Source: Ruminiclostridium papyrosolvens DSM 2782
GTDB lineage: Bacteria; Bacillota; Clostridia; Acetivibrionales; DSM-1351
DNA length: 64,000 nucleotides
Direction: 5' to 3'
NCBI RefSeq assembly: GCF_029318685.1
Contig: NZ_CP119677.1
Coordinates: 1,590,001-1,654,000 of the forward strand
The notes below the pieces were generated by a model. It was not told the origin of the DNA. It did not search any database and saw only the letters and a list, made by a program, of their open reading frames with translations. A program made the position numbers and the translations under genes. Every line of letters starts with the position of its first letter. Positions within the stretch are counted from its first letter, which is position 1. Below, piece after piece: positions 1 to 64,000 of this stretch.

Positions 1-60
<60 letters not shown>

Positions 61-227
61 AGACATGGTTCATGCAACTACGGTTGAGATGAATCAAATC
101 TTTAGGTCGAAGATAAATGACAGAAAAGCTTGAGCGAAGCTCGCTTGACTGGTAATCATTATCTTAGAGTTTCTTTACAATCACTGTTTAGTTTTCAAAG
201 CCCATGCGAATGGACTTTGATTTTTAT

Positions 228-303
228 GGGGGTATAGCTCAGCTGGGAGAGCACCTGCCTTGCAAGCAGGGGGTCATGAGTTCGATTCTCATTATCTCCA
301 CCA
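228..303 (+). tRNA. tRNA-Ala (TGC)
   Basis: A complete 76-nt cloverleaf. The acceptor GGGGGTA pairs with TATCTCC, allowing two G-U pairs. The D arm, an anticodon loop CTTGCAA with TGC at 261-263, a T arm and an encoded CCA end are all present. It sits in the 16S-23S spacer, the usual place for tRNA-Ala in clostridial rrn operons. Confidence 0.97.
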
Positions 304-819
304 TGGCTTTTAAAAAAGCCGAAAATACCAGTTGACATAACAATGAAAACTGATATAATAAAAACTCCGCGGTCAGTGTGGAAACACAAACAACTGCGAG
401 GTTTGTACCTTGAGAACTGAATAATGTTATTCAAAGAATGCGTTTCAAACGAAAGTTTGAAATACGTTTTAAGAAGATGAGAAGACAAGAGATATATATT
501 AATTATGTATTTTCTGAAAAAGTAATAAGGGTAACATGTGAAGAAGGAGAAATCCTTTGAAACACGTAAAGCAGTTTACGTTGGAAACATGCAACTCTTA
601 GGAAATTAACTCATTGATAGGTTAAGACAATCACTTTAAATCAATTACAATGTAATTGACATTGAGAATCTGATCAATCGAAGATATTCGATATATAAAA
701 ACTATAGATGCGAGTAATACAAGAAAGATGAGTGCCGAGGAGCAGAGCATACATAGGTATGTGAGCACCGCAGGACACGAAATCTGACGAAGTAGGACGA
801 CGCATGTAGAGTTTTTAGA
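304..819 (+). other. 16S-23S internal transcribed spacer, distal part
   Basis: About 515 bases between tRNA-Ala and 23S hold no gene. The stretch is a transcribed spacer that should carry processing stems flanking 23S. Short open frames here on either strand have no ribosome binding site and are not genes. Confidence 0.7.
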
Positions 820-3870
<3,051 letters not shown>

Positions 3871-3983
3871 CAAAGAAAACAGGTATTCAAAAGTAGAAGG
3901 TCTTAACTAGACAATGAGAGCTTCACATCTTCTTAGAAGAATAACATTAATCAGTTCTGAAGGTACAAAGTACCTAATAATTT

Positions 3984-4100
3984 TCTGGTGGAAATGACGA
4001 GATGGCCACACCCGTTCCCATACCGAACACGGCAGTTAAGCATCTCAGTGCCGATAATACTTGGCTGGAAACGGCCCGGGAAAGTAGGTCTCCGCCGGAT
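3984..4100 (+). rRNA. rrf: 5S rRNA
   Basis: About 117 nt. The terminal helix TCTGGTGG / CCGCCGGA and the conserved CCCGTTCCCATACCGAACAC loop are visible. It follows 23S at about 110 bases, completing the 16S-23S-5S order. Confidence 0.95.
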
Positions 4101-4106
4101 TTATAT

Positions 4107-4182
4107 TCCTCAATAGCTCAGTCGGTAGAGCATGCGGCTGTTAACCGCAGGGTCGTAGGTTCAAGTCCTACTTGAGGAGCCA
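4107..4182 (+). tRNA. tRNA-Asn (GTT)
   Basis: A 76-nt cloverleaf. TCCTCAA pairs with TTGAGGA, the anticodon GTT lies at 4140-4142, the T arm is GGTTCAAGTCC, and the CCA end is encoded. It lies seven bases after 5S and is co-transcribed with the rRNA operon. Confidence 0.97.
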
Positions 4183-4183
4183 A

Positions 4184-4208
4184 AAAGATCCTTTAAGGGT
4201 CTTTTTTT
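4184..4208 (+). terminator. Rho-independent terminator of the rrn operon
   Basis: AAGATCC and GGGTCTT flank a short TTTAA loop and are followed by a run of seven T. It comes directly after tRNA-Asn, so it should end the ribosomal transcript. Confidence 0.88.
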
Positions 4209-4627
4209 GTTGCTCCAAATCTGTTATTGATTGCTTTTTTCTCTAAATGTTCTGGTGAGAAATTTTTTTCATCGAATAAAATAAAACTTATTTACATAAT
4301 GCTTTTATATGATAAATTCTGCTTTATTACAGTATAAAAATATAATAAATTCCAATTATATTGGTAAATTTGAATTTCTCTTTGACATTATTAAGAACAT
4401 AATATACAATAAATGTAATAATTTGCCACATTCTTGTCTTAGAATTTCTATTTCCGTTGGCTCGATATTTGGTAAGTTCTGTTCCCCTAAGCAAATAGGG
4501 CTTATTTACTTGTGACCGCATGGGGATATTTGCTTAGGGAGATGTTTAAAGAGGAGGTTTAGTATATCTTAAATCATAAATTCCCCTAATTATATTAACA
4601 AAAATTTAAAACTTAAGGAGAAATTTT
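4209..4627. other. AT-rich intergenic region with a 13-bp inverted repeat
   Basis: No convincing gene. A 68-codon open frame here lacks a ribosome binding site and has no recognisable features. The notable element is CCCTAAGCAAATA at 4485-4497 facing TATTTGCTTAGGG at 4527-4539, a perfect 13-bp stem with a 29-base loop. It lies 88 bases before the next gene. It lacks a T tract, so it is more likely a leader structure or operator than a terminator. Confidence 0.5.
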
Positions 4628-5737
4628 ATGAAAACGATTTTTAGGACTATAGTGTCAATTTTTGTGGTAGCGGTATTGCTAAGCAGTTCGCTGACTGTTT
4701 TTGCTGAAAGTGGTGATAATGCAAATACGGCCAATATAAATATCGCAGATGTGAATATAAAAAGCCGTGTAAATATAGACTATAGTAAGCCGGCAATAAA
4801 TTTAAAGTCAAATAAAGCAGCAAAAGCAGTTTCTAATGTGAGTGCAAATATGACATTAGAGGCAGTTTCAAGTACTGTGTTCTTACAAAATAATCCAAGA
4901 CTAATTCAAAAAGGAATATTAACAGCTGAGAAAAATACAAATTACATTTACTTTACTGTAACGAAAGATACCTTTATTTGGGCTAAATTAGTTTCAAGTA
5001 ATGCTGATTATAAAATAAGTCTATATAAAATTGATGATATTACTGGTCTAGCTTTACCTACTGATATTGTTGAGAGTTCAAACAACATAATAGCAAATAG
5101 TGGACTGGAGCAGGGCGATTATTTATTTATGATATCTTCTAATGGTTCTGTAGGAGATAAATATGACTTACAAATCAATGCTACTAATCCAGCAGGCGAG
5201 TTTAGCAGTATCAATGTAATTACTCCTTCTTTACAACAATTGGTTATATCATATGCAGATCAAAAAGTTTATGCAAATGGAATATATGTATTTAGTTGGG
5301 ATTCTGCAGCATCTAACAATCACTTAAATTGGAAAAGAGATGTTATGGATGTGAAAGAGTTAGTTACTGAAACAAAAAAGATGATTCTAAAAAATGTTAA
5401 AGTTAGAACAATTTCTGCTCCTGTTACATATACATCACAATTTGCTTCTTCTAATAATGCAATATTGATATACTTAAATGAAGGTACAACATATACATAT
5501 TACGAAACAATAATTGAAAATTCCAATTCTTTAAACTATTCAAAATCTTTTGTAGATCCAAATGGAAGAATTACTCCCAGAGATCTTGACTCATCTGACT
5601 TTGTAAATGCCAATCATATTCTGGTTTTTGATTTAAATACCGGAAAGCCTATTGATTTCTTCAGTTCTCTTAACTATTTCTATAATGATAAAAATTCTGA
5701 TAGGGAAGATGCACCAACAATAACCTATAATGATTAA
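4628..5737 (+). CDS. Secreted protein of unknown function, PPC-like segment
   Basis: 369 residues, preceded by AAGGAG eight bases before the ATG. Residues 1-26 are a typical Sec signal peptide (lysine, hydrophobic core, cleavage after VFA). The next 60 residues are Asn/Lys-rich and low in complexity. Around residues 90-195 a beta-rich stretch resembles bacterial pre-peptidase C-terminal domains (patterns like NYIYFTVTKDTF and LEQGDYLFMISS). The C-terminal half has no motif I recognise. It is followed by its own strong terminator and so appears monocistronic. Export is well supported; the function is unknown. Confidence 0.82.
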   Translation: MKTIFRTIVSIFVVAVLLSSSLTVFAESGDNANTANINIADVNIKSRVNIDYSKPAINLKSNKAAKAVSNVSANMTLEAVSSTVFLQNNPRLIQKGILTAEKNTNYIYFTVTKDTFIWAKLVSSNADYKISLYKIDDITGLALPTDIVESSNNIIANSGLEQGDYLFMISSNGSVGDKYDLQINATNPAGEFSSINVITPSLQQLVISYADQKVYANGIYVFSWDSAASNNHLNWKRDVMDVKELVTETKKMILKNVKVRTISAPVTYTSQFASSNNAILIYLNEGTTYTYYETIIENSNSLNYSKSFVDPNGRITPRDLDSSDFVNANHILVFDLNTGKPIDFFSSLNYFYNDKNSDREDAPTITYND

Positions 5738-5757
5738 TAAAACAAAATAAATATATT

Positions 5758-5796
5758 AAAGGCTTGCTTTATTGATTCATTATAAAGCAAGCCTTT
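5758..5796. terminator. Bidirectional terminator
   Basis: AAAGGCTTGCTTTAT pairs with ATAAAGCAAGCCTTT around a short loop. A-rich and T-rich flanks let it serve both the secreted-protein gene on plus and the membrane-protein gene on minus. Confidence 0.85.
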
Positions 5797-5815
5797 AATA
5801 ATTTAATGCTGATAA

Positions 5816-6172
5816 TTATCTTTGTTTTAAATATCTTACAGTTGCAAAGACAAATGCCAATAGTCCAAACAATAAAAGTGCTGCACCTGTGTAAAGGTTT
5901 AAAGTCCAGGGGCCTATATAATTAGTATTTGTTAACGTAGAATAAATTAATCTGCCTCCCATAACAGAATATATTATAAAGCCTGCAAGATTTATTATCA
6001 GATTTTTATTCCTGCTTAAACTCCAAGCAGCTAACAAAAATAATATTGAGGATTCCAACGCTGGTACCCACTCGACTCCGCCTACACTTATTCCAAAAAA
6101 ACATATTAAAATCTCAAAATATAATGGTATTAGCAATGTAAAAAACATAGCTTTGCTATTCTTTTTTAGCAT
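5816..6172 (-). CDS. Small four-helix integral membrane protein, unknown
   Basis: 118 residues with about four hydrophobic segments, at roughly residues 9-29, 36-50, 60-80 and 90-112. It starts with a Lys-rich cap and ends in YLKQR, so the C-terminus is probably cytoplasmic. No catalytic motif is visible. It converges on the preceding secreted-protein gene through a shared terminator. I do not recognise the family. Confidence 0.65.
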   Translation of the reverse strand: MLKKNSKAMFFTLLIPLYFEILICFFGISVGGVEWVPALESSILFLLAAWSLSRNKNLIINLAGFIIYSVMGGRLIYSTLTNTNYIGPWTLNLYTGAALLLFGLLAFVFATVRYLKQR

Positions 6173-6269
6173 AAAAAATCCCCCGTTAAATTAGTCCCCT
6201 GAAAAGAGTTACTACTATATCAATATACAATATCTTGTTGGTAAATATCAATGTTTTCAATAGGGTACG

Positions 6270-6425
6270 ATGGTAGGTAGATGTAATGAGTGTGGGGTAA
6301 TTATTTCTACTGTTACAATTCATGCAACAGGTCATAACTGGTATTATGTTTATAGTACACAAACAACCCGCTATTATTATTGTTCAAATCCCGGATGCCA
6401 ATGGGTTCATGGTGTACCTAAGTAA
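6270..6425 (+). CDS. Possible small zinc-ribbon protein or gene remnant
   Basis: A 51-codon frame. CNEC near the start and CSNPGC near the end give two Cys pairs about 30 residues apart, as in zinc ribbons, with an aromatic stretch (WYYVYS, RYYYC) between them. There is no good ribosome binding site before the ATG, so it may be the tail of a decayed gene rather than a functional small protein. The even Cys spacing is what argues that it is, or was, protein-coding. Confidence 0.35.
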   Translation: MVGRCNECGVIISTVTIHATGHNWYYVYSTQTTRYYYCSNPGCQWVHGVPK

Positions 6426-6519
6426 ATCGTATGAGTAATCTGCATACATAATATTACGGCTAAACATCTCCCACTTAACATAATACTATCTACAAAAGTA
6501 AATGGAATAATTATACAAT

Positions 6520-6553
6520 ATTTTATCACATTTAATGGAAATTATTGTATAAT
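6520..6553. repeat. Inverted repeat upstream of a secreted-protein gene
   Basis: ATTATACAATA at 6520-6530 and TATTGTATAAT at 6543-6553 are perfect 11-base inverted copies, 12 bases apart and about 85 bases before the next start codon. There is no T tract after it, so a regulator binding site fits better than a terminator. Confidence 0.4.
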
Positions 6554-6637
6554 AAGTAAAAGTATTATATTATCTCTCGCAATATATTAAACAGATAGTA
6601 TAATAAATGTAAATATATTACATAGGAGGTCTTTCGA

Positions 6638-7063
6638 ATGAAAAGATTAAAAAAACTATTAGCAAGTGCACTTATTGTATCTTCAATCTTAGTAACATCT
6701 AGTGTAGGTGTATTTGCAGAGGTAAATAGTGCACCAAGTTTTGCCCAACAGCAGTTTTCAACACTGGGTGGATTTTTACCTAGAGGAGGTTTTGTTGGGG
6801 ATATTACAATAAATGAGGGGGGGAATTTCATTACATGGGATGGAGATTATAGTTATTATCAAGTAGCTGTAAAAGAGTGGAGCTCTTTAGCAGATTTTCA
6901 ATCAAATCCACAGACTGGGGGATCTCCTACACAAACCTTGAGTACCACAAATAACTATATTGATTATCAGTTTACAAGTGGGTGTGTATATAGAGTATAT
7001 GTTTATGGAATGTCAGGATCAAATAGAACTACTATAGGTGCATACGAATGGGAACAACCGTAA
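6638..7063 (+). CDS. Small secreted protein, unknown function
   Basis: 141 residues with AGGAGG nine bases before the ATG. Residues 1-27 form a Sec signal peptide (KRLKKLL, a hydrophobic core, cleavage after VFA). The mature part is Gly, Ser and Tyr rich (FLPRGGFVGD, GDYSYYQVAVKEW) and beta-predicted, with one Cys. It could be a small extracellular beta-sandwich protein. I see no enzyme motif. A TATAAT at 6599-6604 may be its -10 box, and a strong terminator follows, so it stands alone. Confidence 0.75.
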   Translation: MKRLKKLLASALIVSSILVTSSVGVFAEVNSAPSFAQQQFSTLGGFLPRGGFVGDITINEGGNFITWDGDYSYYQVAVKEWSSLADFQSNPQTGGSPTQTLSTTNNYIDYQFTSGCVYRVYVYGMSGSNRTTIGAYEWEQP

Positions 7064-7098
7064 GTTCTTAATTAAAAAGGTGACTAAGCAATAAAAAT

Positions 7099-7149
7099 AG
7101 TCTGACAGAAAGCATACTAAAACAGCTTTGTTGTCAGACTGTTTTTTGT
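7099..7149 (+). terminator. Rho-independent terminator
   Basis: AGTCTGACA and TGTCAGACT form a nine-base-pair stem with a 24-base loop that can fold further, followed by GTTTTTTGTT. It ends the small secreted-protein transcript. Confidence 0.85.
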
Positions 7150-7255
7150 TGGTTCACAAAAGTTTAATTCCATTTATTCATTTATGAATAGTTTTGGTAT
7201 AAAATAAAAGAGCTGGATATAGTTGGGGTGGTTGTTGATTCAGGAGGGAAAAAAA

Positions 7256-7624
7256 TTGAGTGAACTTATTAAAAGATTATCGGGTGTAAAGCTAGTAGGA
7301 AAAGAACTCCGTTATAATATGGAAGCACATATGAAAGGGGATAATCGGTTGCCCGCTTTTTGGGATAAATGTTTCGCTGACTATACTTTTTTACTTCTTG
7401 AAGAACAAACCAATTATATCTATAACAGTTCATACGTGGGTATAATGCTTGACTGGGACAAAGGAGATGGAGAATTTTCGTATGTCATTGGTATGTTAAT
7501 GAAAGATGGAGTAACTGTTCCGGAAGGCTACTACTATAAGGATATAGAAGATACTCGATATACTATACCCGATGAAAATGGAGATATAATCCTTGATTAT
7601 TATATCCCTATTAATGATAAATAA
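7256..7624 (+). CDS. GyrI/AraC effector-binding-like domain protein
   Basis: 122 residues from a TTG start chosen because AGGAGGG lies at 7242-7248, eight bases upstream. An earlier in-frame TTG at 7223 has no such site. The protein looks like a stand-alone GyrI-like / AraC-type effector-binding domain: LVGKELRYNMEA at the N-terminus, FWDKCFADY in the middle, YVIGMLMKDG and then PEGYYYKDIEDTRYTI. Members of this fold bind small aromatic or cationic compounds, sometimes as drug-responsive sensors. There is no DNA-binding part here. The assignment is by pattern only. Confidence 0.6.
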   Translation: MSELIKRLSGVKLVGKELRYNMEAHMKGDNRLPAFWDKCFADYTFLLLEEQTNYIYNSSYVGIMLDWDKGDGEFSYVIGMLMKDGVTVPEGYYYKDIEDTRYTIPDENGDIILDYYIPINDK

Positions 7625-7761
7625 TTAGTGAGACAACTGATAAAATGCATATTCAAAAATGAGTATGCATTTTTATTAATTGAATAAACTCTCAATATAA
7701 CGTTTGCATTCAGTGGTAAACAAGGACAGATGTAGTATTCCAAACGGTAGTAAATCCTCCA

Positions 7762-9087
7762 TTATATCCCGGAAGCTAATAGTGAATTTTGCTCTATCAT
7801 GTCTGGGAGGTAAATAGATTTAGCCCTTGCAATCAGTGAACGCCATTCACATATCAATTCACCATGCAGACGAAATTCTTGGTTGTTTTCTTCAATGCAG
7901 TATTCCAGATTATCTAATAAATGTGCACCTATCATGGTATAGTTATCATTAAAACCTATTAGAATTTCATTTATAATTTGTCTTAGCCGCTCTTCTCTTT
8001 CTTTTTTTGAAGCTAAACTTTGAGAAGCTATATAAGTCCCTAATTCTTGAATATATGAATCAGTTATTATGTTTGTGCCATTGTTTTCGTCCGGATTCTT
8101 GGGTATATCTAAATACAGATTAAAGTAGTCCGCAAACTTAAGCATACCTTTCCAGTAATTTATTTTACTTTGTAAGTTAAACCTTTCGGAATGATATTCA
8201 TGGAAAACCTCTCTTGAATGATGGAGAAAAGGCATACCTATGGAAGCAGCCGTATCAAAGGGAAAATAATCGGCAGAAAGCGTATATTTTCCAGGAAGAG
8301 CGGGTATATATTCATGAAGCTTATAAACAGCTATATTACCACAATCAGGATAATACTCACTGTTTACAGAGGTAACAAGATTGATTTTGTCCTTAAGCTT
8401 TAACGGCTTGTCAAATTGATAAGCTTTTGTACATATATCCTTAACGGCATCCTTTGAAAATCCTAATATTTCATAAAGTCTATAAATATAATCATAGGAT
8501 TTTTTTGCAAAATCCTTTAAATCAAGGTTCCATTCGCCGAAATAATTTCCTCCGATAACCCATATCTCTTTATCATCAATTCTTGGATCAGTTTTTTTAA
8601 GACCCATTTGCTCTTTAACGTAAGAAACAGTTTTTTTCAGGTATTTTAACTCAATCTCAATGGGATACATAGTTCCGGCATGTTTTATTTCGTCGGAAAT
8701 CAAGCAAGTATCAGAATCTCTCCTATGAAACATGTCCACATTAAAGGAACTGGCAAAAAGAAAAAGTTTGTTCATTGCAGTACCGTAATTTTTTTCCTTT
8801 GATACAAATAAATTTTTTAGTTGGTTAGATTCGTTTTCAAAAAGAGTTTGAAAGTATTTATTTTGGTGTTCCATGGTCATATGAATTATTTTAACTTCGG
8901 GATACTTATGTTTTAATTCTAATATAACATTGTTGTTATGTTTTACAAATTCCTCATCTGTTGTTTCTGCAATCACGATGGGAATATCAAGATTATAATT
9001 TTCTTGAGCAAAGGCTACTTCTTTTATATAGCTCCTTAGAGATTTTTCAATACTTCTGTTGGTAGGTATAAAATAAACTGAATTCAT
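7762..9087 (-). CDS. Putative GT-A-like glycosyltransferase (DUF6271-like)
   Basis: 441 residues. The N-terminus (VYFIPTNRSIEKSLRSYI, then IPIVIAETTDE) reads like the beta-alpha start of a nucleotide-sugar transferase. RRDSDT at about residues 121-126 could be the metal-binding DxD motif, and it follows the AMNKLFLFASSF helix. The overall pattern recalls the DUF6271 family, seen as stand-alone genes and in peptide natural-product clusters. A GAAAGGAGA-like site precedes the ATG. No substrate can be named and no obvious partner gene is adjacent. Confidence 0.5.
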   Translation of the reverse strand: MNSVYFIPTNRSIEKSLRSYIKEVAFAQENYNLDIPIVIAETTDEEFVKHNNNVILELKHKYPEVKIIHMTMEHQNKYFQTLFENESNQLKNLFVSKEKNYGTAMNKLFLFASSFNVDMFHRRDSDTCLISDEIKHAGTMYPIEIELKYLKKTVSYVKEQMGLKKTDPRIDDKEIWVIGGNYFGEWNLDLKDFAKKSYDYIYRLYEILGFSKDAVKDICTKAYQFDKPLKLKDKINLVTSVNSEYYPDCGNIAVYKLHEYIPALPGKYTLSADYFPFDTAASIGMPFLHHSREVFHEYHSERFNLQSKINYWKGMLKFADYFNLYLDIPKNPDENNGTNIITDSYIQELGTYIASQSLASKKEREERLRQIINEILIGFNDNYTMIGAHLLDNLEYCIEENNQEFRLHGELICEWRSLIARAKSIYLPDMIEQNSLLASGI

Positions 9088-9619
9088 TAGTCAACTCTCC
9101 TTTGACTGTAATTAATTTTCATTTATATTTTCATTATTTGGTAAAGCCCTCTTCTGACAACAAAATCAGCCACTTAAAACATAGGCTTTTATAGTTTTGG
9201 TTTCATATGGGAAACATTTCATGAAACTATTGCTGAACATAAAAAGAAAGTAGTGATAAGATAGGAATGAAATTTTAAAGATTATATTAAGAGAAAGTAT
9301 AAAAAACATATAAATACCTGCTTAAATGCCAAAATTTCCAACTAATTACAAGATTATCATATTAGTTTTTTAGCGTCAAGCAGCAAAGGCAGGAGCAAAA
9401 TTTATAAAGAAAGCAAAGAGTGTTGCTAAACAAGTAACAGGGGGTATTATCAAAGCTTAGAAAGAGATTTGATGTAGATTTTGTAAAAATAATAATGATA
9501 ATATAAAATGAATTAGTAAAGTAATTGATAGTAAAAACGCTGACAACATTTGTATTTACAGACCCCCAAATACTACCCTGAAAGAAGAAAATAAATCATT
9601 TCATTGGATGGAACTAAGT
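9088..9619. other. Intergenic region with a coding remnant
   Basis: About 530 bases without an intact gene. On plus, 9374-9460 encodes 28 residues rich in Lys and Ala (KFIKKAKSVAKQ, ending GGIIKA and a stop). The frame is closed by a stop immediately upstream and has no start codon, so it is the 3' remnant of a lost gene. Nothing else is supported. Confidence 0.45.
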
Positions 9620-9922
9620 TCATTCATCCCATTTAACTAACGGAACTAACAGTAAGTTTGTAGCCAAGTGTATTGTAAAAACAAAAGTAATAGCTAAGGC
9701 AACATCAATTATATTTCTATAATCAATATAATTTGATGCTGTTATAATAAAGGCTAAAAAGCAACACATTTCAATAATAATAGACCAATAAGGGACTGAA
9801 ACGGTTTTTTTACACGAGGTACAGATTACAGTATTTCTTGGGACAAAAAGTTTTTTTGGTCTGAGAGATAGCTTTGTTCGTAATGAAATAGTTCTTTGGT
9901 TACAATGTGGACATTTAAACAT
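9620..9922 (-). CDS. Zinc-ribbon membrane protein, unknown
   Basis: 100 residues. CPHC at residues 4-7 and CTSC at 34-37 form a zinc ribbon, followed by two hydrophobic helices at about residues 46-62 and 70-92. This is an N-terminal cytoplasmic zinc ribbon on a small membrane anchor, an arrangement common among uncharacterised Firmicutes proteins. The gene at 14345-14599 has the same ingredients in reverse order. No function can be assigned. Confidence 0.6.
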   Translation of the reverse strand: MFKCPHCNQRTISLRTKLSLRPKKLFVPRNTVICTSCKKTVSVPYWSIIIEMCCFLAFIITASNYIDYRNIIDVALAITFVFTIHLATNLLLVPLVKWDE

Positions 9923-10002
9923 ATATTGCTCCTATTGATAATAATAATCAATTATACTATACTTCTAAATATTAAGCAATTTGTAGAAAAGAGGGTATTC
10001 AT

Positions 10003-10395
10003 ATGGGCGTTTTGGCCGGAAGTGTACACACTGGGTTATTTGTTGAAGATATCGTAAAGATGGTGTCGTTTTATAGAGATATACTGGGCTTTGAAACAGA
10101 TTGGGATGGAGGACCATTTGCAAGCTTCAAAGTAAAAGATGGCGGGTTGTTTATGTTCGATAGGAAACAATTTGCCGCTTCTATGAATCAACCTTATTAC
10201 CCACCAAAAGGATTTAATCAGACAATGGAAATTGGCATAGGTGTTCCTACTAAAGATGATGTGGATAGAGAATATAAACGACTAACGGCACTTGGTGTTA
10301 AAGCATTGACAGGTGAGCCAGTTACCCAACCATGGGGACAAAGAAATTTTTGGATAGCTGACCCTGAAGGTAATTATATTGAAATTGGTTGTTAA
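10003..10395 (+). CDS. VOC (glyoxalase/bleomycin-resistance) family protein
   Basis: 130 residues with AGAGGG before the ATG. The beta-alpha-beta-beta-beta modules of the vicinal oxygen chelate fold are clear: SVHTGLFVEDIVKMVSFYRD at the start, LGFETDW, then FWIADPEGNYIEIGC at the end, with His9 and Glu127 as likely metal ligands. Members range from glyoxalases to isomerases and antibiotic-binding proteins. Nothing nearby indicates the substrate. Confidence 0.85.
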   Translation: MGVLAGSVHTGLFVEDIVKMVSFYRDILGFETDWDGGPFASFKVKDGGLFMFDRKQFAASMNQPYYPPKGFNQTMEIGIGVPTKDDVDREYKRLTALGVKALTGEPVTQPWGQRNFWIADPEGNYIEIGC

Positions 10396-10417
10396 TTTAG
10401 CTGAATGCTATATTAAG

Positions 10418-10449
10418 AAGGAGCTTCTTCACATTTGTAGAAGCTCCTT
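10418..10449 (+). terminator. Hairpin after the VOC gene, weak terminator
   Basis: AAGGAGCTTCT pairs perfectly with AGAAGCTCCTT across a ten-base loop. The following sequence GACATTT is only moderately T-rich, so termination efficiency is uncertain. Confidence 0.6.
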
Positions 10450-10610
10450 GACATTTATGGTATAATTTGATAAATTCAAACCATAAATATTTTTTTTTAC
10501 ATTCCGAAATTAGCTTAATATCTTTTGCAACTGTCATGTCTAAATCTCAACAATAAAAATTTAAATTTTATAGAAATTATCGGATAACCAAATATATGGA
10601 GGCGATAATA

Positions 10611-13157
10611 ATGAAGTGCTTTAAAAAAGTATGCATTACTCTGGCTGCTTTGCTTATCAGTACAGGTTTTGCTGCCGGTATGGGGACCCAATCTGTAAAG
10701 GCAGCTTCAACAACTATTCCATGCAGACAGCTTGAACGGCTGGATAGAGGAATTGTAGCAATTAATCAGGGAAATGGGAAGGTATATGTGGGTTGGCGTC
10801 TTCTTGGAACAGAACCCGGTAATATTGCATTCAATCTTTACCGAAAAACCGCAGGAGGAAGTGAAGTTAGACTTAATAGTTCCCCCCTAACTTCCAGTAC
10901 AAATTATGTAGATAACGGTGTTGATACTACAAAGGATAACACCTACATAGTGAAAACAGTATTAAATGGAATTGAGAGTAGTGAAAGTGAACAATACACC
11001 TTGACTGCAAATATTCCTGTCAGACAGTATATTCCGATAAAGTTAAAAACCCTTCCCACCGGATATTATACAATGCATATAAATGTGGGCGACCTTGATG
11101 GGGACGGAAAATACGACTATATAGTAAAGCGTATGAACGATAACAGGTCTCCTGTGCAGGTAGAGGCCTATAAATCAGATGGAACATTTCTATGGCGTAT
11201 TGATTTAGGACCAAATATTGAAACATATAATACAGCTATGACTTCACCTTTGGTAGTATCGGATTTGAATAGTGACGGTAAAGCAGAGGTTCTTATAAAG
11301 ACCGGTGAAAGCACGAGATTTGGTGACGGGACCTTAATTGGAGACACAAATAATGACGGAATAACTAACTACTGTAATACGTCTTCAACCAGTTATCAGG
11401 TTCTGTCAGGTCCCGAGTTTATTTCTGTAGTTGATGGAATGACAGGTAAGGAGCTGAGCAGAGCAAATTTTATCGCAAGAGGAAAAGTTACGGACTGGGG
11501 AGACAACTACGGAAACCGTGCAAGCTTTATTTTTATGACAGTTGCGTATCTGGATGGTATTCACCCTAGTGTGGTAATGTCAAGAGGCCCCGGAAATGTT
11601 ATGAAAGTTGAAGCATGGGATTTCAAGGATGGAAAGCTTAGTCAGCGGTGGAAATGGGATGCAAGAAATCAGGCATTGCCTTCCGGCAAGAATTTTCCTG
11701 ATTTTCATGCAATCCGTGCCGTGGATGTGGACAAGGACGGAAAAGATGAAATTTCATGGGGAGGCTCAATGCTTGATGACAACGGTAAATTACTGTACGC
11801 AACGGAGCTGACACATGGAGATAGGTTTGTAATCGGGGATATTGACCCTGACAGGGATGGGCTTGAGTGTTATGCAATACAGCAGAACAACCCAAGTCTT
11901 CTTGGCGCAGCTTTATATGATGCAGGTAATGGTACAATAATTAAAAAAATGTATATGAGTGCAGTCGGCGATGTAGGAAGAGGGGATTGTGCTGATATTG
12001 ACCCCAATTACAAGGGTATGGAATGCTGGTCTACATTGGAAAATCTATATAACTGCAAGGGAGAGGTTATCGGTTCTGAAAAATCTTTTCCATTCTTGAG
12101 CATATGGTGGGATGGAGATTTGCTCAGGGAATTCTTTATTGGTGCTGACTCAAAGGGCTTTAATGGGGCAATCAACAAATGGAATTACAATACAAAAACC
12201 AGCAATCGTCTATATTCAATTTATCAGGAAGGGGTTAAGTCTACATATGCAGGAAGACCGCCTTTCTATGGAGATATTATGGGTGACTGGCGTGAGGAAG
12301 TTATTCTTGAAACTACAGACAATACAGAACTGCGTATTTACACTACAACTATTCCTACAAACTACAGGATATACACCCTGATGCATAACCCTGCATACAG
12401 GAATTCTGTGGATGTTAAGGGATATCTGTCTTCTGTTTATCCTGATTATTATCTTGGTGAAGGCATGTCAACGCCACCTGCTCCAAATATTTCAACAGGA
12501 GATGGAGAATTAATAAAATTACTAAGGGTAAATGATTCCAATAATGCGGCTGACTGGTACATTCAATCAAATTTGCAGGTTGGTGATACTGTTTATGGGG
12601 ACAGAACATATAAGTATACAAAAATTCCACAGAGTTTTGTCGGCTCTGAATGGATAAGAACTGCATGTGATTCTAAAAGCTTTTTGTCTGAGGAAGCGTA
12701 TTTTACTGCAAAATCTGATATATCAGTTTATATAGGTTTGGATTCCAGAATGACCGCTATTCCGTCATGGCTTAGCGACTGGACGAAGACAGGCGAATCC
12801 TTAAGCGATGATAACACAATTATCTTCAACCTGTACAAAAAAGACTTTACTTCCGGTTCTGTTGTGAGACTTGGGACTAATGGAGGGTCTGCGACTTTTG
12901 TGAATTATACGGTTATTGTTAATCCAAATACAGCACCTGCTTTTATTTATGGTGATGTAAATGGAGATGGTATTGTGGATGTTCTGGATTACAGTACAAT
13001 GCGAAGTTATCTTCTGCAGTTAACAAATTCGATGCCTGCTGAGTATTGGCAGAAGTCAGGAGATTTAAATTCAGACGGTGTAATAGACAGTATGGATTAT
13101 TTGTATCTGAAAATGTACTTGTTAGGTACAATTAATTCTCTTCCTGTTTCGACATAA
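10611..13157 (+). CDS. Cellulosomal rhamnogalacturonan lyase, PL11 with dockerin
   Basis: 848 residues from the ATG eight bases after GGAGG; the in-frame ATG five codons upstream lacks a site. A signal peptide covers about the first 30 residues. Residues 40-620 match family 11 polysaccharide lyases, which cleave rhamnogalacturonan I: RQLERLDRGIVAINQGNGKV, repeated Asp-rich calcium loops such as DLDGDGKYDY and DVDKDGKDEI, then the propeller. A beta domain (about 625-770, ADWYIQSNLQVGDTVYGDR) follows. A type I dockerin ends the protein, with two calcium repeats (GDVNGDGIVDVLDY and GDLNSDGVIDSMDY). The dockerin implies docking onto a scaffoldin cohesin, so this is an extracellular pectin-degrading cellulosome component. 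Confidence 0.93.
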   Translation: MKCFKKVCITLAALLISTGFAAGMGTQSVKAASTTIPCRQLERLDRGIVAINQGNGKVYVGWRLLGTEPGNIAFNLYRKTAGGSEVRLNSSPLTSSTNYVDNGVDTTKDNTYIVKTVLNGIESSESEQYTLTANIPVRQYIPIKLKTLPTGYYTMHINVGDLDGDGKYDYIVKRMNDNRSPVQVEAYKSDGTFLWRIDLGPNIETYNTAMTSPLVVSDLNSDGKAEVLIKTGESTRFGDGTLIGDTNNDGITNYCNTSSTSYQVLSGPEFISVVDGMTGKELSRANFIARGKVTDWGDNYGNRASFIFMTVAYLDGIHPSVVMSRGPGNVMKVEAWDFKDGKLSQRWKWDARNQALPSGKNFPDFHAIRAVDVDKDGKDEISWGGSMLDDNGKLLYATELTHGDRFVIGDIDPDRDGLECYAIQQNNPSLLGAALYDAGNGTIIKKMYMSAVGDVGRGDCADIDPNYKGMECWSTLENLYNCKGEVIGSEKSFPFLSIWWDGDLLREFFIGADSKGFNGAINKWNYNTKTSNRLYSIYQEGVKSTYAGRPPFYGDIMGDWREEVILETTDNTELRIYTTTIPTNYRIYTLMHNPAYRNSVDVKGYLSSVYPDYYLGEGMSTPPAPNISTGDGELIKLLRVNDSNNAADWYIQSNLQVGDTVYGDRTYKYTKIPQSFVGSEWIRTACDSKSFLSEEAYFTAKSDISVYIGLDSRMTAIPSWLSDWTKTGESLSDDNTIIFNLYKKDFTSGSVVRLGTNGGSATFVNYTVIVNPNTAPAFIYGDVNGDGIVDVLDYSTMRSYLLQLTNSMPAEYWQKSGDLNSDGVIDSMDYLYLKMYLLGTINSLPVST

Positions 13158-13312
13158 ATATATTAGCACAATTCAATGGGGGTGGGAGCCTAAAAGCTGC
13201 CTTCCCCTTTACTCTAATACCTTGTTTTTATTATTTATGAATCAAAATAACCTTGATAGAACACAATAATGTAAAAATAATTGCATTAATAAACTTCGAA
13301 GGAAGGGTTTTT

Positions 13313-14308
13313 GTGGATATAAATAAGGAATTCAAAAAAGTAGGAACTCATAGTGGCAGATTTCATGCTGATGAAGTAATGGCAACGGCTATACTTAAAC
13401 AAGTATTTGAAATTGAGCTGACCAGAACCAGAGACCCGGAGATACTTGAAAAACAGGATTTAATATATGATATCGGTAACGGAGAGTTTGACCATCATCA
13501 ATTGGAAAAAGAGTATCGGGACAACGGTACTCCATACGCTGCTTGCGGACTGATATGGAGACAGTTCGGAAGGCAAGCAATATTAACAAAGCACTCTGAA
13601 GTATCAGAAAATGAAGTCGAAATTATTTTCAGATATGTAGATGCTGTACTGATAGAGGGAATCGATGCAGTGGATAACGGTATAAGAACAACGGAGAACA
13701 TTATCCCTACTATGTGTATATCTTCAATCATTGGGGGATATAACCCTACATGGGATTCTCCAGAGTCAGTGGATGCGGCCTTTAATGATGCTGTAGGGTT
13801 TGCAGAAGATATCCTGAAAAATTTAATAGATCAAAAGGTTTCAACACTTAAAGCGAGAACTTTTGTAATAGAAGCATACAATAATCGTAAACGGCCTGAA
13901 CTGTTAATTTTAGATAACTCATATCCCTGGGAACGTACATTAAAAGAGATTGATATAAATAAAGATGTTTTGTTTGTAATTTATCCCAAAGAGGAAGGCT
14001 TTTATATACAAACAGTTCGTGAGTACGGTGAGGTACGCAGAGACAGAAAGCGTCTTCCTGAGGAATGGGCCGGTAAAAGGGAAGAGGAACTGGGCAGTAT
14101 TATAGGTATTAAAGATGCGATTTTTTGCCATTCATCAAGGTTTATAGCCAAAGCCAGTTCATTTGAAAGCATATTGAAGATGGCGGATATAGCAATCTCA
14201 AAGCCTGAACCGATAACAGAAAACAGAAAAGCAGATAAAAATGTCTTTGATATTTTACGATTAATTTTACAAAATAAATTAGTTATTAAAATAAGAAGAC
14301 ATAGATAA
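13313..14308 (+). CDS. MYG1/UPF0160 family metal-dependent hydrolase
   Basis: 331 residues from a GTG start six bases after GAAGGAAGGG. The motif GTHSGRFHADEVMATAIL near the N-terminus and later DIGNGEFDHHQ are hallmarks of the MYG1 family, a DHH-like phosphoesterase fold. Eukaryotic MYG1 is a 3'-5' RNA exonuclease; bacterial members are uncharacterised. The length is close to the family norm. The last 30 residues (KNVFDILRLILQNKLVIKIRRHR region) are basic and look like an extension. It is separated from its neighbours and probably monocistronic. Confidence 0.85.
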   Translation: MDINKEFKKVGTHSGRFHADEVMATAILKQVFEIELTRTRDPEILEKQDLIYDIGNGEFDHHQLEKEYRDNGTPYAACGLIWRQFGRQAILTKHSEVSENEVEIIFRYVDAVLIEGIDAVDNGIRTTENIIPTMCISSIIGGYNPTWDSPESVDAAFNDAVGFAEDILKNLIDQKVSTLKARTFVIEAYNNRKRPELLILDNSYPWERTLKEIDINKDVLFVIYPKEEGFYIQTVREYGEVRRDRKRLPEEWAGKREEELGSIIGIKDAIFCHSSRFIAKASSFESILKMADIAISKPEPITENRKADKNVFDILRLILQNKLVIKIRRHR

Positions 14309-14344
14309 AGAGCAGAAAGGCCGGCGTCTTTCGGCGCTGGCAAA

Positions 14345-14599
14345 TCAACCTTTGTTTACTTTTACTGCTTTAAAAATAGATTCTTCCGAGCACGCCGGAC
14401 ATTTAAGTCTAAGCTCGTAAATAATAGCGGTTTTAATATTATAGGTAGTATTTATATACTCAGAATCACAAATGCTTTTACAATTTGTACAGCGTAAAGT
14501 ATATTTTTTTGTTAATGAAGAGTTCCATCTAAATATCATTAGAATAGAAATTATGCTTCCTAAAAGAATAAGTGCGCCTGATATTATTATGAAAGTCAT
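14345..14599 (-). CDS. Membrane-anchored zinc-ribbon protein, unknown
   Basis: 84 residues from the ATG placed six bases after AAGGAG; an upstream in-frame ATG lacks this site. One transmembrane helix (IIISGALILLGSIISILMIF) is followed by a basic stretch and two Cys pairs, CTNCKSIC and CPAC, consistent with a cytoplasmic zinc ribbon. It converges with the MYG1-family gene. Function unknown. Confidence 0.6.
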   Translation of the reverse strand: MTFIIISGALILLGSIISILMIFRWNSSLTKKYTLRCTNCKSICDSEYINTTYNIKTAIIYELRLKCPACSEESIFKAVKVNKG

Positions 14600-14710
14600 A
14601 ATGAACTCCTTTTGTAAAACTTCATTTCTTAAATTATTACACATTGTTTACCAATAATTCAATAGTTTGGATAAAAATATACTCATTTAATTAAACTTAA
14701 AATATGAAAC

Positions 14711-14739
14711 TTGACTTATAAACATGCCATATGTAGTAT
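14711..14739 (+). promoter_or_regulatory. SigA-type promoter, copy 1 of a repeated promoter type
   Basis: TTGACT at 14711-14716 and TAGTAT at 14734-14739, spaced 17 bases, with ATG just before and TATT after the -10 box. The same arrangement recurs at 42535-42563 and 45591-45619. It should drive the gene starting at 14807. Confidence 0.65.
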
Positions 14740-14806
14740 TATTTATAGACTTGGGAACATCAGGTAAGTTCTTTTGTACGTATATTAATTCATATGGGGT
14801 GTTGAA

Positions 14807-15919
14807 ATGAATAAATACGAAATTGATGCTAAAGCAATTATATCAAAAGGTCATGTTGTTACAGATGTGAAAAGAGAAATGCTGTACATAACAACAACTA
14901 GAAGGTTATCTACGGATTTCGAAAAAGAAAACATGTCTCTGGATTCTTATGTTTACGTTCCCAAAACTTTTCATTTACCACTACGTATTGACATAAGTGT
15001 GAAAATTGATGCTCCGGGACTATACTTGCTTTTTGGTAATGGACATATAAATTTTGGAACACCTTTTTCAGATAACAGGCGGATTGATGATTTGGTTGTA
15101 CCTAATTGTAAACCCAGATTTTTTCACAATCATATTCCGATGAATCAATTTACGGATATATCTGTAATTTATGGTCTGTCTTCAATGCAAATATTAATAA
15201 ATGGTGAAGAAAGATTTTATTCAGAAAAAGAAAAATATATGAAATCAAAAATATTGAAAGAGTTGAATAATGCGGGTTTTACGCTAAAAATATCCTGCAG
15301 CAAACGAACAAATTTATTAGTTAAATCATTATGTATTACCGAATATGATGAAGACCTTAATATAGTTCGCTCAAATGCTGATTTGCCAAAACCATTGACA
15401 AGTAATGAGGCTGTGGAGGTAGGGCAGAAACCGAAGTTTGATAGTTGCATATCTTTACTGCCAAACGATATACGGAATGAAATAATAAAAATGGACAGCT
15501 TTTTACTTTCATTAAGGCCATTAAAATTCAAAAGGCAAATAGACAAGTATGGTAATAAAATTTCTTATTTAGCATCGGATTATGGATTCTCATATGCTTT
15601 GTACACAAGCAACGATGTTATGTATCATTCGTTAAGCTGGTATATAGTAACGAACAGTAAACCTGAGTTCTGGCACAGAAAAGCTGACATGATGGAAGAG
15701 ACCTTAAATAAACTTAATGAAACTTCACCTGAAATTGCAGAGAGAATGTTTTTAAACTTAAATGAATGTATAGCTTGCCGTCCGTGCTCAGTTAAAACAT
15801 TATACGAATTTAATAGTAAAAAAAAGGTGGCCTGTCATGGAAAAATGGAATTTAAAATGAGTGTTGGCGATTTTGAGGATGTACGAGCTTTTATTAATAC
15901 TGTAAATGATATTGTTTAA
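14807..15919 (+). CDS. Hypothetical protein, 370 residues
   Basis: Starts eight bases after GGGGTG. No signal peptide and no transmembrane helix. The first 190 residues are beta-rich (YVYVPKTFHLPLRIDISVKIDAPGL region, concanavalin-like in rhythm). The second half is helical and ends with a Cys cluster (NECIACRPCSVKTLYEF, then KKVACHGKMEFKM) that could bind metal. The combination suggests a cytoplasmic two-domain protein. I do not recognise the family. A clear promoter lies about 70 bases upstream, and no terminator separates it from the kinase that follows at 80 bases. Confidence 0.7.
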   Translation: MNKYEIDAKAIISKGHVVTDVKREMLYITTTRRLSTDFEKENMSLDSYVYVPKTFHLPLRIDISVKIDAPGLYLLFGNGHINFGTPFSDNRRIDDLVVPNCKPRFFHNHIPMNQFTDISVIYGLSSMQILINGEERFYSEKEKYMKSKILKELNNAGFTLKISCSKRTNLLVKSLCITEYDEDLNIVRSNADLPKPLTSNEAVEVGQKPKFDSCISLLPNDIRNEIIKMDSFLLSLRPLKFKRQIDKYGNKISYLASDYGFSYALYTSNDVMYHSLSWYIVTNSKPEFWHRKADMMEETLNKLNETSPEIAERMFLNLNECIACRPCSVKTLYEFNSKKKVACHGKMEFKMSVGDFEDVRAFINTVNDIV

Positions 15920-15998
15920 AAAATGTAGTTTTATGTAGATACATGGTTCCGAAGGGTTATTAATGCTGATATAGTTATAGTTTGTGAGGTGGATTTAT

Positions 15999-16517
15999 AT
16001 GGGGACTGTATATATTTTTAGAGGTAAGGCTGCAACAGGCAAAACAACATTATCAAATATGTTATCACAAAAATTATTAATTCCTGTTTTTCGTAAAGAT
16101 GATATTGTAGATGCTTTGAAAAGCAGTAAAAATATACATAGTGAAAGCATTAACAACGAAGTATGCTATAACATTTTATATCGAATAATTCAGACTAATC
16201 TGGATTTAAATGCTAATTTTATTTTAGATATTGCTCTTGGCGATAGGAAAAATGCAAAGGCTTTTTTTGAAAGACTGGATTTTAAGGATAATAATGTTTT
16301 GAAATTTTTTATTGACTGTAGCGATGAAAATGAATGGAAGGCAAGACATTTGAAAAGACTTGAAAACCCTTTGCCTCATCAATCCTTTAAATCTATTGAA
16401 CATGTAGTTGAGTATTATCAAAACGCAGATGTGCATCCATTTGCGGATGAATATATAATTGATAGTTCCGATACATTGGAAAAAAGTTTCGATATCATTT
16501 GTGAAATTATCAGATGA
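15999..16517 (+). CDS. P-loop nucleotide kinase-like protein
   Basis: 172 residues from the ATG after GAGGTGG. FRGKAATGKTTLSNML (residues 6-21) is a Walker A loop placed as in small-molecule kinases. FRKDDIVDAL gives the acidic substrate-binding residues, NFILDIALGD resembles a Walker B strand, and KARHLKRLENP supplies basic lid residues. The length fits adenylylsulfate kinase, shikimate kinase or chloramphenicol-phosphotransferase-type AAA_33 kinases. The substrate is unknown. It may be co-transcribed with the preceding hypothetical gene. Confidence 0.72.
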   Translation: MGTVYIFRGKAATGKTTLSNMLSQKLLIPVFRKDDIVDALKSSKNIHSESINNEVCYNILYRIIQTNLDLNANFILDIALGDRKNAKAFFERLDFKDNNVLKFFIDCSDENEWKARHLKRLENPLPHQSFKSIEHVVEYYQNADVHPFADEYIIDSSDTLEKSFDIICEIIR

Positions 16518-16561
16518 TTATAGAAAAAGGTTTATAATATTGAGGTAAAAAAGTATAACAA

Positions 16562-16595
16562 AAAGCTAACTTCCTGATAGTTGGAAGTTAGCTTT
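16562..16595. terminator. Bidirectional terminator
   Basis: AAAGCTAACTTCC pairs with GGAAGTTAGCTTT with an eight-base loop. It lies between convergent genes: the kinase on plus and the MFS transporter, last gene of the minus-strand set, on minus. Confidence 0.82.
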
Positions 16596-16623
16596 ACTAC
16601 GGATTTTATCAGTGAAATAACTA

Positions 16624-17811
16624 TCAATCTTGCTTATATAAATCCTTTTGATTGGTTGTAAAGAACATTGAGAACAAGGCAGCCATAAGGCCAACAAATC
16701 CTGTCACCCAAAATCCTCCGGTCAATCCGGCAAAGTCACTAAGAAAGCCTATTACTAACGGACCTACAAACATTCCTAATCCGTAAACTGCTTGAAAGAA
16801 GCCCATTGCTGTTGCTCTTTTATCAGTCTCTATATTTCGGATACTGATACCCATAAGTAATGGGAAAACTCCGCCCCACGCAAACCCGCCAAAAACCTGA
16901 GTGATATATAAGACGCTGATATTCTTAATATAGGGTATCACCGTACAAAAAATTGATGTTAAAATAAATCCCCATATAATCGTCTTTCTTTCGCCAAATC
17001 TCTTTGCAAAAAATGAACTGCTTAGTATCGAAGATACAATTCCCGGCATGGTTGAAAGGGTGGTGAGGATAGATATCTGAAAATTATTTGCCCCTATCTG
17101 TTTTGCCAGTATAGGTGTGAACCCGTATACTGTAGCAAATATAATAAACTGAGACAAAACACCTAAAAACGATATTTTCAATAAATTTTTATCTTTAGTA
17201 ATTGATATAAGATCCGATATTTTTACTGACGTAGATTTTAGATTATTTGGTTCGTATATATATATACTAAAAATTAGTCCCAATATTGCACCGAATACAG
17301 CTAATAAAAATGATATTTTAAGTCCCAAATAATTGGAAAATATACCACCTAAAATAATTGCGAGCATAATTCCCGTTGAGTTGAATGCGTTTATTACACC
17401 TATTGCACGAGGTGTGTCCTTGACGTCAAAATAACTAGTATACTGTATAATAAATACAACCCATCCTGCAGCTGATACTCCGGATAATCCCCTGGAAATT
17501 AATACCATACTGGGACTATCAAAGAACCATAGTCCAAGCCCGGAAAAAAGTGCTATCAGAAGGGCTCCTATAATAAAAACTTTTCGCTTATTAAGACGGT
17601 CCGATATTATACCTATAGGAATTCTGAACAACATCTGTGTAAAGCCATAGGAACCGATAATCAACCCAACCATTTTATAGGATGCACCAATGGATCTTAC
17701 ATAGATAGGTAGTGTAGGCACGTATGTATATAATGAAAACCAATACAAAACAGTTGTTAAATAAAAAAGTGGAATTTTCTTCTTCAATTCAGTAGTGCTA
17801 AGTGCATTCAT
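16624..17811 (-). CDS. MFS transporter of the cyclase operon
   Basis: 395 residues with twelve hydrophobic segments and AGGAGG before the ATG. GIISDRLNKRKV at about residues 62-73 is the MFS loop 2-3 signature, and a second copy-like motif, KRFGERKTIIWG, follows the central loop. The pattern is that of drug:H+ antiporter or sugar exporter types. It is the last gene of the minus-strand set, 39 bases after the cyclase, so export of the pathway product, or uptake of its precursor, is the reasonable inference. The substrate cannot be read from sequence. Confidence 0.85.
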   Translation of the reverse strand: MNALSTTELKKKIPLFYLTTVLYWFSLYTYVPTLPIYVRSIGASYKMVGLIIGSYGFTQMLFRIPIGIISDRLNKRKVFIIGALLIALFSGLGLWFFDSPSMVLISRGLSGVSAAGWVVFIIQYTSYFDVKDTPRAIGVINAFNSTGIMLAIILGGIFSNYLGLKISFLLAVFGAILGLIFSIYIYEPNNLKSTSVKISDLISITKDKNLLKISFLGVLSQFIIFATVYGFTPILAKQIGANNFQISILTTLSTMPGIVSSILSSSFFAKRFGERKTIIWGFILTSIFCTVIPYIKNISVLYITQVFGGFAWGGVFPLLMGISIRNIETDKRATAMGFFQAVYGLGMFVGPLVIGFLSDFAGLTGGFWVTGFVGLMAALFSMFFTTNQKDLYKQD

Positions 17812-17850
17812 TTACTACCTCCTAGTACAATAAACCCGCAACATAATTAC

Positions 17851-18984
17851 TTATACTTTAAAGAGTCTCTCCATAATGGTACACGTTTGTAGAATTTCGT
17901 CATATGTTATGTCATTAACAAATACACAATTCCCGATTGAATCGGGTAATGGAACTCTTTGTAGTCCGTCTCTGTGATGTGTCCTTTCAATAAGACATTC
18001 CCACAAAAGGTTTGGAATAAGGGATTTATGGCAATGGGGCAACTGCAACTTTTTAATTAAAATCAGTATACGATTTTGCTCCTCTAAGGATAGAAGTGAA
18101 TGCACGTTTGCTAATACTGTTGAAAATGCAACATCAATTGCTACTGCTTCGCCATGAAGCATATTATCAACATTGTGCATTTCAAGGGCAAGACTGAAAG
18201 TATGTCCAAAGTCAACGGAACGTTCAAGGTTGTCCTCGTACAAATTAGGCTCCAATTCTTCCAGCATACCTGAAATTGATGCATCGAGTATACTGTCACC
18301 GGCAGAATTCTGAAATTTTGCTTCAATGCATTCCGGGCCATTATGTTCAAGGTATTCAAAGAGGTTGATATCCTTAATAACTGCCAACTTGATTATTTCA
18401 CCAACACCATTTAATATATGGCGGTGTGGGAGGCTTTTAAGAAAGCCTTTATCCAGTATCACCGCTTTTGGAGGTTCAAAGCTTCCCATACGGTTTTTGT
18501 TTCCGTTAAAATTAACACCTACTTTAATACCAACCGATGCATCAACATATCCCATTAGAGTCGTTGGAACTTTGATGTGTGGAATACCCCTTCTGTACGA
18601 GCTTGCTATAAAGCCTATAACATCTGTTACAACCCCTCCACCGATAGCAATTATTGGTTCGCCTCGGCGGTCTATGGGGAATTTATCCAGTTCTTTAAAA
18701 ACTTGAATATAGTTTTCAAGTGACTTATTCTTTTCGCCGCTATCGAAAGGCACAATTTTGCTATGTATTTCATTTTTCTCAAAATAAGTCTCCAGCTCAT
18801 CCCTATACATATTGTATATAAACCGGTCTACCACAACAAAACGTCGGCTTCCATTTTTTCTTCCTCCTGCCAACAGCATTTCATTATACGGATTCAGAAC
18901 TTCTTCTGTTAAAATGATATCATAGTTAATTTCCCTTTGACTATTTACAGTCCATTTTCTCAAACCTAAATCGACATTTGCCAT
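17851..18984 (-). CDS. Sedoheptulose 7-phosphate cyclase-like enzyme
   Basis: 377 residues of the 3-dehydroquinate synthase superfamily. Visible elements are the NAD loop GGGVVTD (115-121), the PTTLMGYVDASVGIKVGVN segment, and zinc ligands Glu196, His261 and His277 in GVGEIIK, DFGHTF and LHGEA. True DHQ synthases have SSVGGKTG where this protein has ASVGIKVG. The tail RTHHRDGLQRVPLP is typical of the sedoheptulose-7-phosphate cyclases (2-epi-5-epi-valiolone and desmethyl-4-deoxygadusol synthases). It probably cyclises a C7 sugar phosphate into a cyclitol; which product is not decidable here. The start follows AAAGGAG. Next to it lie the fusion enzyme and the MFS transporter. Confidence 0.85.
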   Translation of the reverse strand: MANVDLGLRKWTVNSQREINYDIILTEEVLNPYNEMLLAGGRKNGSRRFVVVDRFIYNMYRDELETYFEKNEIHSKIVPFDSGEKNKSLENYIQVFKELDKFPIDRRGEPIIAIGGGVVTDVIGFIASSYRRGIPHIKVPTTLMGYVDASVGIKVGVNFNGNKNRMGSFEPPKAVILDKGFLKSLPHRHILNGVGEIIKLAVIKDINLFEYLEHNGPECIEAKFQNSAGDSILDASISGMLEELEPNLYEDNLERSVDFGHTFSLALEMHNVDNMLHGEAVAIDVAFSTVLANVHSLLSLEEQNRILILIKKLQLPHCHKSLIPNLLWECLIERTHHRDGLQRVPLPDSIGNCVFVNDITYDEILQTCTIMERLFKV

Positions 18985-19076
18985 ATAAATTCATCTCCTT
19001 TGCTGTATAAATAACTTAAGTTAACTTTTGTTTAGTATCACTCTTAAAAAATTCTGGAATAAATTATTAAGTATAG

Positions 19077-20819
19077 TTAGTTTTCAAATATTTTTAACCA
19101 TGAAGTTTTTTGCTCAAGTATTTTTTGAACCAATATTTTGGCACCTTTCAGGTCATGGTGAGATGCTTGTCCACATTCTTTGTCTGTGTTATATGGAACT
19201 TCATCCATCATTAGAATTTCCCTCAATACTCTTTCAAAAGTAGAGGTTATATGTTGTACATTACTGGAATTCAGCGTAATCAGGTAAAAACCGGTCTGGC
19301 AACCCATAGGTGAAACACTTATAAATCCATCCAGATATTTTCTGAACCCTGCCAGTAATAAATGTTCTAAAGAGTGTAATACTCTTGTTTCCATATAAAC
19401 CTTGTTAGGTTGAGTAAAGCGTAAATCATAAAAGAAAACAATATCCCCTTTGTTTCCCTTGGTGTACTGCGATAACCGAATATATGGTGCCTTGACCAGC
19501 CTATGATTAACTTCACCCAGCCCCTCGGAAATCCATCCATATGTTTCTTCCTTTGATGTTTTAGCCTCATTTTCTGCATTCATGCAAGCCATTAGATACT
19601 TGCGACTTTCGGGAAGCACTTTTTCCCAAACATCAGAGTGGTTATACAGTTCAACAGTTACATAACCGTTGTAGCCGTTATCTTTGAGTGCTTTGAGAAC
19701 TGCATGAAAATCGATTTCACCCATTCCCGGGAATTCATGATAATGTACTTTGCCATTGACAGTGTTGCAAACCGGCTGCTGAATAATAGGATTGCAACAT
19801 TCATCATGTTTGCTTCTTAGATATTTCAGTATCGGATTGGCTTTTTGTATGATATCAAATCCAATTCCGCCTACTGAGCCTAAATACGCTTTGATTTCAA
19901 GTTCAATACTTTTTTCACTTTGGATGGCTATGTCATCAATCTTCACAAAATCAACCCTTGAGTGGTAAGGGCTCACAAAACTCACAGCTTCAGCTTTTTC
20001 AACGGATTTCAAATCGTTTTGATAGAAGTAAATACAATGCTCTGAATCGATAAAATAAAAGCAGTTCTTGTCTTCCACATGTAATAAATAACCATAACGT
20101 TCTAAATTCAGTTTTACCGACAATCTTTGCTTTTCACTCAATGATTGCAGCTTGAGATTATAGCCTTCCTTTATGTCTGCCAGATGCATATACGATACAT
20201 GGGGGATTGCTTTTGAAATGGCATTAACATAATTATCTTCTGTACAAAATGTATGACAAATGTCCAAATGCAAACTAAAATTGGGTGAGTTTACTTCCTT
20301 TATAAGTGAGATAGCATCGTCGATTGTCTCAATGTACATGCCCGGCTCAGGTTCTATAACCAGAGTTACATCTCCGATATTTTCCAAACATGATTTTATG
20401 CCGTCTATTAGTAATTTCCTTGGGTCAATTGAAGGATTATCAACGTGTTCCTGTCTTAAATACCCGCTTTGAAAACTGACAATCGGTATACCGATTGTTT
20501 TAGCCATTGATATGCCTTTTTTTATCAAATCAATCCGCTGCTGTCTTTTTTCGTGGGAAAGAGAAATGATTGAAGGCTCATGTGGAATGTCCGATAGAAA
20601 AAATGTTGTTGCGGTTGAAATACAAATTGGCTTTATCCGTGATCCCTTGAAAAAATCCCTGATTTTCATCAGCTCATCTTCACTAAGTGAAAAAGGATCA
20701 AATTGTTTGTACTGAAAAGATAGTTCCACCCCATCAAAACCAGCTTTTTCAGCTTCAAGTGCAGCTCGGTAAAAGTCCAAATTCGTCAAACCGTTCATAC
20801 TGTAGCTCAATTTAAACAT
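19077..20819 (-). CDS. Sugar isomerase-like TIM barrel fused to a LuxS domain
   Basis: 580 residues with AAGGAGG before the ATG. Residues 1-215 and 355-415 form a xylose-isomerase-like TIM barrel with metal-ligand candidates Glu156, Asp186, His189, His212 and Glu390. About 140 residues (220-355) are inserted in the barrel. Residues 435-580 are a whole LuxS domain: VNHRLVKAPYIR, DLRFTQPN, zinc motif HSLEH (His482, His486) with Glu485, catalytic Cys507 in SPMGCQTG, and third zinc ligand Cys549 in ECGQ. LuxS opens S-ribosylhomocysteine to DPD and homocysteine. All its key residues are present, so the domain may be active, though perhaps on another sugar. It lies between ribB and the cyclase. I know of no standard family with this architecture. 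Confidence 0.88.
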   Translation of the reverse strand: MFKLSYSMNGLTNLDFYRAALEAEKAGFDGVELSFQYKQFDPFSLSEDELMKIRDFFKGSRIKPICISTATTFFLSDIPHEPSIISLSHEKRQQRIDLIKKGISMAKTIGIPIVSFQSGYLRQEHVDNPSIDPRKLLIDGIKSCLENIGDVTLVIEPEPGMYIETIDDAISLIKEVNSPNFSLHLDICHTFCTEDNYVNAISKAIPHVSYMHLADIKEGYNLKLQSLSEKQRLSVKLNLERYGYLLHVEDKNCFYFIDSEHCIYFYQNDLKSVEKAEAVSFVSPYHSRVDFVKIDDIAIQSEKSIELEIKAYLGSVGGIGFDIIQKANPILKYLRSKHDECCNPIIQQPVCNTVNGKVHYHEFPGMGEIDFHAVLKALKDNGYNGYVTVELYNHSDVWEKVLPESRKYLMACMNAENEAKTSKEETYGWISEGLGEVNHRLVKAPYIRLSQYTKGNKGDIVFFYDLRFTQPNKVYMETRVLHSLEHLLLAGFRKYLDGFISVSPMGCQTGFYLITLNSSNVQHITSTFERVLREILMMDEVPYNTDKECGQASHHDLKGAKILVQKILEQKTSWLKIFEN

Positions 20820-20933
20820 ACTGACCTCCTTATTCTGTTGTTTTTGTTATTTCAATGTATTCGTAAAAACTGTGTACTATAATTTACAAATACTGTTGTA
20901 CTGAATTTAGTCGTTATTTGCTTGAAATTATTT

Positions 20934-21575
20934 TTAATGCTTGGAATAGTACTCAATAATATCTTTAACAGACAATAATGTCATGGAATTTTTAATGGCG
21001 AACTGCACTGCTTCATGAAGACGTGTCATTGAACCATCTGAATTTGTTAATTCGCATAGGACTCCGGTAGGCTTGAGCCCGGCCAATTTCATAAGATCAA
21101 CTGTGCCTTCTGTATGTCCGGCTCTTTCCAGTACACCTCCCGGACGTGATTGTAATGGGAATACATGACCGGGTTGTGCCAAATCCTCCGGTTTAGCATT
21201 ATCTGATATAGCTGCTAATATTGTCGTCGTACGGTCTGCAGCCGACACCCCAGTGGTTACACCTATCTTTGCTTCTATAGATACGGTAAATGCTGTGCCA
21301 TATCGACTGGAATTCTGTTGAACCATAAGTGGAAGTGCTAATTCCTTACAGCGCTCATTTGTGAGACATAAACAAACAATCCCGCTGCATTCTCTGATCA
21401 AAAAGGCCATTTTTACTGGCGTCATATACTGAGCCGGGAAAATAATATCCACTTCATTCTCCCGGTCTTCATCGTCGGCAAGAAGAATACCGTTTCCATT
21501 CTGTAACTGGCTGATTGCCATAAGAACACGTTCGTTGTAGGTTGCACCAAAATAATCAAGTAATCTTTCTCTCAT
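20934..21575 (-). CDS. ribB: 3,4-dihydroxy-2-butanone 4-phosphate synthase, stand-alone
   Basis: 213 residues from the second of two near ATGs, eight bases after AAAGGA. It aligns along its length with the monofunctional RibB type: [58 protein letters not shown] and GVLCELTN. RibB turns ribulose 5-phosphate into the riboflavin precursor plus formate. One oddity is Val after DRENE, where Gly is usual. Clostridia normally encode RibBA within a rib operon. Here it stands alone, with no rib genes and no FMN riboswitch in its leader, beside the LuxS fusion and the cyclase. A role in that pathway rather than in flavin synthesis is my inference. Confidence 0.9.
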
Positions 21576-22012
21576 ATGCATAATCCTTTCAGAAAAAACA
21601 TTTTACTAAGCTATAACAGTATACTAATTCCATATGTGTATTAAAGAGGCATTTATAATTAATATGGTAATAATATACTTACGCCTATTAAAATGTATAT
21701 GTTATTTTTCTCCAATAATTTCATTATAATTTATGGAATTATTGGAAAATTTTACATATAATTTTTTGAGCATTTCGGATAACCTTAAATTAACACTTCA
21801 AAGAAGTGTTAGATAAAATAATATGTGTGGATTATTTTAAGAAAAGCATTTAAGAAAAAGTATCTTTTGCCTAGGGTAAATGTAGATTTTTACAAAATTT
21901 GGGTGTATAATTGAATGTATGTTTATTTTGGTCCTAAATTTTTACATTGTAAACCTATTTGTTAGCCGATATATGTTTGAGAACTTAACTTATAAAGTAG
22001 AGGGTGGATCAT
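21576..22012. promoter_or_regulatory. Divergent control region with two inverted repeats
   Basis: About 440 bases between ribB (minus) and pssA (plus). TCCAATAATT at 21711-21720 faces AATTATTGGA at 21737-21746, and AACACTT at 21792 faces AAGTGTT ending at 21810 around a five-base spacer. Neither is followed by a T tract, so operators are more likely than terminators. The ribB leader side has no FMN-riboswitch core. Confidence 0.45.
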
Positions 22013-22552
22013 TTGAGAGACAGGATTAAGTATTCTTTGCCTAATTTTTTAACACTAATAAATCTATCACTTGGAGTAATTGCCTTGCTGTTCGTAATGA
22101 AAAATGATCTTTTACAGGCATCTCTTATAGTTATGGTAGCAGCCTTAACTGATAGATTCGATGGTAAGACTGCCAGAATGTTGGACTGTACAAGTGAGTT
22201 GGGCAAGGAGTTAGATTCTCTGTCAGACTTAGTTTCTTTTGGAGTTGCACCTATAATAATCACTTGGAAAATCAGTTTTTTTGGTCTTCCAGTTATAGGC
22301 TGTTTGCTGGCAGTTATCTATCCTATTGCAGGGGCTTACAGGCTAGCACGTTACAATTTATCAACATTTAATAATGTTTATTCTGGTGTGCCGATTACAA
22401 TTGCCGGAGCCCTTTTATCAGTAATTAACCTGTTTAACTACTATTCCATAGAGCATCATAGGTATAACAGTATATACACCGTTTTTACTGCTGTCATTGT
22501 TATTTTGCTTTCTTTTCTTATGGTCAGCAAAATCAGGATTCAGAAAAGGTAA
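22013..22552 (+). CDS. pssA: CDP-diacylglycerol-serine O-phosphatidyltransferase
   Basis: 179 residues from a TTG start chosen because GAGGGTGG lies five bases before it; a GTG three codons earlier overlaps that site. The CDP-alcohol phosphotransferase signature D-x2-DG-x2-AR-x8-G-x3-D-x3-D is complete (DRFDGKTARMLDCTSELG, then KELDSLSD). Six hydrophobic helices follow the usual layout, and SFGVAPIII is typical of PssA. It makes phosphatidylserine from CDP-diacylglycerol and serine in the membrane. The decarboxylase psd, often adjacent, is not present here. Confidence 0.85.
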   Translation: MRDRIKYSLPNFLTLINLSLGVIALLFVMKNDLLQASLIVMVAALTDRFDGKTARMLDCTSELGKELDSLSDLVSFGVAPIIITWKISFFGLPVIGCLLAVIYPIAGAYRLARYNLSTFNNVYSGVPITIAGALLSVINLFNYYSIEHHRYNSIYTVFTAVIVILLSFLMVSKIRIQKR

Positions 22553-22702
22553 ATAGTATAAATACCTATTTGGTATATTGGTTTAAGGAGTTTAATTTAG
22601 TAAATGTATATACTGTTCATCTGAAGCCGTTAAAAGCCGTTCGAAAAATAACGGGCATGTGAAAAATAATTCCTTTATAATTGTGTTCAAGGAGGTGAAG
22701 TT

Positions 22703-23545
22703 TTGGACTGGGTTGATAGGATGAATCAAGCAATTCATTATGTGGAAGACCATTTGAACAACAAAATTGACGAAAAAGAAATAAGTAGGATAACAGCTTG
22801 TCCGTTTTCTTTGTTTCAAGGGTCGTTTACACAAATAACGGGTATACCGTTATCTGAGTACGTCCGTCGCCGTAAATTGACATGTGCCGCTTATGATTTG
22901 CAAAACACTGAAGAAAAAGTTATTGATGTTGCGTTGAAATACGGTTATCAATCATCCGATGCATTTAGTGTTGCTTTTAAACGTTTACATGGTATTACAC
23001 CGTCAGATGCAAGAAAAGACGGTGTTAAGCTCACATTCTATTGCCGTCTTGATTTCGCCCTTATAATTAAAGGAGTTGATAGAATGGATTACACAATTAT
23101 TGAGAGAACACCATTTAATGTTATGGGAATAAGGCGTACAACACCATACGGTGGCGGCACATGGGCAATCGTAAAAAGTGACGGCAGTAATGAGGCAATC
23201 AAAGAAACAACAGGACGTTTTTACGATTTGGGATTGTGTTTCAGTTTTGGAGAAGACGGTAGCAACGATTACATGTGTGGCATCGAATGGGATAAAGAAC
23301 CGATTGAAGGACTTGATATTTTCAAGTATCCCGAGGCAACCTGGTTAAAATTCGAAGCGAAGGGCAGCATATCCAGCCAAGTTCTTGGAAGCGTATGGCA
23401 AAGAATCAATAACGAGTTCATGCCTCAAAGCAAGTATAAAAAAACCGGGCTCCCCACAATAGAAAAGTATGTCTTGTGGGATGACGCTGCCGATATTTGT
23501 AATGTTGAAATATGGATTCCTGTTGCACCTAAATATACTGTATAA
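22703..23545 (+). CDS. AraC-family regulator with GyrI-like effector domain
   Basis: 280 residues from a TTG start after AAGGAGGTG. Residues 1-105 are the double helix-turn-helix of AraC regulators (ISRITACPFSLFQGSFTQIT, then VIDVALKYGYQSSDAFSVAF and the closing FKRLHGITPSDARK). Residues 125-280 are a GyrI-like effector-binding domain (VMGIRRTTPYGGG, ending VEIWIPV). This layout matches Rob/MarA-like multidrug or stress sensors of Firmicutes. No target gene is evident next to it, and a terminator follows. Confidence 0.9.
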   Translation: MDWVDRMNQAIHYVEDHLNNKIDEKEISRITACPFSLFQGSFTQITGIPLSEYVRRRKLTCAAYDLQNTEEKVIDVALKYGYQSSDAFSVAFKRLHGITPSDARKDGVKLTFYCRLDFALIIKGVDRMDYTIIERTPFNVMGIRRTTPYGGGTWAIVKSDGSNEAIKETTGRFYDLGLCFSFGEDGSNDYMCGIEWDKEPIEGLDIFKYPEATWLKFEAKGSISSQVLGSVWQRINNEFMPQSKYKKTGLPTIEKYVLWDDAADICNVEIWIPVAPKYTV

Positions 23546-23623
23546 AATTAGCAAACTGCGGTTTAGATTACACTTTGACTACTTTTAGAGAGAATTAAAA
23601 TAAGCACAAAAATTTCTTACCCA

Positions 23624-23674
23624 ACAACAAAGCCTCTTACCGCAAAATTAAACCGCGGCAAGAGGCCTTGTTGT
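23624..23674. terminator. Bidirectional terminator
   Basis: CAACAAAGCCTCTT with CCGC pairs with GCGG and AAGAGGCCTTGTTG, a long stem with one mismatch and an A-rich loop. It lies between the convergent AraC gene and the Mn catalase remnant. Confidence 0.85.
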
Positions 23675-23686
23675 ATTGTTGCTTTT

Positions 23687-24136
23687 TTATTTCTTGTCAT
23701 ACTCGGGATTAAATGCGTAAAAATTCTTAGCATCTAAACTATCCTGAACTGTCCTCAAGGTTTCACCGAACCTTTGGAAGTGAACTACTTCTCTTTCACG
23801 GAGGAACTTTATAGGTTCTTTGACATCCGGATCATCTGCCAACCTAAGTATATTATCATATGTTGTTCTTGCTTTTTGCTCTGCTGCAAGGTCTTCTATT
23901 AAATCTGTAATTGGATCGCCTTTTGATTGGAAGTATGTTGCTGTAAAAGGCATACCTGAGGCAGCAATAGGGTACAATGCTGTTGTATGATCAACAAAAT
24001 AGGTATCAAAACCACTCTTTTTAATTTCTTCAATACTTAAACCTCTAGTCAACTGATATACTATTGCAGATATAATTTCCAGATGCGCCAGTTCTTCTGT
24101 GCCTATATCTGAACCGAAATGACGATTTGAATTATT
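23687..24136 (-). pseudogene. Mn catalase / CotJC-type gene lacking its 5' part
   Basis: The reading frame from 24136 to 23687 encodes the C-terminal two thirds of a manganese catalase of the spore-coat CotJC type (DIGTEELAHLEIISAIVYQL, SKGDPITDLIEDLAAEQKAR, EREVVHFQRFGE). A full member begins some 50-60 residues earlier and carries the first metal ligand there. That part is absent: a TAG stop closes the frame just before NNSNRHFG. The first in-frame ATG at 24052 would drop the EELAH helix as well. No cotJA or cotJB neighbours are present. It is almost certainly a broken gene, with the missing end replaced by the promoter of the next gene. Confidence 0.8.
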
Positions 24137-24139
24137 CTA

Positions 24140-24168
24140 TTGACTAAATTTAGTACCAAATATAGTAT
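24140..24168 (+). promoter_or_regulatory. Possible promoter with palindromic operator
   Basis: TTGACT at 24140-24145 is followed 17 bases later by TAGTAT, with TATAGT and TATAAA alternatives overlapping. The perfect 12-base palindrome ACTAAATTTAGT at 24143-24154 overlaps the -35 box and could be a repressor site. It faces the acetyltransferase gene, 100 bases away. Confidence 0.4.
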
Positions 24169-24273
24169 AAATATAATGGTCTTATGTATTAATGCCCAGT
24201 AGTTTAAAAGGGCTAATAAACAATTTTAATGTAACACAGTGACAAAAAAGGGGTTCATGGAGAAGGTAACAAT

Positions 24274-24717
24274 ATGGAAGAATTGTTTTTAGTAAAAATT
24301 AAAAAAGAAATGCTTGAGGAGTGTGTGAATTTGTATATAGAAACATTCACTCAAGAGCCATGGAATGATATTTATGAATCGAGAGAACAAGTAGTGAAGT
24401 TTTTTAATAATCATTTTGATAATAATTACTTTATAGGTTATGCAGTTGTTTTAAATGATAAGATGGTAGCCTTGAGTATAGGTATGAAAAAACCATGGAT
24501 AAAAGGTCTTGAATATTATATTGATGAATTTTGCGTTAGCTACGAAATGCAGGGCAGAGGTATAGGCAGCTGGTTTGTAAAGGCAATAGAGGAAGATATC
24601 AAAGAGCAAGGATTAAATGGCATGATATTAAACACAGAAAAAGATTATCCATCGCAAAAATTCTATGAAAAAAACGGATTCAGAACACTTGGAGACTTAA
24701 TAGTTCTTGGCAAATAA
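24274..24717 (+). CDS. GNAT-family N-acetyltransferase
   Basis: 147 residues, with AGAAGG before the ATG. The acetyl-CoA pyrophosphate-binding motif A is clear in CVSYEMQGRGIGSWFVKAI (Q/RxxGxG/A). A preceding beta4 strand (EYYIDEFCVS) and the closing FYEKNGFRTLG motif B complete the fold. The acceptor substrate is unknown; antibiotic, amino-acid or protein acetylation are all possible. Its promoter region abuts the truncated catalase. Confidence 0.88.
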   Translation: MEELFLVKIKKEMLEECVNLYIETFTQEPWNDIYESREQVVKFFNNHFDNNYFIGYAVVLNDKMVALSIGMKKPWIKGLEYYIDEFCVSYEMQGRGIGSWFVKAIEEDIKEQGLNGMILNTEKDYPSQKFYEKNGFRTLGDLIVLGK

Positions 24718-24819
24718 TACACGTAATACAAGGAGGCTTCGTTATGAAAAGAATTATCCGAAACAATGGTTATATTTTCTCAGGTCGATAATTCTAGTGC
24801 TACGAGTGGAGGATTTAAT

Positions 24820-25521
24820 ATGAAAATCACGATGATACATGGGCAAAACCATAAAGGAAGTACTTATCACATAGGAAGGTTATTGGCCGATAAGCTTGCA
24901 AGTGAGGACGAAATTACAGAGTTTTTCTTACCGAGGGACTTGAATCACTTTTGTATGGGTTGCTACCAATGCATTGAAGATGGTACAAAATGCCCATACT
25001 ACACCGAAAAGCAAATCATCACCGATGCTATGGAAAAGGCAGATATGCTTATTTTTACGACGCCAAACTATTGCATGGGTCCATCTGCATCCATGAAAGC
25101 TTTCCTTGACCTGATGTTTACATATTGGATGCCACATTGTCCAAGAGAGTGGATGTTCACAAAGAAAGCTGCCGTTATTTCAACTGCTGCCGGAGCAGGA
25201 GCTAAGCATGCAATTAAGAATGTGAAAAAGTCTCTCTTCTATTGGGGTGTTCCTTATATAAAGAGCTATGGTATTAATGTGCAGGCTTCAAACTGGGCTG
25301 GCGTAAAAGAGGATAAGAAAATAAAAATCGATAAAGATATGAATAAACTTGCCCGAAGATTTGCGCATATTGAAAGGCCGAGAGTCTGTATAAAGACAAA
25401 ATTAGTATTTTTTATCATGGCTAAAATGCACAAGGCGGGAGGGGACACTTCTCCTGTCGAAAGGCAGTATTGGGAAGAACGGGGCTGGCTAAATAAAGAG
25501 CGACCTTGGAAAAAAAGGTGA
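24820..25521 (+). CDS. NADPH-dependent FMN reductase / flavodoxin-fold protein
   Basis: 233 residues from the ATG that follows GGAGG at seven bases. The start MIHGQNHKGSTYHIGRLLAD is the phosphate-binding loop of the flavodoxin-like fold, and TTPNYCMGPSASMKAFLD is the conserved isoalloxazine-side motif of the iron-sulfur flavoprotein / NAD(P)H:FMN oxidoreductase group. A Cys cluster (CMGCYQCIEDGTKC) resembles those that carry an Fe-S cluster in archaeal and clostridial Isf proteins. The long basic C-terminal tail is unusual. A 15-codon open frame with its own AGGAGG at 24744 lies just upstream. Confidence 0.83.
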   Translation: MKITMIHGQNHKGSTYHIGRLLADKLASEDEITEFFLPRDLNHFCMGCYQCIEDGTKCPYYTEKQIITDAMEKADMLIFTTPNYCMGPSASMKAFLDLMFTYWMPHCPREWMFTKKAAVISTAAGAGAKHAIKNVKKSLFYWGVPYIKSYGINVQASNWAGVKEDKKIKIDKDMNKLARRFAHIERPRVCIKTKLVFFIMAKMHKAGGDTSPVERQYWEERGWLNKERPWKKR

Positions 25522-25639
25522 TGAGCCAATATATCAAGAATTAGTATATTACTGCATACTCTATAATTGAAAATGTTAAACTGTCTCATTGCATAAAAAG
25601 ATGGGGTAGTCTATGCTTAACTGCAGGAGGTGCATTGGT

Positions 25640-26116
25640 ATGGCAAATGAACAGAACAAAGATTTTAATACAATGCTTCATAATAATAAGGATATGCCTA
25701 AATTAAAAATTATTACCGATGAAAAAAGTATTAAAAAGTATGGCGGCGAGCGAATGTATTTTGCTCCACCCATTGATTATGACCGGATTATGAAGAAAGT
25801 ACCATTAGGTAAGGTAATTACAGTAGGACAGATTAGAGACTCCTTTGCAAAGGCAAATAATGCAGATTTTACAGACCCAATCACCGCAGGAATTTTTGTT
25901 TCTATCGTAGCATGGGCGAGCAACCAAAGAAGCAGCGAGAAAACACCATACTGGAGAACACTTAAAGCGGATGGTGAGTTAAATCCAAAATACCCGGGTG
26001 GTATTGAGGCACAAAAAGAAAAATTAGAAGCAGAAGGTCACATAGTTGTTCAGCGAGGCAGAAGTAATATCAGATATTATGTACAGAATTATGAATATAG
26101 CTTGTGTCAGCTATAA
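25640..26116 (+). CDS. MGMT-family (alkyltransferase-like) protein
   Basis: 158 residues from the ATG nine bases after AGGAGG; an earlier in-frame start lacks a site. From about residue 50, VPLGKVITVGQIRDSFAKAN and later TPYWRTLKADGELN resemble the DNA-binding winged-helix part of O6-alkylguanine methyltransferases. The active PCHR cysteine motif is absent, so it would be an alkyltransferase-like protein that recognises DNA lesions without repairing them, or simply a member of the fold. The final 10 residues run into the leader of the next gene. Confidence 0.68.
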   Translation: MANEQNKDFNTMLHNNKDMPKLKIITDEKSIKKYGGERMYFAPPIDYDRIMKKVPLGKVITVGQIRDSFAKANNADFTDPITAGIFVSIVAWASNQRSSEKTPYWRTLKADGELNPKYPGGIEAQKEKLEAEGHIVVQRGRSNIRYYVQNYEYSLCQL

Positions 26117-26165
26117 CAATATGACAGATACTATGGCTATTTATCTTTTATATGGAGATGAGAAT

Positions 26166-26996
26166 ATGTTCAATGAACTTGAAAAATATACTGCGAAACC
26201 ACAATTATATGCTCCAAGCACAAATAAATTTTGGGATGATGAACATATCTCCAAAGGTATGTTGGAAGCTCACCTGAATCCAAGTTGGGATGCGGCAACT
26301 CGCAAATCCGAATTTCTCGATGAATCAGTAAAATGGATTTCAAAAATTGCACCACCGCCTCAATATAAGTTTTTACTTGATTTAGGTTGTGGACCCGGAT
26401 TATATGCTGAGCGGTTTAATAGCGCAGGATTTTCTGTTACTGGAGTAGATTTTTCTAAACGCTCCATTGCATATGCAATGGAACAAGCGTTACTTAATAA
26501 AAGCAGTATTGAGTACCATTATAAAAACTACTTAACAATTGATTATGTAGAAAAGTACGATGTAATAATATTGATATATTGTGATTATGCAGCACTATCA
26601 AATACGGACAGGCTCACTTTATTGAAAAAAGTATATCTTGCATTAAAGCCCAACGGAAAGTTTATTTTTGATGTATTTACACCTCAGATGAGAAAACATG
26701 AAAGTCGTTCATGGTACTACTGTGAAGAGGGTGGTTTTTTGTGCGATAAGCCACATATTTGCTTGGAATCCGTTTATCAATATAATGATGAAGATAGTAC
26801 TGAATTAAGGCAGTCTATTGTGATTACCGAAGAAACTGTGAATTGCTATAATATATGGGACCATTTTTTTACTAAGGAAGCCTTGCTATCAGAGGTTCAG
26901 ACTACAGGTTTTAGTACATTTGAATTTTATGGCGATATCGCCGGTAAGGAATTTTCAGATACAGGAGAAACTATCTGTGGCGTTTTTACAAAATAG
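26166..26996 (+). CDS. Class I SAM-dependent methyltransferase
   Basis: 276 residues from the ATG after GGAGATGAGA. The SAM-binding motif I, FLLDLGCGPGLYAERF, is at residues 70-85. VTGVDFSKRSIAYA gives the acidic ribose ligand, and LKPNGKFIFDVFTP is motif III. The N-terminal helix-rich cap (SKGMLEAHLNPSWDAATR) is the substrate-side lid of a Methyltransf_11/25-like enzyme. The substrate is unknown. It begins just after the MGMT-like gene and may share its transcript. Confidence 0.87.
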   Translation: MFNELEKYTAKPQLYAPSTNKFWDDEHISKGMLEAHLNPSWDAATRKSEFLDESVKWISKIAPPPQYKFLLDLGCGPGLYAERFNSAGFSVTGVDFSKRSIAYAMEQALLNKSSIEYHYKNYLTIDYVEKYDVIILIYCDYAALSNTDRLTLLKKVYLALKPNGKFIFDVFTPQMRKHESRSWYYCEEGGFLCDKPHICLESVYQYNDEDSTELRQSIVITEETVNCYNIWDHFFTKEALLSEVQTTGFSTFEFYGDIAGKEFSDTGETICGVFTK

Positions 26997-27210
26997 TAGC
27001 AAAATAAATGTATCCACAATATCAGGAAAACTAAGGATAGGCGTTAAAAATCGTGATACCGGTACTTATGTACTTGAACTTACAGAATGTACAAAAGACA
27101 AATATAATCAGGTTGTTTCCATAGAAAAAACAGGACAGTATAGTATTGTTCTTGAGATTTCAAACCACACGGGGAGTTATGAAGTTGTAGGCAAACCTAT
27201 AACTTCATAA
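26992..27210 (+). pseudogene. Fragment of a secreted-type protein
   Basis: An open stretch after the methyltransferase stop encodes about 70 residues (VSTISGKLRIGVKNRDTGTY, then GQYSIVLEISNHTGSYEVVG). This reads as the beta-sandwich C-terminal end of an exported lipoprotein-like protein. It has no start codon or ribosome binding site of its own and no N-terminal half. It is best seen as a leftover. The parent gene is not identifiable. Confidence 0.4.
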
Positions 27211-27345
27211 ACATGCCTGTTCGGTAAAAGTGTAAAACATTTATTTGAAAATAAATAATGTGGTAGTGATTGATATTTGATTTGATTCCAGATATAGTAT
27301 TAGTATTAAGGTAATATATGGATTTTAAGGAAGGGAATTAAATAT

Positions 27346-27567
27346 ATGCCAAAAGGAGTAATGGTATATCAACTCACTATTATAGGATTAATTTTTACTA
27401 TTGCATTATTAAATGTTATATGCCCTAAATTAATGTGGAAGACTTTTGAAAGCTGGAAGGCCACGAAAGAGCCAAGTAATGCTTATTTTATTTCAAGAAG
27501 AATTATAGGTGTCATTATAATTGCAGTATTATTAGCAATGTCTTTATTGCCGTACATAATGGGATAG
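27346..27567 (+). CDS. Small membrane protein, DUF6199-like
   Basis: 73 residues with AAGGAAGGGAA before the ATG. Two transmembrane helices flank a cytoplasmic-looking loop, WKTFESWKATKEPSNAYFISRR. That loop, with its Trp, Lys and Pro-Ser pattern, resembles the DUF6199 family common in Firmicutes. Function unknown. It lies 60 bases before the aldo/keto reductase with no terminator between them. Confidence 0.68.
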   Translation: MPKGVMVYQLTIIGLIFTIALLNVICPKLMWKTFESWKATKEPSNAYFISRRIIGVIIIAVLLAMSLLPYIMG

Positions 27568-27628
27568 TATTAAATAAGCTGACTTACTAAATTACACCGC
27601 AGTATGTATTTGAAAGAGAGGATTTTGC

Positions 27629-28735
27629 ATGGATGGAGTAAAGAAAAACTTTGGATTTGGATGTATGAGACTCCCTATGAATGGTGAAGATGTGGATATT
27701 GCACAGATGAATGAGATGGTGGATACGTATCTGGATAATGGATTTAATTATTTTGATACTGCACATGGATATTTACAGGGCAAAAGTGAACTGGCTCTGA
27801 AAGAGTGTCTTACCCGCAGGTATGCCAGAGATAAATATATCTTGACTAATAAACTTACAAATATTTATTTCAAAAAAGAAGAGGATATTCGTCCTTTTTT
27901 TGAAAATCAGTTAATTTGGTGTGGAGTAGATTATTTTGATTATTACCTGATGCATGCACAGGTAGCAGAAAGTTTTAAATTCTTTAAAGACTGCAACGCG
28001 TACGAGACTGCATTTGCACTGAAGGCTGAAGGAAAAGTGAAACATGTGGGAATTTCTTTCCATGACAGGGCTAAAGTATTAGAGCAGATTTTGACAGAGT
28101 ATCCGGATATTGAAGTCGTACAGATTCAGTTCAATTACGCAGATTATGAAGATCCTGCTGTTGAAAGTCGCAAATGTTATGAGGTATGCAGAAAATACAA
28201 TAAGCCTGTACTTGTAATGGAACCGGTGAAGGGTGGCAATCTTGTAAACCTTCCGGAAGACGCAAAAAAAATTCTTGAAGATTTACACAATGGAAGTTCT
28301 GCAAGCTTTGCAATTCGCTTTGCCGCCGGGTTTGAAGGAATAGAGATGGTATTATCCGGCATGAGTTCTTTGGAACAGATGCAGGATAATATCAGTTTTA
28401 TGAAAGAGTTTGAACCACTCTCTGAGAAGGAACTGGAAGCGGTCTCAAAGGTACAGGAAATTCTTCATAACATGAATCTGATTCCCTGTACTGCGTGCAG
28501 ATATTGTACAGACGGATGTCCAAAGAACATTTCTATTCCGGATTTGTTTGCTTGCATGAATACCAAGAACATGTACCATGACTGGAATGCTGATTATTAT
28601 TACAGCGAAGTACATACTAAGAATAACGGTAAAGCGTCCGATTGCATTAAGTGTGGTAAATGTGAAAAAGCATGTCCACAACATATACAGATTGGAGATT
28701 TGCTTGTGCAGGTAGCAAAAGAGTTCGAAAAATAG
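27629..28735 (+). CDS. Aldo/keto reductase with C-terminal 4Fe-4S domain
   Basis: 368 residues. The first 270 form the AKR TIM barrel: FGFGCMRLPMNG at the start, FDTAHGYLQGKSE with the catalytic Asp and Tyr, KLT as the Lys strand, and HVGISFHD. After it, residues 290-360 carry two Cys groups, CTACRYCTDGCP and CIKCGKCEKACP, that bind 4Fe-4S clusters. This is the ferredoxin-type AKR family of anaerobes, which probably takes electrons from ferredoxin or a flavin rather than only NADPH. The start follows GAGAGGA. The substrate is unknown. Confidence 0.9.
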   Translation: MDGVKKNFGFGCMRLPMNGEDVDIAQMNEMVDTYLDNGFNYFDTAHGYLQGKSELALKECLTRRYARDKYILTNKLTNIYFKKEEDIRPFFENQLIWCGVDYFDYYLMHAQVAESFKFFKDCNAYETAFALKAEGKVKHVGISFHDRAKVLEQILTEYPDIEVVQIQFNYADYEDPAVESRKCYEVCRKYNKPVLVMEPVKGGNLVNLPEDAKKILEDLHNGSSASFAIRFAAGFEGIEMVLSGMSSLEQMQDNISFMKEFEPLSEKELEAVSKVQEILHNMNLIPCTACRYCTDGCPKNISIPDLFACMNTKNMYHDWNADYYYSEVHTKNNGKASDCIKCGKCEKACPQHIQIGDLLVQVAKEFEK

Positions 28736-28877
28736 CTATGAAGAGGGGAACTGTTGTTGGAGCGAAAGAACCGCAAGAACCGCAAGTAAACATTGACGCC
28801 AGCAGGAGAACATTACTATAAAAAGAGAAAAATAAGATAAGAATCCAGTAAGATTGCTCATGCAGTAACAGTGTGAA

Positions 28878-29432
28878 TTATTTTGAGTATTTCATCAGGG
28901 CTTTTTTAAAGTCGCCTTTTACTAAAACGGCTACTTTTTCAGCAATTTCACCGGGATTTTCTTTCATACCTGTTCGAATCCAATCCATACCTATTGCCAC
29001 AACTGCCAGACTATAAAAATGCGCAATAAACTCTTTATATTTGTCATCAACAATCAATCCCTTGGATTGGTCTTCGACAACGGGATATATTATTTCATAC
29101 AAAACCCTGTACATAAACGTCTCAAGATATTCGCGGCTGATTGAGCGGTAAACGTTATAAACAAAGTTCCTGTTCTGACGCATTCTTTCAAGTATATTAT
29201 GATAACCTTGCTGCCATGTATTAATATCTTTGTTATCAGCCAATGCTTCAAATGTTTGCTCTTTAAATATCCATTCGACGAGCTGGTAAATATCATTAAA
29301 ATGATAATAAAACGCTTGACGGGATACACCACAGTCTTGAACAATATCTTTTACCGTAACATGATCAAGTGTCTTTTTTTTCAGCATTTTCTCTAGTGAT
29401 TCCGCAAAGACTTCCTTGGCATTTTTTAGCAT
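28878..29432 (-). CDS. TetR/AcrR-family regulator, divergent from oleate hydratase
   Basis: 184 residues. The helix-turn-helix is at about residues 20-47 (VTVKDIVQDCGVSRQAFYYH), with FAESLEKMLKKKTLD before it. The C-terminal half resembles the TetR_C_8 / DhaS-type ligand domain (YNVYRSISREYLETFMYRVL). It is transcribed away from the oleate hydratase gene across 210 bases that contain a TTGACA at 29540. Control of that gene in response to fatty acids is the natural inference. Confidence 0.88.
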   Translation of the reverse strand: MLKNAKEVFAESLEKMLKKKTLDHVTVKDIVQDCGVSRQAFYYHFNDIYQLVEWIFKEQTFEALADNKDINTWQQGYHNILERMRQNRNFVYNVYRSISREYLETFMYRVLYEIIYPVVEDQSKGLIVDDKYKEFIAHFYSLAVVAIGMDWIRTGMKENPGEIAEKVAVLVKGDFKKALMKYSK

Positions 29433-29643
29433 TTATATCACCTTCATTTATTCTAGATTGTAATTATGGTATCATTTTTTTGACTTTTTAACAAATCTAA
29501 TAAGATAAACTTAACAAATTGTTACAAATGTAAAAATTTTTGACAGTTCGGTCTATTTGTAAATTTTCGTTTAAAGATCATTGTGTTTTAATTTAATAAA
29601 AGCAATCGGTTTTATTAAATTTCATATTGAAAGGATGAAGACA

Positions 29644-31449
29644 ATGAATATTTATTCGACAATGTATCACCCCAAAAAACCGGAAGGTATTGAACAGAGA
29701 AAAGCATATATCGTTGGTGGCGGCCTCGCAGGGCTGGCAACAGCAGCTTTTTTGGTAGATGACGCCGGTATACCCGGAGAAAATATAACCATTTTGGAAA
29801 AGCGTGATGATGTGGGCGGCAGTATGGATGGTATACGCGGAGAATTCGGCTATCTTTGCCGTGGAGAACGTGAAATGGAGCCGTATATGGAATGCCTCTG
29901 GTATCTGTACAGTAAGATTCCATCACTTGAAAACAAAGGACGTACCGTACTTGATGACATAGTTGATTTTAACAGGGAGGAGCCAATCCATTCGGAATGC
30001 AGGGTACTCGTTAACCGTGGAGAAAGATACAGTAAGGTTCACGACTACCGCTTTTGTCCCAAAGACATGGCGGATATGCAGCGGTTTCTAAGCCTTCCGG
30101 AATCTGCTTTGGAAGATAAGAAAATATCAGACTTTTTTGATGAATCATTCTTTAAAAGCAGCTGCTGGATAAACTTTCACAGTTGTCTGGCCTTTAAAAC
30201 ATATCACAGTGCTTTGGAGTGCCAACGATATTTCCAACGGTTTGCTCTTGAGGTTCGCCATGAGTACCTTGAAGGAATCATACACACAAAATATTGCGAA
30301 TATGATTCCATGATCAAGCCTCTTATGACATGGCTATGGAGTAAGGGCGTCAAAACTGTGTACGGCTGTTGGGTATATGACATTGATATGGACGATGCCT
30401 GTAATACCGCTAAAGCATTGCTTCTCAGGCAGAACAATAAGGAGGTAGTTATTAAGATGGAGCCGAAAGATTTTGTATTTGTTACAAACGGCTCCATGAC
30501 AACTAACAGTGCATTCGGCGACAATAAGACAGTTGCACCGACCAACTATGATACAGCTGACCTAGGTGCTTTTACGCTTTGGCAGAACCTTGCCGGAAAG
30601 AACGAAAAGTTCGGACACCCGGAAAAATTCATCGGTCACATAGACAAGACAAAGTGGGTTTCCTTCATGCCTACAATAAAAGGCTATCCGGAGCTTGTCA
30701 ACCGAATTGAAAAGCTAACCGGAAGCAAGGCAGGAACAGGAGGGGCCATCACGATTTTGGATTCTAACTGGGATATCTCATTTGAGTTACATCACAACCC
30801 ATTTTTCTTAGACCAGAAGGATGATGAGCAGGTAATGTGGGGATATGGGTGCTATGGCGAGAATGTAGGCAATTATGTTAAGAAGCCGATGCATGAATGC
30901 ACCGGTGAAGAAATTATGACAGAGCTGTTGTATCATCTGAACATGCTGGACATCAAGGATGAGGTGTTGTCCCATTCCTACATCTCGACCTGTATGATGC
31001 CCTATATCACCAGCCAGTTCATGCCTCGTAAGGAAACCGATCGACCGAAGAATGTACCGGAGGGCTGCACAAATATCGGCTTTCTTGGGCAGTATGTGGA
31101 GGTTCCGGAGGATGTGGTGTTCACAGTTGAAATGTCAGTCCGCACAGGGCTGGAAGCCGTATACAAGCTTACCGGTCTTGAGAAGGATGTATTAGAGGTA
31201 TATCCTTCCAAATACGATATACGCTATACTGTTGAGCGACTAAAAAAGTTCGCCGGAAAAACAGCTGCGGAAAAATTAACAGAGGATGATTTGCCGTCAA
31301 TCAAATCGTTGGATGCCAACCAGATGAAACAGATGGCCGTTAACATGTTGAACTCTTACCCACCGTACTATAGCATGTATCTTGGGCGCGACAAGACTGT
31401 TTCCCTGAAAGTATCTGTGTTACATCCTGAGGCTCCAATGAGTAAGTAA
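29644..31449 (+). CDS. ohyA: Oleate hydratase (myosin-cross-reactive antigen family)
   Basis: 601 residues from the ATG after GAAAGGATG; an upstream in-frame ATG lacks a site. The FAD-binding GGGLAGLATAAFL motif is at about residues 25-37. The family pattern CRGEREMEPYMECLWYLYSK holds the conserved Glu used in water addition, and KTYHSALECQRYFQRF follows. The C-terminus reads GFLGQYVEVPEDVVFTVEMS. The enzyme hydrates the cis-9 double bond of unsaturated fatty acids to 10-hydroxy acids, a detoxification step at the membrane. The length matches the family. A divergent TetR regulator is probably its controller. It is monocistronic, with a strong terminator after it. Confidence 0.93.
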   Translation: MNIYSTMYHPKKPEGIEQRKAYIVGGGLAGLATAAFLVDDAGIPGENITILEKRDDVGGSMDGIRGEFGYLCRGEREMEPYMECLWYLYSKIPSLENKGRTVLDDIVDFNREEPIHSECRVLVNRGERYSKVHDYRFCPKDMADMQRFLSLPESALEDKKISDFFDESFFKSSCWINFHSCLAFKTYHSALECQRYFQRFALEVRHEYLEGIIHTKYCEYDSMIKPLMTWLWSKGVKTVYGCWVYDIDMDDACNTAKALLLRQNNKEVVIKMEPKDFVFVTNGSMTTNSAFGDNKTVAPTNYDTADLGAFTLWQNLAGKNEKFGHPEKFIGHIDKTKWVSFMPTIKGYPELVNRIEKLTGSKAGTGGAITILDSNWDISFELHHNPFFLDQKDDEQVMWGYGCYGENVGNYVKKPMHECTGEEIMTELLYHLNMLDIKDEVLSHSYISTCMMPYITSQFMPRKETDRPKNVPEGCTNIGFLGQYVEVPEDVVFTVEMSVRTGLEAVYKLTGLEKDVLEVYPSKYDIRYTVERLKKFAGKTAAEKLTEDDLPSIKSLDANQMKQMAVNMLNSYPPYYSMYLGRDKTVSLKVSVLHPEAPMSK

Positions 31450-31486
31450 AGGATATTATCTGATTTTCTAAGGATTAAAAGATATG

Positions 31487-31535
31487 AAAAGCTGAGATAT
31501 TAAGGATTATTTATCTTGATATCTCAGCTTTTTAA
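31487..31535. terminator. Bidirectional terminator
   Basis: AAAAGCTGAGATAT pairs with ATATCTCAGCTTTTT. It serves oleate hydratase on plus and the convergent secreted-protein gene on minus. Confidence 0.88.
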
Positions 31536-31568
31536 GTATTTTTTTAGTTCAAAAACGTAGAATGATTA

Positions 31569-32729
31569 TTAATTTGCCGGATAAGCTGTACCTGTAGTCG
31601 GTTTATTAAATGTACAATAGAGCATACCACAATCATCAGCTGCAAGAACCCAGTTAAAACCGAATGATGTACTATTCGGAAGTTTTATAGATATGTAACC
31701 AGGTTTTTGTACGCTTACTGTCTTCCAAGTTGATGTGTAAGGGTCACGTATTGTATAAAATTGATAATTATTATATGTAATATTGTCCCAATCCGGAACT
31801 AAGTAGAGTGTCTTATTGGCAGCATTTTTCATTATGATATTATACATAATCCCATAGCTTCCTTGAAGCAACCCAGGGCTGACTGGAGGTCTGGGGCTGA
31901 CTTGTGGGGCATTAGATTGCCATCCACTATAGGGTAAATATTGATCAGGTATTTCAAATTCATTTTCATTATACTTCGAAACATAATCGCTAAAACAATC
32001 TAAATAAAAAGATTTATAAACTGAAGTATTATAATCAAATGTAGCCATTCTTCCGTCATGGCCATATAACCCAGTACCTGTTGCTTTACCAGTACCAGAT
32101 CCGTTTGAACTGCCTGTATTCATGCAATCGAATACTGGAAGACCTAAAACTGTTGCCAAACTAGTTCCTGTTTTGAAAATTACTACTTTACATTCTACAT
32201 TTGAAGTATTTGCTTTAAGAAGAATTTTACCTACTCCTGCTGAAGCATTAGCAGAATTCAAGTCTGATCGTAAGTAAATTTCTGATGTACCAGCATTAAG
32301 ATCTTTGGTAGAATATTTTGCAGTGCTCCAATATTCCGTTTCAACTGCTGAACCCATTACATAGTACGATCCATTAGCAGCGGAGGAATTATTCATTTTT
32401 GTTATCGTAGCGCTGCCAGGTCCTTTATTAGTTAATATTACAGCTACTGTTAATGGAACACCAGAATAATTTGCATGACTGTATTCAACATCATAAGATT
32501 TATTAGCCGTTAGCTTTACTTTAATAGTATATGCACCAATCCCATTTTTAAGGTAAGATGAATAGATTTTTTCAGGGTTATTTGAATAGATGTAACTATT
32601 GTTAGTCTGAGTGAAGGACAGTGAATCATACGAACTACTATATACTGCAAATACTAAAGTTGGTAATAGTGAAATTGATATGATTAATGCTAAGCAAATC
32701 AATTTTTTAATATAATTTTTTTTTGACAT
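31569..32729 (-). CDS. Secreted protein, unknown function
   Basis: 386 residues. Residues 1-29 are a Sec signal peptide (SKKNYIKKLICLALIISISL, cleavage after VFA). Residues 30-200 are Ser/Asn-rich and beta-predicted (AYTIKVKLTANKSYDVEYSH, then GVPLTVAVILTNKGPGSAT), resembling extracellular carbohydrate-active or pilus-like sandwich domains. The C-terminal 180 residues include Tyr-rich segments and a Trp (STWKTVSVQKPG). There is no dockerin, SLH or LPXTG anchor, so it is probably free in the medium. The family is not recognised. Its own promoter is visible at 32849-32876. Confidence 0.78.
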   Translation of the reverse strand: MSKKNYIKKLICLALIISISLLPTLVFAVYSSSYDSLSFTQTNNSYIYSNNPEKIYSSYLKNGIGAYTIKVKLTANKSYDVEYSHANYSGVPLTVAVILTNKGPGSATITKMNNSSAANGSYYVMGSAVETEYWSTAKYSTKDLNAGTSEIYLRSDLNSANASAGVGKILLKANTSNVECKVVIFKTGTSLATVLGLPVFDCMNTGSSNGSGTGKATGTGLYGHDGRMATFDYNTSVYKSFYLDCFSDYVSKYNENEFEIPDQYLPYSGWQSNAPQVSPRPPVSPGLLQGSYGIMYNIIMKNAANKTLYLVPDWDNITYNNYQFYTIRDPYTSTWKTVSVQKPGYISIKLPNSTSFGFNWVLAADDCGMLYCTFNKPTTGTAYPAN

Positions 32730-32848
32730 AATTTACAATTACTCCTTATAATTTATTATATTATTTTTTATTCATTCCTATTTATATTTAACCAATCTTT
32801 TTCTATCTCGAGCTAGGAGAAAACTGGATAATATCTTTTAATAACATA

Positions 32849-32876
32849 ATTATAGTATACCTAACTAGGTTGTCAA
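32849..32876 (-). promoter_or_regulatory. SigA-type promoter with embedded inverted repeat
   Basis: On minus, TTGACA (32876-32871) and TATAAT (32854-32849) are spaced 16 bases. The spacer holds ACCTAGTTAGGT, a near-perfect inverted repeat that could be a repressor site. It faces the secreted-protein gene with a leader of about 120 bases. Confidence 0.65.
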
Positions 32877-33006
32877 CCACTATTTTACATTATTTACAAC
32901 CATATACTGTTTTTAGAGCTATGGGCTTTAGGAAAAATAAGATGTGCTGTGAAAATGAATTAACCATTTTTTTAATTTCGAATAGAATGTATTGGGAGTT
33001 GATAGA

Positions 33007-33162
33007 ATGACTATTAAAAATAAAAGGATTGAACTTACTACAGAAGAAAGTAACATATTTACTCGCCAGTTTAAAATAGGAGTAATCAAGCAGCTGTATA
33101 AAGAGAAGCTGCTGACGGGTGAACAATGTGATAAGGTGATTAAAGCAATTAATAGCTATTGA
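33007..33162 (+). CDS. Small SHOCT-like protein next to the recombinase
   Basis: 51 codons from ATG, ending 22 bases before the recombinase start. The second half (IGVIKQLYKEKLLTGEQCDK then VIKAIN) has the helix-turn pattern of SHOCT domains: a short helix, L-L-T-x-E-E/Q, then a closing helix. Small genes of this type often precede large serine recombinases in Firmicutes. The ribosome binding site is weak (GGGAG). It is probably coupled to the recombinase. Confidence 0.6.
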   Translation: MTIKNKRIELTTEESNIFTRQFKIGVIKQLYKEKLLTGEQCDKVIKAINSY

Positions 33163-33184
33163 TTTATACATCAGAGGTATAGGT

Positions 33185-34789
33185 ATGAAAGTAAAAGTTG
33201 GTGCTTATTGCAGAGTTTCAACAGAAAAGGATGATCAGGTAAATTCACTACAGAGCCAAAAGAAATATTTTGAAGAATATATAAGGAATAGACCTGACTG
33301 GGAATTTGCTGACATTTATGCTGATGAGGGAATTAGCGGGACTCAAGCCGAGAATAGAATGGAATTTCAGAGGATGATTTCTGATGCTAAAAACAAAAGG
33401 CTGGATTTGATATTGACTAAAGAGATATCAAGATTTGCAAGAAACACTAAAATCAGTATTGACTACACACGTATGCTTAAAGAGGTTGGAGTAGGTGTTA
33501 TTTTTATTAATGATAATATTAATACTCTTGACGGAGATGGTGAATTGAGGCTTACAATTATGTCGGCCATTGCGCAGGATGAAAGCAGAAAAACATCTGA
33601 ACGGGTAAAGTGGGGACAAAAAAGAAGAATGGAGCAGGGGATCGTTTTTGGACGTGAGCTGTTAGGATACAATTTGTATAAAGGCATTTTAACGGTTAAT
33701 GAGGAAGAAGCTGAAATAGTAAGATTGATTTTTTACAAATATACCATCGAAGGAAAAGGTACTCATATAATTGCAAGAGAGCTTTATGAAGACAATATAC
33801 AATTTGAAAGATATAAAAAAAGGTGGTCAAATACCACAATACTGAGACTTCTAAAAAATGAAAAATATGTTGGAGATCTGACTCAAAAAAAGACCATAAC
33901 TCCAAATTACTTAAATCATAAAAAGAAATACAACAGGGGAGAAGAAGAGACTGTATATATAAAAAACCATCATAAACCTATCATATCAAGGGATTTATGG
34001 GATGCAACACAAGAACAGCTCAGTCAGCGAGCAGCACAAAAGGAGCAAAAAAGTAAATACAGCAATAAATATTGGTGCTCAGGGAAGCTGTATTGTGGGG
34101 AATGTGGAAATAAATTTGTGGGAAGAAGTAAAAAATTAAAAAACGGGGAAGTTTACAAGGCTTGGATATGTAGTCAGGCTAAAAGCTATGGCACTCTCAA
34201 GACTGATTTCAATGGAAATAAGGTTGGCTGCAGCAATAAGAGTATAAATCACATAGTACTGTGCGAAATAGTAAAAGCTGTTATGGACTCAATTAATATA
34301 AGTAAGGAAAAAATAAAGTCCGAACTGGTATCTGAAATCAGGAAATTGAACGATTTAACTGATATAAAGAGTACATATTTATTTACAAGAAAAATAGAAG
34401 ACCTGAACCGTAAAAAGCAGGAAGTAATCAATCTAATGCTTGAGGGAAGCATATCTAAGGGCGATATGTTTTTAATGAATAAAAAGTATGACTTTGAGAT
34501 AAATAAAGTTAAAACGATTATTAAAAATATTGAAGATATAAATATTATAAATAGCGGGAATGCAAATAAGCTGCAGAGATGTATAGACAGGATAAATTCT
34601 CTGGTTAACCAGATTGAAGGAAAGGATTCCGAGGAAGTTTTTAAACTCACAGTTAAAAAGGTTATCCTATATAAAAATAATATATTGGAACTATATTTAA
34701 ACTGTATGTCGGAGCCAATAAAACTAAACTATAAAAGCAAAGGAAAAAATGGAAACTATAGTTTTGAATACAGCTTTACAGACAATTGA
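33185..34789 (+). CDS. Large serine recombinase
   Basis: 534 residues. Residues 5-150 are the resolvase catalytic domain with nucleophile Ser12 in YCRVSTE and the Arg-rich ISRFARNT segment. Residues 160-270 are the recombinase DNA-binding domain (FGRELLGYNLYKGILTVNEE and later LLKNEKYVGDLTQKK). Residues 290-355 are a zinc beta-ribbon (CSGKLYCGECGNKF, then ICSQA and CSNKS). A coiled coil follows at about 380-460. This is an integrase for unidirectional insertion or excision, as in phages and integrative elements. No element genes surround it, so it is an orphan or the last trace of one. Confidence 0.93.
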   Translation: MKVKVGAYCRVSTEKDDQVNSLQSQKKYFEEYIRNRPDWEFADIYADEGISGTQAENRMEFQRMISDAKNKRLDLILTKEISRFARNTKISIDYTRMLKEVGVGVIFINDNINTLDGDGELRLTIMSAIAQDESRKTSERVKWGQKRRMEQGIVFGRELLGYNLYKGILTVNEEEAEIVRLIFYKYTIEGKGTHIIARELYEDNIQFERYKKRWSNTTILRLLKNEKYVGDLTQKKTITPNYLNHKKKYNRGEEETVYIKNHHKPIISRDLWDATQEQLSQRAAQKEQKSKYSNKYWCSGKLYCGECGNKFVGRSKKLKNGEVYKAWICSQAKSYGTLKTDFNGNKVGCSNKSINHIVLCEIVKAVMDSINISKEKIKSELVSEIRKLNDLTDIKSTYLFTRKIEDLNRKKQEVINLMLEGSISKGDMFLMNKKYDFEINKVKTIIKNIEDINIINSGNANKLQRCIDRINSLVNQIEGKDSEEVFKLTVKKVILYKNNILELYLNCMSEPIKLNYKSKGKNGNYSFEYSFTDN

Positions 34790-34832
34790 TTTACACATTC
34801 ACTAACCCAAGCCGTCATGATTTCTTTAACAA

Positions 34833-34871
34833 TAAAAAATCTTCCGTACATATGTACAGAAGATTTTTTAT
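34833..34871. terminator. Bidirectional terminator
   Basis: AAAAAATCTTC pairs with GAAGATTTTTT, and inside it TACATATGTA is self-complementary. It ends the recombinase gene and, on minus, the cellulase gene. Confidence 0.88.
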
Positions 34872-34906
34872 TAGGCGACTTAGCCGTTTGTTTCTATTTA
34901 TGGAAA

Positions 34907-37693
34907 CTAGCGTATTATTTTATGTAGCATCAACGCGGACTCAGCTTTTGTAACGGAGGCTTTCAGATTAAGCTTCTTTGCATCACCTGAATAAAATCCG
35001 TTCTTTACGATAGTGGCTACACTTTCAACAGTATTCTTTGAAACTTTTGAAGCATCAGAAAATTGTTTTAGATTGTCAGCATTACCTTTAACCAAATTTT
35101 TATTTACTAATTTCAGCGCTTTATAGGTTAATACCAACATATTCTCTCTGCTTATAGCCTTATTAGGATTGAATTTATTATGTCCGACACCGTTAGTAAT
35201 ACCAAGTGCTTTGGCGATACCCAGTGAATTATAGTAGCTGTCTTTCTTATTAACATCACTGAAATTTGTAGTATATTTTGCATTTAAATCTAAAGTTTTA
35301 ACAAGCCACATAATATACTCGCCTCTTGAAATGCTCTTATTGAAATTGATTTGTTTGGCATCAGAGTTTTTGATAATACCTTTTGATACCAACATCGCAA
35401 TAGCATTATTAAGTTCACTTTTGCCGTCATTTTCATTTTCAAACCTGACATTATCCAGATACATCGTACCGGCGTAGTCACTGTTAACGTCTGCAACAAC
35501 GATTGTGATATCACGTAGGACAGTATCAGCAGTAAGTACTTTTTTATCATTTATTTTATCCAAATCATATTTTGCCTGAATGTGATACAATCCATCTTTG
35601 GTTTTTTTCATTTTGCTCAGGCTTGCTAAAGGTATATTGATATCAACCGATGCCTGTGCCCAGTAACCAAGGGTTGGCGGAGCAAATGCCAGACTTATGC
35701 AGAGAGCGCCCTTGCTTGCTTGTGCAGGCTTCAGATATAAATCAAATGCAAGATATTTGTTACTTCCGCGTGTTGCGTTTATTCCGCCAAGAGCGATACG
35801 TGGTGCTGAAGCCCATCCGTCCGTCGGCTTTACCTCAGGATATTTTACTTCCCAAGAAATAGCTTTTGAGCCGTTAGCATCTTTTATTGCCAAAGCACTC
35901 TGAACTCCAGAGGTAGCATCCCAGGACCATCCCTGACGGGTTGAATCTTCAAAATTTGAAGGAAGTGTTGCCTTTCCTGGCATAGCATGCTCAACAGTTG
36001 CTTCTGCGGCAGCTCGGTTTCCTGATACTGTTATATTGTCAAGTGAAATAACATTCGTATCTGCACCCACAAACAAAATTATATTAGTCATTGTACTATC
36101 TTTGGTGTCTTTTGCTATAGAATCAAAATTAGGTGAATCAGCAGGAGTTATTGTCAATACGGCTTTATATGTGCCGTCTGTCTGTTTTACAAAGTCAGAG
36201 GGCTTCACCGCAATGGCACGTGTAGGATTCGCCCAACCATGGGTTGAACTCTGTGGTATTGCTGCTATTGATACTGTGGCAGGAGCAGCTGCAATAACGT
36301 CCATTGTAAGCTTTTCTGCACCGAGAATGTTCGGTTTATTACTTGTACCATCAGCTGAAAGACGAACGTTTGCCCAGTAGTTTCCTTCTGAAAGATCCTT
36401 GCTGTTTTTTAAGCCTGTGATTTTAAGAGCATTTTTATCATTTGTAAGAGTGATACTATCAGCCTTTACGGGGCTATCAGCGTTTATACCAAAACCTTGA
36501 GTCGTTCCATCATTGAAATCCCATATATTTGTTGTAAACTCTTCTTTTTCAGCACGCTCAATAGGTTCATATTTAATACCTTTAATTCTGGCACGGGCGT
36601 ATTCACCGGATATACTCAGCTCTTTTGGTGACCAAACCTGATCATCTCCGGGGTCTAAACTTGTGGCTTCTGATTTGCCGGAAATGAAAGGTATGAACGA
36701 GCCTGAGGTTTCATTCTTGTTTGACAGTGACCAGTTAATCCAACTGATATTGTTTGCATTGAAGAATTCAAGCCATTCATCGGCTTCTTTTAAGTAAGGT
36801 CCGTTGTTTCCGCTTGCTTCACTGGATCCCCATTCTGAACAAAAAACTGCTACACCATGCTCAAGAGCATATCTTACATTACTCATTACATTTCCTCTGT
36901 CTGTACTGTTAGGAGAGGTTTTATGCGTACCGCTATAGAAATGAACAGTATAAATAGTATTATTATCATTAATGGGGTTATTAGCAGCCAAATCAGGACG
37001 CTGGCTCCAGTTTGGAGTTCCAACGACTACAAGATTCTTATTACCGCTGTCACGGAGCATCTTTATTATTGGTTCTGCGTAGCTCTTTACTTTTGCCCAA
37101 CCTGCCGCATCATTGGTAACACCGGGATCGTTAGGGCTGGGCTCATTAGCCAGTTCATATATTATGTGCGGATTATTGGGATACTTTTGGGATATTTCCT
37201 TGAAGAAATCCATTGCACCCTTATATATGTCTGCATTTGGGTCACCCGGAGTAAGTACATGCCAATCCACCATAGCGTACATATCATTGGCGATTGCAAA
37301 ATTTATCCCATCTATTACTTTTTTCTTGATAGTTTCAGGGTCTTTTGAATATCCGCCTTCAGCAACATACATTGCCAGACGGATTACATTACTTCCCCAG
37401 TCCTTGGAGAGTGCTGCAAATGCATTATTGTTAATTATTTCAGGGTACCACTGAAGGCCGTGGGTACACATACCACGAAGTTGTATAGGGTTCCCGTCTT
37501 TGTCACATAATGTTTTAGTTCCATTCTTATCTAGGAGTTGAAGAGCACCGGCAGTTGAAGGCTTTTTAGCCTGACTGGTAATGAGGTGAGAACTATTCGG
37601 CTCTGCAGCGAAAGACATTGTTGGAATGAAAGACATTAACATTGCAACAACAATAACAAAAGCAAGAATTTTTTTATTGATGTTTCTAAACAT
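34907..37693 (-). CDS. Cell-surface endoglucanase: GH5, two CBM17/28-like, SLH
   Basis: 928 residues. A signal peptide covers residues 1-29. Residues 50-370 are a family 5 glycoside hydrolase, with the acid/base Glu in YELANEP and the nucleophile in FCSEWG. Two beta-sandwich modules follow (about 395-570 and 575-755) with the [14 protein letters not shown] and [16 protein letters not shown] starts typical of CBM17/CBM28, which bind amorphous cellulose. Three SLH repeats (760-928) end the protein, e.g. [18 protein letters not shown] and [17 protein letters not shown] repeats anchor it to cell-wall secondary polymer, so it is a surface beta-1,4-endoglucanase outside the cellulosome. Start after GGAGGA. 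Confidence 0.94.
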
Positions 37694-38337
37694 GATAATC
37701 CTCCTTTTAGTATAAGGTTAAATAATTGGAAATCAGATGTGAACGCTACCGCCCACACAGGTCAAACAGAAATGAGTTTTGTTTTGCCTCCTCTCCATAT
37801 GATATAGCAGTGTATAACCTATGATTCATTTACAAATCCCGGTCATTCCTTGCATGATTTATATTTCGCTGCGTGTTTATTGATACTCCGCACACAGAAA
37901 TATGTGATATTAGGATTAATTACTCTTCTGCAGGAGTGGATTATAAATTAATATGGCATATATGAAATGACTTTACATTTTTAAGAAATATGTTTATTTA
38001 TTCTATTTTTTTCCGTTCCATTATATCATTGTGATACCAAGGCAATCAATATAATTTGGAATGTAAATGAATTTTTATTAAAAATATAAATTATTGAAGA
38101 AGTTTTATGGACAATTAATTCAAGATGTGCCTTACAGATACAGATATACCTATATCTGTAAGGGTACCCTTAGGAATATTATATAAATGTATATGAAAAA
38201 TATGTGTAACCAAAGATGGCAGAGATTTGTGTGATATCAATTGTATTCATACTGCTGTATTGACAAAGCGCCACATAGACTTTATAATATAGCTGTCATT
38301 TAGAAAAATTTCAAAATGAAGAGTCAAAGGTGATAAA
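37694..38337. other. Long intergenic region upstream of the cellulase
   Basis: About 640 bases between divergent genes, with no open frame worth calling. It must hold the cellulase promoter. CCTTACAGATA at 38130-38140 and TATCTGTAAGG at 38153-38163 form an 11-base inverted repeat without a T tract, closer to the ArsR-type gene. I see no known riboswitch and no convincing catabolite-response site. Confidence 0.4.
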
Positions 38338-38604
38338 GTGAGTTTACCAAATATATTTAAGGCACTAAGTGATTCCGTCCGACGGGATATATTACTGAAA
38401 CTTAAGCAAAAGCGAAAAATGTCTGCTGGGGAGATTGCTGCTGAGTTTGAATTGTCCAATGCTACAATTTCCTACCATCTGTCTATTCTTAAAAATGCAG
38501 ACTTAATTTTTGAAACTCGATATCAGAAGTATATTTACTATGAAATTAATACTTCTGTATTTGAAGGTGCAGTTATGTGGCTCATGCAATTTCGGGAGGA
38601 TTAA
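38338..38604 (+). CDS. ArsR-family repressor, SdpR-like
   Basis: 88 residues from a GTG start after AAAGGTGAT. It is a winged helix-turn-helix of the ArsR type (LPNIFKALSDSVRRDILLKL, then ELSNATISYHLSILKNADLI) with a short C-terminal strand KYIYYEINTSVFEGAVMW. No Cys metal sensor is present. This is the SdpR pattern, in which the repressor controls the adjacent SdpI-like gene. The stop overlaps the leader of the next gene, so the two are co-transcribed. Confidence 0.9.
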   Translation: MSLPNIFKALSDSVRRDILLKLKQKRKMSAGEIAAEFELSNATISYHLSILKNADLIFETRYQKYIYYEINTSVFEGAVMWLMQFRED

Positions 38605-38605
38605 T

Positions 38606-39199
38606 ATGAAACAAAAAGACATGCGCACGTTAATTATATCGACAGTTCTATGCGGCGTGCTGTTTGGAATAGCCGTAGTTATTAATAAATTGAGCGGAGG
38701 TAACGCAGATACATACATTCCACTTTATGTAATAGCGGCTATTCTTAATGCTGTTTTGAATTTGGGTTTAAGCTCTAACATTGTCATGGCTAATGGAGCA
38801 AAGAAATTAGTGGCTCTTGGTAAGTGGATTATGCCAATTACCGGACTGGCATATTTAATTCCACAAATCTATCTGCTGCTGTTTCCGGCGCAAAGTATCA
38901 TGGAAACTTTTGTTTATATTTTTTTAGGCATTATATTTATTATCAGCGGAAACTATTTCCCCAAAAATCATATAAACCCCTATATAGGTTTAAAGTTTCC
39001 TTGGCTGTTTCATGATGAAGAGGGGTGGTATAAAACACATAAATTAGGCAGCTATACTTGGGTATTATCGGGAGCGGCTATGATATTACATCCTCTGCAC
39101 AACTTGGCGTATGTAACCGTTCCGCTAATCATTCTGTTAGCAGGTGTTGTTCCATTTATCTATTCTCTTATTCTTTATTTACAGAAAAAAACTAATTAG
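38606..39199 (+). CDS. SdpI-family membrane protein
   Basis: 197 residues from the ATG after GGGAGGA, two bases from the end of the ArsR gene. Six hydrophobic helices are visible. The family motif GNYFPKNHINPYIGLKFPW followed by DEEGWYKTHKLGSY is the SdpI/YfhL cytoplasmic loop. In Bacillus subtilis SdpI gives immunity to the SDP toxin and signals to SdpR. No SdpC-type toxin gene is present here, so the role may be resistance to a foreign peptide or regulation of the exporter downstream. Confidence 0.88.
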   Translation: MKQKDMRTLIISTVLCGVLFGIAVVINKLSGGNADTYIPLYVIAAILNAVLNLGLSSNIVMANGAKKLVALGKWIMPITGLAYLIPQIYLLLFPAQSIMETFVYIFLGIIFIISGNYFPKNHINPYIGLKFPWLFHDEEGWYKTHKLGSYTWVLSGAAMILHPLHNLAYVTVPLIILLAGVVPFIYSLILYLQKKTN

Positions 39200-39211
39200 G
39201 AGGAATTGCGT

Positions 39212-39520
39212 ATGAAATCTTCAAAGAAACACATTATTATCAGCACCGTATTGTGTGCATTGACACTGGTGGTTTTCCTTGCTTTTTATGGTAAGCTGCC
39301 TGATTCTATCCCCGTCCATTTTGATTCTGAAGGAAATGCCAACTCTTACTTCCCCCGAAACATGATAGTATTTGGCGTTCCCGCAGTCAGTGTCTTGCTC
39401 AACTTGCTTGCAGCATTTAAAGTCAATAAACAGGCAGATAAGGCAACCTTTATGTTTTACATTATGCCTGCTGTAGCAGTAGTAACGTCAGGGATTATTA
39501 TTTATTTAGGATTGAAATGA
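39212..39520 (+). CDS. DUF1648-domain membrane protein
   Basis: 102 residues from the ATG after AGGAGG. Three hydrophobic helices are visible, with the DUF1648 signature LPDSIPVHFDSEGNANSYFP between the first two. DUF1648 is also the N-terminal part of many SdpI proteins, so this and the preceding gene look like separate halves of a longer SdpI type. Twelve bases separate them. Function unknown. Confidence 0.85.
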   Translation: MKSSKKHIIISTVLCALTLVVFLAFYGKLPDSIPVHFDSEGNANSYFPRNMIVFGVPAVSVLLNLLAAFKVNKQADKATFMFYIMPAVAVVTSGIIIYLGLK

Positions 39521-39589
39521 GAATTGAAAGCGGAACGGTTTTTTTTATCTGCTATTTTGAAATTTTTCGAAATGACAAAGGAGTAGACT

Positions 39590-40327
39590 ATGTTAGAAAT
39601 TAAAAATTTATCCAAAACCTATGGTACAAAGGTAGCTGTCAACAATCTTAGTTTTTTGGTTGAGAATGGCGATATTATGGGCTTTATTGGAAAAAACGGA
39701 GCAGGAAAAACAACAACATTAAAATCCTGCCTCGGGATAATAGGAATTGATAATGGGGAAATACTTTTAGATGGTGTTTCACTGATGGAAAATCCAATTG
39801 CATGCAAAAAGAAAATGGCATATGTACCGGATAATCCACGTCTTGATGAATACATGACAGGGGTGCAATACCTTAATTTTGTCTGTGATATTTATGAAGT
39901 TTCTCGTAAAGAACGTATACAATCCATTGATAGATTGTCTGGTGTATTTCAAATGAAGAAACATTTAAGTAATTTAGTTTCCTCGTATTCCTATGGCATG
40001 AAGCAGAAACTTGCGTTGATGGCGGCATTCTCACATGTCCCTAAATTATTGATTTTGGATGAGCCATTTGTAGGCTTAGACCCAGATGCGTTTATTACCC
40101 TCAAAGAACAGATGCGCTTGCTTTGTGACAGTGGAAGCTCGGTCTTATTTTCCAGTCATATTCTTGATGTAGTTGAGAAAGTATGTAATAAGGTGTCGGT
40201 CATTAAAAATGGTATGTTGTTATTTACGGGCTTGACCTCAGATTTGATTGGCTCAAAAGGACTGGAAGAAGTATTTATGGAGGTGAACAAAGATAATGAA
40301 AATGCTGTTGACCTTTTGGAAAAATGA
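39590..40327 (+). CDS. ABC transporter ATP-binding protein
   Basis: 245 residues. Walker A GKNGAGKTTTLK is near residue 36, and the signature region reads SYSYGMKQKLALM where LSGGQ is usual, a shift shared with many ABC-2 exporters. Walker B is LLILDEPFVGLDPD, followed by the His switch SSHILDVVEK. It works with the permease whose start lies inside its last 32 bases. Start after AAAGGAG. The position after SdpR/SdpI-like genes suggests export or resistance towards a peptide or lipid-like compound. Confidence 0.92.
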   Translation: MLEIKNLSKTYGTKVAVNNLSFLVENGDIMGFIGKNGAGKTTTLKSCLGIIGIDNGEILLDGVSLMENPIACKKKMAYVPDNPRLDEYMTGVQYLNFVCDIYEVSRKERIQSIDRLSGVFQMKKHLSNLVSSYSYGMKQKLALMAAFSHVPKLLILDEPFVGLDPDAFITLKEQMRLLCDSGSSVLFSSHILDVVEKVCNKVSVIKNGMLLFTGLTSDLIGSKGLEEVFMEVNKDNENAVDLLEK

Positions 40328-41900
40328 ATTATTAAGAGCAAGTAAAATCAACCAACTCCGATATGCAGATACAAAACAACGCAGGAAAACAGGAATTCTA
40401 TATGTGGTTATCTGCATTATTGTAGTTGGAATGCTTGTTTTTTTTGTACATAAAATGAGCGGTATCTTCTCCTTTGCATGGACGGTGGATGATATCATAA
40501 ACAGCCTTATTGTGCCTGTGGTGTTTGCGTGTTTGGCAATAAATATTGTAATCAGTATCTTTTGGGGAGGCGGTCTGCTCCTGTCCGATGTAAATGCTGA
40601 TGCGCAGCTTGCACTGCCTGTTCGTTTATCCTCGCTAATTGTTTCAAAATTATTTATATTGTATGTGTTCTTAGTCTTTTTGGATATGATATTACTCTTT
40701 CCTGCGGATGTTCTGTTTGGGATAACAGCAGGAACAGGGATAGTATTTTATTTAATAAGTATAGGGAATCTTTTGTTTTTTCCAATCGTACCTTGCCTTT
40801 TGGGGGCGATTATCGGGACGGAAATTTATCGCATTTTAAGAAGTACATCTGTATTGATTGCACGATTAAAAACTATCCTTACAGTATTGTTTTTGTTTGC
40901 GTTTATCGTTTTTATGTTCCTAAAATTCCCTGAGATTTCAAAGGGCACGATTCATTTTAGTTCTAAAGCAGCTACTCTATATATTGCTGCTAGTAGGTAT
41001 GTGAAATCATTTCTGTATCATAATGTGCTGTCTTTAGCTGCATATTGGGGAATAATACTGCTTGCCAGTTGCCTGCTGCTGCATGGTTTAATGGTTTCTT
41101 ATCAAAACTGGTATTGCATGTCTAAAGGTCAAAAAGAGAAATCTATGGATATAAGTTCAAATATGTTTATAAAATACAGTATGATTTCCACATTAGCTAC
41201 AAGGGAACGTCGCAGATATTTTTCAACCCCTGCTTATTTCACAAATACCTCTATGGGATTCATGCTTGCAACCGTCTTTGTAATGATTGTTGTTATGGCA
41301 AATGAGAAGATTGCTCCATATATTAATTTATTTAGCAATTATTTTCAGATTGCTCCCGCTGCAACCGATATACTTTATATCTTTGCGTCCACGATACTTA
41401 TTTCTTTATCCAACACAACCTATGCCAGTATTTCGATTGAGGGGAAGCACATGGAAGTGTTAAACACATTTCCCATAAGTGCCAAAGATGTGTTTAAAGC
41501 AAAAATGCAGTTTTATTTATCTCTATCCATACCGATTATATTAGTTTTGAATACCATCATGGCATTGATCCTACGCTTTCCTTGGTATATAACCTTGTTG
41601 GGATATATTATGCCATTATCATTTACATCTTTTTTAGGAGTGGCGGGATATATATTAAATCTGATTTTCCCCAATTTTGAATGGGATAATGTTACACACA
41701 TTATCAAACAGAGTTTTCCTGCAATCATGAGTGCAGTGATTGGAACTTTTGCATCTTGTGGTACGGCATATTTGTTACTAAAGCATTTCGCCAATATATT
41801 ATTATTTGGCAGTTTCATGGCATGTTTAGTTATCTTTTTTGCAGTGTGTATGATGTTGTTTTGGCTCAAAAAATATGGTAAAAATATTTATCCAAATTAA
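40296..41900 (+). CDS. ABC-2 type permease
   Basis: 534 residues, hydrophobic throughout, with about twelve membrane segments. Loops are short, apart from a basic cytoplasmic stretch near residues 265-310 (MSKGQKEKSMDIS, then TRERRRYFSTP). The start overlaps the ATPase gene by 32 bases, which implies coupled translation and a shared complex. The pattern (ISIEGKHMEVLNTFPISAKD before a further helix pair) is typical of putative ABC exporters of Firmicutes. The substrate is unknown. Confidence 0.85.
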   Translation: MKMLLTFWKNELLRASKINQLRYADTKQRRKTGILYVVICIIVVGMLVFFVHKMSGIFSFAWTVDDIINSLIVPVVFACLAINIVISIFWGGGLLLSDVNADAQLALPVRLSSLIVSKLFILYVFLVFLDMILLFPADVLFGITAGTGIVFYLISIGNLLFFPIVPCLLGAIIGTEIYRILRSTSVLIARLKTILTVLFLFAFIVFMFLKFPEISKGTIHFSSKAATLYIAASRYVKSFLYHNVLSLAAYWGIILLASCLLLHGLMVSYQNWYCMSKGQKEKSMDISSNMFIKYSMISTLATRERRRYFSTPAYFTNTSMGFMLATVFVMIVVMANEKIAPYINLFSNYFQIAPAATDILYIFASTILISLSNTTYASISIEGKHMEVLNTFPISAKDVFKAKMQFYLSLSIPIILVLNTIMALILRFPWYITLLGYIMPLSFTSFLGVAGYILNLIFPNFEWDNVTHIIKQSFPAIMSAVIGTFASCGTAYLLLKHFANILLFGSFMACLVIFFAVCMMLFWLKKYGKNIYPN

Positions 41901-41914
41901 TAAGGAGATAAGTA

Positions 41915-42049
41915 AGGACGCAAATCAAATACTTAGAGGGAATTGGGCTGGTAGAATGTCCAGAGATACAAGAGGAAATGCAGAAAGCCATGAACAAAGA
42001 GACGGAGATAGTAAAGGAGCAGGAACCAATAACTAAAGGATGTATTTAA
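41915..42049 (+). pseudogene. Coding remnant
   Basis: An open frame without a start codon, preceded by a stop, encodes 44 residues with strongly coding-like composition (IKYLEGIGLVECPEIQEEMQ, then QEPITKGCI). It looks like the 3' end of a gene lost upstream. The parent family is not recognisable. Confidence 0.35.
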
Positions 42050-42098
42050 CCTCTACATAGGTTAATATACTATTAAGTAAATAAGGGAGGATGGATGC

Positions 42099-42306
42099 AT
42101 GAAAAACACAAATTACAAAATAATTTTTTCATAACATTTTATTTATAGCACTGATACCCCTAATTGCTAAAATGTTAACTAAGTTCGTTGTAAAATCTGG
42201 TAGCACCATGTTTGATTATTTAATACAATATTGTTCGAACATATTATGTTTAGTCATTATTGGGATATTTATTGCTGTACTATGTATAAAAAATATTAGA
42301 GAATAA
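42099..42306 (+). pseudogene. Small membrane protein gene with a frameshift
   Basis: AGGGAGG precedes the ATG at 42099, but the frame stops after 11 codons. Moving one base inside the run of T at about 42124-42129 opens a frame to 42306 encoding HNILFIALIPLIAKMLTKFV and LCLVIIGIFIAVLCIKNIRE, two membrane helices. One inserted or lost T therefore broke a protein of about 68 residues, unless it is a sequencing error or phase-variable slippage. The family is unknown. Confidence 0.55.
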
Positions 42307-42351
42307 AATTAAATATTCTTATTCATTGTAACGCTGTAAAAAAAAATTTTT

Positions 42352-42386
42352 AAAAAGCTCCTTTGTGATTCACAAAGGAGCTTTTA
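42352..42386 (+). terminator. Rho-independent terminator
   Basis: AAAAAGCTCCTTTGTG pairs with CACAAAGGAGCTTTT around a three-base loop, followed by T-rich sequence. It probably ends the SdpI/ABC transcript. Confidence 0.88.
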
Positions 42387-42520
42387 TTCTTTACCAAAAG
42401 AATTAATTCAGGAGAAAAAATAAGCTTTTTACCACGCTAAGGATTATTCCTAGAATTGATATTCTTGGCAGTATTTTTGAGTAAAATTACTGTTTTACTT
42501 CCTAGAACCTGAATAGTACA

Positions 42521-42563
42521 GTAATGAGTGAAGCTTGACATGACAAATTTCCGGATGTAGTAT
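42521..42563 (+). promoter_or_regulatory. SigA-type promoter, copy 2 of the repeated type
   Basis: GTAATGAGTGAAGC precedes TTGACA at 42535-42540, and TAGTAT lies at 42558-42563 after 17 bases. The same upstream block and spacing occur at 45579-45619. It drives the acetyltransferase at 42624. Confidence 0.75.
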
Positions 42564-42623
42564 TATTTACAAAATTACTAATACATTTGTATTGTAAGAA
42601 CTTAACTGATTGTAGGGGGAAAT

Positions 42624-43049
42624 GTGAATATACAATATGTGAATAATTCATTAACAGCCGAGATGCTATCAAGTTTTCGAAATACGATTGGGTGGGGAAA
42701 TACATTGTTAGCCAAAGCTGAAAAAGCTGTACAGAATACTCTTTTTTCCATTGTCGCCTTTGACAATGATAAAGCGATTGGAATAGGACGTTTAATTGGC
42801 GATGGTGCTCTAATTTGGTATATTCAAGATGTTATTGTTCTTCCAGATTATCAGAGAAAATCTATAGGTACAGCTATCATGCAGCAACTTTTGGATTATA
42901 TAAGGAAAAACAGCTTTCCAAATGATAGTACAACAATAGGATTAATGTCTGCAAAAGGCAAAGAACCATTTTATCAAAAGTTTGGCTTCCGCATGCGTCC
43001 AAACGAGAGAGAAGGGATGGGAATGGTAGTTGATATAAAAACAATATAA
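42624..43049 (+). CDS. GNAT-family N-acetyltransferase
   Basis: 141 residues from a GTG start after GGGGGAA. Motif A is seen in IQDVIVLPDYQRKSIGTAIM, where the usual R/QxxGxG appears as QRKSIG, and motif B in GKEPFYQKFGFRMRPN. The domain covers the whole protein and the length is normal. Similar proteins acetylate small amines or histone-like substrates; the target here is unknown. It is expressed from a strong promoter shared in design with the gene at 45711. Confidence 0.87.
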   Translation: MNIQYVNNSLTAEMLSSFRNTIGWGNTLLAKAEKAVQNTLFSIVAFDNDKAIGIGRLIGDGALIWYIQDVIVLPDYQRKSIGTAIMQQLLDYIRKNSFPNDSTTIGLMSAKGKEPFYQKFGFRMRPNEREGMGMVVDIKTI

Positions 43050-43107
43050 TTAAATAAATTGGCATTACGTTAACATTGCATTCTTTATAATCAATAATCT
43101 TTCTATT

Positions 43108-43144
43108 ACCGCACATTCATTAAACTGAACAGCGGTTTTTTTTG
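43108..43144 (+). terminator. Terminator after the acetyltransferase
   Basis: ACCGC pairs with GCGGT around a loop containing CACATTCA, followed by eight T. The stem is short. The block TACCGCACATTCA also appears in the terminator at 46179, after the second gene with the repeated promoter. Confidence 0.6.
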
Positions 43145-43239
43145 CAGATAGAACGGGATAGCAAAATACCAAACTACTTTGAATTGAGGGTCGTTTTATA
43201 TAAAGACTTAAAGATTTTTTATAACAGGAGGATATTATA

Positions 43240-43710
43240 ATGCAAATGAAGTTTGAGAATATGGGCATAGAACACCAAAAAATTATAATGAAAATATTTA
43301 AATTACTATATTGAAAATAGTACAGCAGCATTTCCAACAGCTACTTTACCAGAACAATTCTTTCCAATGCTTATGGAAAAAACAAAAGGATATCCTGCTT
43401 ATGCAATCCGAAATGCTGAAACTTTAGAAATGATAGGATTCTGCTGGCTGAGTGCTATAACCCTTATTCAACATTTAAAGAAACCGCTACTATTAGTTAT
43501 TTTATTGCACATGATAATGTTGGAAAAGGTATCGGTGAACAGTGTCTTAAAAGACTAGAAACTGACGCAATACAATGGGGCATAAAGCATATAATTGCAG
43601 AAATTTCATCAGAGAATCAACAAAGTTTGAGATTTCATGCCAAACATGGATTTAAAACTTGTGGTGCACTGAAAAAAAGAAATATTCAGCATTATGGGTT
43701 TAATGTATAA
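43240..43710 (+). pseudogene. GNAT acetyltransferase with two frameshifts
   Basis: An ATG after AGGAGG opens a frame that stops at 43314. Continuing in another frame gives NSTAAFPTATLPEQFFPMLM and NAETLEMIGFCWLS. After a second shift near 43460 the frame gives NPYSTFKETATISYFIAHDN, then NVGKGIGEQCLKRLE with motif A and SLRFHAKHGFKTCGALKK. Joined, these make a phosphinothricin-acetyltransferase-like GNAT of about 155 residues. Two independent indels mark it as inactive unless the assembly is wrong there. Confidence 0.8.
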
Positions 43711-43781
43711 TGAGGAGTACAGTAAATTAAAAAGTACAAACTAACGATTATTATATTAGGTGCATTTAAGAGGTAAGACTA

Positions 43782-44228
43782 ATGAAAGTATCGGTACAAG
43801 AAATAGAGCAAAATCGGTCTGAGCAGGTAGTCATACAATGTTATAGAATAACAGACAAGGTGAATAGTATTATCAGTTTTATAAAATCAACAGACACTTC
43901 TTTAGTTGGCTATGAAAATGAAAAAATGGTAGAACTGTTTTTAACTGAAATTTTTTATGTTGAAGCCGTGGATAATAGGGTATTTGCCTATACTGAAAAC
44001 AAAACATACCAATTGAGGGTTAAGCTGTATGAATTTGAGGAAACCAGCAAGTTCATGCGGTTTTTTCGTTGTTCAAAATCAATGGTAATAAATTTGATGA
44101 AAGTCGACAGCGTATATCCCATTTTTAACGGAAGGTTCTCGGCAAAGCTTTTTAACGGGGAAGAAATTATCATTTCACGCCGTTATGTTTCCGAGTTGAA
44201 AAATCTGTTGGGAGGTGGAGAGGCATGA
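43782..44228 (+). CDS. LytTR-domain transcriptional regulator
   Basis: 148 residues after AAGAGGT. Residues 45-145 are a LytTR DNA-binding domain (EIFYVEAVDNRVFAYTENKT, RCSKSMVINLMKVDSVYPIF, NGEEIIISRRYVSELKNLL). No receiver domain is present, so it is not a standard two-component regulator. Such short LytTR proteins pair with DUF3021 membrane proteins, as here: the next gene overlaps by four bases. The pair probably regulates its own operon or the CPBP protease gene downstream. Confidence 0.9.
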   Translation: MKVSVQEIEQNRSEQVVIQCYRITDKVNSIISFIKSTDTSLVGYENEKMVELFLTEIFYVEAVDNRVFAYTENKTYQLRVKLYEFEETSKFMRFFRCSKSMVINLMKVDSVYPIFNGRFSAKLFNGEEIIISRRYVSELKNLLGGGEA

Positions 44229-44653
44229 GCTTCAGATCGTTTTTGCGTGATTGCGCTATAAGGTTCTTTATAATCGCTACTTGCCTTAATGTGGCAACGG
44301 CGGTTTTCGGATCGGTGCTTCAGCCGGACGCAACACTCGGCTTCGATTCGTTCTATTCACCGTTAATTGGTGCGGCGTTAGGCACTTTGCCTTCGTTCAT
44401 CCTATACTCGCGCAAGGAACTAAACTTGCGCCAAACAATCATCCGTAAAGTTCTGCATTTGTTGGCATTAGAAATAGTCATCATAGGATTTTCATTTTTG
44501 TTAGTAAAAAGCTTCAGTTTATTTCAGATTATGTTTTTCGTTGGGATTGTTCTTGTCGTATACCTTGTAGTTAACCTTATCGACCGGCTTCTTCAAATAA
44601 AGGATACCAGAGAAATAAATTCGGGGTTGAAAGCATTGCAAAATCGAAAGTAA
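44225..44653 (+). CDS. DUF3021 membrane protein
   Basis: 142 residues. The ATGA overlap with the LytTR gene implies translational coupling. Four membrane helices are visible, with a small loop (SRKELNLRQTIIRKVLHLLA) and a basic C-terminal tail. This matches DUF3021 proteins, which are nearly always encoded with a LytTR regulator and are thought to modulate it from the membrane. Confidence 0.87.
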   Translation: MSFRSFLRDCAIRFFIIATCLNVATAVFGSVLQPDATLGFDSFYSPLIGAALGTLPSFILYSRKELNLRQTIIRKVLHLLALEIVIIGFSFLLVKSFSLFQIMFFVGIVLVVYLVVNLIDRLLQIKDTREINSGLKALQNRK

Positions 44654-44756
44654 TGTAACTTACATCGTTATAACGCAACTTACCCCCTTGTTCGTTGACG
44701 GTATAGCCTGTTGCGGTTATATTGAATTTATTAACGAAAAGAGGAGCGGATATTTT

Positions 44757-45500
44757 ATGAAAATTGCGTTTTCACAAAAACACCCATTTGGGGCAGCGAT
44801 ACTAGCAGGTTTACTTTGCACTCTGCTTACCGGGTTTGGAACGGCGATTCCACAGAGAATTGGTTTGAAAGATATACCTACATTTATTGTTATGGCAATA
44901 GCAGTTTCGGCTTCAGCCTTTATCGGAATACTTATAATGATGCAGTCGCGGTTTACAATTAACGAATACGGGTTTCAAAAACATTTAGGTAAAAACGTAA
45001 GTAAGGCATGGTTTTTCATTCCCCTTATACTAATCGAACTCATACCAATTATTACAATCGGGTTCAGCACTGAAATAAGTCCTGCGCTGTATGTAACGAT
45101 TGCTTTGTTTACAATTGGTGTTGGCTTTAACGAAGAAATATTTTTTCGCGGTCTTGCCCTTAAATTTATCAGAAGCAGGGGAATGAAAAAAGCCATTATA
45201 TGGTCGTCAGTTATGTTTGGCATTCTGCACGCAGCGAATGCTTTTAACGGAAAAAATTTATTATATATTATTTTGCAAATCAGCTTTGCGTTTTTGGTAG
45301 GCTTTGTATTTGCGGAGGTTGTCTGTATAACAGAAAGCATATGGATAGTGATTTTATGTCACGCCGCACATGACTTCATATCATTGACTACCGAGGAAGC
45401 ATTGGACACCAAGGCTATCATCATTTTAGCAGTTCAAACTGTCATTTTACTAATTTATGCTATTGGCTTGTGGAAAAAACTCGGTGTAGAAAACCGATAA
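44757..45500 (+). CDS. CPBP-family intramembrane metalloprotease
   Basis: 247 residues from the ATG six bases after GAGGAG; an upstream in-frame start has no site. About eight membrane helices are visible. The CPBP (CAAX protease and bacteriocin-processing) motifs are clear: NEEIFFRGL, giving EExxxR, FGILHAANAF for the second motif, and LCHAAHDF for the third. Bacterial members process peptides or confer bacteriocin self-immunity. It is about 100 bases after the LytTR/DUF3021 pair and may be its target. Confidence 0.9.
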   Translation: MKIAFSQKHPFGAAILAGLLCTLLTGFGTAIPQRIGLKDIPTFIVMAIAVSASAFIGILIMMQSRFTINEYGFQKHLGKNVSKAWFFIPLILIELIPIITIGFSTEISPALYVTIALFTIGVGFNEEIFFRGLALKFIRSRGMKKAIIWSSVMFGILHAANAFNGKNLLYIILQISFAFLVGFVFAEVVCITESIWIVILCHAAHDFISLTTEEALDTKAIIILAVQTVILLIYAIGLWKKLGVENR

Positions 45501-45578
45501 TTTATATATAGCAAATTGATTCTAGTATCGTATTATTCGACAAATGAAATTTGTGCGTTGAAAAATGAATAGTGAGGT

Positions 45579-45619
45579 AATGAGTGAAGCTTGACATATG
45601 TATCTTCCCAATGTAGGAT
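45579..45619 (+). promoter_or_regulatory. SigA-type promoter, copy 3 of the repeated type
   Basis: GTAATGAGTGAAGC directly precedes TTGACA (45591-45596, sharing its C), and TAGGAT is at 45614-45619 after 17 bases. It drives the gene at 45711. Confidence 0.7.
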
Positions 45620-45710
45620 TATTGTGATAAATTGCTTTAGAATCGTTGGTATTACATAAGTAACAAACAGATTAAAACTCAATTTAAATGACAGGGGGAT
45701 TGCTTTTTTT

Positions 45711-46130
45711 ATGAGAGAATGTAATTTTAAAATTAAAACAACACTTGATGACGCAAAGATAAGATATCTAAATTTAATGTCCCTTGAAGAAGAGTATAAA
45801 TGGGATGAAGTTCAAAAAAGTTTACATATTGGCGAAGTATATGTTTCTGAAAAGGAGGGATATATCCTTTTTGAGGATATGAAGGGGGAAGCCTTCTTTG
45901 GATTGGAGACATCTACATGGCTTGCCTTCGCAGGCGAAGATGAATTGATTTATGCTTATTATGATGAAGATGGAAATGCAGAAATAGTCTGTGTAAAGGA
46001 CGGGTTTTGTATTAGAGATTTCAGAATATATGACTTTGAAATTGATACAGATGAAAGTCAAACAGATTTCGAATATCCCATTACAGACTGGAGTGATGTA
46101 GCTTCCTTCCTTGATGAAAAGTTACATTAA
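45711..46130 (+). CDS. Acidic hypothetical protein
   Basis: 139 residues after AGGGGGAT. It is highly acidic (about a quarter Asp and Glu), with no signal peptide or membrane helix. Patterns such as EKEGYILFEDMKGEAFFGLE, then ITDWSDVASFLDEKLH at the end, suggest a small alpha/beta cytoplasmic protein, perhaps an immunity or Imm-like protein. That is a guess from composition only. I do not recognise the family. Confidence 0.7.
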   Translation: MRECNFKIKTTLDDAKIRYLNLMSLEEEYKWDEVQKSLHIGEVYVSEKEGYILFEDMKGEAFFGLETSTWLAFAGEDELIYAYYDEDGNAEIVCVKDGFCIRDFRIYDFEIDTDESQTDFEYPITDWSDVASFLDEKLH

Positions 46131-46178
46131 AATTCTTATTTCCTCATATTGTTTACATATCAAGATTTTTCCTATACC

Positions 46179-46209
46179 GCACATTCAGTTCAATCGGATG
46201 TGCTTTTTT
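46179..46209 (+). terminator. Rho-independent terminator
   Basis: GCACAT pairs with ATGTGC around a 13-base loop, then six T. It separates the acidic-protein gene from the biosynthetic cluster that follows. Confidence 0.75.
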
Positions 46210-46252
46210 AATTGCAAAAATCTGCCCATACTCCTTCAAGACAATTTGTATA

Positions 46253-46281
46253 TTGTTTTGTGAAGTATTTACTGATATAAT
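46253..46281 (+). promoter_or_regulatory. Candidate promoter of the radical SAM cluster
   Basis: TTGTTT at 46253-46258 and TATAAT at 46276-46281, spaced 17 bases. About 250 bases of AT-rich leader follow before the first radical SAM gene. The leader contains no complete open frame with a ribosome binding site and no recognisable riboswitch. The long leader leaves room for further control. Confidence 0.55.
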
Positions 46282-46531
46282 AAATGTAATATATATACAT
46301 ATAGTGTAAAAATTTGAAATATATACATATATTTATAAATATATTGTTTTTGTTTTATAGATTTTAATCTAAATTATTTGTGTTTTAATAAATTTAAGAA
46401 AAACTTATCTACGACGACTGTTTAGTTGTTGTATCGCTGCGCAAAATGGCACCGTATAAAGTAATTTTAGCTGTACTTGGGATTTCCAGTGGATATGGAT
46501 CAAGGGTTACAAGAGGAAAGGGTGAATTCAT

Positions 46532-47896
46532 TTGGCTAGAATATTAAGGCCTGACCATCGATTAACTCAAGAGGATAACGGGTGTTTAGTACTTAAAAAT
46601 GTCCATTATGAGAACGTAGTTTACCAGCTTCAACCGATTGTTGCCCTCATCTTTTCATTGTACGACGGATTAAGAAGCGATGAAGAGATTAAAGAAATAG
46701 CAAAATATTTGTTCGGTTCAAAAAAGGAAAGTGAATTCAATCGATTTATGGATAATTTCTTTCTTTCATATCAACGTTTTTTAATCCCTGTTGAAAAAGC
46801 GGAAAAATTTTTTCCCAAACCATGGCCAAGCTATGCTCCTGAGGATTATGCAATAAAGCAAAATTTAATGATAAAAGATTCAAGGCGGTTACCGGCTCCT
46901 CAATATTTAGTTTTATATCTGACAAACAATTGTATTCGAAAGTGCCCATATTGTTATGCCAAAGCAAAACAAAAAGAAACGGTTGAAGAAAATTCGATGG
47001 ATACAGAAATAGTCATGCGGATAATTCAGGAGGCTTTTATGCTTGGGATTGAAGGCATATTGCTGACAGGGGGAGAGCCTCTTCTTCGTCCGGATATATA
47101 CAAAATCATTGACTGTGCGGCTTCATATCATATATCTGTTGGGTTGAGTACAAAGGGTAAAATTAACACAGATATTTTGCAAACCATTGATTTCTCCTTG
47201 CTGAATTTATCTTTGAGCATAGACTCGCATATTCCGGATGTCGCTAACGCATTAGCTGGTTCTCCTACCTTTTACAGGGATATGCTGGATAATATCACAA
47301 ATCTGAAAAGGATAAATGTCCCCTACTCAGTGACAACTGTGATCACCAAGCTCAATCAAGGGCATATTCGGGACACGATACAATATTTTATAGATCAGGG
47401 TGCTCGTAATATTTTGTTAGAACATAATGTATGTTCCGATAAAGAAAACAAACTTTTTGTTTGCGAGGATGAAAAAGTTACGATTGACAATTATATAAAT
47501 GAACTTAAGAATATCCCTGAATTCAGAGGAAAATTGACGCATTCCGCATACGATAAGGGTGTTGTAAATGTGACTAAACTAAAATGCAGCACCGGCCGCT
47601 CAAGATTGAGTATCCGGTATGACGGCAAATATATTTTTTGTGAAAAGCTTGCAAATGCAGATGACATCGAGTTGGGAAATATTTTTGATAAATCTGTGTT
47701 GGATGTGTGGAATTCCGAGGAATTGCTGGCATATATAAACCCTGAGAGAGATTCATATAAGGAGACTGTATGTTTCGATTGTGTTGAATTTGATCACTGT
47801 ACGGGGAAAAATTCATGCATTTCTCAGTCTAAAAATCAGCATGGGACTTACTTTCGTCCTATAAAGGAGGCGGAATATGCTTGCACTCAAAGATGA
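46532..47896 (+). CDS. Radical SAM/SPASM enzyme 1 with PqqD-like N-terminus
   Basis: 454 residues from a TTG start after GAGGAAAGGGTG. Residues 1-85 look like a PqqD-type leader-recognition domain (RILRPDHRLTQEDNGCLVLK, LYDGLRSDEEI). The radical SAM triad Cys134, Cys138 and Cys141 in NNCIRKCPYCYAK is followed by LLTGGEPLLRPD. A SPASM region near 350-430 holds further Cys (KCSTGRSRLSIRYDGKYIFC and CFDCVEFDHC), likely binding auxiliary Fe-S clusters. Enzymes of this type install thioether or carbon-carbon links in ribosomal peptides. First gene of the cluster; its last 20 bases overlap the next. Confidence 0.92.
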   Translation: MARILRPDHRLTQEDNGCLVLKNVHYENVVYQLQPIVALIFSLYDGLRSDEEIKEIAKYLFGSKKESEFNRFMDNFFLSYQRFLIPVEKAEKFFPKPWPSYAPEDYAIKQNLMIKDSRRLPAPQYLVLYLTNNCIRKCPYCYAKAKQKETVEENSMDTEIVMRIIQEAFMLGIEGILLTGGEPLLRPDIYKIIDCAASYHISVGLSTKGKINTDILQTIDFSLLNLSLSIDSHIPDVANALAGSPTFYRDMLDNITNLKRINVPYSVTTVITKLNQGHIRDTIQYFIDQGARNILLEHNVCSDKENKLFVCEDEKVTIDNYINELKNIPEFRGKLTHSAYDKGVVNVTKLKCSTGRSRLSIRYDGKYIFCEKLANADDIELGNIFDKSVLDVWNSEELLAYINPERDSYKETVCFDCVEFDHCTGKNSCISQSKNQHGTYFRPIKEAEYACTQR

Positions 47897-49232
47897 CATT
47901 GCCGTCGGCTATAGCTCCCAAAGAGCTGTTCTGGTCGATATCTCAGATAGATTGCCGACCAAATATCTAAATACAAAATCTTCTCTTGTACTTTTTGCGG
48001 TTTTAAACTTTGATGATGATAAAGGAAGTATAGATTTTCTGCGGGAGTATGCCGTGTTCCCCGACAAAAAAGATATCCAAGATTCAATTGCAAAGCTTGT
48101 CGATGAATTGAAGGATTATTTAGTAAGGATTGATTATCAGGAGCCGCGCAGTAATATTAGTTTACAACGGTTAATCGGTGAGAAAACCAACCAGATTGCA
48201 AACAAATACAGACTGGACTATCCGGTGAAGCTTGTTTGGGTGCCTACATGGAAATGCAATAGAAACTGTCTGTATTGCGGGGTTGCAAAAGTCACCCCTT
48301 CGCAGGTTGAGGAGCAAATTCCGTTGCCTGTTATGCTTGAAAGATTTCAAGAGGCAGTTGACCGGGGTGTAAAACTGGTCAACATTCATGGGGGAGACCC
48401 TCTCTTCTGCTATAACGACGGAATTTATGAGATTATTCACCTTTTGACAGAGAATAACGTAAAAGTCAATCTGTCTACAAAGAATCGTATTTCGGAAGAA
48501 AAAGCTCTACACCTGAAAAATGCAGGGCTCAAAAGAATTCAATTAAGCATTGACACCACAAAAAGCGGTTTACTGGAAAAGTTATATGGCGAACCGAATT
48601 ATCTTGCCGGATTTGAAGAGTCCATAAGAAATTTAAAAAATACCGGGATTGGAATCACTGTCAATGTTGTGATCTCCAATCTCAATTATAAGGATGTCCC
48701 TGAATTGCTGACATATCTCAGTCAACTTGAAGTCGGACAGGTTTCCCTATCTAACTTCAGAAAGGGACAGATCAATTCTCAAGATTATAGTCTTGACAAC
48801 AAACAGCAAATGTGGCTGTTCAAGGAAATAAGAAAAATAAGAAAAAGCTTGAATTTTTTTGATTTTACATATACACCTTTCACCCCACCCGCCAAATCAG
48901 CTGCGAAAAAGCCGGTCTGTGACAGCGGGCGCATATCGTTGATGTTTCTGCCGGATGGAAGAGGGTGCTATTGTGACTTTTTAAGTGAAGATGAAAGATT
49001 CCTATTTGGGAATTTAAAAGAACAGACCATTGAAGAGGTTTGGAATTCGGATGCATTGAAAAGCCTGTTAAACCCTCCGCCAAAAGTGCTGGAGGAAAGC
49101 GGCTGCACTGGATGCGATGGTCTTGAATATTGTATTGAACGCGGGTTTTGTTTTCTGACTTCCGTCAGCAAAGAGATGTTCAGTCCGGATTTTAAAAGTA
49201 TGGAATGTTTTGCCAGAAAGGTAGATGCCTAA
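47877..49232 (+). CDS. Radical SAM/SPASM enzyme 2
   Basis: 451 residues with AAAGGAGG before the ATG, inside the end of the previous gene. The N-terminal 110 residues carry no clear leader-binding motif (YLNTKSSLVLFAVLNFDDDK). The triad Cys127, Cys131 and Cys134 is in WKCNRNCLYCGVAK. The next glycine-rich motif reads NIHGGDPLF rather than GGEP, a mild departure. The SPASM region has CDSGRISLMFLPDGRGCYCD and CTGCDGLEYCIERGFC. It probably modifies the same precursor as its neighbours. The next start codon overlaps its stop (TAATG). Confidence 0.9.
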   Translation: MLALKDDIAVGYSSQRAVLVDISDRLPTKYLNTKSSLVLFAVLNFDDDKGSIDFLREYAVFPDKKDIQDSIAKLVDELKDYLVRIDYQEPRSNISLQRLIGEKTNQIANKYRLDYPVKLVWVPTWKCNRNCLYCGVAKVTPSQVEEQIPLPVMLERFQEAVDRGVKLVNIHGGDPLFCYNDGIYEIIHLLTENNVKVNLSTKNRISEEKALHLKNAGLKRIQLSIDTTKSGLLEKLYGEPNYLAGFEESIRNLKNTGIGITVNVVISNLNYKDVPELLTYLSQLEVGQVSLSNFRKGQINSQDYSLDNKQQMWLFKEIRKIRKSLNFFDFTYTPFTPPAKSAAKKPVCDSGRISLMFLPDGRGCYCDFLSEDERFLFGNLKEQTIEEVWNSDALKSLLNPPPKVLEESGCTGCDGLEYCIERGFCFLTSVSKEMFSPDFKSMECFARKVDA

Positions 49233-50602
49233 TGCGACTAATTCTTAAGCCTGATTTGAGATTGGAAATCATAAACAAAAAACCATATATCGAATCGCAC
49301 GGTTATCATATTCCTGTCAGCAGGAGCGGAGCACTTTTTCTTTGCTTGCTGGACGGTGAACGTACAGCAAAGGAAGCGGTAGGGTTAATGGTCAGTATTG
49401 GTTTATGCAATCCTGAAAATGAAGAGCAAGTTACAAAAACTCTAACTTTGAAGTATGGGCCGTTTATCATGGAGTATGACGGCTTTGAAGATAATCCGAA
49501 CAAAAATTATGATCCGGCGATTTTTCTCCGGACGGAAGATCATGTGTTTGACCCATATAACTTGGAGATTCCAAAAACCATTTCATTTCATGTGACAAGT
49601 ACCTGTAACAAGGAATGTCGTTATTGTTACCTGGATGCTAAGAGAGAAAATCTTGAAAAGGATGCACTGACATTTGAAGAGGTTGTCAGAATGATAGACG
49701 AAGCTGCGGCTATTGGGGTGTACAAGATTTTATATACCGGTGGAGAGCCTTTTTTAAGAAAGGATCTATTGGATATTATTGAATATGCTTCTTCCAAAGG
49801 AATTTTTAACGATCTGATAAGCAAGTTTTATTTGAGCCAGCAGCAGATTGAAAGACTGAGCAGGATCAATAATTTGAGGTTATGTGTAAGTTATGACTGC
49901 CATTTGGAAGAAATTGCTTCGTACTTGACCGGAGAAAAAGATCATGTACAGAAAATGGATGACTTAATTCAAAGATTGGCAGCCGGTAACGTGGATTTTA
50001 CTGTTAATCCGGTGATTACCCAATTGACGGTACAGCATTTTGAAGATTTTCTGATACATCTCCACAATTTGAAGGTTAAAAAAGTTATTATCAACAAATA
50101 TTCAACATCATTGGGTAGAAACGATGATACCCTTTTAGTTTCCGATGAGCAATGGATACGTGTTGTTGACATAGCAAAAAATTGTTCATTTCTTGATGTG
50201 GAAATTCTGATTGGTGAGTCCAGTGAGGTGGTGCAGGAGAAAGCAAATCATCCTCATGACTATCGGATTATCTGCACGAATGGAAGGACCTGCCTTCTGG
50301 TACTGCCGAACGGAAAGACCGTTTTGTGCGATCAGATACCAAACCGGATGGATTTTTGTTTCGGGGATCTTAAAAAGAATTCGATTATGGAAATATGGTC
50401 GTCCCGCGAGCGACAAAATTTGCTGTTTCCTCCACGGGACCTGTATAAAAATACCTCATGTTACGGGTGTAGTGATTTTGACCAATGCCATAAGAAAGTG
50501 GCATGCACCAATACCTCACTGATTGAATTCGGCACTGCATATATCCCAATCCAGGCTGTAAGAAACAGCTGTGTGAAATATGGAAAGGAGATGGTTTTAT
50601 GA
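49232..50602 (+). CDS. Radical SAM/SPASM enzyme 3 with PqqD-like N-terminus
   Basis: 456 residues; the start is set by the TAATG overlap. Residues 1-90 resemble a PqqD-type domain (RLILKPDLRLEIINKKPYIE, GALFLCLLDGERTAKEAVGL). The triad is Cys125, Cys129 and Cys132 in TCNKECRYCYLDAK, with YTGGEPFLRKD following. The SPASM region has CTNGRTCLLVLPNGKTVLCD and CYGCSDFDQCHKKVAC. Similar in order to enzyme 1, so the two may be duplicates that act on different core residues. An ATGA overlap couples it to the carrier protein gene. Confidence 0.9.
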   Translation: MRLILKPDLRLEIINKKPYIESHGYHIPVSRSGALFLCLLDGERTAKEAVGLMVSIGLCNPENEEQVTKTLTLKYGPFIMEYDGFEDNPNKNYDPAIFLRTEDHVFDPYNLEIPKTISFHVTSTCNKECRYCYLDAKRENLEKDALTFEEVVRMIDEAAAIGVYKILYTGGEPFLRKDLLDIIEYASSKGIFNDLISKFYLSQQQIERLSRINNLRLCVSYDCHLEEIASYLTGEKDHVQKMDDLIQRLAAGNVDFTVNPVITQLTVQHFEDFLIHLHNLKVKKVIINKYSTSLGRNDDTLLVSDEQWIRVVDIAKNCSFLDVEILIGESSEVVQEKANHPHDYRIICTNGRTCLLVLPNGKTVLCDQIPNRMDFCFGDLKKNSIMEIWSSRERQNLLFPPRDLYKNTSCYGCSDFDQCHKKVACTNTSLIEFGTAYIPIQAVRNSCVKYGKEMVL

Positions 50603-50859
50603 GTAGGAATGAAATCAATCAGGCATTGCAATCCATATTCAATGAAAGGCCGGAGCTGGCTCAGAAAATATTCGGCAGCGACAAGCTCCCTGAGAATATG
50701 GAAGAGGCGGTCATTCATCTGTCTTCCTTGGATTACGTGGAATTAATCATTGAACTTGAAGAGCGGCTGAATATCGAAAGCATACCGGAAACGGTTATGG
50801 AACAGGGAATACCCATAAAAATTTTGGCAGACAGGATCTATGAACATGTACAACAATAA
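50599..50859 (+). CDS. Stand-alone acyl/peptidyl carrier protein
   Basis: 86 residues, four helices, after AAGGAGATGG. The carrier motif reads HLSSLDYVELIIELEERLNI. The likely phosphopantetheine attachment site is Ser43, with Ser42 where Asp is usual in DSL. The overlap with radical SAM enzyme 3 (ATGA) and with enzyme 4 (20 bases) places it firmly in the operon. A carrier protein inside a radical SAM peptide cluster suggests an amino acid or acyl unit is held here for transfer to the peptide. The adenylation protein at 59561 and the BtrH-like proteins are the expected partners. Confidence 0.85.
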   Translation: MSRNEINQALQSIFNERPELAQKIFGSDKLPENMEEAVIHLSSLDYVELIIELEERLNIESIPETVMEQGIPIKILADRIYEHVQQ

Positions 50860-52261
50860 TTATGTATTCAATTTAGGACAGAGCAAATATGCTCTGGATA
50901 TAAATAATTTGATTTTTTGTGAGTTGGATGAGCAGACGGCGGAGGTTTTCGAGCTTATCTCCAAAACAGGTACGCTTCCCGAGATAAGCAGTGATTCCTC
51001 CGCGGCTGATTTAAAGTATTTTGTAAAGAGAGGCTACTTTTTTAATGAGAAGCCGGAGGAAATGCGGATATCCTACAGTTTTGATACTGCCAATGTATCT
51101 TTTCCCCCAGTTCATCGATGCAATCTCAACTGCCAGTATTGCTTTGCAGGCGGCGGAAACAACTATAGCGGTGACAGACCGGAATTTGACCGGGAGAGAA
51201 TAGACAGGCTCCTCCATTTCGTATATGAGGACTATTTTAAAGACTATAAAAAGTTCAGGTTTGATTTTGTAAGCGGTGGGGAGCCATTGCTGAATTTCGA
51301 GGCGATAAGATATCTTGTTGAACGGGTCAGAGAGATTGACGGCAGGAAGCAATCAAAGTCCTCCTTCTTTTTGGTTACTAACGGTACGCTGATCACGGAT
51401 GAGATTATCGATTACCTTGACCGTGAAAATATTGATTTAGGCGTGAGCATCGACGGAGACAGAGAATTACATAATATGCACCGCCCATATCGTGACGGTA
51501 CGGGTTCCTACGAGGATGTGACCGGAGCAATACGGTGCATACAAAATTCAGCATGCTCGGCCAGATTGAAGGATATATGGGCATTAAGCGTTATCACAAA
51601 AAATACAGAAAGCCTCTGTAAAGTTTTGGAGCATCACAGCTCGTTAAATATTCAAAGAGTCCAGATGAAAATACTCAGGGTGAATTCCGAGCATAAGTTA
51701 GGTTTCTCCCAGGCAGACACTGAAGTATTACAAAATAAATATCTGGAGCTGATAGAATATTTTAAATACCACATTGACAGGGCGGATTTAAGCAAATTAC
51801 TGATGATTCTCAATGACAATGACTCGTTTGGAAAGATGATCAGACGTTTATTACTTCGTGAAAAAGCTTTTTTCCGCTGTGGTGCCGGTAAAAACAAAAT
51901 CAGCTTTACGGCATCCGGAGAATTTTATCCCTGTGACAGCTTTTGCGGCATGCAGCCTTTTTTGCTGGGAAAGATAGGAGAAAGTACTGAGGGAAATGCT
52001 AAAGCTGCTTTTTATAAGGGGTCTGTATGTGAGAGGGATACATGCAGTAAATGCTGGGCTAAATTTATATGCGGCGGTGACTGTTATCATAATTCATATT
52101 TAAAAAACCGCGATATGATGATACCGGATTCTTTCATGTGCGAAATGAATAAATTTTTTATAAAACAGTCGGTGGATTTAATATGTTACCTATATAAAAC
52201 TAATCCAAGGCTTATAGCAAGATTACAAAAAAATTTATCGAAAAGAGAAAAAATATTATGA
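50840..52261 (+). CDS. Radical SAM/SPASM enzyme 4, six-Cys maturase type
   Basis: 473 residues. The N-terminal 85 residues may recognise the leader (FNLGQSKYALDINNLIFCEL). The triad is Cys94, Cys98 and Cys101 in HRCNLNCQYCFAGG, with FVSGGEPLLNFEA next. The C-terminal SPASM is of the twitch/six-Cys form: CGAGKNKISFTASGEFYPCD, then CERDTCSKCWAKFICGGDCYHNSY and a last Cys. This is the layout of SCIFF and sulfatase maturases, which form thioethers from Cys to residues downstream. The core peptide's four Cys make that reaction plausible. ATGA overlap with the next gene. Confidence 0.92.
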   Translation: MNMYNNNYVFNLGQSKYALDINNLIFCELDEQTAEVFELISKTGTLPEISSDSSAADLKYFVKRGYFFNEKPEEMRISYSFDTANVSFPPVHRCNLNCQYCFAGGGNNYSGDRPEFDRERIDRLLHFVYEDYFKDYKKFRFDFVSGGEPLLNFEAIRYLVERVREIDGRKQSKSSFFLVTNGTLITDEIIDYLDRENIDLGVSIDGDRELHNMHRPYRDGTGSYEDVTGAIRCIQNSACSARLKDIWALSVITKNTESLCKVLEHHSSLNIQRVQMKILRVNSEHKLGFSQADTEVLQNKYLELIEYFKYHIDRADLSKLLMILNDNDSFGKMIRRLLLREKAFFRCGAGKNKISFTASGEFYPCDSFCGMQPFLLGKIGESTEGNAKAAFYKGSVCERDTCSKCWAKFICGGDCYHNSYLKNRDMMIPDSFMCEMNKFFIKQSVDLICYLYKTNPRLIARLQKNLSKREKIL

Positions 52262-53385
52262 GTGGTAATCCGGGCGAAATACTAAAAAAACAATATGACA
52301 TTGATTCTATGGTGAGAATTGTAGATTTTAAAAATTTTAAAATCTATTTTCATCATAAGAATGGCAGATGGTATAAGCTGCCCAATATGGTTCACCAGTT
52401 TATTACAAATAAACTGCAGGTTGCGTCCTTTGAAAACGACAGAGAAATTGTGCATTATTTCAGCTTGATTATCCGAAAGTTGTTGGAACAAGATGTAATT
52501 ACGGAATCCATCCGGGATAAGAAGTTGGGTCGTTTGTTTTTCCTTACTAAGGACGAAGAAGATATTAAAGGACTGTATGAAAATATTATAATGAAACACA
52601 TTGTTTTTGATCCGGAATCGCTCCTTTTATACGATACAGCCAAGGAAAGAAAATATATCTCCAGCGATTCTAAAATATATGTTGTAGTCAAAGAAAACGA
52701 TATCCCTGCTCCATTAATACAACTGGCCCTAGAGAAGGCAGACAGAATATTCATACGATCGCTTGAAGTACTGAAAAAGTTTGCCGAACAAAAAACACAA
52801 ATAAGGAAGCCACTTATGCTGGAAATGTCTGATGGCATACATGATGCCTGCGAGGAATTAATCGACATCATAAATACTTTACACCCGGATATCCGGATTG
52901 CAATACCCTATTCCAGCCCTGAAATATGCTCCGATCTGCTGGATTATTTGCAGGCTAAAAAGCCGGAAATACCTTTTTATTACACCTTCTGCAATTTTAC
53001 CGGCTCCAAAAGCCAGTCAATGGAAAGTCTGGGTGGAATAGGTTTGAATTCTGGAATAGAGGACATTGTATTTCAAAATTCAAGGCTTTCCTGCGGAGGC
53101 GGAAAATATAAGTTTTATATTGATAAAAACGGAGATATATATCCCTGCATCAGGATACAGGACAAATCGAAAGTATTGGGGAATATCACCACAAACAGTA
53201 TTGAAGGGTTTATTCTCAACAGAAAACAGGAATTTGTCAAAAATGTTGAAACAATAGGAAAATGCGCTAGCTGCAATGTACGGTATTTCTGTGGGGGCGG
53301 ATGTATGGACGAGGTTCAGAATGATGAATTTATCTTTTGTGACTTAGTTCATAAAAGGCTCAACAGTATAATTAACGGGGGATAG
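52258..53385 (+). CDS. SPASM-domain protein without a radical SAM triad
   Basis: 375 residues. The C-terminal 110 residues are a clear SPASM domain (SCGGGKYKFYIDKNGDIYPC, then CASCNVRYFCGGGCMDE and a final Cys). The central part has the length of a radical SAM barrel but no CxxxCxxC: at the expected place it reads LGRLFFLTKDEEDIKGLYEN. It therefore cannot cleave SAM by the usual route. It may be a degenerate paralogue that binds auxiliary clusters, carries electrons or chaperones the peptide. Tightly coupled to enzyme 4 (ATGA) and six bases before the peptidase gene. Confidence 0.85.
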   Translation: MSGNPGEILKKQYDIDSMVRIVDFKNFKIYFHHKNGRWYKLPNMVHQFITNKLQVASFENDREIVHYFSLIIRKLLEQDVITESIRDKKLGRLFFLTKDEEDIKGLYENIIMKHIVFDPESLLLYDTAKERKYISSDSKIYVVVKENDIPAPLIQLALEKADRIFIRSLEVLKKFAEQKTQIRKPLMLEMSDGIHDACEELIDIINTLHPDIRIAIPYSSPEICSDLLDYLQAKKPEIPFYYTFCNFTGSKSQSMESLGGIGLNSGIEDIVFQNSRLSCGGGKYKFYIDKNGDIYPCIRIQDKSKVLGNITTNSIEGFILNRKQEFVKNVETIGKCASCNVRYFCGGGCMDEVQNDEFIFCDLVHKRLNSIINGG

Positions 53386-53391
53386 CGAGAT

Positions 53392-54531
53392 ATGAATAAA
53401 TATATACTCTGTGACAATGGAATAGAATTCATATTTGAAAGAGTAGAGGGAGCGGAATTTAACTCCATTGAGGTATGGTTGAAATTCGGTTCCGCAAGTG
53501 ATCCGGAAGAAAACAGCGGATTGGCTCATTTGATAGAGCACTTGCTTATTACGGAGGATATGAAAGATGTAGACTTATATGCATATTACAATATACACGG
53601 AATGACTTCGAAAGAACGGATACGGCTAAATACTTCCTGTAAGAAAGAAAAGACGGATGTGGTTCTGGAAAAGATTTTAAAAAATATCATGAACTTCAGC
53701 CCGTCAGAATACTATTTCGAATACCAACGACAGAAGGTTCTCTATGAAATACTTCATTTACGGAAATCGCCTATATTACTATACCTGGAAGAAGCCGAAA
53801 AACACCTGTTTGCGGGTACTGGGTATGACCGGACGGTGACCGGACTTGAAAACGGAATCAAAGATGTTTCTGTAGCTTTTGTGAGAGATTTTCTAAACCG
53901 AATGCTCCAATCTAATGGGATGATTATTTCTATTGCAGGTGAAGGGGATTTTAACACGATAAAGTCTTTAATTGAGAGCCATTGTTCAACCGTTATGGGG
54001 AATCATAATATGCTCGACAGAATAAACTTTAAATCCGGCACGGTTTTATCCGGTTTACCCCATCAAGGCGTATTGCATATGTATGATACCTATAACACAA
54101 ATTTTGAACCGCTGGTTAATTTCGCGATGAATAATATACTGGAGGAATTTGTGAAGTATGGTTTATCGGAATATGTAACGTCTGTCAAGACGATTGATCA
54201 TAACTTTTATAATTTGTTTTCAGTGCTGATACCGAAAATGAATAACTATAATGACGCTACGTACGAACTGGAAAAGATAATTTCGGGCGATATTGATGAA
54301 GCTTTGTTTCAACGGGTCAAGGCATATGTCATTGAGCAGTTTCTAAATAGGCTAAAGGATCCGCCGGAGGTTTCTCATTATAATATCAGGCAGCATTTTT
54401 GCAATAGAAGGATGGGGGTCGAGGATTTGCTGCAGGTACTAATAGACATTGATGTCAGTGACTTCAGAAAACATCTGGAACATGCTGCAGATAAACTTAA
54501 CCAATATAAGGTCATATCCGTAGCCATTTGA
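53392..54531 (+). CDS. M16-family zinc peptidase, likely leader peptidase
   Basis: 379 residues, a single M16 unit. The inverted zinc motif HLIEH is at 46-50, with Glu49 as catalytic base. The third zinc ligand is probably Glu119 in RQKVLYEILH. The N-terminus (VEVWLKFGSASDPEENSGLA-like segment) follows the family start. M16 peptidases cut leaders in several RiPP systems (AlbE/AlbF in subtilosin, PqqF in PQQ). Usually two units form the active clamp. Only one is seen here, so it may be a homodimer or use a genomic partner. Start after GGGGGATAGCGAG. Confidence 0.87.
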   Translation: MNKYILCDNGIEFIFERVEGAEFNSIEVWLKFGSASDPEENSGLAHLIEHLLITEDMKDVDLYAYYNIHGMTSKERIRLNTSCKKEKTDVVLEKILKNIMNFSPSEYYFEYQRQKVLYEILHLRKSPILLYLEEAEKHLFAGTGYDRTVTGLENGIKDVSVAFVRDFLNRMLQSNGMIISIAGEGDFNTIKSLIESHCSTVMGNHNMLDRINFKSGTVLSGLPHQGVLHMYDTYNTNFEPLVNFAMNNILEEFVKYGLSEYVTSVKTIDHNFYNLFSVLIPKMNNYNDATYELEKIISGDIDEALFQRVKAYVIEQFLNRLKDPPEVSHYNIRQHFCNRRMGVEDLLQVLIDIDVSDFRKHLEHAADKLNQYKVISVAI

Positions 54532-54557
54532 TTTTTGTCCAATAATACGTAAACGAG

Positions 54558-55607
54558 GTGTTTGATATTAAAACCGGTAAAGCTGTTCAATTCAATGTAA
54601 ATAATATCGCTAAGATACCTGAATTCATGTATTTATGCGAGCGCAACGCGATCAGGGTATTGCTTGAAGGCTCAGGTGTCGGGAATCCTCTGCTCCTCAT
54701 GCAAAATGGGGTATTTCTTAAAGATGTGGCGTTTTTGGAAAAGGGGATTTTTTCAACCGCTTTTCGGCGCAGCATACTGCCGGATTCTTTTTCGGATTTT
54801 ATCGCGAGTCCGGTGTACCGGCTGGATTGGGGTATCATTCAGGAACAGCTTGGCCACGGTTTACCGGTCATGATATACGTAGACGTGTATTATATGAAGT
54901 ACAAAACATTTTATCAAAAAAATCATGCCGGACATTACGTATTGATTATCGGTTGCTGTGAAAATAAATACCAAATCTTTGATTGGTATGAGCCTGATTA
55001 CTTTATGGGATATATTTCTGAACAGGAATTGGAGCTTGCCAGAATTTCTGAAAATCCTGTGGATGGCACGAGTGCTTTTAGTGGTGTTCCTATCCGAGCT
55101 GAATATAGACTGCTGAACTATGAAAGGTTGAAATACTGCGGGGAAATCAATCATAGGGATTTTATTATAAAGAATTTGTGCAAAATATTTTTTTCCTTTA
55201 TTGAAGAAAATGATCCAACCAGGGGGTTGAGCTTTATAAAGAAATTCGGAAATACCCCCCGCTTTGTTGAAAATTATGACAACAGCTCCTATGTGAATGC
55301 AATGCAATCCTTCTTTTTTCTGGAGCTTGAACTGAACATTTTTATTCGGTATATAGATGAGATTATTTCCAACGGCTTGTTCCGGGCAGATTTGTTTGAC
55401 CCGCTGAACGAACTTTCAATAAATTTAAGAAAGAATACTATTGCAATTAAAAATAAATGCCATATGAGTTACCGGAGATCTAAAGGTATGCCGGTTGAAG
55501 AATGGATGGAAATAAGTAAAAGTATTTCCGAGGATCTTCATATGTTTCCTCAAAAAATATATGATATTTTGACATTTATCAAATGTCAGAAGGTTGGAGA
55601 GGTATGA
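54558..55607 (+). CDS. BtrH-like (C39-fold) acyltransferase candidate
   Basis: 349 residues from a GTG; AACGAGG lies directly against it, so the true start may be a few codons on. The first 150 residues resemble the BtrH N-terminal, C39-peptidase-like fold: CERNAIRVLLEG with Cys27, GHGLPVMIYVDVYYM, then NHAGHYVLIIGC with His126 and IFDWYEPD with Asp142, a possible Cys-His-Asp triad. In butirosin synthesis BtrH moves an acyl group from a carrier protein to the acceptor. With two carrier domains in this cluster, an analogous transfer to the peptide is my inference. The C-terminal 190 residues are helical and unassigned. Confidence 0.75.
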   Translation: MFDIKTGKAVQFNVNNIAKIPEFMYLCERNAIRVLLEGSGVGNPLLLMQNGVFLKDVAFLEKGIFSTAFRRSILPDSFSDFIASPVYRLDWGIIQEQLGHGLPVMIYVDVYYMKYKTFYQKNHAGHYVLIIGCCENKYQIFDWYEPDYFMGYISEQELELARISENPVDGTSAFSGVPIRAEYRLLNYERLKYCGEINHRDFIIKNLCKIFFSFIEENDPTRGLSFIKKFGNTPRFVENYDNSSYVNAMQSFFFLELELNIFIRYIDEIISNGLFRADLFDPLNELSINLRKNTIAIKNKCHMSYRRSKGMPVEEWMEISKSISEDLHMFPQKIYDILTFIKCQKVGEV

Positions 55608-57355
55608 TTAACTTCTTTTTAGGAAACACAAAAAAATATTTTTTGATAATAGCGTTGATCAATGTTTTGTCGGGGCTAACGGTTCCTTTGAATATATTCC
55701 TGATCCAGAGAATCATTGATACTGCCGTCGTTTCGGGCAAGTCGGGTTTCGGGAATGACTTTACCTATATTCTGTTTTATCTGGGACTACAAATAGTAAC
55801 GGTATTATTAGCTCAGTCAGACAAGCTGCTAAGAACAATCTTTGGCAATACGCTTGAAATCAACTGGGGCAAAGATATACTAGAAAAAAGTGCAAAGGTT
55901 CAATACAAGTACTTTGAGCAAACAAAAAGCTATGAAACCATTCATCGCATATTGAGCGGTTTTAAAGAGAATATAACAGGGATAACCGACATAACTTCTT
56001 CCGTTACAAAAATTACTATTTCCATGTTCGGCGTATTTTACTTTATTATGCAGACCGAATGGTGGATTTTCATCGCATTACTTATTACGACATTTCCTGT
56101 ATGGCTTTTTTCCATTATTTCAACGTTACGCGAAAGAGATACTTATACGGAAATTTATCCCTATTTTTTAAGAGCGAACTACCTTTCTAAAATGATTAAT
56201 TCCAGGGAAAGTATTAAGGAGGTTCGTTTATATAATTTTTTCAAGCATATTAACAAATTATGGTCGGAAGTGTTGTCCAAGTTCCAAAGAGGGCAGCTGC
56301 TGTCCAATCTGAAGCCAAGATACATAGCCGGAGCATTTATATTTTTGCAGTATTTTGTTGTAACAGTGATTATTTTTATGTTGGTCTACCCACTCAGAAA
56401 GGGATTGATGACAATAGGCGTATTTGTTGCTCTGGCACAGGCTATGTGGAACTATGTCGGAAACTTTCAATACGAGATCATCAATATCATACAGAAAATT
56501 AACCATCTGAGAGTTTTTGCAAAAGATTATAAAACATTTATGGCATTGGATGAAAACTCATCGGCATTATGTGGCGGAGATGCAAATAATATCAATTTCA
56601 CAAGCATTGAATTCAAGGATGTATGGTTCCGTTATGACGACAGCAGCGAGTATGTATTAAAAGGAGTAAACTTTAGCATATCGAATAATGAATTAATTGC
56701 ATTGGTCGGTTTGAACGGATCGGGCAAGACAACCATCATTAAGCTTCTTCTGGGGTTGCTGCACCCTACAAAGGGAGACGTGCTTGTAGACGGTATGCCT
56801 GTATCTGATATTCAAGTGACAAAGCGGAAAAAAATTTTTTCTGTTATCTTTCAGGATTTTGCGAAATACAATATTTCATTACGTGAAAATATAGCCCTTT
56901 CAAATTTGGATTTTATTAATAATGAAAAGGAAATGATAAGAATTTTGAATTCTTTAACCAATCAGGCTGAGCTTGTGCAAAATCTCAAGGATGGCTTTGA
57001 TACCAGTTTGGGCAAAGATATTGACGGCGGAACGGATTTATCGGGCGGCCAGTGGCAGACGGTTGCCATAGCAAGAGCTTTGTTTTCCGATTCGTCATGT
57101 ATCGTGATGGATGAACCCACTGCGGCAATAGACCCTATTGCCGAGGTTGAAGTATATAACCAATTAATCTCGGCAGCTAAAAATAAAGCCGCTGTTTTTG
57201 TTACCCACCGCCTCGGCTCAACACGCCTGGCACACACCATATATACCCTCGATAAAGGCATTATCGTCGAAAAAGGCTCACATGAGGAACTGATGGAAAG
57301 GAACGGCATATATGCGGAAATGTTCAACACGCAAAAAAGATGGTATGAAAAATAA
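55604..57355 (+). CDS. ABC exporter 1, fused membrane and ATPase domains
   Basis: 583 residues from the ATG overlapping the previous stop (ATGA); a start seven codons earlier is possible. Six membrane helices in residues 1-310, then a nucleotide-binding domain: Walker A GLNGSGKTTIIK, Q-loop FQDFAKY, signature DLSGGQWQTVAIAR, Walker B CIVMDEPTAAIDP, and His switch FVTHRLGS. No C39 peptidase domain precedes it, so it does not cut leaders itself. It probably exports the mature peptide, alone or as a heterodimer with the next gene. Confidence 0.93.
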   Translation: MINFFLGNTKKYFLIIALINVLSGLTVPLNIFLIQRIIDTAVVSGKSGFGNDFTYILFYLGLQIVTVLLAQSDKLLRTIFGNTLEINWGKDILEKSAKVQYKYFEQTKSYETIHRILSGFKENITGITDITSSVTKITISMFGVFYFIMQTEWWIFIALLITTFPVWLFSIISTLRERDTYTEIYPYFLRANYLSKMINSRESIKEVRLYNFFKHINKLWSEVLSKFQRGQLLSNLKPRYIAGAFIFLQYFVVTVIIFMLVYPLRKGLMTIGVFVALAQAMWNYVGNFQYEIINIIQKINHLRVFAKDYKTFMALDENSSALCGGDANNINFTSIEFKDVWFRYDDSSEYVLKGVNFSISNNELIALVGLNGSGKTTIIKLLLGLLHPTKGDVLVDGMPVSDIQVTKRKKIFSVIFQDFAKYNISLRENIALSNLDFINNEKEMIRILNSLTNQAELVQNLKDGFDTSLGKDIDGGTDLSGGQWQTVAIARALFSDSSCIVMDEPTAAIDPIAEVEVYNQLISAAKNKAAVFVTHRLGSTRLAHTIYTLDKGIIVEKGSHEELMERNGIYAEMFNTQKRWYEK

Positions 57356-59183
57356 GAATAATGATACAGATCCGTTTTTGGCCTCCAATCATAAATCTGG
57401 CTTAATCCGGACATTTATACGGCTTCTGTATATGATGGTAAAAACAAGCAAGGTGCGGTTTGTTTTACAATTATTCGTCTCGGTTATCGGCGGATGTTTA
57501 CCAGTTCTTGTTGCTTTATTATGGAAAAATTTGCTGGAAAAGATTACGAACCTGCCCACCGCAGCGAATAATTTATCTCTGCTGTCCGATTTTTTTGTTT
57601 TTGCTTTGGTAGGAGGTTTGTCGGTTTCATTTTATTATTTTTCCGAGATTGTGGACACTTTTTTCCGCAATGTGATTTCACTGAAATTGCAGGATGGGAT
57701 TCATCAGAAATCTCAAAAGGTTCCGGTTGCATTTTATGAAGTACCACAATTAAATGATATAATCAACAGGGCACAAAATGCATTCTGCTATGGACCTGCA
57801 GTCGGTGCAGCGTTGAATATAACGCATATTCTGAGTGTTATAGCCTCTTTGATAGCATCTGTGGGGATTCTTTCGAGTTTTCACTATTCCCTTGCGATAT
57901 TGCTGGTGGGCGTATCCTTACCCTATATTATTAAATTATTAATAAACCGAATTAATTTTGATTTTACTGTCCGGTCCAGTCCTAAAAGACGGGAAGCGGA
58001 AATATACAGCAGGTATTTCACAAAATATGAATATATAAAGGAAACCCAAATCCTGGATGCCAAAGCCTTCTTTATTGATAAATGGCTGAAAGTGATGAAT
58101 TTCGTTCGCCGGGATGAAATAAAAACGAATCTTAAAACCGTCGGAATTGAAACGGTTATTGAGATATTTGAAAGTGCAGGGTATGTTTTCTCAATATTTT
58201 TAACTGTATATCTGATTAACAAAAAAATTATCGGCATTGGGGAATTTGGAGCCATTGTAATACTGCTTGGACAAATGAAAGATAACATTACGAGATTTTT
58301 CGGGGATATAGCTGAAATGCACGAACTATTATGCGTGGTAGAAAAGGGATTTGAATATCTGGATCTTAAGGAGGAGGACCGGCCTATCCATATTTCTCCT
58401 GAAATTAAAGAAGATATTGTTTGTGAAAATGTTTCCTATGCATATCCCCTTATTCGAGAAAAAGTGATTGATGGGGTGGATATTCGTATCAAGCAGGGAG
58501 AAGTGATTGCTCTTGTAGGGTCAAACGGCGCTGGTAAATCTACTCTGGCGAAAATACTGCTAGGACTTCTCACGCCGGATGAAGGCAGGATAAAGTATGA
58601 TGGAACGGATATTAAAAATCTGGCTTATCAAAGTGTTTATAAAAATGCTTCTGCAGTTTTTCAAGACTTTGTTCATTATTACTTAAGCATACAGGAGAAC
58701 ATCGGATTAGGTGATATCTCCAAGTTGGATAATACTGATTTGATTTTAGATGCGGCAAAAAAATCCGGTGCAATTTCATTTGTGAATTCCCTCCCGGAAG
58801 GCATCAATACGGTTTTAGGGAAGGAATACGGAGGCATGGAACTATCAGGCGGACAATGGCAGCAATTGGCGCTAGCCAGAGGGTACTTCAGAGATAGCTC
58901 GTTTGTTGTTCTTGATGAACCTTCTTCTGCCCTGGACCCGGTAAAGGAAGCGGATATGTATGAAAACTTCCGGAGATTATGTAACGGTAAAACGGGAATT
59001 ATTATCACCCACCGGCTTGGAGCTGCAAGTTTGGCGGATCGGATATTTTTAATAGAAAAAGGGCGGATTGTTGAGGAAGGAAACCACAGTGAACTATGCA
59101 ATAAGAAAGGGAAGTACTGGCGCATGTTTGAGGCGCAGGCTTCCATGTATCGGGCAAATAATTGTGCTAATGATATGCAGTAA
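57345..59183 (+). CDS. ABC exporter 2, fused membrane and ATPase domains
   Basis: 612 residues; the start lies inside the last codons of exporter 1. It has the same layout: six helices, then Walker A GSNGAGKSTLAK, Q-loop FQDFVHY, signature ELSGGQWQQLALAR, Walker B FVVLDEPSSALDP and His switch IITHRLGA. Catalytic residues of both exporters look intact, so either could work as a homodimer, but tandem overlapping genes favour a heterodimer. The next gene downstream encodes the precursor peptide. Confidence 0.92.
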   Translation: MKNKNNDTDPFLASNHKSGLIRTFIRLLYMMVKTSKVRFVLQLFVSVIGGCLPVLVALLWKNLLEKITNLPTAANNLSLLSDFFVFALVGGLSVSFYYFSEIVDTFFRNVISLKLQDGIHQKSQKVPVAFYEVPQLNDIINRAQNAFCYGPAVGAALNITHILSVIASLIASVGILSSFHYSLAILLVGVSLPYIIKLLINRINFDFTVRSSPKRREAEIYSRYFTKYEYIKETQILDAKAFFIDKWLKVMNFVRRDEIKTNLKTVGIETVIEIFESAGYVFSIFLTVYLINKKIIGIGEFGAIVILLGQMKDNITRFFGDIAEMHELLCVVEKGFEYLDLKEEDRPIHISPEIKEDIVCENVSYAYPLIREKVIDGVDIRIKQGEVIALVGSNGAGKSTLAKILLGLLTPDEGRIKYDGTDIKNLAYQSVYKNASAVFQDFVHYYLSIQENIGLGDISKLDNTDLILDAAKKSGAISFVNSLPEGINTVLGKEYGGMELSGGQWQQLALARGYFRDSSFVVLDEPSSALDPVKEADMYENFRRLCNGKTGIIITHRLGAASLADRIFLIEKGRIVEEGNHSELCNKKGKYWRMFEAQASMYRANNCANDMQ

Positions 59184-59282
59184 AGAAGTTCCGACCTGAA
59201 CCCTATGAGGTTTAAGTAATTTTTTGGGGAAGTATGCAGGGTTGCTTTAAATATATATTTTAGTGAGAAATGAGGTGATACT

Positions 59283-59405
59283 ATGAAATTTGATGTTAAC
59301 GAATTAAAGAATTTGGTTGAAGAAATGGATCTGAATTCAGCTTTTGATAATATTGATGCCGAGAATTGTTCCGTATGCTGTTATGTAGGCGGGGGCGGAT
59401 GCTAA
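59283..59405 (+). CDS. Candidate RiPP precursor peptide, 40 residues
   Basis: ATG after GAGGTG at six bases. Residues 1-26 form an acidic, amphipathic leader (KFDVNELKNLVEEMDL, then NSAFDNIDA). Residues 27-40 are the core ENCSVCCYVGGGGC, with Cys29, Cys32, Cys33 and Cys40. The Leu-rich helix in the leader is what PqqD-type domains bind, and a Cys-rich, Gly-rich end is usual for thioether peptides made by radical SAM enzymes. The gene lies amid the maturation and export genes and is closed by its own terminator. It is too short for most automatic gene callers. Confidence 0.88.
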   Translation: MKFDVNELKNLVEEMDLNSAFDNIDAENCSVCCYVGGGGC

Positions 59406-59436
59406 TTTAAAATCAAAAAATTGGAATGACGACCGG

Positions 59437-59458
59437 CCATATGGCATTAGCCATACGG
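59437..59458 (+). repeat. Hairpin after the precursor gene
   Basis: CCATATGGC and GCCATACGG flank ATTA, giving a nine-base stem with one G-T pair. It sits between the precursor stop and the terminator and could protect the small mRNA's 3' end. Confidence 0.5.
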
Positions 59459-59483
59459 TGGTTTCTGGTACATAAACAGGTTA

Positions 59484-59528
59484 ATGTGTAGTTTAGAATA
59501 CCCTGCTTCTTAACTACACATATTTTTT
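59484..59528 (+). terminator. Terminator between precursor and adenylation gene
   Basis: ATGTGTAGTT pairs with AACTACACAT around an 18-base loop and is followed by ATTTTTT. Read-through would be needed for the A-PCP gene to share the transcript, so it may set a high precursor-to-enzyme ratio. Confidence 0.82.
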
Positions 59529-59560
59529 CAGGGTATAAACAGGAGGTGCATTTACATAGG

Positions 59561-61372
59561 ATGGATAGGAATATACCGGTAACCGAAAATCCAATCACAC
59601 CCCATATGATACACAGGCTTTTTGAAAGTCAGGCACTAAGTACTCCAAATAATACTGCCCTTATATTAGGAGAAAAAAGCTTATCCTATAAGGAGCTTAA
59701 CGAAAGGGCAAACCAGCTTGCATGGAAATTAAGAGAAAAAGGTGTTCAGGCAGATAGGATTGTCGGTATCATGGTGAATCGCTCATTCGAAATGATCATC
59801 GGTATTCTCGGAGTACTTAAAGCCGGCGGGGCATACTTGCCGATTGATCCTGCATATCCTGCAGATAGAATTCAGTTTATGCTGGAAGACAGTAGCTCAC
59901 ATATATTACTGTCTCAGAAAAAATTCGTTGAAGGAATCCATTATGAAGGTGATTTTATAAATCTGGATGAGAAGGCTATATATGCAGGTGATGATTCAAA
60001 TCCGGCAATAATAAATAGTTCAAAGGATTTGGCCTATGTGATTTATACATCAGGCTCAACCGGTACACCGAAAGGTGTCATGATAGAGCATGGAGCTGTG
60101 TGCAATTTTATCCGGGGAATATCAGAGAAAATCGATTTTTCTGAAGGAAAAACAATCTTAGCGCTTACGACAATATCCTTCGATATTTTCGTCATGGAAA
60201 CACTTCTTCCCTTATCCAGAGGATTATCGGTTGTCATTGCGGATGAATCCCAACAAAAAAATCCGAAGCTCCTAAATGAGTTGATAATCCAAAATCATGT
60301 CGACATGCTTCAATCAACACCTTCCAGAATGCAGCTGCTGCTACGATACGATGAAGAGCTGCAAGGATTAAAATATTTAAAGGAAATAATGGTTGGCGGC
60401 GAGCCTTTGCCAACTTCTTTGTTAGAGCGTCTAAAGTGCTTGTCAAATGCAAAGATATACAATTTGTATGGTCCCACAGAGACAACCGTTTGGTCCACAT
60501 TGAAGGATGTATCGCTTTGCAGCAGCATAAACATTGGAAAGCCGATCTGCAATACTCAGATTTATATTGTTGATGAAAACAGCGGGTTACAGCCTGTCAC
60601 TGAGGAAGGCGAACTATGTATTGCAGGGGACGGATTGGCCCGAGGATATCTTAACAGGCCGGAATTGACGGAAGAAAAGTTTGTTGCAAACCCATTCAAC
60701 CCAGGAAGTAAAATGTACAGAACCGGAGACCTGGCACAGTGGCTTCCTGACGGTAATATTGAGTTTTTGGGAAGGATCGACAATCAGATAAAACTGAACG
60801 GCTACAGGATTGAGCTAGAAGAAATAGAATATCAACTGTTAAAGCACCACTCTATTAAAGAAGCGGTGGTAATTGCAAAGGAAGGTAAGGAAGGAAATAA
60901 ATTTTTGTGCGCATACTTTATGTCGGATATAGAATTGCAGGATACGGTCTTAAAGGAATACTTATCAAAATCGTTACCGCAATATATGATACCGCCATAC
61001 TTTATGAGGCTTGAAAAGTTTCCCCTAACGCCTAATGGAAAGATGGACAGGAAATGGTTGCCTGAGATACAAAATAATGAAACTTCCGATGTTAATGAGG
61101 AGCAGCAGATAACCGAGGATTCTGAAGAAAATGAAATTGAAGCCAGGGTGAAAACTATTATCAGGGCATCTATTGACATACAGATTCAGGAGGATAGTAT
61201 AAATTTGAAGAACCGGTTCAGTGACTTTGGAATCGATTCACTCCTCTATATCAAGATAGTTGTTTTAATAGAAAATGAATTTGGCCTGAAATTCGACGAC
61301 GATGCTTTGAACATGGAAACATTCCCGGATATTCAAAGATTTATTACATATATAGTATCAAAATCAAAATAA
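59561..61372 (+). CDS. NRPS-like adenylation and carrier didomain, likely glycine
   Basis: 603 residues from the ATG; AGGAGG lies at 59541-59546, rather far, and overlaps an in-frame GTG. Adenylation core motifs are complete: YVIYTSGSTGTPKGVM (A3), NLYGPTETT (A5), YRTGDLAQW (A7), GRIDNQIKLNGYRIE (A8), NGKMDRK (A10). A carrier domain ends it, with phosphopantetheine Ser560 in FGIDSLLYIK. Aligning by eye to GrsA gives the ten-residue pocket D-I-M-Q-M-G-L-V-W-K, close to the glycine code D-I-L-Q-L-G-L-I-W-K. There is no condensation, reductase or thioesterase domain. It likely loads glycine onto itself, perhaps also onto the stand-alone carrier at 50599. Confidence 0.88.
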   Translation: MDRNIPVTENPITPHMIHRLFESQALSTPNNTALILGEKSLSYKELNERANQLAWKLREKGVQADRIVGIMVNRSFEMIIGILGVLKAGGAYLPIDPAYPADRIQFMLEDSSSHILLSQKKFVEGIHYEGDFINLDEKAIYAGDDSNPAIINSSKDLAYVIYTSGSTGTPKGVMIEHGAVCNFIRGISEKIDFSEGKTILALTTISFDIFVMETLLPLSRGLSVVIADESQQKNPKLLNELIIQNHVDMLQSTPSRMQLLLRYDEELQGLKYLKEIMVGGEPLPTSLLERLKCLSNAKIYNLYGPTETTVWSTLKDVSLCSSINIGKPICNTQIYIVDENSGLQPVTEEGELCIAGDGLARGYLNRPELTEEKFVANPFNPGSKMYRTGDLAQWLPDGNIEFLGRIDNQIKLNGYRIELEEIEYQLLKHHSIKEAVVIAKEGKEGNKFLCAYFMSDIELQDTVLKEYLSKSLPQYMIPPYFMRLEKFPLTPNGKMDRKWLPEIQNNETSDVNEEQQITEDSEENEIEARVKTIIRASIDIQIQEDSINLKNRFSDFGIDSLLYIKIVVLIENEFGLKFDDDALNMETFPDIQRFITYIVSKSK

Positions 61373-61413
61373 ATAAGCCTCCCTAAATACAGGATTTTGA
61401 GAGGAGTGAGTTT

Positions 61414-62451
61414 ATGAAATCTTCTAAAGTGCTGCCAACAAGGGAACCCCCTGTAAAGGTTTACCATTTTAGGGCGTTTCCTCTGTCGGTAACTTCAAAT
61501 TATAGTGAAACATTGCCATGGTTTTATAGTAATTTTATACAATTAAAATGTACCTCCGAATTTATACGGGAAAAAGAAATGGACTTTGACTTTATTGCGG
61601 GTGATGTTTTCGGCGGCATACCATGGATTGATTATATCAAAGATATTGACAAAACTATGCTGAATGAGAATATGAATGATGTATGTCAGTTTGTTATTAA
61701 GAATATTGATAATGGATACTACATTTATACATTTGTTGATGAATTCTTTATTCCTGACAGATCCGCTTATAAAAAATATCATCGTATGCATGATATAATG
61801 GTTTACGGATATGATGATTCTGAAAAGGTGTTTAATGTTGCCGGCTATAACTCGAAGATGAAGTATGCTGAAACCAAATCCGACTTTGAATGCTTCTATA
61901 ATGCATTTTCAAGCTCTGAACCTAAGCGAAATGATAAAATTGTCCTTTTTAGGAAAATAGATGATGTCAATTATAGCTTTGATATAGAAAGAGTATTTGA
62001 AAAATTGGAAGACTATTTATATTCAAGGGACTGTTCGGATAAGCTGGAAATTTACGATTTTGACGGTAGGACTAAACGTATAAAATATTTACACCAGCTT
62101 CTTAAAACAGGAAATTATGTATTTGGCATAAATGTATATGATCAATTGATACTATTTTGTGAAGCTATGAAGAACAAGTATGTTCGTCCCGATTTACGAC
62201 CGTTTCATTGCCTGTGGGAACACAAAAGTTGTATGTTAGAGCGATTAAGATATTTAGCAGGCCAGAATTACATTAAAAATATTGATGATTTATGTAATAA
62301 TTATAAACTTATCGAGTTAGAAGCGTTAACAATCAGAAACATGATGGTTAGGATGATGTTAATCCGTGACTTCCATTCAATTGAAGATGTTAAGTATCGT
62401 CTTGACAAGCTATCTAAGGATGAATACGCCTTATTAATTAATTTATTATAA
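61414..62451 (+). CDS. Second BtrH-like/C39-fold protein
   Basis: 345 residues after GAGAGGAGTGAG. The middle has the strand pattern of the BtrH/C39-like fold (NGYYIYTFVDEFFIPDRSAY, then YHRMHDIMVYGYDDSEKVFN and VAGYN), with His126 and Asp127 or Asp134 as polar candidates. Unlike the protein at 54558 it has no obvious N-terminal Cys nucleophile, so it may be a non-catalytic partner. The C-terminal 170 residues are helical. Proteins of this type occur as stand-alone genes beside NRPS modules. Forty-one bases separate it from the A-PCP gene, so it shares that transcript. Confidence 0.7.
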   Translation: MKSSKVLPTREPPVKVYHFRAFPLSVTSNYSETLPWFYSNFIQLKCTSEFIREKEMDFDFIAGDVFGGIPWIDYIKDIDKTMLNENMNDVCQFVIKNIDNGYYIYTFVDEFFIPDRSAYKKYHRMHDIMVYGYDDSEKVFNVAGYNSKMKYAETKSDFECFYNAFSSSEPKRNDKIVLFRKIDDVNYSFDIERVFEKLEDYLYSRDCSDKLEIYDFDGRTKRIKYLHQLLKTGNYVFGINVYDQLILFCEAMKNKYVRPDLRPFHCLWEHKSCMLERLRYLAGQNYIKNIDDLCNNYKLIELEALTIRNMMVRMMLIRDFHSIEDVKYRLDKLSKDEYALLINLL

Positions 62452-62794
62452 TTGTAATAAATTAATTTCAATAATTAGTGGGTAGTAAAAGGAAGATTTT
62501 TATGTTTAAAATTTTGTGTATGAAGCCTTTTAGACTCAATGATGGCTAAGTATTTCCAAAGTATTAACTCTCAAAAATTTATTCAATGATATTTCTATGC
62601 TTTTCCCTGTATTTTGAGGGTCTAGCCCGTCCGGCGATGAGGATTTGCCTTCACAAAAAATGTCAATATAAATGACACTAAAATTTTAAAATATAGTAGC
62701 GTAGTTCTTGAAAACAGTGTATAATAATTTTAAATAAGAGATAAATTTGTATACTAATGCATACAAAAAAATTACATTTTTAAGGACACGTTTT
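62452..62794. other. Intergenic region before the glycyl-radical genes
   Basis: About 340 bases. A 15-codon open frame at 62502 follows AAAGGAAG (MFKILCMKPF, then RLNDG); it is too short to call. TATAAT occurs near 62721 and could start a separate transcript for the activase and glycyl radical enzyme, but no matching -35 box is clear. TGTCA and TGACA at 62659-62676 form a weak hairpin. Nothing else is supported. Confidence 0.4.
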
Positions 62795-63706
62795 ATGAGA
62801 ATCAAATATTTTGATATTGGGTGGTTATCAAGAACCGATGGGCCGGGTAACAGAACAGTACTGTTTTTGCAGGAGTGTAATCTGCGGTGCCCCTGGTGCC
62901 ATTCTCCTCATTCAAGAGAAGTTGAATCTCCAATCCTTTTTAACGAAGTAAGGTGTATTAATTGTCATAACTGTATGGAGATTTGCATTCAAAATGTCCA
63001 TTCTTTCAGGAACGGAATCCACATGGTTCAAAGAAAAAACTGTATAAAGTGCGGCAGGTGTATTGAAGCCTGTCCGACTTCAAGGTTGGATACCAATTCA
63101 GGAGCCTTGTTTTTGCCTACCCGCAGTATGGAGGTGTCGGACATGTTTTCGTTGTTGCGCCCGCAGCTTGAGGTTTTAAAAACCTCCGGCGGACTTACGG
63201 TAAGCGGTGGAGAAGCTCTTCTTCAAAAGGAGGCTGTTATGGAAATACTGAAACTTTGTAAATCGAGGAACATTCATACAGCCGTAGAAACCTCATTAAC
63301 ACTACCGGAAGAGTATTATGACTCCGTCAGTGAGTATGTGGACTGTTGGCTCATAGGATTGAGAGGTACATATCTGAATAATATATCCGATAAAATCAAA
63401 AGTACAACAATGAATAATGTACGTTACTTTTCACGCTTGGATTCGGAAGTAGTGGTAAGGTTTCCTGTGATAAAAAATTATACAATGTCGGAAATACAGT
63501 TATCCCGGATTGCAGAAACCATGTGTATCGGGGCTTTTAACAATATCGAGATATTGCCGTGCAACAAAAGTATGGAGCATTATTACAAATTATCAGGAAT
63601 AACCTCTGAAATTAATGCAGAGGATGCGTTTCCAGATGCATATGAAATAAAATGTATTGTTTCATTCTTCAAGGCAAAAGGCTTCAATGTAAAGGTAATA
63701 TCCTAA
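62795..63706 (+). CDS. Glycyl radical enzyme activase, radical SAM
   Basis: 303 residues from the ATG after AAGGACACG; an upstream frame extension has no site. The activase triad Cys28, Cys32 and Cys35 in ECNLRCPWCHSPHS is followed by two ferredoxin-like 4Fe-4S sites (Cys54-57-60-64 in CINCHNCMEIC and Cys83-86-89-93 in CIKCGRCIEAC), as in activases of the non-pyruvate-formate-lyase glycyl radical enzymes. TVSGGEALLQKEA is the SAM-binding motif. It places a glycyl radical on the enzyme encoded 27 bases downstream. The HSPHS segment after the triad departs from the common QNPE pattern. Confidence 0.9.
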   Translation: MRIKYFDIGWLSRTDGPGNRTVLFLQECNLRCPWCHSPHSREVESPILFNEVRCINCHNCMEICIQNVHSFRNGIHMVQRKNCIKCGRCIEACPTSRLDTNSGALFLPTRSMEVSDMFSLLRPQLEVLKTSGGLTVSGGEALLQKEAVMEILKLCKSRNIHTAVETSLTLPEEYYDSVSEYVDCWLIGLRGTYLNNISDKIKSTTMNNVRYFSRLDSEVVVRFPVIKNYTMSEIQLSRIAETMCIGAFNNIEILPCNKSMEHYYKLSGITSEINAEDAFPDAYEIKCIVSFFKAKGFNVKVIS

Positions 63707-63733
63707 ACAAAAAATAAGATAAGGAGAAGATTT

Positions 63734-64000
63734 ATGAGTACTTGTAAATTTGAAATGACAGAAAGAGTCAGAAATTTGCTTAACAGCTTGTACGAACAGG
63801 GCAAAAAAGACAGGAGCAGTGAATGGTTTAAGAAGGAGGAGTTTGAAAATATAGCGGTTGCTTATCCTGATGAATCGGTTATCATCAGAAAAGCCTATGC
63901 AATCAATGAAATGCTCACAAAACTAACTGACAAAAAGATTTCAGAAAGGACACTTACATATAAAATAAATGAGGGTGAGCTTATAGTTGGTGTATTGCCC
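63734..64000 (+). CDS. Glycyl radical enzyme, N-terminal part (runs off the end)
   Basis: ATG after AAGGAGAAG. Eighty-nine codons are present before the window ends. ERVRNLLNSLYEQGKKDRSS, then WFKKEEFENIAVAYPDESVI and KINEGELIVGVLP, match the N-terminal region of pyruvate-formate-lyase-type glycyl radical enzymes. The preceding activase confirms the class. The substrate-defining active-site loops (Cys and Glu/His) and the C-terminal Gly loop lie outside the window, so the reaction cannot be named. Confidence 0.85.
   Translation, partial: MSTCKFEMTERVRNLLNSLYEQGKKDRSSEWFKKEEFENIAVAYPDESVIIRKAYAINEMLTKLTDKKISERTLTYKINEGELIVGVLP

Follow-up and report, generated by a model that had tools for sequence, protein, structure and literature searches.

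The genome is a single contig of 5.03 Mb, and its positions 1,590,001 to 1,654,000 make up the window, i.e. the whole stretch of 64,000 nucleotides that was analysed. Scans of the window for open reading frames and for Pfam and NCBIfam families delineated thirteen plus-strand genes in series at positions 46532 to 62451 (Table 1). Genes 1 to 10 overlap mutually or are spaced by at most 26 bases, and the precursor gene is flanked by gaps of 99 and 140 bases (gene starts are mechanical first starts). The precursor, the SPASM maturases, two carriers, the adenylation (A) domain and BtrH1 lie in one operon. All genes named in a first-pass annotation are present in the window in a plus-strand series. 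Its four radical SAM enzymes were recovered, and a fifth SPASM protein, which is without CX3CX2C, had not been listed there as such. Pfam detected no condensation domain, the mark of a modular NRPS, and no YcaO or LanB-type enzyme, the mark of a thiopeptide cluster of the nosiheptide type, among the thirteen operon proteins. Three matches to the phosphopantetheinyl-transferase family PF01648 were found in the genome.

Table 1. Genes of the operon and the two genes downstream of it (positions in the window)
Gene product	Position	Strand	Features
rSAM1, radical SAM/SPASM, PqqE/MoaA-like	46532..47896	+	TTG start; PF04055 and PF13186; CIRKCPYC
rSAM2, radical SAM/SPASM	47877..49232	+	PF04055 and PF13186; CNRNCLYC
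rSAM3, radical SAM/SPASM	49205..50602	+	PF04055 and PF13186; CNKECRYC
Free carrier protein (PCP)	50599..50859	+	overlaps rSAM3 stop and rSAM4 start
rSAM4, kin of nif11/PapB/SCIFF maturases	50840..52261	+	marker of the recurring module
SPASM-only protein	52258..53385	+	PF13186 and TIGR04085; without CX3CX2C
M16 peptidase	53392..54531	+	PF00675 (5.4e-9); HLIEH at residue 46
BtrH1, papain-like	54558..55607	+	triad C27, H126, D142
ABC exporter 1	55583..57355	+	PF00005 and PF00664
ABC exporter 2	57312..59183	+	PF00005
Precursor peptide, 40 aa, C-terminal CSVCCYVGGGGC	59283..59405	+	Cys-rich; ribosome site
A-PCP, adenylation domain with fused PCP	59546..61372	+	PF00501 and PF00550
BtrH2	61414..62451	+	BtrH1 fold; conserved Cys nucleophile absent
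Glycyl-radical activase	62747..63706		outside operon
Glycyl-radical enzyme	from 63734		866 aa in L024; outside operon

The glycyl-radical pair follows BtrH2 after a gap of 295 bases and had been listed along with the cluster in the first-pass annotation. A role as part of it was not supported: searches of the other loci with the module described below did not detect the glycyl-radical enzyme gene, and of the 11 genomes searched in the genus, only that of the window had a match passing E 1e-100. The pair is probably a mere neighbour. The upstream flank holds a CPBP-like gene (44688 to 45500) that is present in two of the 11 genus genomes, and because it is found in just these two, an empty site was not defined. 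Promoter-like sites numbered 64 as compared with 64.1 in shuffles, and terminator-like sites 19 versus 12.6; neither was of use.

Each of rSAM1, rSAM2 and rSAM3 combines CX3CX2C with a SPASM domain. The closest solved relative of rSAM4 is 5wgg (6.6e-64), which we take to be CteB, and by analogy with this relative rSAM4 probably makes Cys thioethers. It scored below the SCIFF and PapB cut-offs (179 and 182 bits versus 425 for TIGR03974 and 340 for NF047865) and below that of the CcpM model (135 bits versus 500). Among the matches listed (the best 25 per radical SAM enzyme), no NCBIfam equivalog cut-off was reached by rSAM1 to rSAM4, the PCP or the precursor. When 391 genomes of the class were queried with rSAM4, only the window and genome G201 gave matches at E ≤ 1e-60; with the rSAM4 profile, E values were 6e-221 and 9e-203, followed by 1.4e-74. 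In a sample of 348 drawn from the phylum, 1e-85 was passed by the window alone. A query of 58 genomes of the order with BtrH1 led to L034, a locus from another family, which encodes an rSAM4 homolog (36% identity), a BtrH protein, two ABC exporters and an A-PCP. Further, genomes of 84,980 species (genome_contigs) were scanned with three rSAM4 queries for stretches matching one of two peptide patterns. This yielded 41 loci (L047 to L087), one of which, L051, is the G201 locus again, on a contig of identical length (31,981). Two plasmid records matched rSAM4 at E ≤ 1e-30 with 26–27% identity, and a plasmid home for rSAM4 was rejected.

In a tree of 53 rows (IQ-TREE), the eight PCP-linked rSAM4 proteins, from the window, L034 and L047 to L052, formed one clade with support 100/93. 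Its members come from Oscillospiraceae, Lachnospiraceae, Cellulosilyticaceae, Erysipelotrichaceae and the order of the window. L053, left out of the clade, was the nearest outside row (96/56) and has a partial set consisting of an A domain, a PCP and BtrH2; at the next one, L103 (100/94; stretch L168), carrier, A domain and BtrH were all absent. Clear orthologs of rSAM1 to rSAM3 and of the SPASM-only protein were absent from the other loci with the module (best matches 24–26% over partial length), which instead hold B12-type or other radical SAM proteins, PqqD or TldD genes. These four proteins probably tailor each product.

The eight loci of the clade were compared for gene content. A free PCP is encoded in all eight, an A domain and BtrH1 each in seven, and BtrH2 in just five. 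At L051, neither an A domain nor BtrH was found in the 20.8 kb fetched, while rSAM4, PCP and a candidate precursor are present. Among the seven loci nearest in the pattern scan (L047 to L053), PCP occurred in seven, the A domain in six, and BtrH1 and BtrH2 in five each; all four were absent (0/34 each) from the remainder of the scan (L054 to L087), a contrast that is somewhat favoured because the counting profiles were partly built from positive loci and five of the 34 control stretches are shorter than 10 kb. These profiles did detect other carriers elsewhere. PCP, A domain and BtrH were likewise missing at all 19 loci of the class's next-best maturases, and the ten of these maturases that were scanned all pass the SCIFF cut-off. 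A small ORF ending in Cys recurs together with rSAM4, the carrier, the A domain and BtrH1. The first-pass annotation had proposed one pathway of RiPP and carrier, adenylation and BtrH parts, and this proposal held: homologous loci in other families retain carrier, A domain and BtrH1, with one of the eight loci (L051) showing the carrier only in the stretch fetched. As judged by gene content, the RiPP parts and the carrier/A/BtrH parts belong together.

Alternatively, the operon might hold two separate pathways, one for a thioether RiPP and an unrelated one for a small aminoacyl or butirosin-like side chain. This would agree with how common BtrH-like proteins are in other settings in the genus: in carrier clusters that have no radical SAM genes, among them L030 with ATP-grasp and PLP decarboxylase genes (Pfam), and as lone BtrH2-like genes and in NRPS genes. 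However, the combination recurs in other families with a different gene order, and the free PCP lies directly upstream of rSAM4, at a distance of at most 40 bases, in five of the eight loci (window, L047, L048, L049 and L052). Moreover, the BtrH1 profile found only the window's own protein below E 1e-100 in the 391 genomes of the class, the next match being at 3.2e-30. Two separate pathways are therefore regarded as unlikely.

Both BtrH-fold proteins of the first-pass annotation are present. The Cys-His-Asp triad of BtrH1 (C27, H126, D142) is invariant in the alignment, and its predicted structure has the fold of CtaG and CcbD. PDB titles name the CtaG variants C11A, H128A and D144N, with a His-Asp spacing of 16 as between H126 and D142. 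Fold and triad are those of the carrier-dependent transferases of the CtaG/CcbD/BtrH type (Cys-His-Asp/Glu), and BtrH1 is probably a carrier-dependent acyltransferase or amide synthase. According to PMC12945683, CcbD transfers from a carrier to an amine in a ping-pong mode by means of a Cys triad. BtrH2 scored below the cut-off of the Pfam family BtrH_N (23.4 versus 29.7 bits), yet its model shares the fold of BtrH1 (pLDDT 64, with residues 11–70 below 50). The invariant columns of its alignment retain D109 and H126 and include no Cys. BtrH2 was rejected as a marker of the module because its relatives stand alone and in NRPS genes; a search of viral_contigs with BtrH2 revealed no relative. That the operon is a close copy of the carrier/BtrH clusters found in the genus (L026, L030, L035, L036, L038 and L041) was considered and dismissed, with CX3CX2C ORFs and radical SAM labels in none of the six.

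The free PCP matched an acyl carrier model with an E value of 6.7e-5, under the cut-off of the model, and had no Pfam match. Its probable attachment residue, Ser43, is invariant in all nine aligned rows. The C-terminal PCP of the A protein was detected by Pfam in the window, L034 and L050 and was read by eye in L047, L048 and L049, with Pfam silent for L047 and L049. In L052 the second carrier is a separate gene, and L053 has a single carrier. NCBIfam describes TIGR04069 as a 'peptide maturation system acyl carrier-related protein', and L152 has a gene of this type close to CcpM and a CLI_3235 precursor, with Ala aligned with the attachment Ser. SPASM peptide systems with a carrier-related protein are hence not wholly new, and the free carrier of the window might be a structural helper of the maturase that bears no acyl group, as may hold for the neighbour of CcpM. 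L051, with a PCP and neither A domain nor BtrH nearby, would be in line with such a role. By contrast, the conserved Ser, the score of the window PCP against TIGR04069 (15.7, cut-off 70) and the A domain in seven of the eight loci speak against it, and we rank a structural helper as the least probable of the readings considered.

To read the amino acid choice of the A domains, ten pocket letters were taken from an alignment of 12 A domains; four of these belong to other clusters (two in L025, the others in L028 and L026) and were excluded from the code count. Two groups emerged. The first comprises the window (DIMQMGLVWK), L050 (DILQMGMIWK), L052 (DILQLGLIWK) and L053 (DLVQLGLIYK), and the code of L052 is what we take to be the glycine code. 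The window A domain thus has a glycine-like code, and the earlier guess of glycine fits it. The second comprises L034 (VAWSITALHK), L047 and L048 (both VAWCVTAFHK) and L049 (VAWSFTAFQK), all without Asp235. Absence of Asp at the first code position makes an ordinary alpha-amino acid unlikely. A gene for a PanD-family aspartate decarboxylase (PF02261) adjoins the A gene in L034, L047 and L048, the only ones among the 105 loci searched (L046 overlaps L034); L049 encodes a PF00282 decarboxylase 8.4 kb from its A gene. A decarboxylase is present in four of four loci without Asp235 and, as judged by homology to these, in none of four with the glycine-like code (p = 0.029). Together, code and decarboxylase point to beta-alanine as the putative substrate in L034, L047, L048 and L049. 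The top PDB chain for the A-PCP was linear gramicidin synthase A, the second A domain of which is presumably glycine-specific; it was dropped as support for glycine because, by eye, the pocket residues differ.

The window precursor is preceded by the ribosome site GAGGTGA and matched no family in Pfam or NCBIfam. From ten loci (window from 45500, L034, L039, L047 to L053), we collected the small intergenic ORFs that share the strand of the operon and have a strong ribosome site, irrespective of Cys. This gave 16 ORFs of 22–69 aa, seven of which end in Cys; seven longer ORFs (carriers and one PqqD-like), one of them Cys-ended, were left out of the precursor count. In the background, 70 of 2334 ORFs of 22–100 aa in the ten loci end in Cys (3.0%). 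The binomial tail for the excess was 2e-7 at this rate and 0.003 at 12/89, the rate for strong-site ORFs, which includes the seven Cys-ended candidates. A Cys-ended candidate precursor is present in seven of the eight loci of the rSAM4 clade, the remaining core being variable: the ends are VGGGGC (window), CWQGC (L034), PPPTGC (L047), SGTLGC (L048), SNGC (L050, with three further tandem precursors outside the count), ISSC (L051) and SSCC (L052). The candidates of L049 and L053 (30 aa) have other ends. The L047 and L048 candidates contain no Cys but the final one. The window leader resembled that of L047 (score reached by six of 2000 shuffles); its likeness to that of L049 was less clear (61), and it showed none to those of L048, L051 and L034 (556, 991 and 902). 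After the likely leader, assigned by eye, the cores of the window, L047, L048, L051 and L052 are free of lysine, and those of L050 contain it.

A common Cys end with an otherwise variable core would also suit a precursor that serves as a scaffold, as in the formation of 3-thiaglutamate, on whose C-terminal Cys a small molecule is built with help of the carrier and then released. Pearlins offer a precedent (PMC9303977, PMC9016710), the sole Cys of L047 and L048 agrees with it, and M16 or TldD/PmbA peptidases are encoded in the window, L051 and L052. On the other hand, no LanB-like ligase was found among the operon proteins scanned, multi-Cys cores resemble ranthipeptide-type substrates, and there are dedicated exporters, that of L047 with a C39 leader-peptidase domain; a scaffold role is considered quite unlikely. 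The same peptide end allows a further, very doubtful scheme in which the ribosomal chain is continued into thiotemplated assembly. BtrH1 could act at the recurrent C-terminal Gly-Cys as a transpeptidase of the phytochelatin-synthase type, passing the peptide to the amino group of PCP-bound glycine or beta-alanine; alternatively, rSAM4 could link the terminal Cys to a carrier-bound amino acid, the carrier closing a ring.

We consider it reasonably probable that the operon encodes a hybrid pathway, part RiPP and part small thiotemplated (NRPS-like) assembly, in which a ribosomal peptide is joined to a carrier-borne amino acid. In this hybrid, rSAM4 and rSAM1 to rSAM3 would modify the Cys-rich core, with rSAM4 as the probable source of the Cys thioethers. 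The A domain would activate glycine (beta-alanine in the PanD loci) and load its own PCP. The Cys of BtrH1 would then accept the aminoacyl group of a carrier and hand it on to an amine, either directly or via the free PCP and BtrH2. Since five cores are without lysine, the core's N-terminal amine would most likely be the final acceptor; as an acceptor common to the loci, an N-terminal amine or a Cys thiol appears more likely than a side-chain amine. The M16 peptidase, a likely leader protease, would cut off the leader, and export of the product would fall to the two ABC proteins. If this is true, a papain-like enzyme joins a ribosomal peptide and a carrier aminoacyl group, linking two branches of natural products, and the PanD loci would yield ribosomal peptides with beta-alanine, an amino acid outside the genetic code. 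Presence of the same combination in other families suggests a little-explored route to peptide natural products, and the rSAM4 clade with its adjoining PCP provides a search handle for more such clusters in anaerobes.

Several known systems share parts of this set. The CLI_3235/CcpM systems (TIGR04065, 04066, 04068 and 04069) are likewise clostridial and combine a Cys-rich precursor, a SPASM maturase and a carrier-related protein (L152). However, rSAM4 and the PCP of the window fail the respective cut-offs, as given above, and the precursor model TIGR04065 is unmatched; the window adds an A domain, BtrH1 and more radical SAM genes, whereas the L152 carrier has Ala. Ranthipeptide and SCIFF systems (CteB, PapB) share the Cys-rich core and the best solved relative of rSAM4, but rSAM4 scores below their cut-offs in a clade of its own, and the next-best maturases stand in loci without PCP, A domain and BtrH. 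In nosiheptide biosynthesis (NosI/NosJ/NosK), too, a ribosomal peptide is acylated from a carrier protein; that product is a thiopeptide, the core enzymes differ, the donor is an indolic acid and the transferase is unrelated. Closthioamide biosynthesis (CtaG, CtaE/CtaH) has a transferase of the CtaG fold, two carriers and beta-alanine possibly supplied via a decarboxylase, while the accessible text of PMC6772006 mentions neither a ribosomal precursor nor a radical SAM enzyme. Lincosamide CcbD/LmbD and butirosin BtrH perform papain-like, carrier-dependent acyl transfer (PMC12945683, PMC10318531), but the acceptor is an amino sugar or aminoglycoside and not a ribosomal peptide. In a literature search that was thin on subscription papers and bioRxiv preprints, no listed title named a class with this combination of RiPP and carrier/A/BtrH parts. 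As far as these searches go, what is new relative to the known systems is the joint set of a SPASM maturase, carriers, a Gly/beta-Ala A domain and a CtaG/CcbD-type transferase, and its recurrence.

A second cluster combining a relative of the operon's adenylation-carrier protein (A-PCP) with BtrH-like genes was present in the window's own genome and in genome G021 (loci L025 and L029); its A-PCP proteins were 50.5-52% identical to that of the window. Domains resembling BtrH2, the BtrH-type protein of the operon that lacks the conserved Cys nucleophile, are common in the genus (for example G018:C1:3381987-3384275 and locus L129, with others similar) and occur stand-alone or as part of extended reading frames of 1956 and 2704 aa.

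Features in the window and in related loci
Feature	Location
LytR/BtsR-like regulator fragment (148 aa), then 142-aa protein, 5' of the operon	window 43782-44653
Glycyl-radical activase and glycyl-radical-type enzyme	window 62747-64000; L024 235-2835
A-PCP relative and BtrH-like genes, second cluster	L025 7564-9453; L029 2815-4704
Relative of radical SAM/SPASM maturase rSAM4, Cellulosilyticum ruminicola	L050 9995-11436
CLI_3235 precursor, CcpM, TIGR04066, acyl carrier-related protein (TIGR04069), genome of the genus	L152 4626-7876
Another hybrid locus of the genus (PCP, radical SAM protein and BtrH protein among its genes)	L039 6975-17072

The C. ruminicola rSAM4 relative is split across two frames, reflecting either a broken gene or an assembly error; it was retained with the split unaltered. 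In locus L152, the attachment-site residue of the acyl carrier-related protein is Ala. The L039 hybrid also encodes a subtilisin-like protease fused to a TIGR04066-like domain, and another of its proteins looks B12-binding.

On the upstream side of the operon, a family search with the 142-aa protein returned no match. Downstream, the glycyl-radical-type enzyme (866 aa) had a match passing E 1e-100 in one of 11 genomes of the genus and reached no NCBIfam cut-off among the matches listed. Among the matches listed for the activase, the only NCBIfam cut-off passed was that of the subfamily model TIGR02494.

Clusters of a BtrH-like protein with carriers recur throughout the genus (L026, L030, L035, L036, L038 and L041), and radical SAM genes were absent from all six. 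The L030 cluster additionally contains ATP-grasp, PLP decarboxylase and thioesterase genes, which resemble the butirosin side-chain genes.
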